Positions 1 to 64,000 of a DNA stretch of 64,000 nucleotides are shown piece after piece. Made by a program: the position numbers and the translations under genes. Origin of the DNA: Asterochloris sp. CNOR1 (taxonomy: Eukaryota > Chlorophyta > Trebouxiophyceae > Trebouxiales > Trebouxiaceae); assembly GCA_963969365.1 (NCBI GenBank), contig OZ017750.1, positions 3,658,001-3,722,000 of the forward strand, given 5' to 3'. Each line of letters starts with the position of its first letter. The stretch's first letter is position 1. The notes below the pieces were generated by a model. The model made no database searches. It was not told where the DNA came from and saw only the letters and a list, made by a program, of their open reading frames with translations.

Positions 1-2471
1 CGCCCCCAGAGCGATGAGCCAAGCAAACGCTGCGGACCACACAAACTTTCACATGCAGGGCGCAACCGGAACCACACTCCCAAGCGCCCTTAGTCCAGTC
101 GGCATAACAGCTGCTGCAGGCAGGCCGCACACGCCTCTGCATGGAAGGCCACACCGCGCAGCCATGCTGGGGAGAGGCAGCCCTTGATTAAGACCATGCA
201 GCTTTGTGAGGCAGGCTTCAAAAGCTCCGCACCCTGAGCAATGCCATGCACATCGCGCAGAGCAGGAAGCACTGGACAGGAGCAGGGAGCAGACACTGTT
301 TGCCGGAAATCCTGTCACAATGCAATTGACCACACCCCAGCCATGTGCACCTGAGCTTGTCGGGCTTGCCCTCAAAACGTAGCAGCGTGGGGTCGCGGCA
401 CTCTTCTCGATGGAGCTGCTCCCAGTCCATCACGCGCTGCCATGTCAGCTCGTTCATGGCTGCAGCACAGTGCTGCCATGGGATCAAGAAGAGTGGCTGG
501 CACAGCACCAGCCGTGCACTGAGTGCCAGACTGAGATAGGCAGCTGCAATGATGAAGCACAGCCCTGTGACAAGCGAAGACCTGAGCGGCTGCCCGCTGC
601 TCCAGCACGCAGACCAAGCTGAGGAAGGCAGCTGCCAGTGTGGCAGACCTTGAGGCGTGCACTGCCTTGGGCAGATGCCTATCGCTACAGGGCCCAGCTG
701 AGACAGACAGCTGCAATTATGTGGCAGGCTCTGTGGCACATGACGATCTGTACCCCGGAGCTGAGATGCAGGCCCTGCTGGTGTGCATGCACTGTCACAG
801 GCACTGCGGCCAGCACTGCGGGCAGGCACAGCAGGTGCGGGCTGTCCACAGGCGCGCTGGAACAGCAGGCGCAGGTCCAGTTGGCAAGTGGCCACCTGAG
901 CATGCGCTGGCTGCCAGCAGGCATGCTGGAACAGCAGGCACAGGTCCAGACTAAGAAGCAGGAGCCTGCACCAAGCCACTGACTGCAGATGCAGCCCACA
1001 GTACAGCAAATGCTGTAAGCAAGTTGAGACGAAGAGCCAGCCTGCACAAAGCCATTGGGTGACACCAATGCAGCCATACAGTACAGCAAATACAACAAAA
1101 GGTGCACAGGGCAGTGCACCAGACAGTGCAGCTCAGGTAACGCTACAGCAGCTTACCATTGCATGGAGGGCCTGAGGCCTCAGTCACAGCACACTGCAGG
1201 ACTGATGCACAGCAAGCACCACCAAACCAGCAGGTGCTCACTGTTGTGGGCGTGCACGACTGCATCCATGTCGGCCTCTGTCACGTCATCGCCCTTGCCC
1301 TTCCGCTTGAGGGCTGCATGGCAGGGGAAGCGGGTTCTCACAGCCTGAAGTCGTGCAAGTTGAGGCAGCCACAATGTTGCCTCAGCCTGTGTCGCTGTGC
1401 GGCAGCAGAGCAGGCCTTGGCGCCCCAGGAGCATCCTGGGCACACTTGGGATGGCTGCTGTCAGGTTAGCACCCTTGCAGACCCCCACAGAGGTGCATGG
1501 CAGGGGAGAGAGGAGTGTGGCCTATGAGAAGACGTGTGAGAGCGAAGGCACCTGACCGTGCGAAGGGTCAACAAGGATAGTTTGCTTGGCACTAGCAACA
1601 AGAGAATTCGAACGTGACTCTTAAGCATGTAGAAGCACCCACAGCTCTCCAGGGAGTACATGAGCCAATGTTGCAGAGCCCTTGCGCCACAGAGAGCAGC
1701 GGCACCAGGCAGGGCAACAGCATCAGTGGCTGATGCAGGAACAGCCACATCCTGGCAGGGCAGCGCTGCCCTGTTCACAGCCAGAGCTGTCCCTTGCACA
1801 GCCACATGGGCAATCTTTTCCCTGTAGCCTCACTGGTGTAGAAGGCCTCAGGAGAGATATGCTCTCAGCCAGGCAGTCGCAGCGCTTGTGCAGTACGGGC
1901 AGGGCGTGCCAGCGTGAGTGGCTACATCTGTCTGAGCAGCAGGCAATACAGCCTTGCAGACAGCCTTGCTGCCTTACGCATGCAACCAATAGTGGCCACT
2001 GCTGTGCCCAATCAGACAGACAGCACTGCCCCTCTCCAATGACAGCGCTGTGCAGTGCAGCCAGTCTGAATTACTGCATCATCCAGAGCAGCAGGCAGGA
2101 CAGCCTGTAGGCTCACCATTGTAGAACATCTGGGGGGAGGGGTACACCCAGGTGGTGTCTGTGCCGCCCTTACGAATGCTGGAGGCCATGCGGTCCGTGC
2201 TGATCAGTCTGCGCTGCCCTGAGCAGGGCTGCTGGTTGGCCTCTGCAGGCATGTTGTTGCGCGGGTCCAGGCGGCCCCATCCTGACAGCAGAGATGAGGG
2301 CAAGCTGCTTGTGGAGGCCTGCCCTGAGCTGTCGACGCGCTCGCTGTACACATTGTATACTGCTGGGTTGCGGTACTGCTCAGGTACAGGGCAGCTGCTG
2401 TCTGTGGCCTGCTGCTGGGCTGCAGGTCCCACATGCAATTCTGCCTCGTCACGGCTCTGGGAGGTCCCCAT
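1..2471 (-). CDS. HCCS: Holocytochrome c synthase (cytochrome c heme lyase), 5' part
   Basis: Attaches heme to the CXXCH motif of cytochrome c in the mitochondrial intermembrane space (system III). Three exons are visible: 2471-2117, 1313-1242 and 459-351; the phases fit and donors and acceptors are GT/AG. The start MGTSQSR at 2471 is chosen; an in-frame ATG at 2492 is the alternative. Exon 1 has a Cys-Pro heme-regulatory motif (SCPVPEQYRNPAVYNVY), an NNMPAEANQQP block and the family signature WVYPSPQMFYN. Exon 2 gives ALKRKGKGDDVTEADM. Exon 3 gives MNELTWQRVMDWEQLH and LLRFEGKPDKL. These line up in order with plant, algal and animal HCCS. About 178 residues are present; the C-terminal part with the heme-ligating histidine (LPFDRHDW region in the family) should lie beyond base 1. 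I found no further exon in 1-350. Head-to-head with the prolyl hydroxylase. Confidence 0.93.
852..1089. repeat. Decayed tandem repeats in HCCS intron 2
   Basis: Two overlapping sets of direct repeats lie in the 782-bp intron between exons 2 and 3. A block of about 30 bp centred on ctggaacagcaggc is at 852-882 and again at 921-951. A second block ending in cacagtacagcaaat is at about 961-1012 and again at 1033-1089. Nothing here reads as a gene. Confidence 0.6.
1314..2116. other. HCCS intron 1
   Basis: 803-bp intron (minus strand) from the GTGAGC donor after codon 118 to a CATGCAG acceptor. No coding or RNA feature seen on either strand. Confidence 0.75.
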
Positions 2472-2829
2472 CAATTGGCAAAGGGAGCTCAAAGCCTTTT
2501 GCTAAAAGGACGTAATAGTGGCAATGCTGCCGGCAGTTAGCTGCAAACGAAATGGCTGAAGCGCCACAAACAGATAATGAAATTGTAAGCGATTGGCGCA
2601 ACTTTGCTGTGTCTGCTCCTGCTGCCATCTGAGCTGCCACAGCTGTGAGAGCTGCTTACCAGCCATATCCTGCCAGAGGCTCCTTGCCACCCCCTGCTTC
2701 ACAAGGTTGCGCCAGGTGGCTCCACAGGCTTGCTGAGCCACCTCCGAGGATCCAGGCCATCCCCTGGACAGGCAGCAACAGTGCATGCAGCACTGTCCTT
2801 CCCTTGACAACTGCCTGAGCGCGTCTTGG
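2472..2829. promoter_or_regulatory. Head-to-head promoter region, HCCS / prolyl 4-hydroxylase
   Basis: 358 bp separate the two divergent start codons. This must hold both 5' UTRs and both core promoters. I see no convincing TATA box. Inferred from gene arrangement only. Confidence 0.5.
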
Positions 2830-5800
2830 ATGGCGCGTGGACGAAGGCTGCTGCTCCTGGCAGCCCTGACATGCCTTGGCACAGCCAGCCGCGCAGCAGA
2901 GAAGTACATTGAGGACTCCGACAGGTTCCCGGGCTGGAAGGGCGAACTGCCAGAAGCTGTGCCCTCTCAGCGCATCACAGACGCCTTGAATCAGAGCAGC
3001 GGGCAGCGCGTGGCGTATGGCACACCTGGAGGGGTGAGCTGACCCTATCGCTGCCTGCCAGCCAGCCTTGACATTGGATTGTCGAGCTAAGCTCTGCGAC
3101 TCATGCAACACTCACACTGCAGGCCAGTCCCATGCTGCTCAGTCCACATGGCATGAACAGCTGGACATGACTGTGATGTGCTGGCACGCCTATCCTGCAG
3201 ATGTTGGTGCTGCTCGCACAAGGAATGTCTCACACTGCAGGACTTTTGGGAGGGAGAGGTTGTAGAGGTGTCCTGGAAGCCAAGGGTGTTCCTCTTCAAG
3301 GGGTTCCTTTCTGAGGAGGAGTGCGACCACATGATTGACATTGTGAGTGCCTGGTGTTATGCTGAACGGCGCTGACGGGCTCTGCTTGTGGTGTATGGAT
3401 GCTCGGGCTTGCGAGGTCAGCGCTGTTGGCAAGGCATGCTCCCAGAGTCAAGCATGGGCTGTTGTGTCATTGCTGCTGGTGAGATCTGCTGAGAGCCCAG
3501 CCTAGACCAAGTGCCAGTGATCTGTGCATGTTCCCAACTTCGGCGCAGCTGATAATCCAGAATCCTGGCGTGGCATGAGGGAGCTTCTCTCATGCAGCAC
3601 AGAGTGTTATGCATTGGAAATATAGGGTAAACAGCTAGTCAGCGATGAAGGAGTGGATACTCTCACCGCCCTCTCCATGCAGAAGGTGGGGTGCACCTAA
3701 GCGAGTCTCAATGCCTGTGGAAAGACGCAGCTCAACCTGCAGCGCCCCTGTGCTGCAGCTTTACAGCACAAATCAACTGTGGGAAATGGAAGTTGAAACC
3801 AACTCCCAAGCTCGAATCTTACCCTCACTGTGCTGCAGGCCAGTGCCTTCATGACTGTGGTGGATATCTCCAGAGAGTCACATTTAAATCGCACCGGCCA
3901 GCACATCGTTCAGATCAATCCACACTCTTCCTGTGCTGCAGTCTCGTCCCTCCATGGTGAAGTCGTCCGTGGTGGACTCGGAAACAGGCAAGAGCGTGGA
4001 CAGTACCGTGCGAACCAGCACGGGGACTTTCTTCCAGCGCGGTCAGGACGCTGTGATCAGCCGCATCGAGGACCGCATCGCCCAAGTGTCCCACCTGCCT
4101 GTGGAGAATGGCGAGGGCCTGCAGGTGAAGTGTGCTCCGCTGGTTGGCACAGCCACATGCAGCACTTGTGCTTGAGAGTGCATTGCACTGGCGTACCTCA
4201 ATGACAGACAGGCATGCTAGTCTGCAGCTCTCAGGTTGGTCAAGCGCATCTGGGGACAGCATGTGTCTGCCTAGGTTTCAGCCTGCACATCGAGTAGTGG
4301 GGGGCGGGCAGTTGAGTGCACTTGCTCTTGGGCCTGTGCCTGGATGCGCATTCAGGAGCCTGCAGAGGCCAAGTGCCCAGCCTGCTTGTTGAGCATGGCA
4401 GCGCCTTTCAGGGAGATAGGCAGCCTTTTCAGTACTGGCGGTACTTGTCCTGCATCTAAGGCCTGCTCTGTGTCCAGAGGCCTTCTGGCCTGGGTCTAGG
4501 TGCGTAGAAATGGCACTGCACAGGCAAGCTTACTTGGCCTTACCGCGCTCCAGGGCCTTTAATGCAGTGCACTACGGCTCAGACCTGAGGCGTGCGCTGG
4601 GGAGGCCCCACTGAACCCACAGCAACACACACGCAGCACTGACTGGGCGGGCTGCATGACGCTGGAGGAGTGCAGCCTGCACGCTGCAAATGTCTTTTGG
4701 GTTGCTTTGTAGATGTTGTCTGTGTATGCAGAGGGGACCCAGTGTCAGCCTGGAGGTGCCCATGCTGTTGCTCTCTTGCAAAAGACGCTTCAGCATTTTG
4801 CTCTGCAAAAGCCCTGCGTTGCCCAGAGCTGTGCAGCCTGGTCAGATGTACTCGAACTTTGCTGATGCAGCAGCAGTGGTGGGTCCAGCACTGACCGGTA
4901 TGTGTGTCTGGCCAAACCTTGCACTGCCTCGACGTCACATGCATGGCTGCCTGCTGGGCACCCTGGACGGAGGCAGTAAGGGGCTCCCTGGCCAGCAAGG
5001 CAGGGTGACATGCCCAGCTCTCTCTTTCACCCCATGCTGCTGGAACAGGGTGGAAATGGAATTCGTTGGATTCAAACCGCCAGCCTATACAAGAAGCAAT
5101 CTAATCGAATGGTCTTGTATAAAGGTCTTGCTTCGCACGTGCTGTGCTCACCAGCTCCTGCCCCGCTGCAGGTACTACATTATGTTGATGGCCAGAAGTA
5201 TGAGGCACACCATGGTGAGGGATACCCCGCTGCATGGAGCTCCTCATGTGACTTGCAGCAGCTCTGTATTGCCATTGACATATCGACTGCCTGCTGACCT
5301 GAGCTGGGTGCCTGCTGTGATGCAGACTTCTTCCACGACAGTGTCAATGCCAGGCCGGAGAATGGCGGGCAGCGCATCGCCACCGTCCTGATGTACCTGT
5401 GAGTCCTCTGCATGGCTCATGGTGCCTGCCTGTAGCATACCTGCACCTGCAGTCTGGTCTGCACAGGAGCTGGCATGAACAATGCTGCAGGCATGCACGG
5501 CGTCGACATGCTGCTAGCGTCTAGGGCTGATGACGCCCGGTTTTGCACATGCTCTCATCAGCGTCGACTGCTGGCTCTGGGATGACTGGCAGGCTCTGCT
5601 TGAGGCCTGACCTGGGGTTGCCAGCTGATCAAGTCCAGGTGCCAGCTGTCAACATGTAATTATGTTAATGTCTGCCTGCAGGACCACAGTGAAGGACGGC
5701 GGCGAGACTGTCTTCCCCCAGGCGACCACCAAGGTCTCGGGTCCTGGCTGGTCTGACTGCGCCCAACAGGGTCTGGCTGTGCACACCAGGCGTGGCGATG

Positions 5801-6857
5801 CGCTGCTGTTCTTCAGGTGTGCAGCTCACTGCAAGTCGAGGTCTTAGGGCAAAGGGTTTCTTGGGGGTAATGGGTCTGTGTCCTCACTGCATCTGTGGTG
5901 GGTGCATTGGTTGGACAACATGCTAGGCTGTGTCAAGCACGTGTGGGCTGAGGCCTCGGGTGGAGAAAGGATGCCGCAGGCTCTCAGCCCAGGCAACAGC
6001 GCAGCTGCCTGCTGTCGGCGCAGCCTGGCCTGGGTCAAGCTGTGAGTTGGCTACGAGGTTGATGCAGAGTTGCTGCTGAGTTCAAGCAGTCCAGCCAGGC
6101 GTTGTTGGCCTGCAGGTGCTAGCGCAGCCACCGCAGCCCCCGCGGAGTTGCTCCTCGACTCATTGCTCAGATGCTGCTCAACTGAGGTTGTTTGTTACAG
6201 CCTGCACTGAACCAGCTCATGTGCCTCCTGCTGCAGTTTGCACCCCAACGGCACCACAGACCCCACCAGCCTTCACGGCAGCTGTCCCACTCTGAAGGGC
6301 GAGAAGTGGTCAGCAACCAAGTGGATCCATGGTGGGCTGGCACTGCTGCACTTCTCTTGCCTGCTAAGCCACTTCGAGCTCAAGCACATCGTGCTGCAGC
6401 CTTGCTCCTGGCAGTGGGCCTCTGCGTCTACCTTGCTCTCAAAGGCCTAGGCCAAACTTCTTTGCAGCAGTGGATTGCGACGGTGGCCCTCAAAGGGTTG
6501 CATAGCAGCCTTGGTTTCAGCACGGCAGCCACGGTTGCAGGGTTCCCCTGCAGTCTGGCCCTGTAGCAGCAGTGCCTGGGTATTGTCCAGCCATGGTGCC
6601 ATACGCTGCGCCTTTGGACCTGCATCTGTAGGCCTCCACTGATGCCCAAGAGTGCGCTCACCTGTTGTGCAGTGGGGCCCTTTGGCCTCAGCTCGGCCCA
6701 GCAACGAGCCAAGTGGGGCGAATGCCTGAATGCTGATGACCGCTGCCAGCAGTGGGCTGACGAGGCGGAGTGCCAGAAAAACCCAGCTTACATGCTTGTG
6801 CACTGCCGTCCAGCGTGTGGCAAGTGCGACCCCAAGGGCAAGACAAGTCAGTCCTGA
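2830..6857 (+). CDS. Prolyl 4-hydroxylase alpha-type with C-terminal ShKT domain
   Basis: Fe(II)/2-oxoglutarate dioxygenase that hydroxylates peptidyl proline in the ER/Golgi, in algae mostly on cell-wall (hydroxyproline-rich) proteins. Exons 2830-3033, 3241-3342, 3942-4124, 5172-5214, 5326-5398, 5682-5816, 6237-6331 and 6673-6857 join in phase to 339 aa. An N-terminal signal peptide (MARGRRLLLLAALTCLG) is followed by VSWKPRVFLFKGFLS and VRTSTGTFF. The iron site is HHD (in YEAHHDFFHD) plus the His of TSLHGSCP; the 2-oxoglutarate Lys is in KWSATKWIH. The last exon holds a six-cysteine ShKT module starting ECLNADDRC and ending CRPACGKC, typical of plant and algal P4Hs. The ATG at 2830 is preferred over upstream non-ATG read-through because the signal peptide begins there. 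The region 4125-5171 is a single 1,047-bp intron without features. Confidence 0.95.
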
Positions 6858-7259
6858 AGATTGATGTAGTGGTCTGGTCTGTGCTGTTCTCTATCCTCCA
6901 TCCCCTCTGTTTGCTGCAGCCCCTCAGTCTCTGCAGGACCTGTGAAATGATTTCATCCAATTTACTGTAGCGCATGAATGAGGAGCAGCAATGTCTGCAT
7001 TGCATATCAAGTTCGTTAATGCTGGCATGGGGTAAGAGCCCCATCTTTTGAAAGTTGACTTGTCTTCTAGGGGAAGTTGAGAAGGAAGCTGAATTTCAGC
7101 AGGCCGATTGATTAACCAGGGCTGTTCAGCATTGCAAACAGGGCAGATGCAACATAGGAAACAATTCACCATCCTGGAGCAGCAGCATCTGCTGAGTCAT
7201 TGTGAGGAAGAGACACCCCACCATCAGCAGAACCACAAGGGCCGGGGGTTGTGCACAGC
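6858..7259. other. Convergent 3' spacer, P4H / Lin0512
   Basis: 402 bp between two convergent stop codons; holds both 3' UTRs. No gene, RNA or repeat recognised. Confidence 0.6.
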
Positions 7260-8286
7260 TCAGTAGCCCACAGTGACAGCTGCCACAGCTATCAGCATGT
7301 CATCGCCATTGTCGCCTGCAGCACATGGGGTCCCTGGAGCGGGCTTGGGGCAGGCTTGGCCAGCATTGCCGATGCAGCAGGCCAGAGCAGGCTCACCCAG
7401 CTCCTGAATGGCGATGCCACTTTGACAGCACAAACCGCCTTCCACGACCTGCAGGACCATGCAGCATCAGCATTGGGGACGCTGCTGTGACGAAGCCTTG
7501 TCCAGCAGGAAGAGTGCTTCGTGCAGCCCACCTCTAGATGCACTTGCCCATAGGGAAACACAGCCTTCACTGCATCTTCCTGCACTGTCTCCTGCACATT
7601 GGGAGACTGCATGTCAATTCCACAGGCGCCAAATAGGCGCCAAAGCATGCAGACAGGGGCATGCATCATGGTACCTGGCAGCCAGTTGCACATGACTCTA
7701 CCCTACAGGGAGCTGGCTGCATTTCCTGTTCATGCATCATGCTGCGCAAACAGGCAAAGCACCTCAGCACTGCCATGCAGAACCCTCACATGTCTGGGGA
7801 GCATGTATCCAATGAATGCCCCATGATACGCTGATAGTCAGAAGGCGGTAGTGCTGCCACGCAGGGGCCTCACATGCCTGGGCGTGCCCACTTTGACCAT
7901 CAGCTTGAGCCCGTTGCGCCCGCCCGGCACCAGCTGCTCCACGCAGGGTATTGAGTTGAACTCTATCGCATTCCTGCATGCCCTCACCGCTGCCTTCTGC
8001 AAAGGTCACCAACCCCTCTGCCTGAAGCCTGTTTGCCAGACGCCTGTTGGCAGCCAAACTTGACAGCAGCATACTCACAGTGGCATCCTGCAGGACAGCA
8101 GCAAGTTTCTTGTCAATCATGGGCGTTTGCAGACCTGAAAGTACATCTACTTGCCTGCCCATGCTGATCACAACCTGTTCCACTTTCTACAAACAGAACC
8201 TGCAGCAGGGATGAGGCAGCTGAGGCTGCAGATGCCCATCAAAGGGCATGCATTCACGTCACCTGGTTAAAGTCTGTGAACTTCAT
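7260..8286 (-). CDS. Lin0512-family conserved protein
   Basis: Small conserved family of bacteria, cyanobacteria and plants with no known function. Exons: 8286-8263 (MKFTDFNQ), 8199-8155, 8087-8079 (9 nt), 7996-7874, 7591-7532, 7448-7397 and 7315-7260; the sum is 369 nt, 122 aa, all phases agreeing. The second exon gives VLFVESGTGCDQHGQ, which contains the invariant GxGxDxHG motif. Then come DAT, KAAVRACRNAIEFNSIP, the AVKAVFPYGQVHLEV core, VVEGGLCCQSGIAIQELG and the C-terminal NGDDMLIAVAAVTVGY. The intron after HGQ begins GC (CAG|GCAAGT), not GT. The start is the first ATG upstream in the exon holding MKFTDFNQ; that exon stays open further upstream (acceptor possible at 8321), so an N-terminal extension such as a transit peptide is not excluded. 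Confidence 0.9.
8079..8154 (-). other. GC-AG intron (8154-8088) followed by a 9-nt microexon (8087-8079)
   Basis: On the minus strand the exon ending HGQ is followed by GCAAGTAGATG, the classic GC-AG donor. The 67-nt intron ends in TCCTGCAG; the next nine bases, GATGCCACT, code D-A-T, followed directly by a GTGAGT donor. Joining gives DQHGQ-DAT-KAAVRA, the arrangement expected of the family. Skipping the microexon stays in frame but drops DAT. Confidence 0.8.
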
Positions 8287-8929
8287 TACGGGACGAAGTC
8301 GCCTTGTTGGGGCTCTTCCCCTGTAGCAGATCCTCGTTGCTGAGATCTCAGCCTGCCGAAGACTGCCAAATTTCATTCCATGCAGAAATAGAAAGCAACT
8401 CAATGATTTGGAAGTCAAGTTCAAGTCAGTCAAGGGACGCCATACAGCTGCAACCACAAATTCAAGAATACTAAAGCTGGGGTCCGGCTTGCTTTCTTAC
8501 ACACTCTGCATAATCTGCTATGCAGAGAGACGTGTGCTTGCACCACCTGAGATGCGGCACCTGCAGGAGCCTTGCTGAGGGTCAGCAGACCACCCTCAGC
8601 AATGGACAAAAGATGTGCCCGAATGGCCTCCACCTCGACCCCAGTGAGGCTCGACAGGAGGGCATCTCCACAAAGTTCGCAGACAGGAGGTGGCATATCG
8701 CGCAGGTAGCTTATTATGACGCCAACCACTGTGCCAGCTGTCCCCGTCTAATTTGCCGCGCCAGAGGCGGCTCTGCGCCTCCCCTGGCCCTCTGACTGAT
8801 CCCCTGGGAAGCAGGGTGTGTGGCAGACAGGGGAGAGAGGGTTCCGTGCCTATCCTGTACATGAACAGTTTCTGGACATGTCACTACCCTCATTAGCCTG
8901 CAGGCTTCCAGCTTTGCCTGACTTTGTAC
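8287..8929. other. Lin0512 / CCR4 divergent spacer with an ambiguous exon-like block
   Basis: On the minus strand 8730-8557 reads without a stop and has coding-like composition (it includes PPPVCELCGDALLSSL and IRAHLLSIAEGG), with AG acceptors just upstream and a GTGCCG donor after it. Its exit phase does not join the Lin0512 exon at 8320, so it may be a separate exon, a 5' extension through an unseen exon, or chance. On the plus strand the same block starts with an ATG at 8602 and reads a Ser/Thr/Pro-rich stretch, but its phase does not fit CCR4 at 9050. Unresolved. Confidence 0.3.
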
Positions 8930-11900
8930 ATGTCAAGTCCACCTGACCCGCTGTACTGGCTGTACTGCGCTGTACCTGCTCATCATATACTGTGCAGCCT
9001 GGGGCATTATGCAATCTCTCACTGTGCCGTGCTCCCTGCCCTGCTGCAGACCAGATCAGGGCAAAGCAGAGCCGCCACCCTCACAGAGCGAGCGGAGTGG
9101 GATGTGCGGATCATGACATATAACATTCTGGCAGAGGGCCTGGTGCGTGGGGGCTGGACTGGCATGTGCCTGGCGCACCCTGCCTGCATGCGGCTGCCTT
9201 ACAGCTGGCAGTCCCACCCCCACAGGCGGGCCCGTGGGCCTCAGTGGCTCCAGGCTGCCTCGAACTTTGAAGCCAGCCTGTCGTGACGTGTCATGCTGTT
9301 TGGGAGCACTGCAGTGTTGCTTTATTGCGAGGCACTGCATTTGCCACACAGCTGCTGCTGGGGGCGTGAATGTACGCCAGCCAGGTGGCAGCCATGCCTG
9401 TGCCTCATGTTGGAGCAGGAAGAGGGGCGCCAAGTGGTCCCCCTCTCGAGCTGCGTGATACTGGCGCCGATGATCCTCTTCAGTGCCTGTTGCCAGGAGG
9501 CACCATGCTCCTCATTTCTGGGCTGATGTCAGCCCTTGAGCTGCGGCTCCTTCAATTCAGCCCTGGGAGACCAGCCAGCTGTTGCCGAGGAACTTGCCAG
9601 CATTGTATGCTCAGCAGGAAGCATCAGCAGTGTTTTGCACATGCAGGCCATGCGCCAAGGCGCTGCCATTATGCCAGTTCTTGTCTCACACTCCTTTGCT
9701 TTCAGCCTGAGGAGTGTATGCAGGCACTGCAAGGAAGAAGCTGAGACCGAGAGCTGCTGCTGCATGAGGCTGTCAACAGCTTTGGCCTGCTGCGCTGCGA
9801 GCCATCTGCAGGTATCTGGAGGCCCTCTTCTGCCTGTCCAGCCGACTCCATGCTGCCTGCTGCAGGCTTCCATGCATGACACGGGGAGCCCCGGCACGCA
9901 AGGAGCTACGTTGCCAGGTCACTCCCTCACAACTCAATACTTTGCCCATTCATGCAGTGCTGCAGACCATGGTGCAAGGTGGTGTCTGCAGGCAACAATG
10001 ACACAAGATTGTGTGCCTCACCCGTTCCTGGGCCTGTTATTCCCACTCACCACTGCTTTTAGACCGGTCCCTTGGGGGGAAGCAGGCACTTCTTGACTAG
10101 TACAGGCATTGCAGTTACATAAAGGATGTGCTGCCTGCCGCAGGCTAGTGCGTCCAGCATCACAGGCATCTGTGATAGCTCAAGGGGTGTGCTGCCTGCT
10201 TCAGGCGAGCGCACAAGGAGAGCTGTCGTGTCGAGCGGTCTGATGCCTTGCATTGAGGCAACCAGGCATGCTTGCCTGCCTTGCGCAGAGATGGGTCCAG
10301 TACTATTGCTCCCGTCAAGAGCCATGGGGTCTCGCTAACCCAGATCTGCTGCCTGCAGGCCACCACACATGGGGAGCTGCAGTACCATCTGGTGCTGGTA
10401 CAATGCAGGCAATGGTGCCTGCCTCAAGGACGTGTTCCTCTCCTGCAGGCCACAGCGCATGGGGAGCTGTTGTACAAGTCGGTGCCCCACTGGTGCTTGC
10501 AATGGGAGTACCGCTGGCCGGGGCTGCTGGCAGAGATTCGGCACTACCAGCCAGACGTGATGAGCCTGCAGGAGGTGGACCACATGGATGAACTAGAGGC
10601 TGCGCTGGGCCCCCTAGGGTGAGTGACAGCGCGAGAAGTAGGCCACCAGGGGTGCTGAGGTGACTTGGGAAGCTCTGAGCAGGCCAGAATGGCCCGGCAG
10701 CTCTTGGGCTGCTGCAAGGTCAGGCAGCAGGGGCATTTTCTGGCATGGAAGTTGAACCATGGGGAGTGCAGTTGGGTCCTACGTGTGCCCCAGCTGAGGA
10801 GCTGCAGCCCGACTGGGAGCAGGCCACCTGAGCCGCACTGCTGGGGTCCTGGGGTGAGCCAGTGATTGTTTGAGGACTGTGCTGGGCATGACAAAAGCAG
10901 TGGACTTCCTTGTCACGGCAGGCACGTGCCGAATATACTTTGAAAGGGGAATCTGGCTGCTGGGGCAGGAAGCAGGCATGCTCTTTCAGAGGGCAATGGT
11001 GTGCATCCCTCGCATTTGACTGCAAGCTGTGTGGAGGCTGCTGCAGCGAGTGTGGGCGGCATTTGCCATGAGGCAGTTGCTGTGTTACATCCCTGGCCTG
11101 ACTCCGAGCGGACCACGCAGTGACCCTGTGGAGGCCATGCTCTGCCCCAAACTGAGATGCAAAGCCGGGAAGGACTCAGGTCCAGTCCTCAAGGGATGGC
11201 TTTCAATGGGGCGTGTGCTGGATTGAAGTCGTACTGTGGGGCAAGCTGTCGTGTGGTCGCCATTGGAGTCCGTCATTGCTGCTGGTGAGGAAGCTGCATG
11301 ACGGCCGCCCCTTGGGCCGCTGGGCTGAGGCAGGGCACGTCTCAGCCTGCACCCATCATGATGAGCAGGTGGCTTCATCGCTGCATGGGCAACCTGCCAG
11401 ATGCTGTTGTGTTTCCTCAGCCAGTGGTAGGGCTTGCCAGGGGGATAGCAAATGTCCTGCAGCTGGGGTGAGTTGAGGCACATGTCACGGTGCTCCTGTG
11501 AAGGCCAGGCAGCATAGACGCTGGGCCTGGAGGCAGCCTGCTGGCTGAGCCCACATGGAGAGCTGAGCTGGCACAGCATCTTTACCCTGCAGCACACCCT
11601 GGCAGCACAGGGGCGGCTGCCACACTGGAGCTGCTGAGCTGGCATGCTCTGGGGGGCTGGCACACGGGCATGGAATCTTGTGCGAAAGATCCTTACGCCA
11701 GCAGCATGTGTCAGCCTACGCCTGATCATGGGCTGCAACGCGTGGCATGCAGCCGTCTACACAGCGTGCTGTGCCCCTGCAAACACGGCACGCTGCAGTG
11801 CTCTGGAACAGCCCCTGCCTGAACAGATGGCCAGGCCGGATGTTCGCATGCTGCAAGATCTGTGATACTCGGGATTCTGACAGGTTCCTGGATCTTGCAG

Positions 11901-14900
11901 GCCTGCTGGTCAATGAACGCCAACAATCGCTGCCTGCAGCATATAGTCTCTCACCATGCTGTTCCCCACTGCACACAGGTATGAGGGTCGCTACGCCAAG
12001 CGAAGTGGAGGGCGGTCGGACGGCTGTGCAACCTTTTGGTAAGTTCCTTTCACACTCTGTGCGTCTGCTGCTGCTGATGCTGCTTTGCAGACAGACACTA
12101 TATGTCCTGCTGCCCTGAATGGAAGGAGGGAGAAGGGACTCAGTGAGCCCCCTGGATTGTGGCCGTGCACTGCTGGCTGGGGATGAGCCGCCCTTGGCTT
12201 CTCCCTTTGTGACATGACTGGGCTCATATCAGCATCTGCATGGCTGCAGGCGCAAGGACAAGTTCTGGGCAGTGGCAGTGGATGTGATCCGCTTTCAGAC
12301 GTACAACTTGCAGGACAATGTGGCCATCCTCGTCCTCCTGCACCGCAAAAGTGAGTGCTGCTTTGATATTTTCACCAGGAGAGAGCAGCTGGCAGAAGCT
12401 GGCTGCCCAAGTCTGGCGGCATAGTGTTCCTCAGGACAGCCAATGTCAGCATCAGCATGGAGTCCAGCAGCCTCGCTGGCAGCGTGCTGGGCAGCAGGAG
12501 GGTGTCAAATCACATAAACCTGGCTCATATCAGTGCGCTACTGGTAGCCTGCTGCCTTACAGTGCTAGTGTCAGCCAGTTGACAGGGCAGGCATACGCCT
12601 TCAGGGTGGATGTGATGGCTATGCACCTTCAAAGACTCACTGCCAAGCTGGAGGAAGGCATCATCCCTGACGCAGTCAGGGTCTGTGCTGACCTCATGGG
12701 AACCCACGAAGCGTTGTCTCCTCAAGCTGCCTCACCTCCAATTGTGCAGGTGGTGATCCAGATGATGATGAGGACGAGCCCCGCGATGGAGCAGTTGAGG
12801 TCAACATGACTGTGGACCAGTCGGGGGATGTGAGCTTGCTGTCAGGGGAGGTCCACAAGTGGTTCATGCTTCATGCGGAGCTGCCCAGCGAGGCCAGGAT
12901 GGACCCTGCGCTGCTGGTGGCCAACACCCACATCCTGTTCAACCCCAAACGGGGAGACATCAAGGTGGGTAGGGCAAAGCTTTGCTGGCTTCCTGTGATC
13001 TGCTGCACATGCTCTGCACTCCATTTCCCATCAGACCCAACTGTCAGAAGTTGCTGCGCTGTTGCATGCATGTCCTCTGGCTGGCCAGCCTGACTGGCTG
13101 CTGTCCGAGCAGTGTATGTCCTCAGAGTCTGCTCCGGTGAACCGCAGCAGCGCTCTTTTCAAGCCCACCCCTCAGTCAGCAGATCGCCCACAGCTGAGCG
13201 CATTGAACGACATTGGGTGTAGCCCAGACCTGAACACCTGCCTCGATGTTGCTCTGGCTAGGGCCAGTCTCCATCCATGGAGCCATCTGGTCTGCAGATT
13301 GCGCAGGCACGGACGCTGCTGAGCGTGATGAACGACATCGTGCACAAGTGCAATGGCAACGCGCTGGCCATGGTCATGGGGGACTTCAACTCCACGCCTG
13401 AGAGCGCAGTGTACCGTTTCATCAAGGCTGGGGAGCTCGACTGTCAGACTGTCAGCCGCAAGCTGGTGTCAGGCCAGATACAGGGCACCTCGTGGCCCGC
13501 TGCCATGGAAAAGGTCAGTTGCTGGTCAATCCCAGCCTTGGAAGGTCATTTGGTGTGCAAGTGTCTTCAGCACAGCACAGGGCACATATTGCCAGCTGTC
13601 TTTGACGGGTGGGTGGATCAGCCGGTCTCAGGACAGATCAGCTGGTCCGCTGCCCTGAAGGCTGTGGGTGATGCGAAGCGCAAAGACTTGTAAGGTATCT
13701 CGGGGTGCAGCGTCCTCAGAGTCAGGATCAGGGCAATACCTTGGGTGGTGCTAATGGGTAGAAGACGTCAACAGATGGCCTGGCAAGCCAGTGCTTGCCT
13801 GATGCCGAGTCTGTCCTGGCGATCTGGAGACCTGTACAGAGCTTGAGCACCACCCGTGCAATTGTCAGGGCTGCGCCCTTGCAAAAAGGCGGCCTTGTCA
13901 AGCTTGATGGCAGCCTGAGTGCCCCCCTGGTTGTTGACCTCCAGCCTTCGGACCGCTCTGCAGATGGCTCGGCAGCGCAGCGCTCCCCCAGCGCTGAGTC
14001 TGGAGACTGTGGAGGAAGAGGAGGCTACATCGCCGTTGTCCACAGGCACCTCTGAGCTGGGCGAGTCCGACAGCCCTGAGCGCCTGAGCAAGCGGCTCAA
14101 ACCCTTCTCAGGTGAGGACAGCCAACGGGGCATGCAAGCTGAGGGCTGGTGCGTAATTTCAGAGCCAATTGCCTGGCTTTGAGATTCCTGAGTACGTGCC
14201 AAAGACAGGGCTGGCCCGTCGCAGACCAGACCTGGCTGCTGCAGACCTGCCTGGCCTTTGCAAAGCGACTGTGGCTGCCTGCACAGAGGATGAGCCATTG
14301 CAGATAAGCTCTGGCTTTCTGCAGACCAGCCTGACCAGCTCCTGGCATATGAATCTGGGCCAATCAGCCTCCACACTGTGGCAGATATTGAGGCTCATCT
14401 GGTCCTGACAGCAGGTTGTTGGAGCTCTCTCTGCTCTGTACAATACCATATGCAAGGAGAAGCCTGAGGCTCTGCTCTGCATGGCAAGCAGGTGGTCTCA
14501 ACCCTGCGTGAAGCACTGAGTGCTTCTTTGCAGGTAAGGGCATGGCCCATGTGGTGAGCGAGCCCCATCTGGCGGGGCTGGCAGGGTCTGATGAGGAGGA
14601 AGAGGGTGACTCTGCCACGGAGGCGGTCAGGTCGCGGGGCTCCTTTGATGAGGAGCGCCGCAACCGCCACATCAACGGCAGGTGAGCTGCCAGGGCTGCT
14701 GCGCTACGTCAAACTCTTGCCAGAAGCATCACAGCTGCAGGCCATGTGGCCGCATTGCATCCAGAAAGGAGGGAGCAACCTTGCAGCAGTGACAGCAGCA
14801 GCGGCAACAGCCTTCATCAAGCATGATGTTTGTATCAAGTTTCCATTTTCATGCTGTCTGTCTATTCTGAAGAGAGTGGCAAGGCTTCATGTTTTGCAGT

Positions 14901-17900
14901 CCTGCTCACATGTGGCTTCCTGCGCTTGCAGTGGCGGGCGGGACCCGCCCGCGCCGCGGGCCAGTCAGGCTGAGGCCGTTGCCCTACAGACCCTGCCTGA
15001 CAGCGTGCCCAACCCGACGCGGCTGCGCATCAGCCCCAGCATGGCGCACATTCGCTACTCAGGACTGCCTGGATTGACATCGGCATCCAGCCAGCAGTCA
15101 GGGAGCCATGAGTTGGAGGCCACCTTGGTCGAGGCTGCCGGGGGCCACCCTCTCCAGGTGAGTGGACGCGCCCAAGTCACTCTGCAAACACGGGTGTCAG
15201 TGTCCCAGACCCAAGCTCACTGAGCGGGGATCAGCCACCATCCAGAGAGCCACAACTTGGAGGCGCTGGTCGGTCTCCCAGGGCAGCATGAGGGCCATGA
15301 GCTGCAAACAATACAACATGTTCAGCTTCGCTCTCTCGCTTGTAAGATGGTTACTTTACAGATGACAGCACTGCCGTCCAGGTGGAGATTGAGCCCAACA
15401 GCCCCCCAGGCGCGCGGCGCAGGAGCTTTGAGTTCTCATCTGCCCGCCAAACACCTGCTTCGCTTGGCAGCAATGTGAGAACAGTGGAAACCAAATCCAG
15501 CAACGTCGAGTCAGCAGGCCTGCAGCAGAGCGGGAGCCTGCGGCGCAGCAGCAGCTTGGAGCGCCTGCCCACGCCCAGCCTTGGAGAGCCGTTGCAGGGC
15601 ATGGAGGTCTGTAGTGTGGCTGTGAAGCTGTCTTCAAATATGCATCCAGGGTTTTGGGGAGCCCCCTGGAGGTCAGCAGTGTGGCTGTGAAGCTGTCTTC
15701 AATCAAGGGGTCTGAGTAGGGTGTAGCTGAGCAGCAGTCGGTAAGGAGGCATACAAATGGCAGGCCTTACCCAGGTCAGATATCCTGAGTGCAAGCTCTG
15801 GTGCTGGCCCTCACAGGGCACCAAATGCTCCTTCGCTGGTGCCTGAAGGTGCTGGCGACCCCCAAGTCGCCGCTGATCACCGTGGAGGTGACCCCCTCGA
15901 CGGGGCAGCCTGTGCTCAACCCTTCACGCAGCCCCAGTGCTGCGAAGGCGGAGGCAGCCAAGCAGATGCTGTTGCAGCAGAGCCGGCAGATGCCTTGCAG
16001 CTCGGCTTTGGGTCCAGACGCCGCAGTGGGGGACAGTGTGCTTCAGGTGAGACACCTGCTGCGCTGGTGCCTCCACTGGTCTGAGCATGCCACCAGGCTC
16101 TGCGCCCATGGTGGTTCGTTATGGCAACCTGCTGAGATTGTGGCTGAAGGTTTGCAAGTCAGCGCACACAAGAGCTGTTAAGCTCCTGAAGCGTCTTTCA
16201 TAGACATTGAAGCTGTTTTGCCATTGTTTTTGGAATGGAAGGTGTGATGTGTGCGACAGTTTAAGGGTCTTGCACCACTGCATTGCGGCCCAGCATTCAA
16301 GACTCAGCTTGTGCTCAACAACTGACCCATCGGCCTCGCACCGGCACAGGCCCCACGCAGCTTCGCTTACCTTTGTTGACTCCCCAGCTGTGGGTCTCTG
16401 GAGGTTGCTGCTTCTTTGATGGCAACAGCCTGAATGTGATCAGTGTCCAAGAAAATGTCAAGCTCGCTAGCTGCCTTCACCAGCTCACTGTCAGCTATGT
16501 CCCTGCAGGACGCTCAGCCTCTGAAGCGCATCAGCTCCCTCAAGACCGACACCAGCAAGGACCTCTCTACGGTGGAGATTTTGGCGCAGTCGCAGCAGGC
16601 CGCCAAGGAAGCTGCAGAGCACCAGGCTACAGAGCACCAGGCACAGAGGCCAGCTCGGCCGCTGGAGTCAGTGCTGGAGAAAGGTCTGCCCCCTGCAGGT
16701 GGGCCGCTCTTGCAGAAAAACCCCTTAAAACTCAGGCTCATCCAGGCATGCTCTTAGTGACTGCCACAAAATGAATGGCGTCCAAGCAGCACTACCCCCT
16801 TCTTGCGCACCTGTCAGCATGAGCTCCCTGGGCTCTGTAGCGGCAGTCCTCCAGGCAATGGCTGCAGCATTAGTGAGCGCCTGCGACATGCGTACTGCTC
16901 ATCATGCCAAGCTTCAGTCGCTCAAGGCATCTTCATGTGTGGTATCAAATGATACCCATGTCAGTCCCACATCTGGAGCTTAATCTTGAAATGCCTGCCC
17001 AACGCAAGAGGGGCACCCAATGCAAGGGTGGCACCCGGACCAGGAGCACTTTGCCATGTGGTTCTTACTGGCCAGTCTGTACTTTTCCTGAGCTTGTGTG
17101 TGGCAGGAACAGCCCACCATCAAGCAGAAGCACCCTTTCTGAGCAATGCCTGGTCACGTGCAGGGCCCTCAGCGTCGGCTGCGCCGCCAAATCCCTTCGC
17201 CGCTGCTGTGGATCGGGACGGCGCCGCTGCCGCAGGCCCTGAGGCTTCCCCCACAGGGCCGGCGTCCGCCAGCAGTGGGGCAGCCCATGTGGGCGCATCG
17301 ACGCCGCAGTCGGCGCTGTCGCCGCGAGGGCACAGTGGGAACGTGTCGCCGCTGGCCATGGTGGTGGAGGACCCAGCAGGTGAGGGTCCCTGAAAGCTTC
17401 CTGTTCTGACCTGGCATGGCATGGCAAGTGCGTCAATCAGAGCTCTATCCTGCTGTCAAATGATGAGTGGGCAGGAGGGGGGTTTTGCGGTGGGTCTGTG
17501 TTCAGGCCCCAGTACCCTTGCGCTGACCCCTGGCTTTCTGCAGGCCAGTGAGGATGGGGCTGAATGGTTCTGCCCCTGAGGCTTGCCTGCCCGCTTCTGC
17601 GGACTTCAGCAACCCCTTCGACGAGGGAGTGCAGGGGTCCTTAGCCGGCGCCTTAGCGGGCACCTCATTGGAAGCTTGTTTGCCTGCCGCTGCAGACTCC
17701 AACAACCCCTTTGGTGACGGTGAGGTGCTGTCACCTTCATCGGCCAGCTCCCGGCAGGGCCCTGCAGCACACTCCCCCCGGCCTCTTCGGCGGTCGTTGG
17801 CTGAGTCCAAGCCCAAGAAGCTCGACTCTTCCACGCCCCCCACAGGGCGGCGGCCGCTCTTCAGGGTGAGTCTCTACCCCTGTCTGTCTTGGCAGACATG

Positions 17901-20604
17901 TTGTTGGGTGGGCGCAGGCAAAGAGTACTGCGTAGTGGGCGCAGTCAAAGAAAGTGCGCATGGCCGCAGTTGAGGCAAGTGTTGGCTTGTTGCCTGTCAC
18001 AGGCCGTCCTCATGGTCGGCTTATCACCTGTCAGAGGGCATCAGTATGGGCGGTCTCAGACACCCACAAGTGGTGGCTGTTGCGCAGTGTACATTCTGTG
18101 GTGGGCAGGGGTTTGAACATCCGGCGCAGCTGGCAGAGGCCCCGCAGCTGCTACCTGTGGAGGCAACTGCTTTTATCAGAAGCTGCTGCTTTCAGGGATA
18201 AAGTTTGTTGTGCTGTTTACTGGTCCCTTGGGCTGCAATTGCCCTCTGGCAAGGTGGTCCTCGCATGTTTCAACAAACAAAGTCTTGCCCTCTGTACAAG
18301 AAGGTGTACAGGTGGAGCGTGAAGCACTTGCAAATGTGTCCTCCCCCATGCCAAACCTGCAGCTACCCTTCTTCCTGCAGGATGCGACTCTCTGAGAGTC
18401 TGATGGGACAGGCGTCGCTTCTTGCATGTTGCCACAGAGCATGCAAACCCTCGTGCAAACCCTACTCTCCCCGCCTGCAGGACGACTCGTGCACGTGGAG
18501 CCCCGAGCACCTGCAGATGGCAGTCGGCTGCCTCCCTGAGGAGCTGCAGGACTGGGCCAGCAAGGCTGATGCTGACAGGCAGCAGCAGGCTACAGAGGCA
18601 GATGAGGGGCAGCAGCAGGCAGGAGACGCTCCCCAGGCGGCGGCAGAAGAGGGGGCCAACGACCCCGCGCAGCCCACCTGGATTGCGCGGCACCCTCTCA
18701 AGCTGCGCAGTGCCTACAATGAGGTGCGTTTCTGGAGAAAGTAGTGCAGGCACTGCGGAGGCAAGTTGCCAACATCAGATCAAGGCTGAACAGCACCGAG
18801 CAAAGTTGCTGGGCCTCCTGTTCTGTCTTGGTTGTATGGGTGATCTAGGTGGTGGGTTTAGGCCTGGAGTGCTGCAGCCCACTTGACACCAGCATGGTAT
18901 TGTGATTCCCCAAAATCCAAGAGTTTGATACTTGTTCTCAGATTGCTTTGCAGACCAACTTGATCTTGCATGCAATCTGTGCACTTTTGGCTTTGCAAAG
19001 GCTGTGTGGCAGTCAGACAGTGGCGTGTAACTTGTCGAAGAGCTTATTTCCATGTCTGTTGGAGATATTGGCAGCTTACCTCTGCCATTTTGCAAAGCCA
19101 TCGTGGTCGGTCAAGTTGTGCAATGGCAGCCAGTATGCTGCTGCTGCACCTCTTCACATCTTGCCATAGTGGCTGCCCGCAAACTTGCAGTCCTAAGGGG
19201 TATAAATCCTCAAAGCCTTGCTTCTGAATGCTGCAGGTTTGTGGGAGGGAGCCCGACTACACCACCTGTCACAGCAAGTTCCTGGGCACTGTAGACTACA
19301 TGTGGTACACGCCCAACGTGAGTGGCTGCCTGCTGCCTTGATGTGGGCTTGGCTGGCTGTCAGGCTTGTGCTGTGCTGCCTGGGACGTCTAGTGAGCACC
19401 TGTTGAGGTTTTTGAGTGCCTGCTTTGCGCAGTGTGACGTGCTCAACCTGCCTGATGCCAGCTGCAGTGCTCTATGCTGAGGCAGTGAGCACAGCTGTGA
19501 CAATCGTAGCTAGGCGCGCCCCTGGGTTCAAGGTTGCCACCGCTGGCCAGCACCCACTGCCAGCAGGCCACATGTCCAGTGCTTTGGGTATCTGCAAGCA
19601 GAGCACATTGCAGAGAATGAGATCCTTGCCGGCCTTGCTCATGGCTGACAACTCATGGCTGCCAGCCCCAGCGCAATCACTGCCAGCCTGCTGGGTGTCT
19701 GCAACTTAAGCCCCAGTGTCAACATGACTTTGCCTGCCATATGCTTCCACAAGTCAACATCTCACAGTGTTTTGCCAAAATCATTGCTGCAGGCTGATGC
19801 TGGCACCACGCTGACTCCTATGCGTACCCTGGAGCCGCCCCCGTTACAGCACCTGTACTGTGGGCTACCCTGCCCTGAGTGGCAGAGCGACCACATCTCC
19901 CTGGTCACTGACTTTTGCGTCAGCCGCCAGAGCTCCAAGCGATCTGTCATGCTCAAGGTGGGCAGCTGGCATGACTGCATTTGGCAGTCAGCTCTGAGCC
20001 AAAGCAACATTTGCGGGCCAGCTTGTTTCAGCAGCGCAGCTGCAGGTCATGCTGTGGATGTCACCGCGCTGGGCAAGAAGGTGTGAGGCTGGAGGGGGCA
20101 AATGGCTGCTGCAGGGTGTTACTTACATGATGCTCATGATAGCAGCAAGGTCCAGTTGGGCTTGAGCCGTATGGGCATCAGCAGAATGCCCAACAATAGC
20201 ATCTGTGTGTGACAAGCCTATGTGAAAAGCACCTACGGGGCTCACTAGACAGATCCAGGCGGCCTTTGTTTTGTAGCAGAGGCAAGCTGCTGCAGCAGTG
20301 CATAAATCTGGAGCTGCTCATTGCAGTCTGAATGTGTCCAACATGCTACTCTGCAGCTCAAGACAAGGGCGAATCTTGTGTGATTTGCCAATGGTGGTGC
20401 TCCTACACATGCTGTCGCAAAGGTCACACCTCAGGGCCCACACACACACCATTTGACTGCTTTAAGCTGACCTGTTTGCTGCTGCAGAGCGTGACCCGTG
20501 AGCAGAACATGGTGCGTGCCCGGAGCAAGACAGTGGACAATGCAATTTTCCCAGCGATGGTGGCCAGTGCCGGGCTGACGCAGCGCCCCTCCCAACGACG
20601 CTGA
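8930..20604 (+). CDS. CCR4-type poly(A) deadenylase (EEP nuclease) with a long internal insert
   Basis: Removes poly(A) tails; endonuclease/exonuclease/phosphatase fold, closest in layout to plant CCR4 homolog 6. Exons, all in phase: (8930 or 9050)-9142, 10449-10618, 11979-12038, 12250-12350, 12750-12964, 13298-13513, 13964-14111, 14534-14681, 14932-15157, 15382-15606, 15849-16046, 16509-16698, 17107-17379, 17549-17865, 18481-18723, 19237-19317, 19793-19957 and 20488-20604. From 9050 they code 1,061 aa. Core motifs in order: VRIMTYNILAEGL, DVMSLQEVDH (metal-binding Glu), NLQDNVAIL, NTHILFNPKRGD, MVMGDFNSTPES, then after the insert LGTVDYMWYTPN and PEWQSDHISLVTDF (catalytic Asp-His). The insert (13964-18723, 656 aa) is Ser/Pro/Ala-rich with acidic patches. 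The start is uncertain: the ATG at 8930 is in an open frame upstream of the 9050 acceptor, but an unseen first exon is possible. Acceptors at 15382, 15849 and 17549 were chosen by phase. Confidence 0.9.
10351..10420 (+). repeat. In-frame copy of the CCR4 exon-2 start
   Basis: The acceptor and first part of the real exon (starting 10449, reading ATAHGELLYK) are repeated 90 bp upstream at 10359, reading ATTHGELQYH, with its own CTGCAG acceptor. The frame stays open from the copy into the real exon. Use of the upstream site would add exactly 30 codons. Confidence 0.7.
13622..13664 (+). repeat. Decayed copy of the CCR4 exon-6 end
   Basis: Intron sequence reading VSGQISWSAALK resembles the end of the preceding exon, VSGQIQGTSWPAAMEK (ending 13513), about 150 bp downstream of it. 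The copy has lost the exact GT donor. Confidence 0.5.
15668..15704 (+). repeat. Copy of the CCR4 exon-10 donor region
   Basis: The end of the exon at 15606 and the following intron (tgtggctgtgaagctgtctt) occur at 15602-15637 and again at 15668-15704, both with a GGAG|GTC junction; period about 68 bp. Confidence 0.65.
17560..17730 (+). repeat. NPF-containing tandem repeat in the CCR4 insert
   Basis: Two related coding units of about 36 residues. The first contains EACLPASADFSNPFDEG, the second EACLPAAADSNNPFGDG. A third NPF tripeptide (PPNPFAAAVD) lies in the exon before (17107-17379). NPF tripeptides are known ligands of EH domains in endocytic proteins; whether these act so is not known. 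Confidence 0.65.
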
Positions 20605-22319
20605 GCACAAACCTCGGCTGACGCTGCAAGGCCCTAGGCAGCGCTGCGCCTCTCTTGGCAGGCAGAGTCGCCCAACGCTGCGTGATGTCTGTTCCACGTT
20701 GCGCACGCAGCTTAGAGCGGCCCACACTGTCTGGCCTCTTGCCAGCGGCAAAACCCAGATCAGCCTCCCTCACACCGCACACACTGCACACACCGTGCTG
20801 GCCGGGCACTGGGGCTGGCCAGCTGGCCCCGTTCCACTCCTCTGCCAATTCCAGCACAGGCACTCATCCAATAATTTGTGGCCTGCAGCAGAAAATGAGA
20901 CAGGCAGGTGCAGCCGAGCCCCGCTTTTGTGCCCCGCTGCGTGACAAGAGCTCACGCTGAATTAGTCAGTAGGTTCTGCCTGCAGCCCTGCTGCCTGTGA
21001 AGGCCTTTTTCCAGGCGTCGCCACAGACTTTCTGATGTATTCTTTTGCACAAGTCCCGTACTGTGGCCCCTGATGGGCCTTGGGTCATTTGAGCTCCGGT
21101 CGCCCTTGGATGCTGTGCCCAGCAATTCAACTTCGCCGCGATACGTGCCACTTGTGAACAGTCCCCAATCTGAGAGAGTATTCTGAGAGTGTACACAGCC
21201 CTGAACATGAACATCTCCAAAGAAATGCCTTGGGGAATGCCTGCGGTGTGTTGAAGATTATACAGGACTGCAGCTGGTGCTTGAGCCTGTTGGCGACTCA
21301 GAGATCAAACATCCATTTATGACATTGAGGCGACACAGAATTGCCCAAGGCCAACCCCAGCATGGAGATGCGCCTCCTGATGGAGATGGGCTGTGCAAGC
21401 GATCAGGCTGACATGAAAGTCAGAAGCTGAGACGTACAATCAGGCCCCATGATGCGCATGTCAAACAAAATGGACCCACTCCAGATGAAGCTGCATTGTT
21501 TGTCTCTGCAACTTGGCATGGACATGCACTGCTGGCAAATCGTTCTGCACTCATTTGCTGACTTTCCACCAACCTGAATATCTCTGCTTGCTGATCACAT
21601 CAAACGAGGTTTCAACAGTGTAGGCTGCCTCCTGAGTTCCCCAATCAAACAAGGCAACAGGGTGAAACATAGTCCCCAGGTAGGCAGGGGTGGTGAACGG
21701 CTGATGAGGCCAGGCTTCAGCATTGATTGTCGCATGATCCCCTCTCTTGACTGTAGAGGCAGATGTCAACCTGCCGGCCAAAGATCTCCAGAACGTCAAG
21801 GGCAGCACTTGCAGTTGCAATGCAACACAGTCAGATGGCTTGCATTAGCTGCAGCCACGGGCGGTGTCAGCATTTCAGGGCCAAGGATGGCCTCCACCAG
21901 CCGCCCAAACTTTGTTGGGCAACCACTCACGCTCCCTGACTATATACTGGCCTTGAAACGCAGGCTACTGCGCAGGCAAATTCCCTGGGAATCTGCAATA
22001 CTGTGAGAAGACACTGGGAATGACCAAGAGCTGATGCGATCATGTGATTGGGACAGGCCAGGTCTCGATGCACAGCATGAACATGTGTAAATCTGGAGGG
22101 ACCGTCTGCTTTCCTTAAATTTGACCAGAATGCATGCATGCGTTGACTGCCGACATGAAGCCCCCAATGCTTCCTGTTGATCCAGTCGTCCAGTCACGGG
22201 CCCTAATGACGATGCTTCGAAGGTCTGGAGCGATTTAGAGAGGCCCCAAATTGTGTTGTCCTGCTTCATCAGGTTCTTGGTCAATGTACTGATGCCATTG
22301 TACTGACTGTGAGGCAGGC
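20605..22319. other. Spacer between CCR4 and the coiled-coil gene
   Basis: Holds the CCR4 3' UTR (from 20605) and the promoter and 5' UTR of the coiled-coil gene (up to 22319). The minus strand carries exon-like blocks described separately. No repeat or RNA gene recognised. Confidence 0.5.
20966..21990 (-). CDS. Possible minus-strand gene, function not recognised
   Basis: Three minus-strand stretches look coding. One at 21925-21800 includes KFGRLVEAILGPEMLTPPV and ALDVLEIFGRQ. One at 21750-21574 (acceptor CTCTACAG, donor CAG|GTTGGT) reads RGDHATINAEAWPHQPF and PVALFDWGTQEAAYTVE. One ends at a stop at 20966-20968 and reads VRDLCKRIHQKVCGDAWKKAF. I could not join them in one consistent phase and recognise no family. 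It could be a small gene convergent with CCR4 or a degenerate one. Confidence 0.3.
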
Positions 22320-25300
22320 ATGTCTGCTGCCAAGACAGGCAAGCGTGTGGCGTTTGCCGACATCAGCAACAGCGCTGCGCAGCAGGCTGCACCATCAGCC
22401 GCAGGCGCACTGCATGGTGGAGCGCCATCCCGTGCAGCAGCAGGAGCGTTGAACCCGCCCTTGGAGGAGCAGGCACTGCCTGCCGTGTCAGCAAGTTCTC
22501 AGGGCAGGGCTGGCCTTGAAGCAGCAGCAGCATCTGCTAAGCAAGAAGCCCTGCTGACGGCAGACAGGCAGCCCCGCCTGCAGCTGCAGCACACAGACAG
22601 GCATGACGACTGGCAGCGTCGCCTGGATGCCTCCCCCGAGCTGGAGGCTGCTCTGGCACAGCTGCACGCTGCCAAGATGCAGCGGGTTGCGGCCTGGGCC
22701 GGGAGGGACAGTGCGCAGGCTGCCACAGCTGTGCACTCCTCTCAGGACCCAGCAGAGTCAGCACAGTCGGAGGCAGACCCTTCAGCAGATGTGTTGCTGT
22801 TGCAGCTGGAGTTGCAGGTGGCCAACAAGAAACTGGTGAGACCAGCCCGGAATGCATGGGCCATACTCTCCGTTTGGTGTCTATCTGCGAGGCCACAGGC
22901 AGAAAATTGTGAGAGGGCTGTTGCCTGTACTGCATGCTTTCTCTGCCTGCCCAAGCCTGCTGTGTGCCCCTCACTTGAGTGTTGACTCATGGGTGTTTGA
23001 CAGCTGACCCTCACATGCCTGCTGTTGCTGTGCAGGAGCAACGCAACATGAGGCTCCAGGCTGCTGAGGCAGAGCTGAACGCTCTGCGGCAGTCTGGTGC
23101 AGCTCCTCAGGTGTCTCAGGTGACCTAGCTGGAAGCCACGATAGCTGGAGCCTCTTCGCAGCATGGTGCACCTCAATCTATCGTGCCAGCTGAGTTGACC
23201 ATCACATTGCACTGCAATGCTATCTGACATCAGCAGCTGTATGCCTCGCCTCTGTAGCCCAATGCCCTGCTTGCTGTTCAGGGTCTTGATGCAGCTGTGC
23301 AAACCGTGGCGACCCCTCCACAACAACAGAGCCAGCAGGAGACCTCTGAACACTTGCAGGCTCAGGTACAGCACCGGCTGCACGCTATGGTCTCTGGCTA
23401 CAGTCTATGGCAAGTGGCTGCAAGGCCCAGCAACCTTGCGCCTTCCAAAAGGCACATCACGGTCCAGTTTCAGAACATGCTACCCCTGCTGACTACAGCT
23501 ATTCATTCTAAGCTGTTTCCTGGCCTTTGGCTGTCACTGCTGCAAGCTTCAAGGGCTGCGCTGAGTCCAGCTGCCTGTGCTGCCGCATTCAGGTGGCCCT
23601 GCTGCAGAGTGAGGCATCTGCAGCTGCCAGCCAGGCCAGGCTGGCCCAGGACCAGCTTGCTGACCACCAGAACGAGGCTGCAGCTCAGCAGGAGGTGCTG
23701 CAGGCAGAGCGTGAAGCCCACGCCGCTGAGATAGGGCAGCTGCAGCAGCTGCAGCACCGGCTGCAGGATGCGGTCAACATGCAGGAGCAGCAGCGAGAGG
23801 CCCACAGCGCTGCTGTGGCAGAGCTGCGTGGCAGGCATGCTGGCGAGCTGCAGGCCCAGGCAGACAGGCTGACCAGTCAGCACCAGTTGCTGCTGGACAG
23901 GCACTCAGCGCAGCTGCGTGAGGCCCATGCACAGGAGCTGGCGGGGGCAGAGGCAGCAGCCGCCCAGCTGGAGCAGCTGCTGGGAGCTGAGAGGCAGAAG
24001 AGCCTCAACCTCAAGGTGGGGCGGGTGGGCATGGGCGGCTGCTGTTGGTGGCAGGGGGGAGAATGCTCTGTAGGCGATGTTCTGGGGTGTTTGCGGCGTT
24101 GTTGGCACTGAAACCACAGCAGGCATCCCGGCTGTGGGGCAACAGGGAAGCTGCTGCTTTGCACTAGCTCATCCTTCTCAGAGAGTGGAGTCCCTGTTGG
24201 CAAGGGGTTAGCTGCAAGCCTAGCTTTGGGGAGCTGTTGTGTCCTGATTGCACAGACAACAATGTGTGCAGGTTGAAGGTCGCAGAGAGGCCAGGAAAGC
24301 TGAGGAGGCAGCTGCAGACATGAGGGAGAGGATGGCTGCCCTGCAGGAAGACCTGGGTCGAGCAAAACAGGTGTGCATGACTTGTGCTTGATGTCTAGCT
24401 TGTCTGCAATGTCAGACAGAGTCTACAAATATATGAGCAACAGTGAGCGTCGTCCACTACCGGGACGCATGCAACCTTCACTCATGTCCCAAAAGAGCAC
24501 AGAGACGCAATACAGACCTTGAGGACGCAGGCGTCCTGTGCTCTTTTGGGACATGTGTTTGATGCTGCTTGCTGCTCTCAACACAACATGGAGCCTGTCA
24601 GCTGCTGCAGCATGCCAATGAGTGTCTCCCCCTCTGCATTGTCCAAGACCTGCACCTGCACCTGTACCAGCAGCCCACCTACTGCATTCATTGAGCCTGC
24701 TTGCATCAAGCTAACATTGACCACAGCTTGCTGCATGACTGCGTGTGTCATTGGGCACTTGGGAGGCCCCCAGCACTTGGTTTGCCTGTGCAGGAGGCGG
24801 ATGGCAGGCACAAGCAGGCTGCTCGCACACAGCAGGCAGCTGAGGCTGCCCACGACGCCAAGGTTGGCAAGCTCAGGCACGTCATGCGGCAGGCAGAGCT
24901 GCAGCATCAGGTGCAGTAACCGCAGTCCCTCCTGGGACGGTGTGTGGCCTCAGCGGCGTCTCTGTGATCAGCTGGGCTCGGCATGTGAGGCTCGCTCAAG
25001 CATCAGGTTGCACATTGCCTTCTTGCTGGGCTGCACACGCATACAGCAATCGTGCGCCCTGCTGGCTGCCACCTCCAGGCACTCATTGGCAGATTTGTTG
25101 CGGACCAGCATGCTGCTGTGGCGGTTGATGGGGACATCTGGACTCTGCTGCTGATGGTCACCATGCGTAGCGGCAGCACCACTTGTCAACGAGTGAATTA
25201 TGCAAGGTGCTGGCGGAGTGCATGGCGACAATCAGTTGGCTCGTACACAGCACGCATTAAAGCAGCTTGTGGTGCCTGTAGGAAGCGTTGCAGGCCAAGG

Positions 25301-28300
25301 ACGCTGAGGTCCATCGGTGCTCCGTCAGGGCGTTGCAGGCGGCGCGGGACTGCAAGGCAGCCCAGCAGGCTGGGGCTGAGAGCACCAGAATGCTGCAGGT
25401 GGGCCCCAATCACCACAGCCAGCAACACAGTTCTTGGTTACCATGCTTGTCCAGGCACAACACCGGCTGCATGCAGACCCTACAGACTGGGGCGCCCATC
25501 TCTACGTCATGATCATAACAACGCATGCGCTTGGGGTTAGTGCTTGCAATGATTGAGGCCAGCGCAAAGAGCCATAAGCTGCCGTAGGTGGGCCACCGGT
25601 CGCCACAGCCGGCAGCGTTAAGAGCTGCAGCTGGCGGTCACCAGAGACACACAGCCCGCAGATGCAGCACACGTGGCCAGGCAGCTCCTGCACCTTCCTA
25701 CGCAGTGCTCCAGCTTGGTCGGGAGGCCAGGGCTGTCAGGCAATATGTGCCCATGGGCTCTGCCACTGAGGGCATGTGTGAACCTCCTGCTTGATCAGAG
25801 GCAAAGGTGGTGTTGACAAGCAGTCATCTGTTGCTGCGTTTGGTCGCTATGCTTGTTGAGGCACAGGACCGGCAGCATGCAGACCTTGCAGACTGGGGCA
25901 CCCACCTCTGGTCTGTGATGATAACACTGCAAAATTGTCATCACAGTTTTCAAAGTGGGTGCCCCAGGCTGGCCCTGTTTATGTTTTGTGGTGATGCCTG
26001 CAAATGCAAATGATTGGTATATTCGATGACTGGTTGGTCCCGGCTTTGACAGGCATCGTTCGATGCCAGCCTTCTCATGCACATCTGCTGTGCTGCTCCT
26101 GCAATGCTGCAAGCGTTATGCAACTCAATGAACAGTCCTCAGCGGCCTCAACCGTCCCCACCTGCTTGCTCACCACCAGAGGTGTCCCCAGCAGCTAAAC
26201 ATGCATCATTCATTTTGTCCAGCAGATTGACATCCCATCACTGTGTTCTAGGCGGAGAAGCAGGAGCGGCAGGCGGCCGAGGACCGTCTGCAGCAGGCAG
26301 GGCGCCAGCTGGACAAGTTGCGGGGGGAGCTGGCATTGCTGAGTTCCCGAGTCGAGGAGCGCACGCAACTTGCACTGCGCGGCCAGCAGGTGGGTCATAA
26401 TTGTTGCCCTGGCCACGGTCTTCGATGGCTGCACACACCTCATCAGGCAAGATGGCAAACTGCAGCTTTGCTCTGCGGGACAACACGGGCCTCTGAGGTG
26501 TGCTGCTGGCGGCTTGACGTCTAGCAGGTAATCATGGCAGAGGCGTGGGGCTGTGCTTGACTCCTTGCATCCACTGCAATACTGCTACAGCGCAGCCACT
26601 TTGCGTGTCAAATTTACCGTGAGATTGCTACAGCATGTCTCAGTTACCTTCAGGATTTCACTGCAAGCCTGCTACAGCAGGGATTAATCCTGTTACCTTG
26701 AGCGTTCTGGCCGTCCTCTTGCTGAGTGCTGTGCTTGATGTATCATGCCAGACCAACATGCATTCACAGAATGACTTCAGACCACAAGCTGGGCGCTGCT
26801 GCTCTGCAGGAAAGCGAGTTGCAGCAGCTGACAGAGCTTCACTCCCAGCTGCAGCGCTACCACACCCAGAGCTCCTGCCAGGAGGCAGCGCTGGCCAGCA
26901 TCGCCTCTGCAGCTGCGGGGGCCCTTCGCCAGTTGCAGCCCAGCCCAAGCCTCACATCCTCTGCGGACAGCGGCTCAGCGCAGCAGACGCTAAACCCCAA
27001 ACCCCAGGTGGACTTGAGCCTCGCCCTGGCTGCGTCAGCTACAGAGGGTGCGGGGCCTGTGGAGCGACCAGAGGATGCGCAGGCGCTGATGCAGCAGCTG
27101 CTGGCTGCGGTGTCTGAGGCTCAGCACACTGCTGCTGAGAGGCAGAGAGCGCTGTCCCAGCAGGTCTGCCAACCATGCGAAGTTGCTGGCTGCACCCTGC
27201 CCTGCACATCTTTTGTGCGGCTGGGTTGTGCGTCAGTCTATGTACACCAGTCATGCTTGCCATGGGGCCTGGACGTCTGCCAAGCAGCGTCTGTCTGGCG
27301 TCTTCGTCGTGTGAAGTTGCTGGCTGCACCCCACACTGCAGGTCGCTTGTGCAGCTGAGTTGTGCATTTGCTCTACAAGCACCTGTCAAGCTTGCCATGG
27401 GACCTGGACGTCTGCCAAGCAGCGTTTGCCTGGCTTGCAGCTGCCGCTCAGGCCACATGGGGAGAGCGCATGGCCCTGGTCTGCCCTGCAGGTGTCTCGT
27501 CTGCAGGGCAGCTGCGCAGAGCAGGAGCGCCAGCTTCTGGCTGGTCGGCATGCCCAGTCTGAAGCAGCCGCCGAGGTTGCTTTGCAGAGGCAGCACACCC
27601 GCCAGCTCAGTGCAGACCTGCAGGAACAGAACGGGGTGGTGCGCAGGCTTCAGCAGGAGGTGCGCAGGCACTGCCGGTGTCAAGCTTGGTGCTGACACGC
27701 TGCATCTCCCGGGCAGATGCAGTGCAGGCCTCCATCATGCAGTACAAGAAGTGCTGCTTTGGCTGCATGAGCAGGGCAGGTAATGCAAGTCAAGAGGGCA
27801 AAGCATGCCTTGAGCCCACAGCCTGTGCACCCTGCGAAAGGCGACAGCATGTGATGCACACTGCCAGGAAGCTGGTCTGCTGCCTTCAGTACAGCTCCAC
27901 AGGTGGTATCAATCAAAAGCGGTGTCCCTGCTATGCTGTGCATTTTGGATGAGCCCACTGGTAGGTACATTGCTTCCTGTGAGCGACAGCTCTCATCAGG
28001 CAGATGCAGGTGGTGCCTGCCAGTGGCTGTGGCATCAGTGCGGCAGTGCCTCTGCTAGTGCCCAGGTTTGTTTGACAAGTATGGCTCGTGTCTACCTGTC
28101 ACCATCTGGAATATGCACACCGTCCTGGCTTGAGGAGGAACACAACACGTCAAAGCAGAGCTGGGACGAAGGAGTTCACCACATCCAGCTCTAAACCAGA
28201 CCGCTGGTGCAGGTGGAGGATGTGGCAGCTGCAAGGCACAGCCTGGCTGCATCCCTGGAGGACATGCGCCAGCAGCTGCAGCAGGAGAGCGAGAGGCTGG

Positions 28301-31300
28301 GGCAGGCCGTGGAGGCAGCCTCGCTGTGGGAGGGCCGGGCCGCGGGGCTGCAGCAGAGCCTGGGGCAGGCACACAGCCAGGCAGAGCAGGCCAGGGCTGA
28401 GGCGCTGCAGCAGTCAGAGGTGCTGGCAGCTAAGGAGGCACGCATCAGGTCAGTTTCGGGCTCTCTCAGCGCCTTTCCTGAGCGGAGGCGTGGTTGCACC
28501 TGCGGACTCTGAGGTCGGGCAGAAGCAATGCCCAGAATTCAGTCCCTTGTTTTGGATGCCAGCTGACCTGCCAGGTCCCTTCTCATTTCCACCTGGCCTG
28601 TCACAACACCCATGTCCAGCTGTAGCTGGCTGAGAAGAACGTCCCCAATGATGTGCAGTGCATGTGGCTCCTGTCAACTACGCCTTGCTGTGTGGGACCA
28701 CCCCAAAGCAGAGTCTGCTAGGGATCTTGACCACTTACGTATGGCCTGATGGATGCACAGTACACCTGTCCAGGGAGTTGCAGAGCAGCGTGGCAGCCAG
28801 CAGGCAGGCTCAGGACGCTGCAGGGCAGGCACTGGCCCAGGTCAAAGCGCAGCTTGCCGGACTGCAGGAGCAGCAGAGTGCAGACAAGGTGGGGCCTGCT
28901 ATCCCTCTGCCCATGTCCCAGATCAAAGGCAGCAATTGGCAGTTCACATCATGTTGGCCCTGCCCACCGAACACTGCACCTGGTGCACTTCAGACCTTGA
29001 TTCAACCTCATTGCTCTGCCTGATGAAGGGGCCTGCCTGGTCCATACAGCAGTCCCGAATGAATGGCATGCTTGCCTGTGCACGTCACTCTGCAGCAGCC
29101 ACACAGCAAAGCAGCAAAAAGGGCTCACCTTGCTTCTGCTGCAGGCTACCCTGCAGCAGCAGCTGGATGCTGCAGCCTCAGCTGCTGAGCAGGCACAGAC
29201 ACAGCTGGCACAGACAGCTGACAGGCTGGCGGCCCATGAGGAGGATGCAGGCCTCGTCGCTGGCGCTCTCGCAGACGGCCTGCCATCGCTGCTGCCCAAG
29301 CCGCGAGCAGGGGAGGAGCATGCCCTGGGCCAGCTTCAGGCCAGACTAAGGCAGGAGTGTCCCGCGCCGCTGGTGGTCTCTCTGCTGAGGGCGGCCGCCA
29401 CTGCCGGCCAGCAGCAGCAGGCTCAGCTGCGGGCTGTGGAAGCCAGGCTCACCAAGCTGACTCAGCAGCTCAGTGAGGCAGCTCAGCGGTTGCAGGGCAT
29501 GACAGCCTGCCTTGCTGAGCATGGCAAGTCAGGACACCAAGCGGCTGCCGCTGCCGAGGACTTCAGTGCAGCACTAGATGCTCTGGAATCAGCAGTACAG
29601 CAAGCAGATGCTCGTCTGCAAGAGCAGGTAGACGTGCTTGCCGGTGTCCAACACGATAGCAAGTGTAGCTCATGGTGCTCGGCCTGAGTACTGTCTGGCT
29701 GGCTTGGCAGGTGAAACAACCGGGCCAAATTGCGGAGTGTGAAGATGCCTTTCATGTGGGCGCTTGAGAGTCTGGCACTCGCACCTAAAGAAGCGAAGCT
29801 CTGCTTGTTTGCAGTGTAACCCGGTGCCTCTCTGGCTGCTGCAGGCCGCTGCTCTTGGCAGCATGCAAGGTGACCTTCAGGCATGCAAACAAAAGCTTGC
29901 TGCCCAGCAGGCAGCCACCCAGGATGCCCAGTCTGCAAGACGGGCAGCTGAGCAGCAGAGCAAGGAGCTGGAAGAGGCGACGCAGAAGCTTGAACGCGAG
30001 GTGCAGCAGGTGGGCCTGCAGTGCGCAGCTGAGCACATGTCATGCAGGTCAGGCTTGACAGGTGCTGGCGGGGCAGCCAGAGGTTGTGGCGTCCCTGCAT
30101 GTGCTTTTGCCAGGTGCTGAGGTACTGCACTGATAGTGTTTGCTCTGCCATGCGAGCGTCTGCTGGGTGGCTGCAGAGGAGCCCTGCTGCTCATTGCCTT
30201 GCTCTGCCTACTGAGCGCATGAAGCCAACTGTGGGAGATCATGCTTGACATGTCTGTCTGACCAAGAAGTTGAAAGCAAAGCCCTGCAGGTGCGCGGAGC
30301 AGCCTCCCAGCAGCTGGCAGCGGTGAAGGGCGACTGCATGCAAGTGGTGGCATCGGCTGAGGCCGCTCGCGCACATGCCCAGCGGGAGGTTACCCAGGTG
30401 CGACATGGCTGACTGCCTGGCATGCACTGACACCAGCCTGAGTAGTCTTGGCATGCTGCGCACATCTGTAATAAGGCCAGGCAGCAGCTGTGTAGGTACC
30501 AAGCTGCAGGCCAGCAAGTAGTCCTGAGGAGGCACACCCTTGCCAGCACCAAATCTTCTGTGAACTGCTCCAAGCAAGGAGGCTCAAGCACACACCAGAT
30601 TGTGGTTTCCTGTGTTCCCCCATGCAAAGCTGTGGTCCTCGCAGATGTCAGTGGTGTTTGGCATGAGCCGTTTTGGGTCCAGGTGGTCATCACAGAAGCA
30701 ATCTGTAACATACAGTGCTGCAAGGAGCTGACAGGGCCTGCCTGCTGCTGCTGATGGTGACTTGCTGCGCTGCAAGGAGTGCTGCTCGTACGCACTCTAT
30801 TGGACGCTGCTTTTCGTACTGTAAGAAAACTACCCTCCCAAAACAAGCCTCTGACCTTAGCAAAAGCATGAGCTGTGGTCAATGCTGGGTTGAACAACTT
30901 TGTAAACATGCCTCACATCGTCGTTCCATGTTTAACAGTCCTGCATGGTCACCAGTCTTAGTGTCATCACATCCTGGGCAAGTTGTCGCACTCTCTCCTT
31001 CAGGTGCAAGCTGACAGTGAGGCGGTGGTGAGCCAGTTGCAGCAGCAGCTGGCTGAGGCCCACGCGGCAGCCCAGCAGGCTGCCAGGGATGCCGGCGCCG
31101 CCACAGAAGCCTCCAGGGAGGCCAGCGCAGCCCTGGCTGCCGCTGAGGCTGCCCGCACGCAGCTGCAGCAGCAGCTGGGTGCGGTGCAGGGCCAGGTGCA
31201 CAGCAAGGGCTCAGAGCTGGCCCTCCTGCGGGAGTGCATGGAGACCTGTAAGTCCAGCCTGCAGCAGCAGGTGGCAGGGTTGCAGGCGGAGCTGCAGCAG

Positions 31301-34300
31301 CAGCGGAGCCGCAGCGAGGAGCTGCAGGGCCGATGCGATCAAGCCGCCTGCGGCCGAGAGCGCGAACTTGCACAGGTGGGACCTGTGAATGGTGCAAACG
31401 CCATAAAAGTCTGGACGTTCCCAGCAAGCAGTGGTGCGACATGCCTTGTTTGTCCTGACAGACTTTGCCTAGTGAACAGCCATGGCAGGGCATCCACGTC
31501 CCTGCCAGGAACCAGCGCAGTCCCTCAGCCTGAGCAAGCTTTACCTGTTTTGCCGCTCGCAGGCACGGCAGGAGGCCAGCGCGCCGCTGAAGGCGCGCAT
31601 AGCTGCACTGTCACAGCAGCTGCGGGTAGCGAACCAGGACCTGCAGGCGGCTGAGCAGCGTGTGGAGGCCAGCGACGGGGAGCTGCAGCAGGCCAGGCTG
31701 CGGGCCGCCAGGGCAGAGAACCTGGTGGGCAGGGCAGAGGACCGCCGTGCTGCCGCAGAGCAGGAGTGCTGCCGCCTGCAGAGCGCATCAGGGAAGCTGC
31801 AGCAGCAGGTGGGCTGTGCTGTGCTGTTGGATGGGCGGGCAGAGCTGTCTCTTGGTGTGCTTGGCTTTGCACGCAACACGTGGTGCAATCAATGTATCTT
31901 GATCGACATGGGATCAAGCAAAAAGTTTGGGTTGGAGAGACCTTCAGCGTTACTCTTGGGCGTAAGAGGCTGCTGTGAGGGAACACGAGATTGCTGCTTT
32001 TGGGGGCATTAGGTCGCCTGACGCCGGCCAAGACTGCACATCAATCCAGAGGCACCTTTCATCTGCTCAGATGCTGGCATGAGGTACCAGTCAGCAGCAG
32101 GCTCTGCTCTGCAGCGGGGCGCTGCAGGTCAAACATATCACGTTTGCCTCCCAGACACACTTTGCTGAAACAGCAGAAACCAAACCTGGGCCCATGGTGA
32201 CTCCTCACCACCCTGGCATGCAGGCTGCCTCTCTGGAGCGCAAGCTGGCAGCAGAGCAGGAGGCCTGCGCGGCTGCCCAGCGCCAGCTGCCCGCATGGAG
32301 GCAGCAGCAGCGGCAGATGCTGGCGCAGCTGGAGGGGGCTGCCGGGGCCCTGCAGGAGTCCCAGACAGCGGCTGCCCGCCTTGTGCACGAGAAGCGCCAG
32401 CTGGCACAGGATGCAGCTGAGCTGCGCCGGCAGCTTGGGGATGCAGTGCAGCTGGTGGCAGGTGAGCTCTCTGGCGGTTTGCGCTGGCGTTGTACGTTGC
32501 CACGCACCAGGAGGAGATGGTAGTGCCGCCAAACTATGTCCGGCACAATGCGTGGCAGCCAGGTGGGTGGCCTCCATACTCTACATGAGCTGCTGGAACA
32601 ACACTTGCGCACCATGTGCATGCAGCTGAAGGGGTGGCTCAGCCAGCTCTGCAGCACACATGCGGCCAGCGGCGCTGCCAATGCGGGCAGCCGTTGGAAG
32701 CCAGAACAAACTGCCAGAAGCTGCACACAAAGCTGAAAGGCTGCTTGTGCATGTTGTGTGAGAGACACAGAGGCATGCACAGGTAGCAGGTCCTAGGGCA
32801 GCTTGTGCTCTGTGCCTTGACGTGTCTGTGATCCCTGGTGAGCACCTTCAGTTGTCCGCTGCGCATCAAGTGTCTGTGGACCATGGAAACCACCATCAGG
32901 CTTGGTCACATGCTGCCTCTCCTTGTTGGCAAACAGCATGTGTTGCCAAGTCACACGTTGTGTGCTGCAGATGCTGAAAGGGGTCAGGTCAGGGCCCAGT
33001 CCAGGGCTGCCACAGCCGAGGCAGCGCAGGCGCAGGCTTGCTCAGAGCTGGCAGCTGCCAGGCAGGCTGCTCTGGCAGCGCCAAGCAGCTTCTCAGGGTT
33101 TGCGTCAGTCAGCGGCGCATGCGCATCAAGCCTAGCGCCAAGCGAGGGTGATGTGATGTGTGCCAAGGCGGAGCGCATTGCCCACCTGCAGCAGGCGCTG
33201 GCCTGCACAGCTGCTGAGCGCGAGGCGTTGCAGATGCAGGTTCAGGAGCAGACCAAGTTGCACCGCCAGCTGCAGGAGACCAAGGCAGAGATCAGCCTGT
33301 TTCACAAACAGGCAGGTGGAGTCAGTTGACCTTGCAAATCCAGCACACTTTTGCTTTGCAGCCTGGCTCGTTCAATCTTCAAGTGTTGATGCGTCCCTGA
33401 CCTGTGTGTACGCTTGACATGCGCAATGTTCTGTGATTCCCCCCTGATATGATACAACCTCAGCAAGGCATCGCTTTGAGACATGCTGCAGCCAATCGTG
33501 TGCCAAATGGTAAATCAAGCTGTGTAATCAGATGGTCTCCAGACACAAGGCCACTGACAGTGCTATCTGATGGCAATGTCGTCAGTCTCCCACAAGAGCA
33601 GACGGCCTGACCTTATCACTGCTTCTCAACTTCACCCATCAAGCTCAGCTGGCACACAGCTGCAGGCAGCACACTGTCCCAAAATCAGGCTCTGGCGTGC
33701 CACTCCCTCCTTTTGCAGAATTGAAGCCCACGGCTAGCAGTGCCATGTGCAGTTCCCAGAGCAGCATGTGCCTGCTGATGCAGGTGGCCCACCTGCAGAG
33801 CCAGCTGGCTGAGCAGCAGCGCAGCCATGACGCTGCACTGAGGGAGGAGCAGCGTAGTCATGAGGCCGCCCTGAGGGAGGCACGACGCCAGCAGAGCCAT
33901 CTGGTAGAGCAGGCGACCTCAGCTTCCAGGGGTCTCGCTGATGCAGAGCGTGAGGTCAGCTGCTGCAACAAAGGTTAGGTGGTGTGCTTGGCTGTGCAAT
34001 GGTGCTCGTGTGCTCGGCTGCACAAGGATGCTGATGCGCTTGCTGTACAGGAAGCTGCTGTGAACAAGGCTATATGGTGTGCCTGGCTGTCCAGGCATGC
34101 CGGCGTGACTAGCGGCCCTCCAGCTGGTGTATCTCCTGTCCCAGTGGCAGAGGCGTAAGCTTGAGTGCTGCTTGAGTAAAGGCTCGTCAGCAACAAAAGG
34201 CACTGCTGGCTAGGTAGAGAGGCAGCATTCAGTATCAAGCCATGCTGCAGCAGATTGCCAGGCCCTTAGGCCAGGATCATGGCCACCTCAGCGTGCATCT

Positions 34301-37300
34301 GCTGCCCCACAGGTGGCGCACCTGAGGATGTCAGAACAGCAGCTGAGAGCAGAGGCAGCCCGCATGAGCCAGGTCGCCGGCAGCTTGCAGGCCAAGCTGC
34401 AGCAGCAACAGGGAGAGCTGGAGGCGGCTGCTGACACCGTCAGGCTGGCGCAGCAGCAGGCCGTGCGTGCTGATGAGCTCTCAAGCAAACGCAAGGTCAG
34501 CTGCGCTGTCTGGGGCTGCGCGCTGTGCATTGCCTCATTGAGGTTCTTGGGGAGGGCTGGGGTATTTGGCACAGAAAAATGGTTGATGGGTAGTGCTGAA
34601 AAACTGCTGCGTTATGTTCAAGACAAACTCACTCTAAAGGCCTCATAAGACAGATCAACACCACCTGTGAGCCTGCGCTGCGCTGCAGGCAGGACTGGGT
34701 TGCTTGGGACAATGTCGATTGATGAAAAGCTGACATACTGGGCGTTCTGACTCGGGATGCCTCATGAGGCAGGCCAACACCTGTGAGCATGCGTTGCGCT
34801 GCAGGCGGAGGCGTCTGCTGCATGCAAGCATGCCACAGACGCCATCGAGAAGCTTCAGCAGGAACTCGAGCGGGCTCGTGAGGCCGAGGCAGCCGCCAAG
34901 GCGGCTGCAGACAAGGCTGCCGTCCTGCTTGAGGAGCAGGAGCAGCAGGCGCAGCATAGGCAGGCGTTGTTGCAGCAGCAGGTTGCCCAGGCCACACAGG
35001 CAGGGGATGACGCAGTCGTCGCTGCAACGCAGCAGAGTGAGTTTGTGGCACAGGAGCGGCAGCTGGTGGCAGAGGGCAAGGAGGCAGTCAGCTCCCTTCA
35101 GGCTCAGCTGGCCGCTGTGCTGTCTGCAAAGGTAGACATTGAGGCTCAGCTGGCAGCTGCACGGTCTGCAAAGGCAGATACTGAGGCTCAGCTGGCAGCT
35201 GCGCGGTCTGCAAAGGCAGATGTTGAGGCTCAGCTGGCAGCTGCGCAGTCTGCAAAGGCAGAAGTTCAGGCAGCCGCCAGTGCAGTGGACGGTAAGCTCG
35301 CTGCAGCTTGCAAGACCACACAGGCTCTGCAGGCACACCTGCAGGAGCTGCAGCAGCAGCATGAGGGTCTGCAGATGCAGAAAGAGGAGCTGCAGCAGCA
35401 GAGCGGGGCTCTGCAGGCTCAGCTGCAGGAGCTGCAGCAGCAGCATGAGGGTCTTCAGGTGCAGAAGGAAGAGCTGCAGCAGCAGAGTGAGGCTCTGCAG
35501 ACACAGGTGGAGGAGCAGCAGCAGCAGCTCGAGGAAGCTGCTGCTGCTGCTGCTCTGCTGGCACCTGGCCAGCAGACGAAGCAGAGAGAGGTTGCTGTGC
35601 AGACGCATTGCTCCCTGCAGGACGCCAGCACCGGGCCTGATGCTGCTCCTGGCAGTTGGCAGCCTGTGGGGTGCCAGACGGAGCCCTGCACAGGCCTGCC
35701 TGGGGTGGCGCACGCACCTGGCCAGCATAAGGACTGCCAGATAGAGCTGCATGCGAACACCAGCAGCAACAGCGCAGCTCACTCAGCCGTGGATGGGGCA
35801 GGGCATGTGTTGCTCGAGACTGCGCAGCTCAGGCATGTGGCAGGACCTGCATCCGCTGGGAGAAGCTGCTGCAGCAGGCTCGTGGAGGTACAGACTCAGA
35901 CAGACTTGCGTGCGCCTGAGCACCAGCCTGCTGGGGATAGCTGCTGCAGCAGGCTTGCAGCAGCGCAGACTCAGGCGGACTTGTCTGCGCCTGAGCAACA
36001 GGAAGGGCAGGGCCAGACAGTCTGTGTGGGGACGCAGTCAGACCGCAGCTGCTCTGTGGCACAGGTCGGCGTGCAGGCACAGCCCAGCACGCTGGATGCT
36101 GCCAACGTCACTGATGTAGCTTCTGCCATTGCTGGGCTTGATGTTGGCTGCCAGACTGATGTATTTATTCAAGTGGTGGCACCTCAGCCCTCTACCAGAT
36201 CTCAGACTGATCATGAGGTGGCCAGTGAGATTGAGGATGGTGCTGCTGACCAGCAGCAGCAGCAAGACACAGTGGCTGCTGCTGCTGCTGGCGCAGTTGA
36301 TGGCAGCTCCTCCTTTGAGCCAAGAACAGGCACGGCGGCTGCTGAGGGCTCTCAGCCAGACACACAGGTGAACAGTGCTGCATCCCTCCCATTGTCATCA
36401 TCCTGGCATGTGGCGGTCTGTCAAAGCGAGAAATTTTTCTGTCTCTGAGTTATGTAGAGCATGGTCTTGCCTAGCACCTGACTGCAGCCTGCTGATGCGC
36501 CCCATCGCTGTTGCAGGCAGAGCTGCACTCGTTGACCCGGCAGGCTCAGGAGGCTTGGGCGCAGTGCGACGAGCTTGCTGCTCAGTGCCAGCGCCTGGAG
36601 CTGCAGGTGGCATCAGCAGAGGACCTGACTGCGGCCCAGCAGCTCAAGGTGGGGCCTTGTGCCCATGTAAGTTTGCATGGACTTGTTCAAGACGGTCTGC
36701 GGACATGTGACAGAGGACCTCATTGCGCCCAGCAGCGTAAGTTGCGCTGGCCTTCACTGATAGCAAATGGCAATGCTTTGCTCAGAGTCTGATCCAGCAA
36801 AGCATCAGCAGGGCTCAACACAATGGCAGCCTGTGTGCTCCTTCCCAGAGCTTAGCAGCAGACCAAACAAATACAGGTGCTGGCTCTTCTCTGCTGTGCC
36901 TATATTCACCATCCTGACTCAATGCACGTCACAGCATGTGATACCCAGCCCCGATGCTGCAGATCGAGGAGCTCACGGCAGACTGCATGGCTGCTGTGGA
37001 CGGCGCTGAGCAGCTGCAGCAGCAGGCCGACCTGGATCAGGCTGAGGCCGCGCAGCTGAGCGCTGCTCTGGAGCAGCAGCAGGCCGCAGCCAGCGAGCAG
37101 CAGGCCCAGAGCGAGGCTGCCGTGCAGCGCCTGGCATCCCAGCTGGCTGCAGGGCAGCGCGACGCTGCACTCCTGAAGCAGACGGTGTCCGATCTGCAGC
37201 AGCAGCTGCAGGCTGCTGAGCAACAGCAGCAGGAACTGGCTGACAGGCTGTGCAGTGCTGAGGATCAGGTGGCAGCTGAGCAGGGGCATGCTGCAGAGCA

Positions 37301-40300
37301 GCTGAGCCAGGCAGCAGCTGACAGGGAACACCTTGAGGCAACAGTGTCTCAGCTGCAGCTGGATGTGCAGCAGCAACAGGCTGCATCGGCTGCTGCCCTG
37401 ACTGAGGCAGGCGCCCTCAAAGCAGCCTTGAGCAACCAGGGGGAGGTAGCACTGGCAGCAGATGAGCGGGCAGCAGCTCTGCAGGTGCAGCCTCAGGCAG
37501 CGTGCTTTTGCGTGTTGACTGTGGGGTGCACTGCTCCAAAGGTGTGTGTCTGTACTGCGTTAATGAGGCAGAAATGCCTTCACTACAGGGTGTGTGGCTT
37601 GGCTTCTGGTCAGCTGACGCTGAAGCGTCTCTGTATGCTGCAGGTGCGGGCCAGCAACGCAGAAGCAAAGGTGCAGTTGGCAACAGAGGGTGAGGCGGCA
37701 GCTGTGGAGCGTGAGCGCCAACTTGAGCAGCAGCTGGCTGAGGTCCAGAGCAGCCTGGAGTTTTCTCAGGTAAAACATGCAATGTTAAGGGTTGCTTCGC
37801 TGTGTTGCAGATAGTCTGCAGCAGCGCCTGTGCTACACAACGTTCGTGTGTACCTGTGCAGGCAGAGCTTGCTAGCCAGGTGGTGGGCAGCAAGCAGCTG
37901 CAGCAGGAGTCACGTGCCAAGTTGGAGGCAGCCTCTCAGCACAGTCGCAGCATCGCTGCGGAGCTTGCTGAGGCCCGGGAGGCCTTGAGCAGGTAGAGCA
38001 CACAGACTGCTTTGTTTAATCAGGCTCCAGTTCAGACTTGACAGGACCATGGCTGGTGCACTCCCACCCAGGGCAAGCAATCTGATGCAAGACAACTCTT
38101 TGCATACCGTTTTCAGCCATATGGGGCAGCTCAAAGCCGTGCTGTTTGCTGATAGCCAGCCCCAGAATGGTGTCGTCTAGTGCATGCCAAGCACAGTTGT
38201 GAGATGCCTGTCGTCCATGCAGAGCTGAGGGTGAGCTTGCACAGGAGAGGCGCCAGCTGCAAGCAGCCCGCAGCGAGGCTGCAGCCCTGTCAGAGCAGCT
38301 GGCGGCCCAGCGTGCTCAGCATGGCCTGCTGCAGGCGCAGACGGCACAAGCACAGCGGGCAGCAGCTGCTGCTCAGGTGGAGCTGGCAGGTCGAAAGGCA
38401 GACTTGCTGGACACAGCAGCCAAGGTAAGCAGGGTGCCGCCCTTTTGCCCTACTGAGGGTTAATTGCCCATGGTGTCACAGCCTGAGGGCGTCCCAGGTT
38501 CACATGGGGTTGCGCCGCAAGGCCACACCCCATGGCCATCAGCCTAGTGGATTGACATTTGGGTTCCCTGCCGCAGTGTTGTGAACATGAAGCCGGTGTG
38601 GCATTGCTGCCCATGACACATGTCCCTCTGCCTGGCCAGGCATCCTTTGCAGTTGGTGCATCATGTGCAGCTGTGGGCTGGACCAGCCAGCGCGCCCACG
38701 ATCCTCATCTCTCTGGTGCAGGCGAGGCTTGCGGCCTCGCCTTGGCGGGAGGCCCCTACGCCGCACAGGCTGCTGCTGGGCACAGACGCTGCGCTTGGGG
38801 CCTCAGATGACGAGCAGGTAGCTGCTGGCATGGTCAGCCCTGCCGGCTGCCGGACTCCTGCACCAGAGGTTCAGGCAGACCCGCCGGGCAGCCTCATGGG
38901 TGAGGTGGCGCGCCTCAGACTGGAGCGGGGCGTCCTGCAGCAGGCGCTGACTGCTCTCCAGGCCAAGTGCGAGGCCCTGCTGGCGGCCATGGGGTCGGGC
39001 ACCAGCTGCCAGGCCCTGGCGCAGGAGTGCGAAGCGGGGCAGGAGGACATCACAGAGGGACATGATACACAGGTGAGCGGTGTGTATGGGCAGAGTGCAA
39101 TAAAGCCGGAATGGGGCAAGGGCCCCAGCTGACAGGTCCTGGCGGAGCACTGTGACGGAGGGCAGCAGGAATCACAGAGCCTCTTGATGTACATGGTGAG
39201 CCGCGCAGACTGGCAGAATGCGATGAAGGGGGCTGAGGTGCGTTTTGCAACAGGTCACAGGGTGCCTCTGACTGCCTGCGGCCTGGCAGCTAGGGGGTGA
39301 ACAGCATGATCTGCGCAGACACTGCTGAGCACTTGTCTTGCAGTGACAGCCATTGCTCCCCGCGAGTTCTCCTAAGCAGCTGGACTGACTGCTGCAAGCC
39401 TAGCCTGCTTGTTCTGATGCAGCTGACCAGTGGATACCTACAGCTGCAATCCCCAGCAGCCCAGGCTGACATGCTGCATGGGGGCAGCTCGTCTGTACAC
39501 AGGGCGACACTCAGCCAAATGTCTGCTGCCCATTGGTGTGATGCAGAGAGCTGCATGTCTGTGTGCAGGGAGCGCTGCAGCTAGCAGAGCTTGAACCTGA
39601 GGCTGCCGACCACCAGCAGGCTGACTGGGTGTGGATGCGGGAAGCCATCCAGCACGCTGAGCAGGGGTGGCGCAGCGCTGAGCTGGAGGCCGTGGCGGTG
39701 CATGAGCAGCTGGCAGAGGCTGCCAGGGCGCAGCAGGGGATGCTGGCCCTGCTGGCAGCCGCTCAGCAGGAGTGCGCCAGCATGCATGCCCGTTTACAGG
39801 TGGGAGGATAAATGTTTGTTGTTGTGGCATGGCATGGCATGGTCAGAACTCAACAACAGCAGCAAGCCTGCATCTCTGCAGAGACAGGGTCGTTGGGTGC
39901 GTCATGGTCAGGTGTCGCGCAGCCCTGCTGGCTGATGTGACGATCCTGAGCTGGTAAACTCAAATGCGCCACACAGCCAGGCAGCTTGTGTTGCAACCTG
40001 TGCCGTTGTGTTTGCATTATGCATGGTTTTGTTGAAGGGCAGGCCTGCCTGGAGGCCTGCAGGGCAATTCAGGCACCCACAGCTGTCGCACATGTGTCTT
40101 TCGGCTGTCACCAGACAGGGATTGTGTGCTCAGCAACCTGGGCTGCTGGCTGCAGCCTCTCACGCTCTCCTCTGTGCTGCCCCCAGGAGAGGTGTTGTCT
40201 GCTCAGTGACCTGGATTGCCAGCCACAGGAGCCACCAAACATAACCACCAATGCAAGTCAGGTACAAGCACACCTCTCACACTGTCTCTCTGCTGCCCTT

Positions 40301-43300
40301 AGGAGAAGGAGTGCGCCCTCAGTGACCTGGACCACCAGCTGCAGCGGCTTGCCAGTCCCCAGGCACAGCTGGCTCGCCTCAGCCCGCCAGGCCTCTCTGC
40401 TGCAGCCGCCGCAGAGAGCACCGGCATGGCCTGGCAGGTGGCAGTGGCCGCCAGGGATGCAGAGATCGAGGAGCTGCACTGCGAGTTGATGGAGGTGAGG
40501 GGCAGCACCTGCTCTCCAGTGAATTCACTCAGATCGAGGAGCTGCACAGCGAGGTGATGGAGGTGAGAGGGAGCACCTGCTCTCCAGTGAATTCTCTGCC
40601 GGAGAATGCAGTCCTGCAGAGGGCAGGCAACGCTGCAGTGGAGGGGGTGGCAAGGCTCTCCCTGATCAGTCAAAGCCGTAGCCAATTGCAGCTCCACATG
40701 CATGGGTCAGGTGCAGCTACATGGGTCCGGTGCAGCTCCACATGCATGGGTCAGTGCCGCACCAGCATGCGCAGGAGGCGTCACGCATCCTTGGGGCTGC
40801 TGACCAGGTCTGCTTGATGCTATGTGCAGCCCCGTGGTCAGGTGCAGCACCACATGCATGAGTCAGGTGCAGCGCCCCATGCATGGGTCAGGTGCAGCGC
40901 CACATGCATGGGTCACAAGTGCCGCACCAGCATGCGCAGGAGGCGTCACGCATCCTTGGGGCTGCTTACCAGGTCTGCTTGATGCTATGTGCAGCCCCGT
41001 CATCAGGTGCAGCAACACATGCAGCACCATATGCATGAATCAAAAGTGCACCAGCATGCAAAGGAGCGTCACGCATCCATGTGGCTGCTCACCATCTGCA
41101 CATATGATGGTGTGTGCAGGCCCGTGGTCAGGTGCGGAGGGCGCGGGCCGGGTCTGAGGGCGCTGCACAGGAGCTGCGCCGCCTGCAGGGCAAGCTGGAG
41201 CAGCATGTCGCTGTGCTGGAGGTGGGCCCCTGCCTTGCGTGAGCGGATGGGTGTGCGGCAGCCAAGTCAATGGGCTGCTCTGCCTTCAGGGAGAGCTAGC
41301 GTGGCACTTCACAGTGCTGGCAGGCAGCTCAGCTTGGTATCGTGCTCATCCGCTGAACCTCAGTTGTTCGTCAAGCCAGCACACTGTTCACCAGCCAGAG
41401 GCAGCACCAACAGCTGTGTATAGGTTTGTGTGCAGCAGGCTTGCACAGGTGCTGGTGTTGTGGAACCGACCGGGACGCCCATATGAAAGACCATATGAAA
41501 GACCAGCGCCTTCAGCACAGCATCAGAGAACATACGCAGTGGTGTTGCAGGGGCGGGCGGAGCGTGCGAGGGAGGAGTCCTTCCTGTTGGAGCAGGCAAC
41601 AGCTGCACGCTCAGACCGGCTGACGATGCAGCTGGCCCAGCAGGTACGCTGATGTTTTTGTTGTTGGTTTGTTATCGTGCCAGGCTGCACATTGACACCT
41701 GAATGATGGCAGGACAAGGGCTTCTTGTGACTTGTGGTAAAGAAGGCACCGCTCATGCCTCTAACTGCACTGCACTGCTTTTCTGACCTTGCATGCACAG
41801 CTGAAGGTCTTGGCACGCAGGCTTCCTGACTCAGCTGAAGTCTTCCCTCAATGGCAGCTTCAGGCGCAACATAGTCGATCTCAACATCAATGTGCCTGCA
41901 GGCTGCTGAGCAGGAGGCACATGAAGCACGACAGGCTGCAGGCGCGCTTCAGGTGTTTGTCATGCTGTGCCGCAACTTCTGCACAGATGCAATGTGACCA
42001 GCCACACGCCTGGCACTTCTCATGACGTGCTGCGCTGCCAACCGCATGCCTGGCCCCATCTCTCACAACAAGCTGCGCTACCTACCAGATCACTGGCCAT
42101 TCTCAGCACAACATGCCCATCACCCCTCACAGCAGCATGGCACTGGCACCCTGCACCTAAGCACTCCTCACGAGCGTCTAACCAGTCCTCTATGACTGGC
42201 ACTAGCGCTCTGCAACTCAGCCCAGCACGCTGTGTGCTGTGCCTGCAGGACTCAGAAGATGCAGGCAGCATCTATATCAGTGCCACCAGTGCTCATGTCA
42301 TGCAGGATGAGCTGGTGGCTGTGCGGCAGCAGCTGCAGGGGGCCCAGGAGGAGCAGCACAGGCTTCAGAAAGAGCTGCGCGCTGCACACCAGTCTCTGGA
42401 CAGCTGCCATCAGCAGCTGCAGGACTCCCAGGTGAGGGTTGCACTCATGATCTGTGAGACTCTGATTGTTATTAAAGCCTAGCACAGCTCTCAGAGATGA
42501 TGTGATAATGCACAATCAGCAGCAGCGCAGCGAGCCAGGCCGGCACTGTGTGAGTCACTGCAAGCTGCAGCACTGGCAGCAATGGCACAGTGTGTGTCTG
42601 CCTGATCTGCAGGCAGAGGCCGCGGATCTCAGACAGGAGCTGGCATCTGGCCACAGCGCTCTCCAGGCGGCAAGGGCGGAGGCCCAGGCTGCTAGAGAGC
42701 AGGCAGAGCGCGACAGGCATCTGGAGGCCGTTCTGCAGGAGCGCACCCGTGCAGTGGTCAGGTGAGAGGTGGGGCTGCATATCAAGGCGGCCATCCTCCA
42801 GCCTGCAGGCAGCACATGGGGCCAGCTTACCTGGCTGCAGACGTTGGAGCCACTGCCACGTCGTAGATATTAATGGCATCAGGCGCACCGAACATTGCAT
42901 TGCTTTGAAGCAGCGACTCCAGCCATGGCAGCCAGGTAAGCATGCAGAGATTGGGGGGCATCCTGCTGCTGGTGGCGTCCCAGCACCCGCAGCCGGCAGC
43001 ACTGGTAAGGTGAGAGAAGGCGTGCCTACTGGAACCTATGTCACCCCAGTTATTGACGGCTGCAATTGAGATGTCCACCCTGCAGGTCAAAAGGAGGGTT
43101 TACAAACTAGGTTGCCCCGCTGGCAGGCTGCCTGTCTGGCACTGTTACGCAGCTGGGCCTGCGGCTTGTACTGCGCAGCAGCATGTGGCCGTGCAGTCTG
43201 CCCATCTGCATGCTCCATCTGCACTGCAATACTTGAGGAACCGTGCTGTATGTGAAAGATGCCCCTGACATCACCCCAAAACCAAGGGCATCTGGGTTGC

Positions 43301-44673
43301 ACATTCTCTGTCCTGGTGTAGGCTGGAGGATGACCTGCGGCGGCAGAGGAATGACTTGGCTGGCCTCCAGCAGCAGGTGGAAGCCAAGGCTGAGGAGTGC
43401 ACCGACGCGCAGGCCCGAGCACGGTCCACGGCCCAGCAGCTGCAGCAGGCCCAGGGCGAGCTGCTGCGGAAGGTGTGCCCTTTGCGCTGCAAAAACGGCA
43501 CTGAACAGCTTCAAGCACCTCACATTCAGGCACGGCTACACCTAGAGAAGGCCTTCTGCCTCACCAGCCCCTGGTGGGTCATGCCCTCTCTTCATCTTCG
43601 AAACCTCAATTCAGGCATGGCTACACCTAGAGCAGACCTCCTGGCTCATCGACCCTTAGTGGGCCATGCCTGTGGTGGAACATGTCAGAGCCCAACCTGG
43701 TGTTGTTGGATGGTGATGTTTATCAGTGGTCTACCTGATACAATTGGTCTTCAGATCTCGTGTACTATAGCCAGAGCTGCTTGTCACACGAAGGGCGTCC
43801 CTGCTGAGGCGTAGCTGTGCTTGTGCGAGGGGCATGCTTTTGCTGCCAGCCCCGTGTGGGACTTCACACAGGAGATGAGTCATGACACAACGTCTTGAGC
43901 TTGAAAGTTGACAATTTGCAGACTTTCAAGTTGACTTCTTGATGCACTGCTGTCAGGTGGTGCCCTGCCTCCTGCCCATTCACTCCTTCCCATACGTGAG
44001 TGCCCATATGTTGCTGTCAGGTACTGACCTGCCTCCTGCCCATGCAGCCAGGGCTGACATTGCCTGCTGGCTGCAGGATGGCACATGCCGGCAGCTGCAG
44101 TCAGAGGTGCAGCTCCTGACGGCTGCCGCAGGCATCAGCAGCACCACTGCTCTGTGGATGGCTGAGGGCAGCACCCTCAGACCTGAGCTGGCATCTGCCA
44201 TCAGCGGCCTGAAGGGCCAGATGCAATCGGCACAGTCAGAGGTGAGGCTGCGCCACTTGTCCCTGCTGAGCAAGGCCTGGACTCTTCCTCAGGCCTGCCA
44301 CTGGCTAAAGAGGCACGACTGAACTGCATGTGTGTGATGGGCTGCCAGTTCTGAAAGGGATTCTTATTTAACTATGTTGGCCTGCTCTTGAGGTTGCCTG
44401 CCCGCCCTGACCGACCAACTACACTGTGCGGCCGCTGCTGCTGACAAGGCTGCGAACGCGGCTGCAGGTTGATACTCTGCGTTCTGAACTTGAAAGGCGC
44501 CATCAGGAGATGCACGATCTCAAGCGCAATCTGAGGGCATGGGAGGCCATGTGCCAGGCCAAGGACCAGCAAATTGCCATGCTCATGGAACGCTGCCGCA
44601 GGCTGCAGGAGGAGCTTGCTCTTGGTCATTTGCACAGACCTCAGAGACTAACATTCAGTAGACAAAGTCATTG
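22320..44673 (+). CDS. Giant coiled-coil protein (about 3,100 aa)
   Basis: Unrecognised protein of nearly continuous Ala/Gln/Glu-rich heptad coiled coil. It starts MSAAKTGKRVAFADISN (a basic, probably disordered head of about 100 residues) and ends with a conserved-looking tail (MHDLKRNLRAWEAM, AMLMERCRRLQEEL) and FSRQSH-stop at 44673. Clear exons include 22320-22835, 23035-23109, 23282-23365, 23593-24015, 24272-24370, 24794-24910, 25282-25398, 26252-26389, about 26790-27162, 27492-27663, 28210-28449, 28772-28888, 29145-29627, 29844-30008, 30280-30399, 31004-31375, 31563-31808, 32224-32461, 32971-33311, 33782-33953, 34312-34495, 34805-36367, 36517-36648, 36958-37484, 37643-37769, 37861-37994, 38221-38424, 38722-39072, 39569-39799, 40303-40494, 41127-41220, 41548-41643, 42249-42431, 42613-42763, 43321-43471, 44076-44241 and 44467-44673. 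Most introns checked are phase 0 after CAG or AAG. Scaffold, centriolar or Golgin-like roles are all possible; nothing identifies one. Splitting into two genes is not excluded. Confidence 0.7.
24483..24555. repeat. Perfect 20-bp inverted repeat (hairpin) in an intron
   Basis: Left arm 24483-24502 (catgtcccaaaagagcacag) and right arm 24536-24555 are exact reverse complements. The 33-nt loop contains a second, shorter stem (ggacgc/gcgtcc, about 24523-24536). It lies between coiled-coil exons ending 24370 and starting 24794. Could be a transcript hairpin, a small RNA precursor or the ends of a tiny MITE-like element; no flanking target duplication is evident. Confidence 0.75.
25437..25930 (+). 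repeat. Direct repeat pair in coiled-coil introns
   Basis: About 80 bp at 25437-25520 recurs diverged at 25847-25930 (both contain atgcttgt, cggc-gcatgcagacc, and cagactggggc-ccca). Non-coding in both places as far as I can tell. Confidence 0.6.
27177..27447 (+). repeat. 134-bp tandem duplication in an intron
   Basis: Unit 27177-27310 (starting gcgaagttgctggctgcacc) is repeated at 27311-27447 (starting gtgaagttgctggctgcacc), both continuing through catgggacctggacgtctgc-like sequence. The intron follows the coiled-coil exon ending about 27162. Confidence 0.7.
34640..34693 (+). repeat. Upstream copy of a coiled-coil 3' splice site
   Basis: The intron end before the large exon (34759-34804, ending gcgttgcgctgcag) is copied at 34640-34688 (ending gcgctgcgctgcag), giving a decoy acceptor about 115 bp upstream. 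Confidence 0.65.
35110..35277 (+). repeat. 42-bp (14-aa) coding tandem repeat, 4 copies
   Basis: Each unit reads AQLAA(A/V)-SAKAD-E, that is two heptads, e.g. AQLAAARSAKADTE. Units are nearly identical at DNA level, so the expansion is recent or homogenised. Confidence 0.85.
35331..35500 (+). repeat. 84-bp (28-aa) coding tandem repeat, 2 copies
   Basis: Each unit holds LQELQQQHEGLQ and QKEELQQQS, four heptads in length, with only a few substitutions between copies. Confidence 0.85.
35591..36215 (+). other. Array of QT motifs (candidate LC8/DYNLL binding sites)
   Basis: About nine spaced motifs centred on Q-T or variants: AVQTH (35593), GCQTE (35670), DCQIE (35733), VQTQTD (35887), AQTQAD (35961), GTQSD (36028), VQAQP (36071), GCQTD (36147) and SQTD (36201). 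Two lie in a 75-bp (25-aa) duplication beginning at 35864 and 35939 (CCSRL...QTQ-D). The TQT core is the known anchor of dynein light chain LC8 ligands, often in arrays flanked by coiled coils. Function here is inference. Confidence 0.6.
36709..36745 (+). repeat. Copy of a coiled-coil exon end with donor
   Basis: The end of the exon finishing at 36648 (gcagaggacctgactgcggc...) recurs about 95 bp downstream (acagaggacctcattgcgcc...) followed by GTAAGT, a good decoy donor. Confidence 0.65.
40108..40232 (+). repeat. Decoy copies of a coiled-coil exon start
   Basis: The real acceptor and exon start (40271-40346; reading EKECALSDLDHQ from 40303) is copied at 40155-40230 (reading ERCCLLSDLDCQ after CCCCCAG) and more weakly at 40108-40156. 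Confidence 0.65.
40464..40597 (+). repeat. 68-bp duplication of an exon-donor junction
   Basis: The exon end IEELHCELME with donor GTGAGG (exon ends 40494) is repeated at 40532-40562 as IEELHSEVME with donor GTGAGA, plus the same following intron (gcacctgctctccagtgaat). Either donor looks usable; the period of 68 is not a multiple of three. Confidence 0.8.
40684..41126 (+). repeat. Intronic satellite with copied acceptors
   Basis: A 166-bp unit (gcatgcgcaggaggcgtcac...) starts at about 40755, 40921 and, decayed, 41046. Shorter ccacatgcatgggtca units are interspersed. Each long unit ends in TGTGCAG-CCCGT-GTCAGGTGC, a copy of the real acceptor and exon start at 41127 (ARGQVRRA). Confidence 0.75.
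43523..43670 (+). repeat. Intronic tandem repeat, about 88-bp period
   Basis: 43523-43585 and 43610-43670 share ttcaggca-ggctacacctagag and ccctggtgggtcatgcc-like segments. Confidence 0.6.
43948..44042 (+). repeat. Short duplication before a coiled-coil exon
   Basis: tgctgtcaggt...ctgcctcctgcccat occurs at 43948-43980 and 44010-44042, just upstream of the exon at 44076. Confidence 0.55.
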
Positions 44674-44871
44674 AACGTACGGTTGGACACCAGCTGGGTG
44701 GCAATGGCCACTAGCTCTGCCTTCTATACTTCAAGCTAGCAACCTCTCATCATGACTACTTACTAGAGCAAGAATCAACAGCACCGAATTGTCTCTGCCA
44801 ATGCAGCCTCTGAGGCATACTGACAACAGAAAACAAGCAACTCTGACTACACAGATGCGAACTGGATGAGT

Positions 44872-47800
44872 TCATTTCACCCGCGGCCTGCTGCAGCAGC
44901 ATGCCAGTCGCTGGCGTCTGACTGTTGACCTGGGCTTCTGCACAAGCTGCTCTGCTGCATGCTGCTGAGCGGCCTCTGCCACAACATCTGCCAAGTAGGG
45001 GTGCTGCAGGGCCTGCTCTGCCGTCATGCGGTGCATTGGGTGGGGCCACAGGAGGCGCATGATGAAGTCAGCTGCCAGCGGGTCCTGCGTGACAGCGCTC
45101 AGCGGCTGCAAGATAGGGTGGGAGGTGGAGGGGTTGTCAGCCTGCAGCAGTGATAGCAGACCTGGGCATCTGACTTCATTCGCAGACTGCTGTGTGTGCT
45201 TTGCATGCTGTGGCAGTTTCTGCACGGCATGTGTTCAAGGTGCCGGGAATGCAGATGTTGGATGGGGCAAGCAGCATCTTGACGGCCAGGTACACCACTC
45301 TGGTGTGCAGGCAGGCACAGCACAACAGGCAGTGACATCTATGAGGCAAGGCTGCCCTCTCGTGCAGCAGCTAAAGGAATGCAAGACATTGACTATGGCA
45401 AACATGTGAAGTGACTGGCATTCCTGTTGCCGTTCTGCAAGCAGGCACTGCCCACGCAGCCAGCCTCACCCAGCCGTCTTGCAGGGCATACATGGCCAGC
45501 GCCCGTGCCAGCACATTGGCCCCCTCATCCAGCGCGGTCTCGTCCCCAAAGGGCAGCCTCCCCGTCAGCGCCTCGTACAGCACCACCCCGGCCGAAAACA
45601 TGTCCGCTGCCTGCCCATTGTAGGCCATGGCCACACCTGCAAGCAACAGCTGCCACCCTGCAAGTAAGCCTTCGAAAAACAGGTAGGACTGGCCAGGTCT
45701 GAGCTTCCAGGGACAGATAAGTGTACTGGCCTTCGTTTGCAGAGGAGAAAGAGAGGCACCGTTTATACAGTTGCCTGCTGGTGTCAATCTGCAGTTGCCT
45801 TCCTGGGGTCTGGCAAACTTGCGCAAGGGGCAGCGCCCATTGCCAGCTTGCTTTGCTAATGCGCTTGTCAAAGATGGCACTCAGGCAGCAGCTGGTGAAG
45901 ACCCCTCACCTTCAGCTGTGCCGCAGATGAGCTTGGCAAAGATCTCATAGGCCATGTAGGGGATGGTGCCGCTCATCTCCTGCACAGCCCCATCTGCAGC
46001 CACACGCATCACCTGGACAGCAAACATCCTTGTAGACAGGAAAGGTGTATGCGCCTTTGTCCTTGCTTTGCATGCTGGGCTGACTGTAGGTTGCACGAAA
46101 GGGGCATCAGAAGACTTCGTGCAAAGCAGGGACAAGCAAAGAGCTGTCAGTGCAAGACGCCGCGGCAGCAGATCCAGCATGCAGCTTACCTCCTGCACGG
46201 GCCCATCTGCAGGAGAGGCTTTCATATAGTCAGTGCAGGGTCACCGCTCAAGGGTTTGGCTTCACCATGCAGACTCCCTTCTGCGCCTTCTGGTCTGCTG
46301 CACAGCCACCCCAGCAGGCAAGACTACTCTACACAGTCAGGGCAGACTGTCATCCTGTGCCAGTCAGCATGCGGCAGTCCTCCTGCACATGCTGCCGGCA
46401 GCCACATCCCATATGCAGCTCTCACACTGCTGAGGCAGGGTCAGTGAAAAACTTGATTTCAGCATGCAGGACGCCATCCCTTGGCCTCGTCTGTCGCCAC
46501 TAGCTGCAGCAGAATCAGGCAGGGCGGTCCAGACATCAATGCAGAATTGCAGCTCCCTTTCTATGCAGCCGTTTCTGCAGCCACAGGCTCCTGCACAACT
46601 TGAGCCAGCACCAGTACAACATCATAGCATGCGGCTTCGCTGCTGCAGCATCAGGGGTGCATTCTGCTGCATGGTGCTGAAGTGGCACAGAGTGCTGCAC
46701 TGCTGCAGGAACATCCATGCCCAAGTAGCCCTCAGAAGAGAGGTGTTGTGGTAGACATCACTGGCTGCAAGGCTGCTCTGTTATGACCCTGTACCTCGGC
46801 ACCCAGCTACAGCTGCCTACTGCCACAGCAACATCAGTTCGGTCAGTTTCAGTGCCAACGGGCTTGCGTGGGAAGCGTCGCCCACCTTCTGCACACAGCT
46901 CAGCCACCCCAAAGTCCAGGAGGTGGAAGGCTGGGCTGAACTGGAGGTTCTTGGGGGCAATGTCCTTGTGAGCCACCCCCAGGGCATGGATGCTTCTCAG
47001 AGCCTGGAAGCAGTTGCAAGACTTACAGACACAGGGAGGCCCTAAGGGCGTTAGATCTTGCAGAGAATGCTACCAGCCCATCTATGCTTCTGACAGCCTG
47101 CACATGGCCATGGTGGTGTGCTGCAATGTGCTGCGCACCAGGGCTCCCCGTCTGAGCAGGCAGAGGAGTGATGACCACTGCGGTATGCCTCGTGTATGCT
47201 GCACTGGTGTAGGAGGAAGTGCAGGAGCCTTGCTCATCTGCATGCTGCAGCATGTTCTGGGTGGCTGCACTCTGCTGCCCCATTTGGTGAGATCTGTAGA
47301 GCCAACTACCATGCCTGCTCAGATGGCAGCAGCATATAAGAACAGCGTCCAGATGCAGAGTCATCTGTCCTCTGCCGTGTCAAAGTGAGACGTGGTGCGC
47401 CAGCCCCCACCTGGAGCAGGTGCAGGGCGATGTGCTGCACGCGGCGCTCGCTCAAGTCGATGGGGTACGCATGGTGGTAGTGGGCCTCGGCGAGGGTGGC
47501 CAGAGTCACGCCAGGCAGGTACCTGCACAGGCACTGGCGAGCAGTGAGGCTTTGCACTTTGACCTGAAAAGAGAATGTGGAGCCACAGCTGTACAGAAGA
47601 CACCCAGCACACCATGGTGGACAATCGTTGCTTACCTCTGCATCCAGACTTCAGGCTAGGTGCCTTTTATTCTCAAGCTGGGTGCACTCTGACATGAGAA
47701 GATAACAAGGTGTGGAGCCACTGCTGTGCAGGGGCCAAAATACACCATGGCAGACAGTGGCTGCTTGCCTGGTCCTCCGAATCGCAGGCTGATCGCCTCT

Positions 47801-50800
47801 GAACCTCAAGGTGTGTCTGACCTCGACACAAAGATTGCGCTGCCAGTGCTGCACAGGGGCCCACCAGCACATAATGGCACAGGGTGGCTGCTTGCCTGAA
47901 CCTCTGAACCTCAGGCTTGGGGCCTCTGAACCTCCAGGCGCGTACACTCTGACATGGAAATCACGGATGTGCAGCTACTACTGTACAGGGCCCCATCAAC
48001 TCATCATGGCAGACAGTCGCTTCTTGCCAAGAGGGTGGCTGCCAACCCAGCACCACCTGCTCTGAATATCGTGCTGGGGGCAGTCTTGACTCAAGACAAG
48101 GAAGGCGCGGCTGGTGCCTTCGTGAAGGGAGCTGCGGCCCCAGCAGACCATGGCAGAAATTTGCTGCTCGCCAAGCAGGCCCTTGGGTTCCTCTGAAATC
48201 AACCTGTGAGCATTCCTGTGTGAAGAGCAGGGAGAGCAGCCGCTATCACTAGAGGAGCTGCGCCTCCAGAAGCCCTTCGCGGAGATTTTTTGCTTGCCAA
48301 GCTGGCCCATGTGGGGGTGAGTGCAAGCTTACCTGAAGACAAGGAAGGCGCAGCTGCTGCTGTAGAGGGGCCCCTCCAGCAGGCGCACCACCTGGGGCAG
48401 GTCCTGCAGCCGCCGCAGAATGGCAGCCTCCCGCTCCACGTGGCCCATGCGCTGAGTCTCATCGCCGGTGGCATCTGCCAGGGAGACCACCTTGACGGCG
48501 CAGGCCTCGCCATCTGCTCGCCAGCACCTGCAAGGCAGTAATATAGCTTGTGGGGAGGCCGCTTTGTGGCATGCTTTCATGAACATGTCAGCAATGGGGC
48601 GATTGCCACACTGCAGCTGACCATAGCATTCCTGTTAGCAGTTGGCATCTGCAGAGCAGATAGCTGCCACTGCAAAAGCTGTTCAGACAGCCTGCTGCAT
48701 TTCAGTCAGGACGTTGGGTGGAAGGGTGTGTTTGTGTTCGTTGGGACTCCGGCATGGCAAACTTGCAGCATAGGCACACGCTTCTGCGGCACAGCTGACA
48801 TCGTGCTGGAGGCCCCTGCACAGCTTGCCAAAAGATGACTCCATCTGTCAGCAGACTGACTGTGTTCAGAGGCAGGGCCCACCACACATGTGGCCACCCC
48901 TGCTTGCTGAAGCACCTTGCACAGCTCGCCTGAACACGCCTCTATCTGCCAGCAGAGTTACAGTTGTTCAGGGATAGGGCCTACCACAGATGTGGGCATT
49001 TCTGCTGGCTGAAACACCCTGCACAGGTCACCTGAAGACGATGCCATACGCCCCAACCCCGAGCGGCTTGGAGTCCGGCTGCCAGAAGTAGCCATCCCCA
49101 AAGGGGCAGGGCTGCGCATCATGGGGGGCCTTCTGCGGGGTGGCCGGCCGCGATTCGCCTGTAGCAGCAGATCACAGTACAGCCGAGTCGGCACTCCCCG
49201 ACACTGAGCCAATTCCCTCCCACACAGCATGGCTGCCGCCAGCGACAAAGTCATATCTTGGTCGAGTCGCCGAGGGGTGGAGGTGGAGACTGTTGCTCCT
49301 TGCCCTGCTGAGAGGTAGGCCAGCCATGTTGCAGATTCAAGCAGCGTCTATGAGGGAGGCTAGCTGGCTAGCTGCAGAACAGGTGCACCACACTCACGCA
49401 GCCGCTGCTGGCCAGGCTGCTTGACTCTACTGGTTGTGTACCACTGTTAATCAACTGCTTGTGCCCTGATACCAAGTAAGACTTTTGGTCATCAGTCAGC
49501 CTCGCCCACTCACTGGGGTCCATTGTGTCCAGCTGGCGCTTGAAACGGGCAGTCCAGGGAGTGGCAGGCACGGCGCAGGCCAGCCGCCCCGTGTCCTGAG
49601 GTACCGCGCCCGACCGTGGCCCCACACGTATGGGCCCTGGGCTGGCGGGCCCCCCAAAAGCAGCTGGGAGCCCAGGCTGCACTGGGGCGGGTTCCTGCTG
49701 CTCAGTGCGCACATAGGCGGGGTCTGCAAAGGGGGCAATGGAGTGCAGCTTGCACTGATGTGAGGCAGACTGTCTTTGTGGCAGACCTGCGCCGAGCCCA
49801 TGACTGTCTGGTATGAGCAATGTCTCTCCTCAAGGCAGCAGATGAGAAGTGGTGCACCCAACTGCTCAGGTACATTCAGTTGCAGGGTTCTTGAAGCGTG
49901 TGAGGCATGCGTCATTGGCTGTACACCATGGTTCCCTGAGCAAGCGTGCCAGCCTAAATGCTGCCGTGACCTGCTCAGGCAAGAGGACCGAGGACAGGGC
50001 AGAGGATGGAGGGCCCAGTCCTTGCACAGCGATGTGCATACAACCTATGTTCTGCTCTGGAGCAACCTGAACCTCGTGAAGTCTGCTGGAACTTACACCT
50101 CTGACCGCCACGCCCTGCCGCAGCAGCTGGAAACTTGACCAGCAGTGCTGGACTACCATCCTCACAGCCTGACCTGACAGGCCGCATCCAGCCCCTGCGC
50201 CCGGCTCTCCCAGTGCGCCCATGCCGGCCAGGGGGTCCCCAGTGACTCGCGCTGAAGGAGGCTCCGAATCCAGGTCCCCCGTCACGCGGAAGCTGCGCAG
50301 CCCCTCGCTGGCCCCAGCCGGCTCCACTGCAGCATGCGCAGCCTGCCTGCCTGTGCTCAAAGCGGGGCCTGCGCCTGCGCCGCTGCCTGCTCTCCAGAGG
50401 GCTGCATGCGCTGCCTGTCCCGCCTCGCCGCCTGCCAGGCGTTCCCTGCCCACAGCTGTGGCTGCCGCGTGCTGCCCCGCCCTGCCATCTGCTGCCAGAT
50501 GGACGCCCCCAGCTGCCTGAGAGCCATCAAGGCCGTCAGGCAGCTGCTTGGCTGGGCCGCGGGGCGTCTCCAGGTCATGCTGCCATGCTGTGCCGCCAGG
50601 CGGCTCTGAGTGGGGCTCATTTAGCCACCAGGGCGTCTGCATGCTGTGCTGCCAGGCCAGGCTGCTGGGGTTGGTAGCCAGGCCCCCTGACAGCTCCTCC
50701 AGGCAGGGCTGGTGGTGGGATCTGAGGGTGTCCAGCGTGGGTGTGCCCGGCAAGTACCAGGTGCTGTGGTGTCGCGTCAGGTTCAAGGTGGAGACCTGGT

Positions 50801-51138
50801 CATCCAGGAGGTTCAGGGCTCTGGCAGCCTCCCAGAGCTGGGCTGATTCTGGGTCTGCAGCTGGGGCGGCACCGCCGGCGCCTGACGCGGCTGGTGGTAT
50901 CTGGCGCGACCTGTCAGCTGCCTGCATGGTGTGCTGCAGGGTTGAAGCTGCTGTCAGCTGCTGGATGCACAGCGTACAGTGGAAATAGTAGAGGTGTTCC
51001 TAAGGCGGCAGGTGCCTGCACATGGAAGGCATTTACCTTGCCAGAGAGGCCAGCCTGCTCAGTGTTGCCTGTTACAGACCCATTTGTTTGAGCATCGCAG
51101 ACTCCATTCTGCAGGTGGATGTCTGAGTGGTCCAGCAT
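44872..51138 (-). CDS. Protein kinase with altered catalytic loop, LKB1/STK11-like features
   Basis: Exons 51138-51076, 50933-50174, 49723-49473, 49132-49032, 48527-48333, 47522-47411, 47003-46886, 45993-45910, 45636-45470 and 45105-44872 join in phase to 694 aa. The first about 390 residues are Gly/Ala/Pro-rich and probably disordered. Kinase motifs: P-loop GVGAYGIVF, CAVKVV (ATP Lys), VEREAAIL (helix C Glu), GVAHKDIAPKN, HLLDFGVAEL, SGTIPYMAYEI, ADMFSAGVVLYEALTG and HRMTAEQALQHPYL. HRD is HKD, the loop Lys after Asp is Ala (DIAPKN, not DIKPxN), and APE is AYE. HKDI and DFGVAE are as in LKB1 (HKDI, DLGVAE), so an LKB1-like origin is a reasonable guess. Mg-binding Asn and DFG Asp are kept, so activity is possible. 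Head-to-head with GGH. Confidence 0.88.
46184..46213 (-). repeat. Decoy copy of a kinase exon start
   Basis: On the minus strand CTGCAG then a sequence reading DGPVQE copies the real exon start at 45993 (DGAVQEM). The copy is followed at once by GTAAGC, so it has the form of a tiny decoy exon. Confidence 0.55.
47560..48300 (-). repeat. About 130-bp intronic repeat, six diverged units
   Basis: Units at about 47575, 47715, 47845, 47972, 48100 and 48225 (plus coordinates) share a tgctgtacaggggccc core, a catggcag-ca segment and a cttgcc/cttgccaag end. The unit resembles the 3' edge of the adjacent kinase exon (48333-48400, ctgctgtagaggggcccctc), so the array probably grew from that exon edge. 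Confidence 0.7.
48814..49045 (-). repeat. About 102-bp repeat copying a kinase exon donor
   Basis: tgcacagcttgcc (48817), tgcacagctcgcctgaa (48918) and tgcacaggtcacctgaag (49021) start three successive units; the last spans the real donor of the P-loop exon (ends 49032). Confidence 0.65.
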
Positions 51139-51325
51139 GGCGAGTCAAGCATGCACAGGCTGGGACTTCGCGGCCGACAGCACCTTCCAATGCCTTAAGT
51201 CTCAATCACCGTAGCTGACAGAGTCAAAACTGCATGCTGCAGCGCAGCCGGGCCCACAGCTGTAGGACGCACGTGATGTTGGCATTTTGTTCAATCAGCA
51301 AGCGTTTGGCAATTGGAAGAACAGC
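51139..51325. promoter_or_regulatory. Bidirectional promoter, kinase / gamma-glutamyl hydrolase
   Basis: Only 187 bp separate the divergent ATG codons, so both promoters and 5' UTRs must share this stretch. No clear motif identified. Confidence 0.55.
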
Positions 51326-54300
51326 ATGGGGCCTACTACATTTCTTTCAGTGATCCTGGCGGCATTCAGCCTGCTGTTCTGCAGCACCTGGTGCGGCACT
51401 GGACAGCTGGGAGGAATCTCACGTTGCAGCTGGAGCCTAAGCCTGACTGTACTTGCAGGGCGTTCAGCATCGAGGAGCAGGAGCTGGCAGTCCAAACATT
51501 GGCAGGCAGCAACTGGAATGCAGACCCAGAGCCGGAAGTGAATGTCAGGCCTCTGATCGGCGTGATGAGTCAGGTCAGATCAGCTGTATGCCATGGGCTG
51601 ATCAGGGTTGCCTCCTTTTCTTGCTAGCCTGTATCGGGCTCCTGACCCCCTTGGCCTGTGCCTGCAGCCTGGCGACCCTGCCCCTAAAGGCTTTAGCTGT
51701 GAGCCTGCTGCTGTGCTTGATCGCTCTTTGCTTCCGTGCTGGCGGTGTGCATGCAGGCAAAGGCTGATACGTTGCACCGTGTGGTGCTGCAGACATTGCA
51801 AGCTCGTATGTCAAGTTTGTGGAGATGGCTGGGGGCAGAGTGGTGCCAATTGAGTATGATCTGCCATTTGATGAGATGAAGACCAGGTGTGCTGCTGCAC
51901 TGCTGACTGGGTGCTGCATTCCAGTTGCTAACAGGAGGCACCAATGAGGAGCACGCAATAGGCGGGAGGGCAATCGATTTTGCGCAGCGGCAGCAGCCTG
52001 TTGTGCATGGCTGTGCACTGGTCTGGCGCTGCTGCGCATGGCAGGCAGTGACAGCATTGTTGGCTGTTGCTGGCAAGTGGTCTGGCACTGCTTCACATGT
52101 AAGGTGGCGATGCAGAGGTCAAGATCTGCTGCAGTGCGTGCCCGGTGCCACTGCATGCTTGCATGCCCCCGGCAAGCCTTGCCGAGCTTGGTGTGTGGCC
52201 AGCTGAAGGACAGGCCTGCTTCAGATGCTGCCAGTGTGCCAGGCAGTCGCACTGCAACATTTTGGACCTGGCTCCTTGCTGCAAAGCAGGCCTGCTGCAC
52301 TTGGCCCACAGCTGTGGCATGCCTCACTGCTGCAGGTTCAACTCCATCAACGGCATGCTCATCCCTGGGGGCTCTGCTGACCTGAAGCCAGGCCACCCCT
52401 TCTACGATGCCACAGAATACCTTTTCAAGCTAGCACTTGAGGCCAATGACAAGGGCGACTACTTCCCTGTGAGCCACGCACCACACTCCTAGAAGTGCTT
52501 GTGCCTTTTTGCTCCAAGAGCCAGCGCGGGGCCCAGGGCCTTTTCGCGGTGGGTCAGTTGTGGCTGCCTATCCTGACGTGTGTGTGCTGCTGCAGATCCA
52601 GGGCACGTGCCTCGGCTTTGAGATGCTCTCGGTTATAATCTCTGGCAACACCAGCTTACTGCGAGGGTGACACCTCTTCTGGTGTCTGCTGCATTGCCTG
52701 CTCTTCAGGGTTGTTCAGGGGTTGTTCCAGGGTTGCAGCGTGCAGTGCAGTGGCCCTTTGCCCTATTCTGTTCCAGCAAGCTGCTCCCCAAGACTGGCAG
52801 CCTGCACTGGCATGACTACCATCCGGTCTCACCTAGCTGCCTAGGCTGTGGATGTCAACATCGCAGTGCCCTATGCCAGTCAGCCCCCAGCAACCCAGCA
52901 GAGCCCTGCAGCTCCCAGCATTGAATGCCACTTCTCAGATCACAATCAAGCGTGATGCTTGATGAGCCACGATCAGGCTCTGTCTTCAGGCAGCTCCCAG
53001 GTACCATGCAGATTTGACGCTGAAGACTACGCCTCGCCGCTCTATCTGACAGAGGATGCCGTGCCCTCGCGCTTCTTTGGCAGCATGCCCAAGAAGGTGC
53101 GGCGTGACCTCCAGGAGCATCCTCTGGCCATGGAGAACCACGGCAATGGTGAGTGCCTGAGTCTCGGTCAATCTTGGCTGCTGATTGGGGGATCTCGTGG
53201 CACTGCAAGGACTGCAGCTCCGCAGCAACATCTGCAAGTGGCAGAACCAAAATCCTAGCTTGAGCAACAAGTGTGCCACTGCAAGTCCATTTCTGTCCTG
53301 TCAGGGACAGACTGGGTTGCTCCGCATTCGCAGCGCTGCGCCGGCTAGAAGTGACCCCAGCCAGCTCTGTATGGGAGGGCGGCGGCCTGAGCAGTGCATC
53401 CCAGCAATGCAACCATGGTATGCTGGCTGGGAGGTGCAGCAGGCATGCATGCCTTCAGGAGGCTTGCTGCCTCTCAGCTCAGTCAACTCTGTCACATTCA
53501 GCGGCTCTGCAAGGTCGCGCGCAACGACCTTACTGACTCTCTGCGTTGAGGCATTGCTGGACAACCATTGGATGTGCCCCCTGTGCAGGGGTTTACTTCA
53601 GGTCGTATGACGAGAACCCCAAGCTGAAGGAGTTTGCCAAAGTGCTGAGCCTCTCCACAGACCGTGGTGACAGGGTCTACGTCTCAACCTTTGAGGCACG
53701 CAAGGTGAGCTGGTGGGAACTGCATTGCGTGTCCGGCTGCTCTGCTGAGCCGTATAGGCCTTTTCACCTGGGCTGCTTATTCGTAGTACGACTGCTATGA
53801 CTGCTACGATTTGATCCACGGCTTTGCACACCATCAGAGATGGCATCTGCTTTGTTGCTGTCTCATGACCTTCATACCGCACCAGAAGTACAGGCCGCCT
53901 GCACAGTGGTTATACCATTCCCCCAGATCTTGCTGCAGCTAATGCTACAGCATGCATTGCAGAAGTGTAACCTTTTACAGCTCTGAGGACGCTCCCTGTC
54001 CTCCTGCAGTACCCCATCTATGGCACGCAGTGGCACCCTGAGAAGAATGCCTTTGAGTGGTCAGCTCCGCTGCGTATCCCTCACACCAGGCGTGCGGTAG
54101 GCAGCAATCAGCTGCTGGCACACCTAATTTCGCATCATTTATGTTGTTGCTGAGCTCTTGTAACCTGGAACCATCAGTCGTTTGACCATGTCCCAAAGCC
54201 AGCTGTGCTCACATCCTTCCATAAGCGACATGGACTGCATTGCTTCTCTGCTGCAGGTTGATGTCACAACTGCGGTGGCCAACTTCTTTGTGGATGAGGC

Positions 54301-54481
54301 CCGGAAAAACTTTCATCGTCCATCAAACCAGCTTGACGAGGATAACATGCTCATATACAATTACTGTCCAGAGTTTACTGGCAAGCACAAGCATGAGGGC
54401 GAAGAGACGGACTTTGATGAGTGCTTCTTCTTCCCAGAGTGGAAGGGCAAGAACACTGCAGCTGCTGTGTCATCACAGTGA
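51326..54481 (+). CDS. GGH: Gamma-glutamyl hydrolase (folate polyglutamate hydrolase)
   Basis: Class I glutamine amidotransferase-like peptidase (C26) that removes gamma-linked glutamates from folylpolyglutamates, usually in the vacuole or outside the cell. Exons 51326-51390, 51459-51573, 51668-51698, 51793-51886, 52336-52468, 52596-52666, 53012-53148, 53589-53704, 54010-54096 and 54257-54481 join in phase to 357 aa. The first exon is a signal peptide (MGPTTFLSVILAAF); intron 1 is only 68 bp. Then RPLIGVMSQPGD, YIASSYVKFVEMAGGRVVP, NGMLIPGG, nucleophile Cys in QGTCLGFEMLS, MENHGNGV (catalytic His candidate), YPIYGTQWHPEKNAFEW (second His-Glu) and YNYCPEF near the end. Layout matches plant GGH throughout. 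The 31-nt exon 3 is supported by the SYIASSYVKF join. Confidence 0.96.
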
Positions 54482-54805
54482 CTGCAGCACCGCTACAACA
54501 ACAATTGATACATAGATGCAGCCTAGATGTGACTCCACAACATACATGAGCCTGTAGTACAATAGATAAATCAGGGGAGACAGCCAGGCTACCAACTTCT
54601 GGCGCCTGCCCTAGGTTGCTGCCTTGTGTCCTGGTAATTTTATCTTGAACCTCACCATGCTCGCCCCATCTGGCCTCATGGCTATCAAATTATTTGATGT
54701 GTGGGTGAGGCTCTGCCAAAATGTGCGCCGTAGGTGCTTGCTCAGCCACCCATGATGTGGACAGCGCAACTTTGGCTGATATTCAATGAAACAAGATGGC
54801 ATGTA
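54482..54805. other. Convergent 3' spacer, GGH / PIN gene
   Basis: 324 bp between convergent stop codons; no gene or repeat recognised. Confidence 0.6.
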
Positions 54806-57800
54806 TCAGTGAGTGCCTCTGCTGTGCCGGTGCTGTTGAGTGCGGCTGGGGCCCTTGCTGTTGGTACGTAGCCAATCTCGAGCATGAAAGACATCCATGC
54901 GCTGTGCAAGGGCCCTGCAGCATGTCACAAAAGTGATTTTGTTGACCCTATCTGGTTCCAAGCCTGGTGGTGTTCCAAAAATCACAACACCGTTTAAGCC
55001 AAAAGTTCTGTCAAGAACACACAATGTCCAGAAGGTGGATGTTGGGGGAGCACTGGTGCTGGGGCTGTGCATGTCTCAAAGAGCTATCTTGGCAAATGAG
55101 CGCCAAGACAGTTTGCATGGAGCCCTCGCATCCAATGCCTCTGGAAAGAATTGGGATGCTGAATGGGTCCGCCCTGGCTGACTGATCTGGGAGGGGGCAT
55201 GTGCAAGGCTGCCGTGTATGCCAGCAAAGATACTGCCAACCAGCAGGCTAACCAGCCAGCCTGAGCTGTGGACGCCTCCCTGACAGCAGCAGCCTGCAGT
55301 GGAAGCCGACCGGCAGCTGCAGTTCCCTCAACACTGTAACATTGCACCAGCAAGCCAGCTGCAGCAGCACACCTGTCTGTTCTGCCTGACTGCCCAGACC
55401 TGAATGCACACTGCACTGTAGCCAGTGGCCACGCATAAACACCTACTGCAGGTGCCGCGTGAGCAGCTGCATGAAATGTCCCCCAGTCTCAAGTTGCTCG
55501 TTTCCACAGGCTCACACAAAAGCAGCTGCTGCAGCCACCGCAGACCAGGATGTTACATCATCAAGCTGTTTGAAACATGCGCCTCCTTCCGCAATGCTCA
55601 CCAGTACTAAGCTCTCTATTATCTGGCCACTTCTAGCACCCACCTCCCACAGATGGTGCCAGCGCTTTGCACCATCTCCTGTGCACCATGTCTTCTCTGC
55701 AGCCTCTGAGCACCCTGACCCCGCCTGAGGAGCACCATCACAGTGCCTTCCCGCACCTCAGGCGGTGCAAGATCCTGGCACTGGTGTCACCTGGTGGTCA
55801 GATTCTCATCGTTGGTGAACAAGACCATGCGCTTCCCCAGCTCGGCGGCCTTGTGCTCCCAGTGGGCCGCACACTGAAGGATGTAGTCGTCCCCAATGTG
55901 GCGATCCCGGTCTGCCATCAGTGGGGGCAAGAAGGCTAGCGGATCGGCAGGCTCCCCAACCTCTGGCTGCACAGCATGCACGCACTGTCAGCAGCAGTCA
56001 GCAGTGCATGACCGACGGCAGGAAGGCCAGTGGATTGACCAGCTTCCCCCACCCGCAGCTGCAAAGCAGAGGTCATTGTCTGGTGGACTGCATAGCTGCT
56101 TGCAAGCAGTGTACATGGGATAGTGCAAAGTTCGGGACGCCACCTGCAGCCTGAAGTGCCCGCCGTAGTCCAAGGCCAGCGCCCTGTAATGCAAATTCAG
56201 CCAGCCACTCGCAGTCATCAGCCTCTCAAAACCTCACCTGCAGCCTGAGCCCTTTGTGGAGCTCGAGTTGGGGCAGCGCAACAAATATCAAGCGCAACTC
56301 TAGCCGTGCCAACCTGCAGCCTGAAGCGCCCCCGGTACTCGGACGCCAGCGCGCGGTGCACAAACAGGCAGACCTCCTGTGCGATGGCGGCCCGCTCGCT
56401 GTCGTGGTGCTTGTCGTCCTTCAGGCGGTTGAGCTCCAGGTTGGCCATGAATGGGACCACCTGGAACATGGACGCCTCCTCCAACAGCTGCACCAGGGCA
56501 GCATGGTGGGTGGGCGATTGTACAGAAAAGGTCCCTTCCAACTCCTGCTAATTGTTGCATACTTTGACTATGCTCTGATGTCTTGCAGACTGCAGGTTGT
56601 GCCGCAAGAGGTGGAGCCCCCCCCCAGCGGCTGCAGCAGGGTAGAGATTCATGGAACGCAGGACGAGCACGCCTTTCAAGGAAGCCACACGAAGGTGGAT
56701 GCCTCTCCAACAGCCGAAACAGAGTGGCAAGCAGTGATGCATTGCCTGTACTCTGCAGCTGGTGCGTGAGCCTCAGAGCTGCCGTGGCTGTGCAAGGAGC
56801 ATGCACCAGGTTGTCTGTGGAAGGATGACAATCACTGACACACATTGCAGCAGTGCACTGGCTGTTTGGCGAAGTCACTGTTTGCGCAGCATCACTGAGC
56901 ACTGGGAGAGGTACCCCCCTGGAAGCTTCAGTCAGTGCAAAACCACTCCAGCATCAGCAGCAGCCATGAGATGGGACCGCTCAACAGTACGTTGCCATGC
57001 AGCCTGGGCCAAGGGTTCTGACAAGTTTCCAATGACGACACAGGCATGAGCAGCACAGGTGATGCCTGTCAAGGCCTCGCGTGCCCACCTGCTCAGCCAC
57101 CCACAGGTCCTTCATGAGCCCACAGGTGTCCCACACCACGATCCAGTTCACGCCCTCCATGCCGGTCACGCCCTGGAACACCTCCTTGAGGCAGAAGGCT
57201 GAGGGCACATATGAGAGGCCCTTATGCAGGAGAGCCTGCAGCAGCAGCAGGGCTGAGCCAGTGCAACAGCATGCCACAAGTGTGCAGGCCACCTCCAGAT
57301 CAGCTTCACTCGATCCCAAGCAACCACGAGCGCAGCGTGCACCCCCCTTAGGTCATAGCGGCGCTTGCAGCATTACATGAGACGCAGGATGGCAGCCTCG
57401 CGTAGCCCAACCCTAGACCCAGCTCCACCCACTCTCCAGCGCAAGATGGACCACTTCTGGTCAGGGCGGGACTGCTACTGCCTGGCAGTCTCCTGAGGCG
57501 CATCTGCAATTCTGGCTCTGGCTGGGGCCCCAGTTACCACAGTGCAGCCTGCAGCATTGTACTGTGAGGTACACAAGGGACCTGCTTCAGCTGTGAACTG
57601 AGACGCAGCTGTGACCCACCTCAAGAGCCGGCTCCACCCGACCACCAGCTGCCACAAGCGCAGCGTGCACAGCCTTGGGGTCAGAGCTTGGCAGGCACCT
57701 CCCCAGGTAGGCGCACTTGACCCTCAGGGGCTGGTCCAGCAGCCACAGCATCTCGCTGCTGTAGTAGGCCTTGAGCAGAGCCTGCAGGCCACCGATGGGG

Positions 57801-60800
57801 CCTGAGACCTTCAGCAATGCCTGCAGAAAACCTAAGGGCTGGGAAGACCGGCAGAGGCTTCAGAGGTCACAAGTGTCAGGCAATCAGCAGTGCCTGCAGT
57901 GAGACATGAGGCTGCCATGGAGCAGGCACCGCTATGCGGCTCTGCAAGAGACGTGCTGTCAGGCGCGTGTATTTCCCGCCGTCAAAGGCCCTTGCTCCTG
58001 CCCAAGACTACTGCAGCTGAGTGGCAAGCAGCAGTCTGGACACCTGCCTGTGCATGCGTCCAACACACTGCAGTGCAGTCTGTCCTGCCACCTGGGCTGG
58101 CAGCCTGATTTGCATTTCATCTAAATGCGTTTCCACTTCACAAGACTGCCGGCCCAGCTCATGTGTGCCACAGACATCCTGGAGAGCAGTCAGACTCTTT
58201 GACACAGAGTGGAGCACAGGGGTTGCCTGATGTGTGCAACATGTGCCGCCCTGAGGGGGCAGAGTATGAGCCGGATGCTACTGCAGCAACAGTAGCATGT
58301 GCTGCAGGTCGTTCAGGCCACACCTGCAGGGGCCGGCCGTACCCCACCCGCAAGCAGCCCAAGCAGCTGCTGCCACCCAACTCGTCAGCACTGACAGCCC
58401 AGAAGGCGGCTGGCCATGTGCATCTGCGCAACACGAGGCCCCCAGGGAGGTGTCAACCCCTAAACCCTGAATCCTGAATCCCAGTGCATCACCTGCAGGC
58501 CGCCCAGCATGGAGAGCGGGTCCTCTGTGGGCTGCAGGGCGAGGCCGTACCCCGCGTGCAGGGCCCGGATCTTGCGGCGCAGCTTGGGCAGCAGCTCAGC
58601 ATCTGCAGTGCCGTCCTCTGCACCCTCACGCTCAGGGCTGGAGCCGCGCGCCTGGCCAGCTGCAGGGCGCAGACCCAGCCTGCAGCAGGTCTCACACCAC
58701 ATCTTCTTCAGATCTGCTCCGAGGCCAGCAGCCTGCACACAGACTCTCTGCAGGGTGTGCGAGACCACACAGTGCAGGCCGCTTTCCCCACAGTCCTGCC
58801 TGCTGCACACAACTCCGGATGGGGCCCCCTTTCATCCTTGTCCCAGCAGCCTGCACCTGCACCTGCACCTGGTATGCAGATACAACACAGGCCACCTTCC
58901 CTACACCCCCGCCTGCGTCATGCAACTCCAGCTCTGCTCTTGTCCTTCATCCCCTAGCACTCTGCACCTGCACCTGCACCTGCACCTGCACCTGCACCTG
59001 CGCCTGCACCTGCACCTGCAGGGTAGGCATTCAAGCCCTCCCTGCCTGGTGCTGACCTGGGGGCGGAGCCCACACGCCGAGTCACCTCCAGGTCTGCCCC
59101 AGCGGCGACAGCTGTGCGAGGGGAGCACGCTTTCAGACTCCCACCGGGGCTTCCCGGCTGTGTCGAGGAGTCATGACGCCCTGATGCGCTCCCCTTGGAG
59201 CGCTCTGGCTGGGCGGCAGCCTCCCGGTTGGCTTCGCTCGCGAGGCGGCTCATGGCTGCCGCCTGCACCAGTCCACTGGGTACACAACGTGGCACAGCTT
59301 GTGTCGCTCCAAATGCTGTGGGCACTGCATGCAGTGATGGCCACCAACCCTGTGTCCCTGCGCCTCCCATCTGCAACTCCAGGGCAAGAGGAAGCAGACT
59401 TTGTAGCACGGCCTGCTGCGGTTGAGGTACAAGCCCCCTGGAGCTGGCAGGTTCCGGCCCCTTATAGATGCGCCTCCAGCCACTGGCTGCGAGCCCTCAG
59501 ACTGGTGGAGGTGTCAACACCACCATTTGCGAGTCAGTGCTGTCACATCAGCACTCACCCAAGCCCTCATTCCACTCCAGCAACCATGTTCCCTCTAAGG
59601 TGGCAAGATGTGTGCCCCCTCAAGGCCTCTGCTGGGCTGCACCTGCCTCAGTGCATCCCAGACCCAGGTTCAATGGTGACACCAGGGCAGCAGGCAAGAC
59701 CTCCCGGCAGGACAGCACACCCCAATCAGCTGCGCCTTTCTCCTCTCCCTCCGGCTGGACCCACTTTTCCCCTGCTGGCTCATGCAGACAGCTGAGCTTC
59801 TGTACAGGCGGGTGACTGCGCCGTGCCTCTGCAAAGCACAGCACGCACCTGCCATTGTTGCGCATGGCCAAGTGCTCCTGCCCAGCTGACTCAGCCTGGT
59901 TCAAGGCCACCACACACCTGGACGATGCACTGCAGCGCGTCGCATGCACCAAGCTCAGGGCAGCCACCTGCATCCTGAGCCTTACCCTCTGAGGCCACAG
60001 TCACACAAACCACCTGCTGCACGTGACCCCTCAGAGTGCCCCTGGGGTCAGTGAACGTCAGCGCAGCAGCCTGGCGCCCCTGCGTATCGATAGCGCTGAT
60101 GCATGCCACTGCTGCACAGGCACCCTCAGAGGCAGAGTACATGCAGCTCCCACCAGCCTAAACCTCACACCCTAGCACCCACCAGCTTGCGCCCCTGCGC
60201 ATCCTCCTCCCCTTCTGCCACGTCCCCAGAGCTGCGGCGAGTGGAGTGCCCTGAACCTGCAGTTCGCCGCCCTTTGATGATTGCCAGCCAGTCATCATCG
60301 TCCTGCCAAGACGCACAAGCCAGGGCCTGTCAGTGTGCAGCAGACCGTTCATGGAGTTCTTGATGACTGCCAGTCAGCACCGCCGTCCTACCAGGCAGCA
60401 CCAGCTGCGGCAAGCTGTGTGGCTGCAGGGAGCTGCAACGCAGAGCTGGCAGCCAAAAGGGTCAGCCCTGCCGCTGGATGGCACGCAGAGCCATTATGTC
60501 TGGCTTCAAGCAGACAGCACGGCACCAGCTTGTGCATGCAGTCAGCATCAAGGCTGTGCATGGCACCCACATGTTTATGATGGGCAGGTATAGAACGAGC
60601 AGCAGGACCCTGCTTTACCAGGAACTGTTGAGATGGTCCGGGAGGGCTGCACTGCGTGGACACCTCCACGTGCCTGAGGACCGGTGGCGCACACCAAAGC
60701 TGCAGGTGGCTGCCCCTGGTGAAGCTGCTGCCCCATGTAGGTGCACGTGCTGTAGCCATGTTTGCCAGCCGCGGCACACACACCCCTGAAGATGTGTTTG

Positions 60801-63487
60801 GCTGCCAATCGAAAGCTTTCGCTTTGCCTCCACTTCACGATTTCAGGCCTGCCCAATGGATTTACCAGCCCAATTGAATTGGCCTGCTCACCAGCGCAGG
60901 TGCCGCCTGTGCCGCCTCACCCTCGACCCCCGCCTGGCCCCTGACCCCCGGCCCTCGCAGCTGAAGCTCATTGCGCAGCTGCAGCGCCTGCACTTGCTGC
61001 ACCTGCAGGCCCAAGCGGATGTGGCCCACCTCAGGTCTCACACAAGCAATTGCTTAAAGCCTCAATCACAGAAGAAATGCAATCGCAACAGCTGGCATGG
61101 CCTCCATCTCATGTTGTCCTGGCCTGTACATGGCACAGAGTTTCGGCAGTACGCCTGACAGCAGGACATGCTGGATGCAGCGCTCAGCCAACCGACCTGC
61201 AGGGCCTCCCGCAGCTCTGTGGCGGTGGCCACCTCCCGCCGGAGAGCTGCCTCTGCAGCTGCAAGCTGCTGCCGCAGGAGCTGCCCCTCTGCCCTCTCAG
61301 CTGCAAGCTGCTGCACTGCATCTGCCTGCTGGTCTACGGGAGTGGCTGGCGGTGTCGGCTGACCATCTGCTGGAGCCGCCTGCCGGTCTGTCCTGGGCTG
61401 CTGCCCAGGCACAGCGGCGTGACTCAAATGCCCTCCAGCCGCCGGCTCGATGCCAGCGTGGTGGCGTCTGGGGACCACCCTCTGATGCTCTGAGGGGCCT
61501 GCCACACCAGCGGGCTCCCTGCACACGCTGCTGGGCTCGGCATGCTGCAGGCCACCCGACTGCCCAGTATCGGCAGCCGCCAGCTTGTACTCAGCTGCCC
61601 GACCCCCCCGCTGGCGCGGATGCGCCGGGGAAACCCTGCTGCCCCTGACCGGCTGCCACTGGCCCTGTCCCTGCTCCTCAGCCGCCGCGCTCCTCCTCTC
61701 CTGCTGCTCCAGGATCCGCACTTCAACATGGCCACCTGCACCGCCTGGTGCTCCCGCCACCTGATCCCCTGTCGCAGGCTGCCCTTGGGGGCTTGGCCTC
61801 TGCTGCTGCTGATGCTCTGCTGCAGGCGCCTGAATCGCTGGATCACCCTCCCCAGCACCCCGCTGCAGTTGCCCTGCCACGGGGAGCTCATGAGGGCCTG
61901 GTTTCTGCAGCACCAGAGGCTCTGCTGCAGGTGCCTGTGGCACTGCATTACCCTCCACCACGCCCTGCTGCAGTGTCCCTGCCGCAGGCTGCCCATGGGG
62001 GCCTGGCCTCTGCTGCTGCTGATGCTCTGCTGCAGATTCCTGAGGCACTGTGTCACCCTTGCCCTCGTGACTCGGCTGCTCCACTGCAGCAGAGCTCTTA
62101 CGTCTGTGGCGGCGCCTGGCAGAGCGGGAGGGTGAGGAGGCTGCCACGGCCAGCTCAGCCTGCATCTCCGGCTGCTGCTGCAGAGATGTGAAGGAGCCAA
62201 AGCGCAGCTCCCTGCACAGGGCACATCTTGCGTCACTGCCAAGGTGCAGATACGGATGAACTAGCAGTGAAGGCTTGCCCCTAAATGATGTGGAGCACAG
62301 CTCCCTTCCATCAAAACACACCCTGAGTGTACACCTAGGTTCAGACTGATTTGTTGAAGCTGTGCGGAAGCATGCGCCAGGGGCTATGCATCAGGCGCAC
62401 ATGCCATGCGAGTGTTGTGCCGGCTGCTCGCTGAGCAGGCTGTGCAACAGCTGTAGAGCGGCGATCCAGCAGCAGGGGCTTGTACGGCACTGGTGGGACA
62501 GCAGAGCCTAGCTCAGGGGTGCAAGCCATCACTGCAAGCTACTTTGTTGCCTGTCAACTATTGCTGATGGCCCTGACCGAAGACTTGCACCAGAAATTGA
62601 CCATCCACTGCTTTTCCGTGCTGCATTGTATGATCAATGTATGAAGGCCTTCTCAGACTTGTGGGCAAGTCTAGGGTCAAGGCCCCACACCCACAGAAAG
62701 CAACAGCCAGTGAGTGCAGATGCAGGCCCCAGTTGCCTGCACCTCTGCCCCAAACCCACAGAGAGTGGCAGCCAGCGAGTGCATATGCAGCACCCCAAGC
62801 ACTAGCTGCAAATGCGACGCAAGCAAGTGCACCTGGGCGCAACAGCTCCTTGGGGGCCGGCAGCATCCCCAACGCTGGCAGCATCAGTCTCATCAGCCTC
62901 CGAGTCGTGCTGTTCGGAGCCAGAGTCAGCGCCAAGCAGCTGGTCCAGACCGTGATGAACGCTCTTGCGCCGCTGTCGCCGCCGTGCAGCTCTGGAGCGC
63001 ACAGGGGCGCCCTGCTCGGGCTGCTGCAGGGCACCCTCGGGTGGGTTTCCTGCCTGCAGATATGAGAGGCAACATCAGGGTGCCGTGCCTGCAGATGTGA
63101 GAGGCAACATCAGGGTGCCCTCACTGCAGACATGAGAGGCAACACGTATGCAGAATTGAGGTGGAGAATGCTGGTGAGCAGCTTGCTCCGCAAGGAAGGA
63201 CCGCTGCGGCTGAGCAAGCCCGATGCAGGCCAAGCGATGATTGGTTGGAATTGGCTACCTCATGGACCGGTGAGCTGAGCTGTGCTGCCCCCACTTTGAC
63301 TGTGGCAGCAAAGGTCTGGAGAGTCCATTGCTGAGCCCCCTTCCGATGGGCTTACTTGTGGTCTGATTGCCTTAATGCCAGATGCCTGCCTGGCCTCATC
63401 GGGGTGCTTAGCTTGTTTGCTGATGACGGTCTCAACGTCCTCATCTGGCACCTCTGCTGCTGAGTGCCTGACTTGGCTGGTTGACAT
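54806..63487 (-). CDS. PIN-domain protein, SMG6/Swt1-like endonuclease candidate
   Basis: Exons 63487-63356, 63053-62833, 62235-61197, 61002-60892, 60302-60183, 59967-59849, 59437-59016, 58713-58493, 57820-57620, 57235-57089, 56487-56314, 55966-55791 and 54914-54806 join in phase to 1,063 aa. The N-terminal two thirds are low complexity: acidic and basic patches (RSRAARRRQRRKS), a CALC motif, Gln/Pro repeats, then a short helix-rich part. The C-terminal 170 residues form a PIN nuclease domain: NWIVVWDTCGLMKDL (first Asp), QVVPFMANLELNRLKDD (Glu), DRHIGDDYILQCAAHWE (third acidic), VLFTNDENLTTRALAQ (fourth), as in SMG6 and Swt1. All four acidic positions are present, so metal-dependent RNA cleavage is plausible. 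The start MSTSQ at 63487 is chosen; an in-frame ATG at 63535 is the alternative. A role in mRNA surveillance is inferred from the family only. Confidence 0.85.
56013..56258 (-). repeat. Decayed copies of PIN exon edges
   Basis: Within the intron 55967-56313 (minus strand), 56190-56142 reads RALALDYGGHFRLQ with a following GT, a copy of the real exon end RALASEYRGRFRLQ (ends 56314). 56065-56013 copies the next exon start (real 55966). A third weak donor copy is at 56233-56258. Confidence 0.7.
57310..57440 (-). repeat. Copies of PIN exon 57620-57820 edge
   Basis: 57310-57352 (gcgcagcgtgcac...) and 57370-57440 (tgagacgcag...agctccaccc) resemble 57635-57680 and 57599-57645, which span the real exon end and donor. 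Confidence 0.5.
58961..59020. repeat. Hexanucleotide repeat (cacctg)n at a 5' splice site
   Basis: About ten copies of cacctg/gcacct, read as GTGCAG on the transcribed minus strand. The exon 59437-59016 ends exactly where the array begins, so its donor is the first GTGCAG. A smaller patch of the same hexamer is at 58852-58870. Confidence 0.85.
60361..60393 (-). repeat. Copy of the PIN exon-5 start
   Basis: 60361-60393 repeats 60275-60307, the acceptor and start of the exon reading DDDDWLAII. Confidence 0.65.
61766..62060 (-). repeat. 105-bp (35-aa) coding tandem repeat, about 2.5 copies
   Basis: In the large N-terminal PIN-gene exon. Units begin AAEHQQQQRPGPHGQP, AAEPLVLQKPGPHELP and AAEHQQQQRPSPQGQP. 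Likely disordered Gln/Pro linker. Confidence 0.8.
62682..62790 (-). repeat. Intronic tandem repeat, about 68-bp period
   Basis: 62682-62724 and 62750-62790 share cccaca(c/g)a-agcagccag-gagtgca-atgcag. Next to the exon 63053-62833. Confidence 0.6.
63051..63153 (-). repeat. 34-bp tandem repeat of an acceptor, 3 copies
   Basis: tgcctgcagatatgagaggc and two near copies (63085, 63120). The first overlaps the real acceptor of PIN exon 2 (starts 63053). Confidence 0.8.
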
Positions 63488-63873
63488 ATGCCCCAGCACT
63501 GCCCCTGCTGCAATTGCCAACTGCATGCAAGCCATGAAGCAGTAAGCAAATGTAACCCATGAAGCAGTAAGCAAGCAGCGTTCGGGAATATGAGGGACCA
63601 GCTGGATGACAGGCCTGCTGTGGAAAGCCTTGCCTTGCGCAAGGCGCCTGCCATTGAATTGCCTCAGCTCTCAGCGCTTACACCGCAAACGACGCATGAA
63701 ATAGGTCATCTGACATGAATAACGCACATGAGGCAGCTGATGTCTGATCGTGGCATTTTGAAGCGCTGACGGCGTCATGTGAGCTTTGCCGGACAAGCAG
63801 AGATGCTTTCATGGGTATATAGCAAGTTGGAGTCAGTTCTGAGTGGTGTTCAGGCCCAGGCCTGAGCTTTGAC
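63488..63873. promoter_or_regulatory. Divergent promoter region, PIN gene / next gene
   Basis: 386 bp between the PIN start and a plus-strand ATG at 63874. It contains a small direct repeat (catgaagcagtaagcaa, 63532 and 63557). Confidence 0.4.
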
Positions 63874-64000
63874 ATGCAGCAGGAAGCAGTCACGGTTCCT
63901 GAGGCCATCAGCACTCCTGAGCATGGCATTGAAGGTCACGTCCAGGCACAGGGGGTGGTGGAGTCCTCCTTTCAGAAGCTCAGACGCAGTTGGATGAACC
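63874..64000 (+). CDS. Start of an unidentified gene, cut by the window edge
   Basis: Open from ATG at 63874 to the end, reading MQQEAVTVPEAISTPEHG and later SSFQKLRRSWMN. Composition looks coding, and the head-to-head position fits the gene pairing seen elsewhere. Too short to assign a family. Confidence 0.45.
   Translation, partial: MQQEAVTVPEAISTPEHGIEGHVQAQGVVESSFQKLRRSWMN

Follow-up and report, generated by a model that had tools for sequence, protein, structure and literature searches.

Small local duplications and decayed exon-edge copies in the introns of Asterochloris sp. CNOR1

The introns of Asterochloris sp. CNOR1 were found to carry decayed local copies, some of them of adjacent exon edges. 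These are likely the product of ordinary small local duplication that would be neutral within introns while making them longer, with the exon-edge copies forming no junction-directed class of their own. There is a local excess of similar pairs, mainly in direct orientation, and in copies of exon edges the intron part is less identical than the exon part. It is proposed that small local direct duplications, mostly with periods of 70–150 bp, would form across gene bodies, through slippage or through repair associated with breaks or nicks. Duplications lying inside an intron, or straddling one junction, would keep the protein the same while the outer splice site (the first donor or the last acceptor) is used, and because of this the duplicates may persist, the intron grow and the copies decay. 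Exon-edge copies would be the straddling subset, about as frequent as copies elsewhere in the intron. Two elements of this account are inferred: the mechanism of repair, and that the duplicates survive because they are neutral.

Sequence and Gene Models

The window is a stretch of 64,000 nt from this alga (Trebouxiophyceae; assembly GCA_963969365.1, contig OZ017750.1, positions 3,658,001–3,722,000 of the forward strand), within which duplications were found by gapped Smith-Waterman self-alignment at offsets of 20–500 bp. Gene models were obtained with a self-trained ab initio gene finder with normalised length terms, and every junction is a prediction. After convergence the splice consensus was sharp, internal stops were absent from 75 of the 76 predicted proteins, and each of the seven proteins or protein parts submitted from this set gave a Pfam family match above the cut-off. 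The extent of the models differs between counts: 304 kb for the circular-shift and analytic placement nulls and the test of position within genes; 344 kb for gap coverage, periods and identity, decoys, the intron-gain test and the length-matched gap comparison; and 364 kb for the matched ratio of junction to interior, the breakpoint words and the intron blastn. Direct and inverted pairs were counted on 344 kb of sequence independently of gene models. An array that yields overlapping alignments was counted as several pairs, so that pairs are not all independent.

Local Duplications

The window contains 44 local direct pairs with a score of at least 36 and 36 pairs with at least 40. Far-offset controls starting at 1, 2, 3, 5, 8, and 12 kb gave 1, 3, 1, 2, 1, and 1 pairs, respectively, at a score of at least 36, and at most one pair each at a score of at least 40. 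The excess over controls sits mainly at periods below approximately 260 bp. Every other sampled stretch of the genome shows local duplications, so the window is not special in this respect. Among 143 pairs in 344 kb (search range 20–300), the period had a median of 95 bp (quartiles 68–147) and the identity of the copies was graded, with a median of 81% and a 5–95% range of 71–94%. Many pairs have a spacer between the copies (class medians of 25–58 bp for the principal classes of intron and junction pairs) and not all are clean abutting tandems; period minus copy length was at most 5 in 10 of the 21 pairs of at least 90% identity (median 8 bp), with medians of 44–55 bp among pairs of 75–90% identity.

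With ungapped scores of at least 32 over 344 kb, direct pairs numbered 217 against 5–6 in far-offset controls, arrays being counted repeatedly. An inverted-repeat mechanism was rejected, as the local inverted excess in the same sequence was only modest (9 vs. 0–2 at a score of at least 32 and 31 vs. 9–14 at a score of at least 28). The pairs are mainly direct, their copies lie near each other and their number stands above background, in line with small tandem (local direct) duplications.

Exon-edge Copies in the Window

Fifteen alignments with a score of at least 36 overlap a predicted exon–intron junction in the window, and they fall in exactly the four genes for which the original prediction had claimed at least a dozen such cases. 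Three are in a CCR4-type exo/endonuclease gene (8613..20604, plus strand, 21 predicted exons), the protein of which has an Exo_endo_phos match (2.6e-9) in its first 287 amino acids, and six are in a coiled-coil gene (21362..42866, plus strand, 39 predicted exons, the 5' end probably misplaced). Two more belong to a protein kinase gene (44872..50927, minus strand, 10 predicted exons; Pkinase, 7.5e-41) and four to a PIN-domain gene (55248..64000, minus strand; PIN_4, 1.8e-7) that is predicted to extend beyond the window end. The overlap with the junction is just 3–7 bases in 6 of the 15 alignments, and both copies cross predicted junctions in two (38989 and 61767). A stricter count at a score of at least 32, with at least 8 bases on each side of the junction and the partner within the adjacent intron, gave 10 window cases, one of which belongs to a fifth, small gene (7260–8286). 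In five pooled offset controls of the window, junctions were crossed at a score of at least 36 at 0 of 109 donors and 0 of 109 acceptors.

The clearest case lies in the coiled-coil gene (plus strand), where a 67 bp segment (40463–40529) consisting of the last 32 bp of an exon, its GTGAGG donor and 35 intronic bp is followed at a period of 68 bp by a 93% identical tandem copy (40531–40597), which is intronic and has its donor GT intact. Also on the plus strand, 84 bp of exon end with the donor matches a downstream copy at a period of 122 bp (38989..39228, 73% identical) that the gene model calls part intron and part further exon. An exon end (32 bp with 3 intron bases) has an intronic copy 94 bp downstream (36617..36744, plus strand, 83% identical), and a donor edge (5 exon and 31 intron bases) recurs at a period of 65 bp with a 29-bp spacer (15602..15702, plus strand, 94% identical). 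Acceptor edges on this strand are copied upstream: a real acceptor and exon start have a decayed copy 117 bp upstream in the intron with the decoy CCCCCAG/G (40156..40339), another acceptor and exon start have a copy 93 bp upstream that is 78% identical and has lost its decoy AG (17578..17711), and an exon start (37 bp with 7 intron bases) has an intronic copy 90 bp upstream (10352..10485, 82% identical).

On the minus strand, a donor of the kinase gene is copied at a period of 101 bp (48804..49040, 77% identical) with GC, not GT, as the decoy donor. An acceptor edge of the PIN gene is copied at 86 bp with the decoy AG intact (60274..60405, minus strand, 77% identical), and a PIN-gene acceptor at 63043..63144 (minus strand) forms an array with a 35-bp period, 87% identical, in which the decoy acceptor is intact. 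A 134-bp tandem duplication lies fully inside a predicted intron (27176..27434, plus strand, 82% identical) and is not junction-related, and a mainly intronic array (40676..41135, plus strand) has pairs at periods of 25, 44, 156, and 289 bp. Retraining of the gene finder put probably false exons into this array; decayed copies were taken as exons in a WD40-like gene on L027.

Decoy Splice Sites and Decay

Across 344 kb, 50 junction-crossing segments were found with a partner in the adjacent intron (score of at least 32). In these 50 pairs the exon part was 81.2% identical compared with 76.9% for the intron part (interval of the difference 1.1–7.1 points). Of the 48 copies that could be mapped (two of the 50 being unmappable), 37 still have their GT or AG, against 30.9 expected from identity, and 22 of the 48 decoys were within 1 nat of the real splice-site score, or better. 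With sites preserved to this extent, the decoys may be candidate seeds of alternative splicing, as the original prediction had suggested. Decoy sites are not visibly purged, and the decayed copies described in the original prediction are real: they are of graded identity, span junctions and leave decoy donors and acceptors. Multiples of three were not in excess among the periods of junction pairs (16 of 50), and the period was divisible by three in 11 of 14 exon–exon pairs compared with 22 of 71 intron–intron pairs (score of at least 32).

Introns, Exons and Inter-gene Gaps

Copies accompany longer introns, as had been predicted, the median length with and without a copy being 504 and 288 bp, respectively, in the C5 block and 344 and 221 bp in the C1 block. 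Exon interiors were crossed less than introns or junctions (0.021–0.026; 646 exons). Coverage of 80 inter-gene gaps was 0.0037 (0–0.0084) compared with 0.074 (0.055–0.092) in flanking introns, and when lengths were matched (150–2000 bp) any copy was found in 3 of 65 gaps vs. 116 of 489 introns (Fisher p 1.5e-4). Composition is not supported as the cause of the empty gaps, as the contrast appears in five of the six GC bins, counting introns whose two flanking exons score at least 6; in the lowest bin (<50% GC), 17 introns with 4045 bases had zero copies too. The gaps are near-empty of pairs, emptier even than exons, an observation that runs counter to plain neutrality everywhere. Duplication density at two contig ends was approximately twice that of two interior stretches.

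This distribution could reflect a mutational process specific to gene bodies, linked to transcription or chromatin and inactive in gaps, which would be spared for that reason; even exons, which are constrained, exceed gaps in coverage in each of the four stretches. We regard such a process as possible but doubtful. The gaps are short (median 430 bp in the C5 block and 329 bp in the C1 block), are probably mostly untranslated regions and promoters, and may be kept free of insertions by selection. Gap coverage was 0.025 in the last 20 kb sampled, and ab initio gene ends are uncertain. By position within the gene, coverage was 0.039 in first, 0.089 in middle and 0.026 in last introns (61 genes), but in the C1 block taken by itself this fall-off toward gene ends is weak (bootstrap values of 0.065 and 0.127 at scores of 32 and 36 for 50 genes, and 0.019 and 0.039 for 13 strictly chosen genes), and the position effect is suggestive only. 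The broader proposal, in which gene-body-specific duplication acts along coding regions that are transcribed, is near-absent in gaps, stronger near chromosome ends and a main force lengthening introns, with decoys as an unpurged by-product, is put forward just as tentatively and seems rather unlikely.

Placement Relative to Junctions

It had been suggested that the duplications are centred on junctions, seeded by splice-site words such as CTGCAG/GTGCAG, and this now appears improbable. Crossing of junctions relative to the interior of the same intron was 1.18 (0.91–1.48), 1.09 (0.82–1.38), and 1.09 (0.79–1.43) at scores of 32, 36, and 40, respectively (95% intervals; based on the 594 of 693 introns that reach 100 bp, 99 falling below this length). 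Over the matched same-intron comparisons the ratios ranged from 0.97 to 1.18 and all intervals include 1; crossing at 1.0–1.2 times the interior is the very outcome that the original prediction had named as counting against it. The unmatched comparison at a score of 32 gave 0.047 and 0.052 for junctions vs. 0.039–0.077 in intron bands.

Unlike the matched test, two cruder nulls indicated a 1.3- to 2.1-fold excess of intron-plus-junction pairs. Under circular shifts, 48 such pairs were seen vs. 23.2 (sd 4.6) expected at a score of 32, and 36 vs. 19.1 at a score of 36, with 0 of 400 shifts as high in either case. Their share among intron-plus-junction and intron–intron pairs together was 0.40 vs. 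0.28 when shifted (2 of 400) at a score of 32 and 0.39 vs. 0.30 (24 of 400) at a score of 36. Under the analytic placement null, 48, 36, and 31 pairs were seen where 30.3 (sd 4.3), 27.0, and 23.8 were expected at scores of 32, 36, and 40. In 46 of the 48 pairs, the copy belonged to the intron next to the junction that was crossed. We think that the excess under these nulls is due to selection sparing the exon copy, i.e., to its slower decay. Junction enrichment is no more than weak.

With regard to the seeding words, TGCAG was found near 12.3% of copy ends (244 ends of intron-lying pairs), compared with 8.2% for points within copies and 8.9% for intron points generally. TGCAG is slightly commoner at ends, while CTGCA is scarcer there (12.3%) than inside copies (17.9%), with a background of 8.5%. 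Of the 693 predicted acceptors 83% have TGCAG, the acceptor consensus, and all three region classes show an 8–15 times over-representation of CTGCAG. CTGCAG is the 3' splice-site consensus of this genome and is common everywhere, and a role in breakpoints is not clearly supported.

Intron Gain and Mobile Introns

It is highly improbable that the copies are remnants of intron gain, in which an exon segment is duplicated and the intervening part turns into intron. Near-identical donor and acceptor surroundings were found in two of 622 introns (scores of 61 and 40, where 0 of 3110 mismatched pairings reached 28), but the remaining 620 have no matching surroundings, and intron gain was rejected as a general cause on this ground. 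The period is also far below intron length in several junction cases in the window (e.g., 68 bp at 40494), and the best of the two cases reads better as an array of acceptor plus exon start within a longer intron. The notion that the introns are copies of a mobile element (introners) carrying internal repeats found no support, is extremely improbable and was rejected for the 364 kb sampled, all-against-all blastn of 693 introns (E<1e-6) having yielded one inter-gene pair and four within one gene.

Implications and Comparison with Known Systems

Returning to ordinary small local duplication as the preferred reading, it is suggested that the copying of exon edges into introns needs no junction-directed mechanism, and that random local duplication together with selection on the protein would suffice. 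The decoys also matter in practice: in some copies the splice sites are no weaker than the real ones, and they can lead ab initio gene finders astray. If the difference between introns and gaps is genome-wide, it would provide a direct test of intron growth by mutation bias or by tolerance. The emptiness of gaps and the excess at contig ends are less expected. Small tandem duplications are reportedly also the subject of a 2014 rice study by Vaughn and Bennetzen.

According to the sections of one study drawn on here, no short (<100 bp) insertions in the human genome are more common than small tandem duplications, which are ascribed, on the basis of natural insertions in humans and plants, to error-prone repair of breaks (PMC8355091). 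The duplications of Asterochloris are similarly short, direct and local; unlike those described in these sections, they are deduced from the decayed copies of a single assembly, with spacers in many cases and a mostly intronic position. In the potato RdRp gene, as far as the portion of the report used here describes it, an intron was gained by tandem duplication over an intron–exon boundary (PMC4974935). There too the duplicated segment spans the boundary and brings splice signals with it, but a new intron was the result, whereas on the present reading an existing intron is lengthened here and the exon-edge copy decays. The AGGT exon duplication model of intron gain (Rogers, 1989; Hellsten et al., 2011), as recounted in that same portion of PMC4974935, requires donor and acceptor surroundings that are copies of each other, a relationship seen here in 2 of 622 introns; what the duplications of Asterochloris share with this model, as recounted there, is that a local duplication meets splice sites and leaves the protein unaltered.

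Local duplications in the genome

When the window was aligned locally to itself with gaps allowed (match 2, mismatch -3, gap -5, offsets 20–500), 214, 107, 60, 44, and 36 direct pairs of copies were obtained at scores of 24, 28, 32, 36, and 40, compared with 72–120, 16–28, 3–8, 1–3, and 0–1 pairs in six control bands of offsets starting at 1 to 12 kb. The local excess is thus clear above a score of about 30; by period (the distance between copies) it is found mostly below about 260 bp. The same excess, at lower density, was present in a 200-kb block of contig C1, which indicates that these duplications characterize this genome, probably that of a green alga (56.4 Mb in 21 contigs), and are not peculiar to the window. 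They are mainly direct, with inverted local pairs only modestly over control (9 vs. 0–2 at a score of at least 32).

The window is situated near the end of contig C5 (3,658,001–3,722,000 of 3,793,022). Pairs scoring at least 32 number 8.75 per 10 kb in the 104 kb that include it (C5:3648001–3752000) and 8.5 per 10 kb near an end of C1 (L029–L030, 20 kb), compared with 4.05 and 5.75 in the interiors of C1 (L001–L020, 200 kb) and C5 (L025–L028, 40 kb), respectively. The density near the two contig ends is thus about twice that of the two interiors, and this is a likely reason that the window drew attention.

Across 344 kb, the median period is 95 bp, and the identity of copies varies continuously around a median of 81%. 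Among the youngest pairs (at least 90% identity), 10 of 21 abut or overlap within 5 bp; a spacer is commoner in pairs of 75–90% identity. Exon-exon pairs keep the frame, their period being divisible by three in 11 of 14, and intron-intron pairs show no frame preference (22 of 71). The coiled-coil gene contains an array of in-frame coding repeats of 42 bp, with about 81% identity over 389 bp (window 35097–35527, plus strand).

Gene models and splice consensus

Genes were modelled with a two-strand semi-Markov gene finder, self-trained on the sequence, which settled on 76 genes with 575 introns across 304 kb; the donor consensus was CAG|GTGAGC and the acceptor consensus CTGCAG|G. The predicted proteins look like sensible families, and Pfam matches were obtained for all seven submitted proteins or parts (RBBP4/WD40, 2OG-Fe(II) oxygenase, protein kinase, peptidase C26, TruB, PIN, and exo/endonuclease domains). 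At window 22293–22985 (plus strand), an open reading frame whose N-terminus looks plausible suggests that the coiled-coil gene begins there and that its predicted first exon (21362–21418) is spurious.

Of the 693 introns finally modelled, 83% have an acceptor ending in TGCAG and 53% one ending in CTGCAG. Words of the CTGCAG type, which the original prediction had taken for breakpoint seeds, are therefore the 3' splice site of this genome, and a role as breakpoint seeds is not clearly supported; across 364 kb, CTGCAG is 8 to 15 times over-represented relative to base composition, alike in gaps between genes, exons, and introns.

Exon-edge copies at splice junctions

Copies of exon edges were indeed found in all four genes for which they had been proposed, with 15 window alignments of score at least 36 overlapping a predicted exon-intron junction, six of which reach over it by only 3–7 bases. 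These lie at 10352, 15602, and 17578 in the CCR4-like gene, at 34640, 36617, 38989, 40156, 40463, and 40731 in the coiled-coil gene, at 45967 and 48804 in the kinase gene, and at 56139, 60274, 61767, and 63043 in the PIN gene. When at least 8 bases on each side of the junction, at least 90% of the partner within the adjoining intron, and a score of at least 32 were required, 50 cases (28 acceptors and 22 donors) were identified in 344 kb, ten of them within the window. In these, identity is 81.2% over the exon part and 76.9% over the intron part (interval of the difference 1.1 to 7.1 points), as would be seen if selection holds the real exon while the copy decays. Of 48 mapped copies, 37 keep the copied GT or AG (overall identity would predict 30.9), and in 22 the decoy site scores at most 1 nat below the real one, or higher; decoys are not visibly purged by selection. 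A WD40-like gene (by eye) carries a 78-bp array of about 3.5 copies of an acceptor and exon start (L027:5998–6269, minus strand, outside the window), the upstream copies being decayed and several still having a TGCAG acceptor.

It had further been proposed that duplication is centred on junctions. A fair test compares crossings of junctions by a copy with crossings of interior points of the same intron, and was made on the 594 of 693 introns of at least 100 bp. At a score of at least 32, crossings were seen at 28 donors and 34 acceptors, with a mean interior rate of 4.4%, giving a junction/interior ratio of 1.18 (0.91–1.48); the ratio was 1.09 at both 36 and 40. In an earlier count, made on 504 of 575 introns, the ratios were 1.14, 0.97, and 0.97. 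Exon interiors were crossed at 2.1–2.6%.

Two cruder nulls point in the opposite direction. With circular shifts of all pairs as the null, 48 intron-plus-junction pairs were observed vs. 23.2 (sd 4.6) expected at score 32, and 36 vs. 19.1 at score 36, with 0 of 400 shifts as high in either case. This null is held to be biased, since it lets the partner fall on the exon side and surviving duplications are expected on the intron side, where 46 of 48 partners lie within the intron adjoining the crossed junction. Under an analytic placement null, 48, 36, and 31 pairs were observed vs. 30.3, 27.0, and 23.8 expected at scores 32, 36, and 40; the leftover excess would fit slower divergence where one copy is exon. 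It is concluded that a junction-centred process is absent, or of small effect at most.

Gaps between genes and intron length

Gaps between predicted genes hold hardly any local duplications, fewer than even exons, and introns are rich in them (364 kb). Only one gap-gap pair was observed vs. 14.8 (sd 4.3) in 400 shifts, and base coverage by duplications is 0.0037 in gaps vs. 0.074 in flanking introns. At lengths of 150–2000 bp, any copy was present in 3 of 65 gaps vs. 116 of 489 introns. With gaps defined more widely, from the last strong exon of one gene to that of its neighbour, coverage is 0.014 vs. 0.089 in confident internal introns; the last 20 kb sampled showed a higher coverage of gaps (0.025 vs. 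0.093 in introns). The simplest explanation for the nearly empty gaps is that short untranslated and promoter regions are under constraint, and a bolder possibility is a mutation bias of gene bodies.

Introns with a copy are longer, as had been anticipated, with medians of 504 vs. 288 bp in the C5 block, 344 vs. 221 bp in C1, and 346 vs. 216 bp in the C5 interior, and duplications cover 2.8% of confident internal introns shorter than 150 bp, increasing to 18.7% of those longer than 800 bp.

Kinship of introns between genes was limited to one pair among 693 introns (364 kb), an inverted similarity of 70 bp at 84%. It joins two introns, one from window 63054 to L022:103, beyond the window, and one at L022:1008–1494, each predicted to be the 5'-most of its gene; the two genes are divergent neighbours, the PIN gene and one that we take to be helicase-like. 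In only 2 of 622 introns were the surroundings of donor and acceptor copies of one another.

Comparison with known work

Among the matches listed in the openly licensed literature, titles and abstract openings reported neither genome-wide exon-edge copies in introns nor a lack of such duplications in gaps between genes, which is weak evidence of absence. Small tandem duplications, with an origin in break repair, are described in PMC8355091. In one potato gene, a duplication that spans an intron-exon boundary is reported to have made a new intron (PMC4974935).
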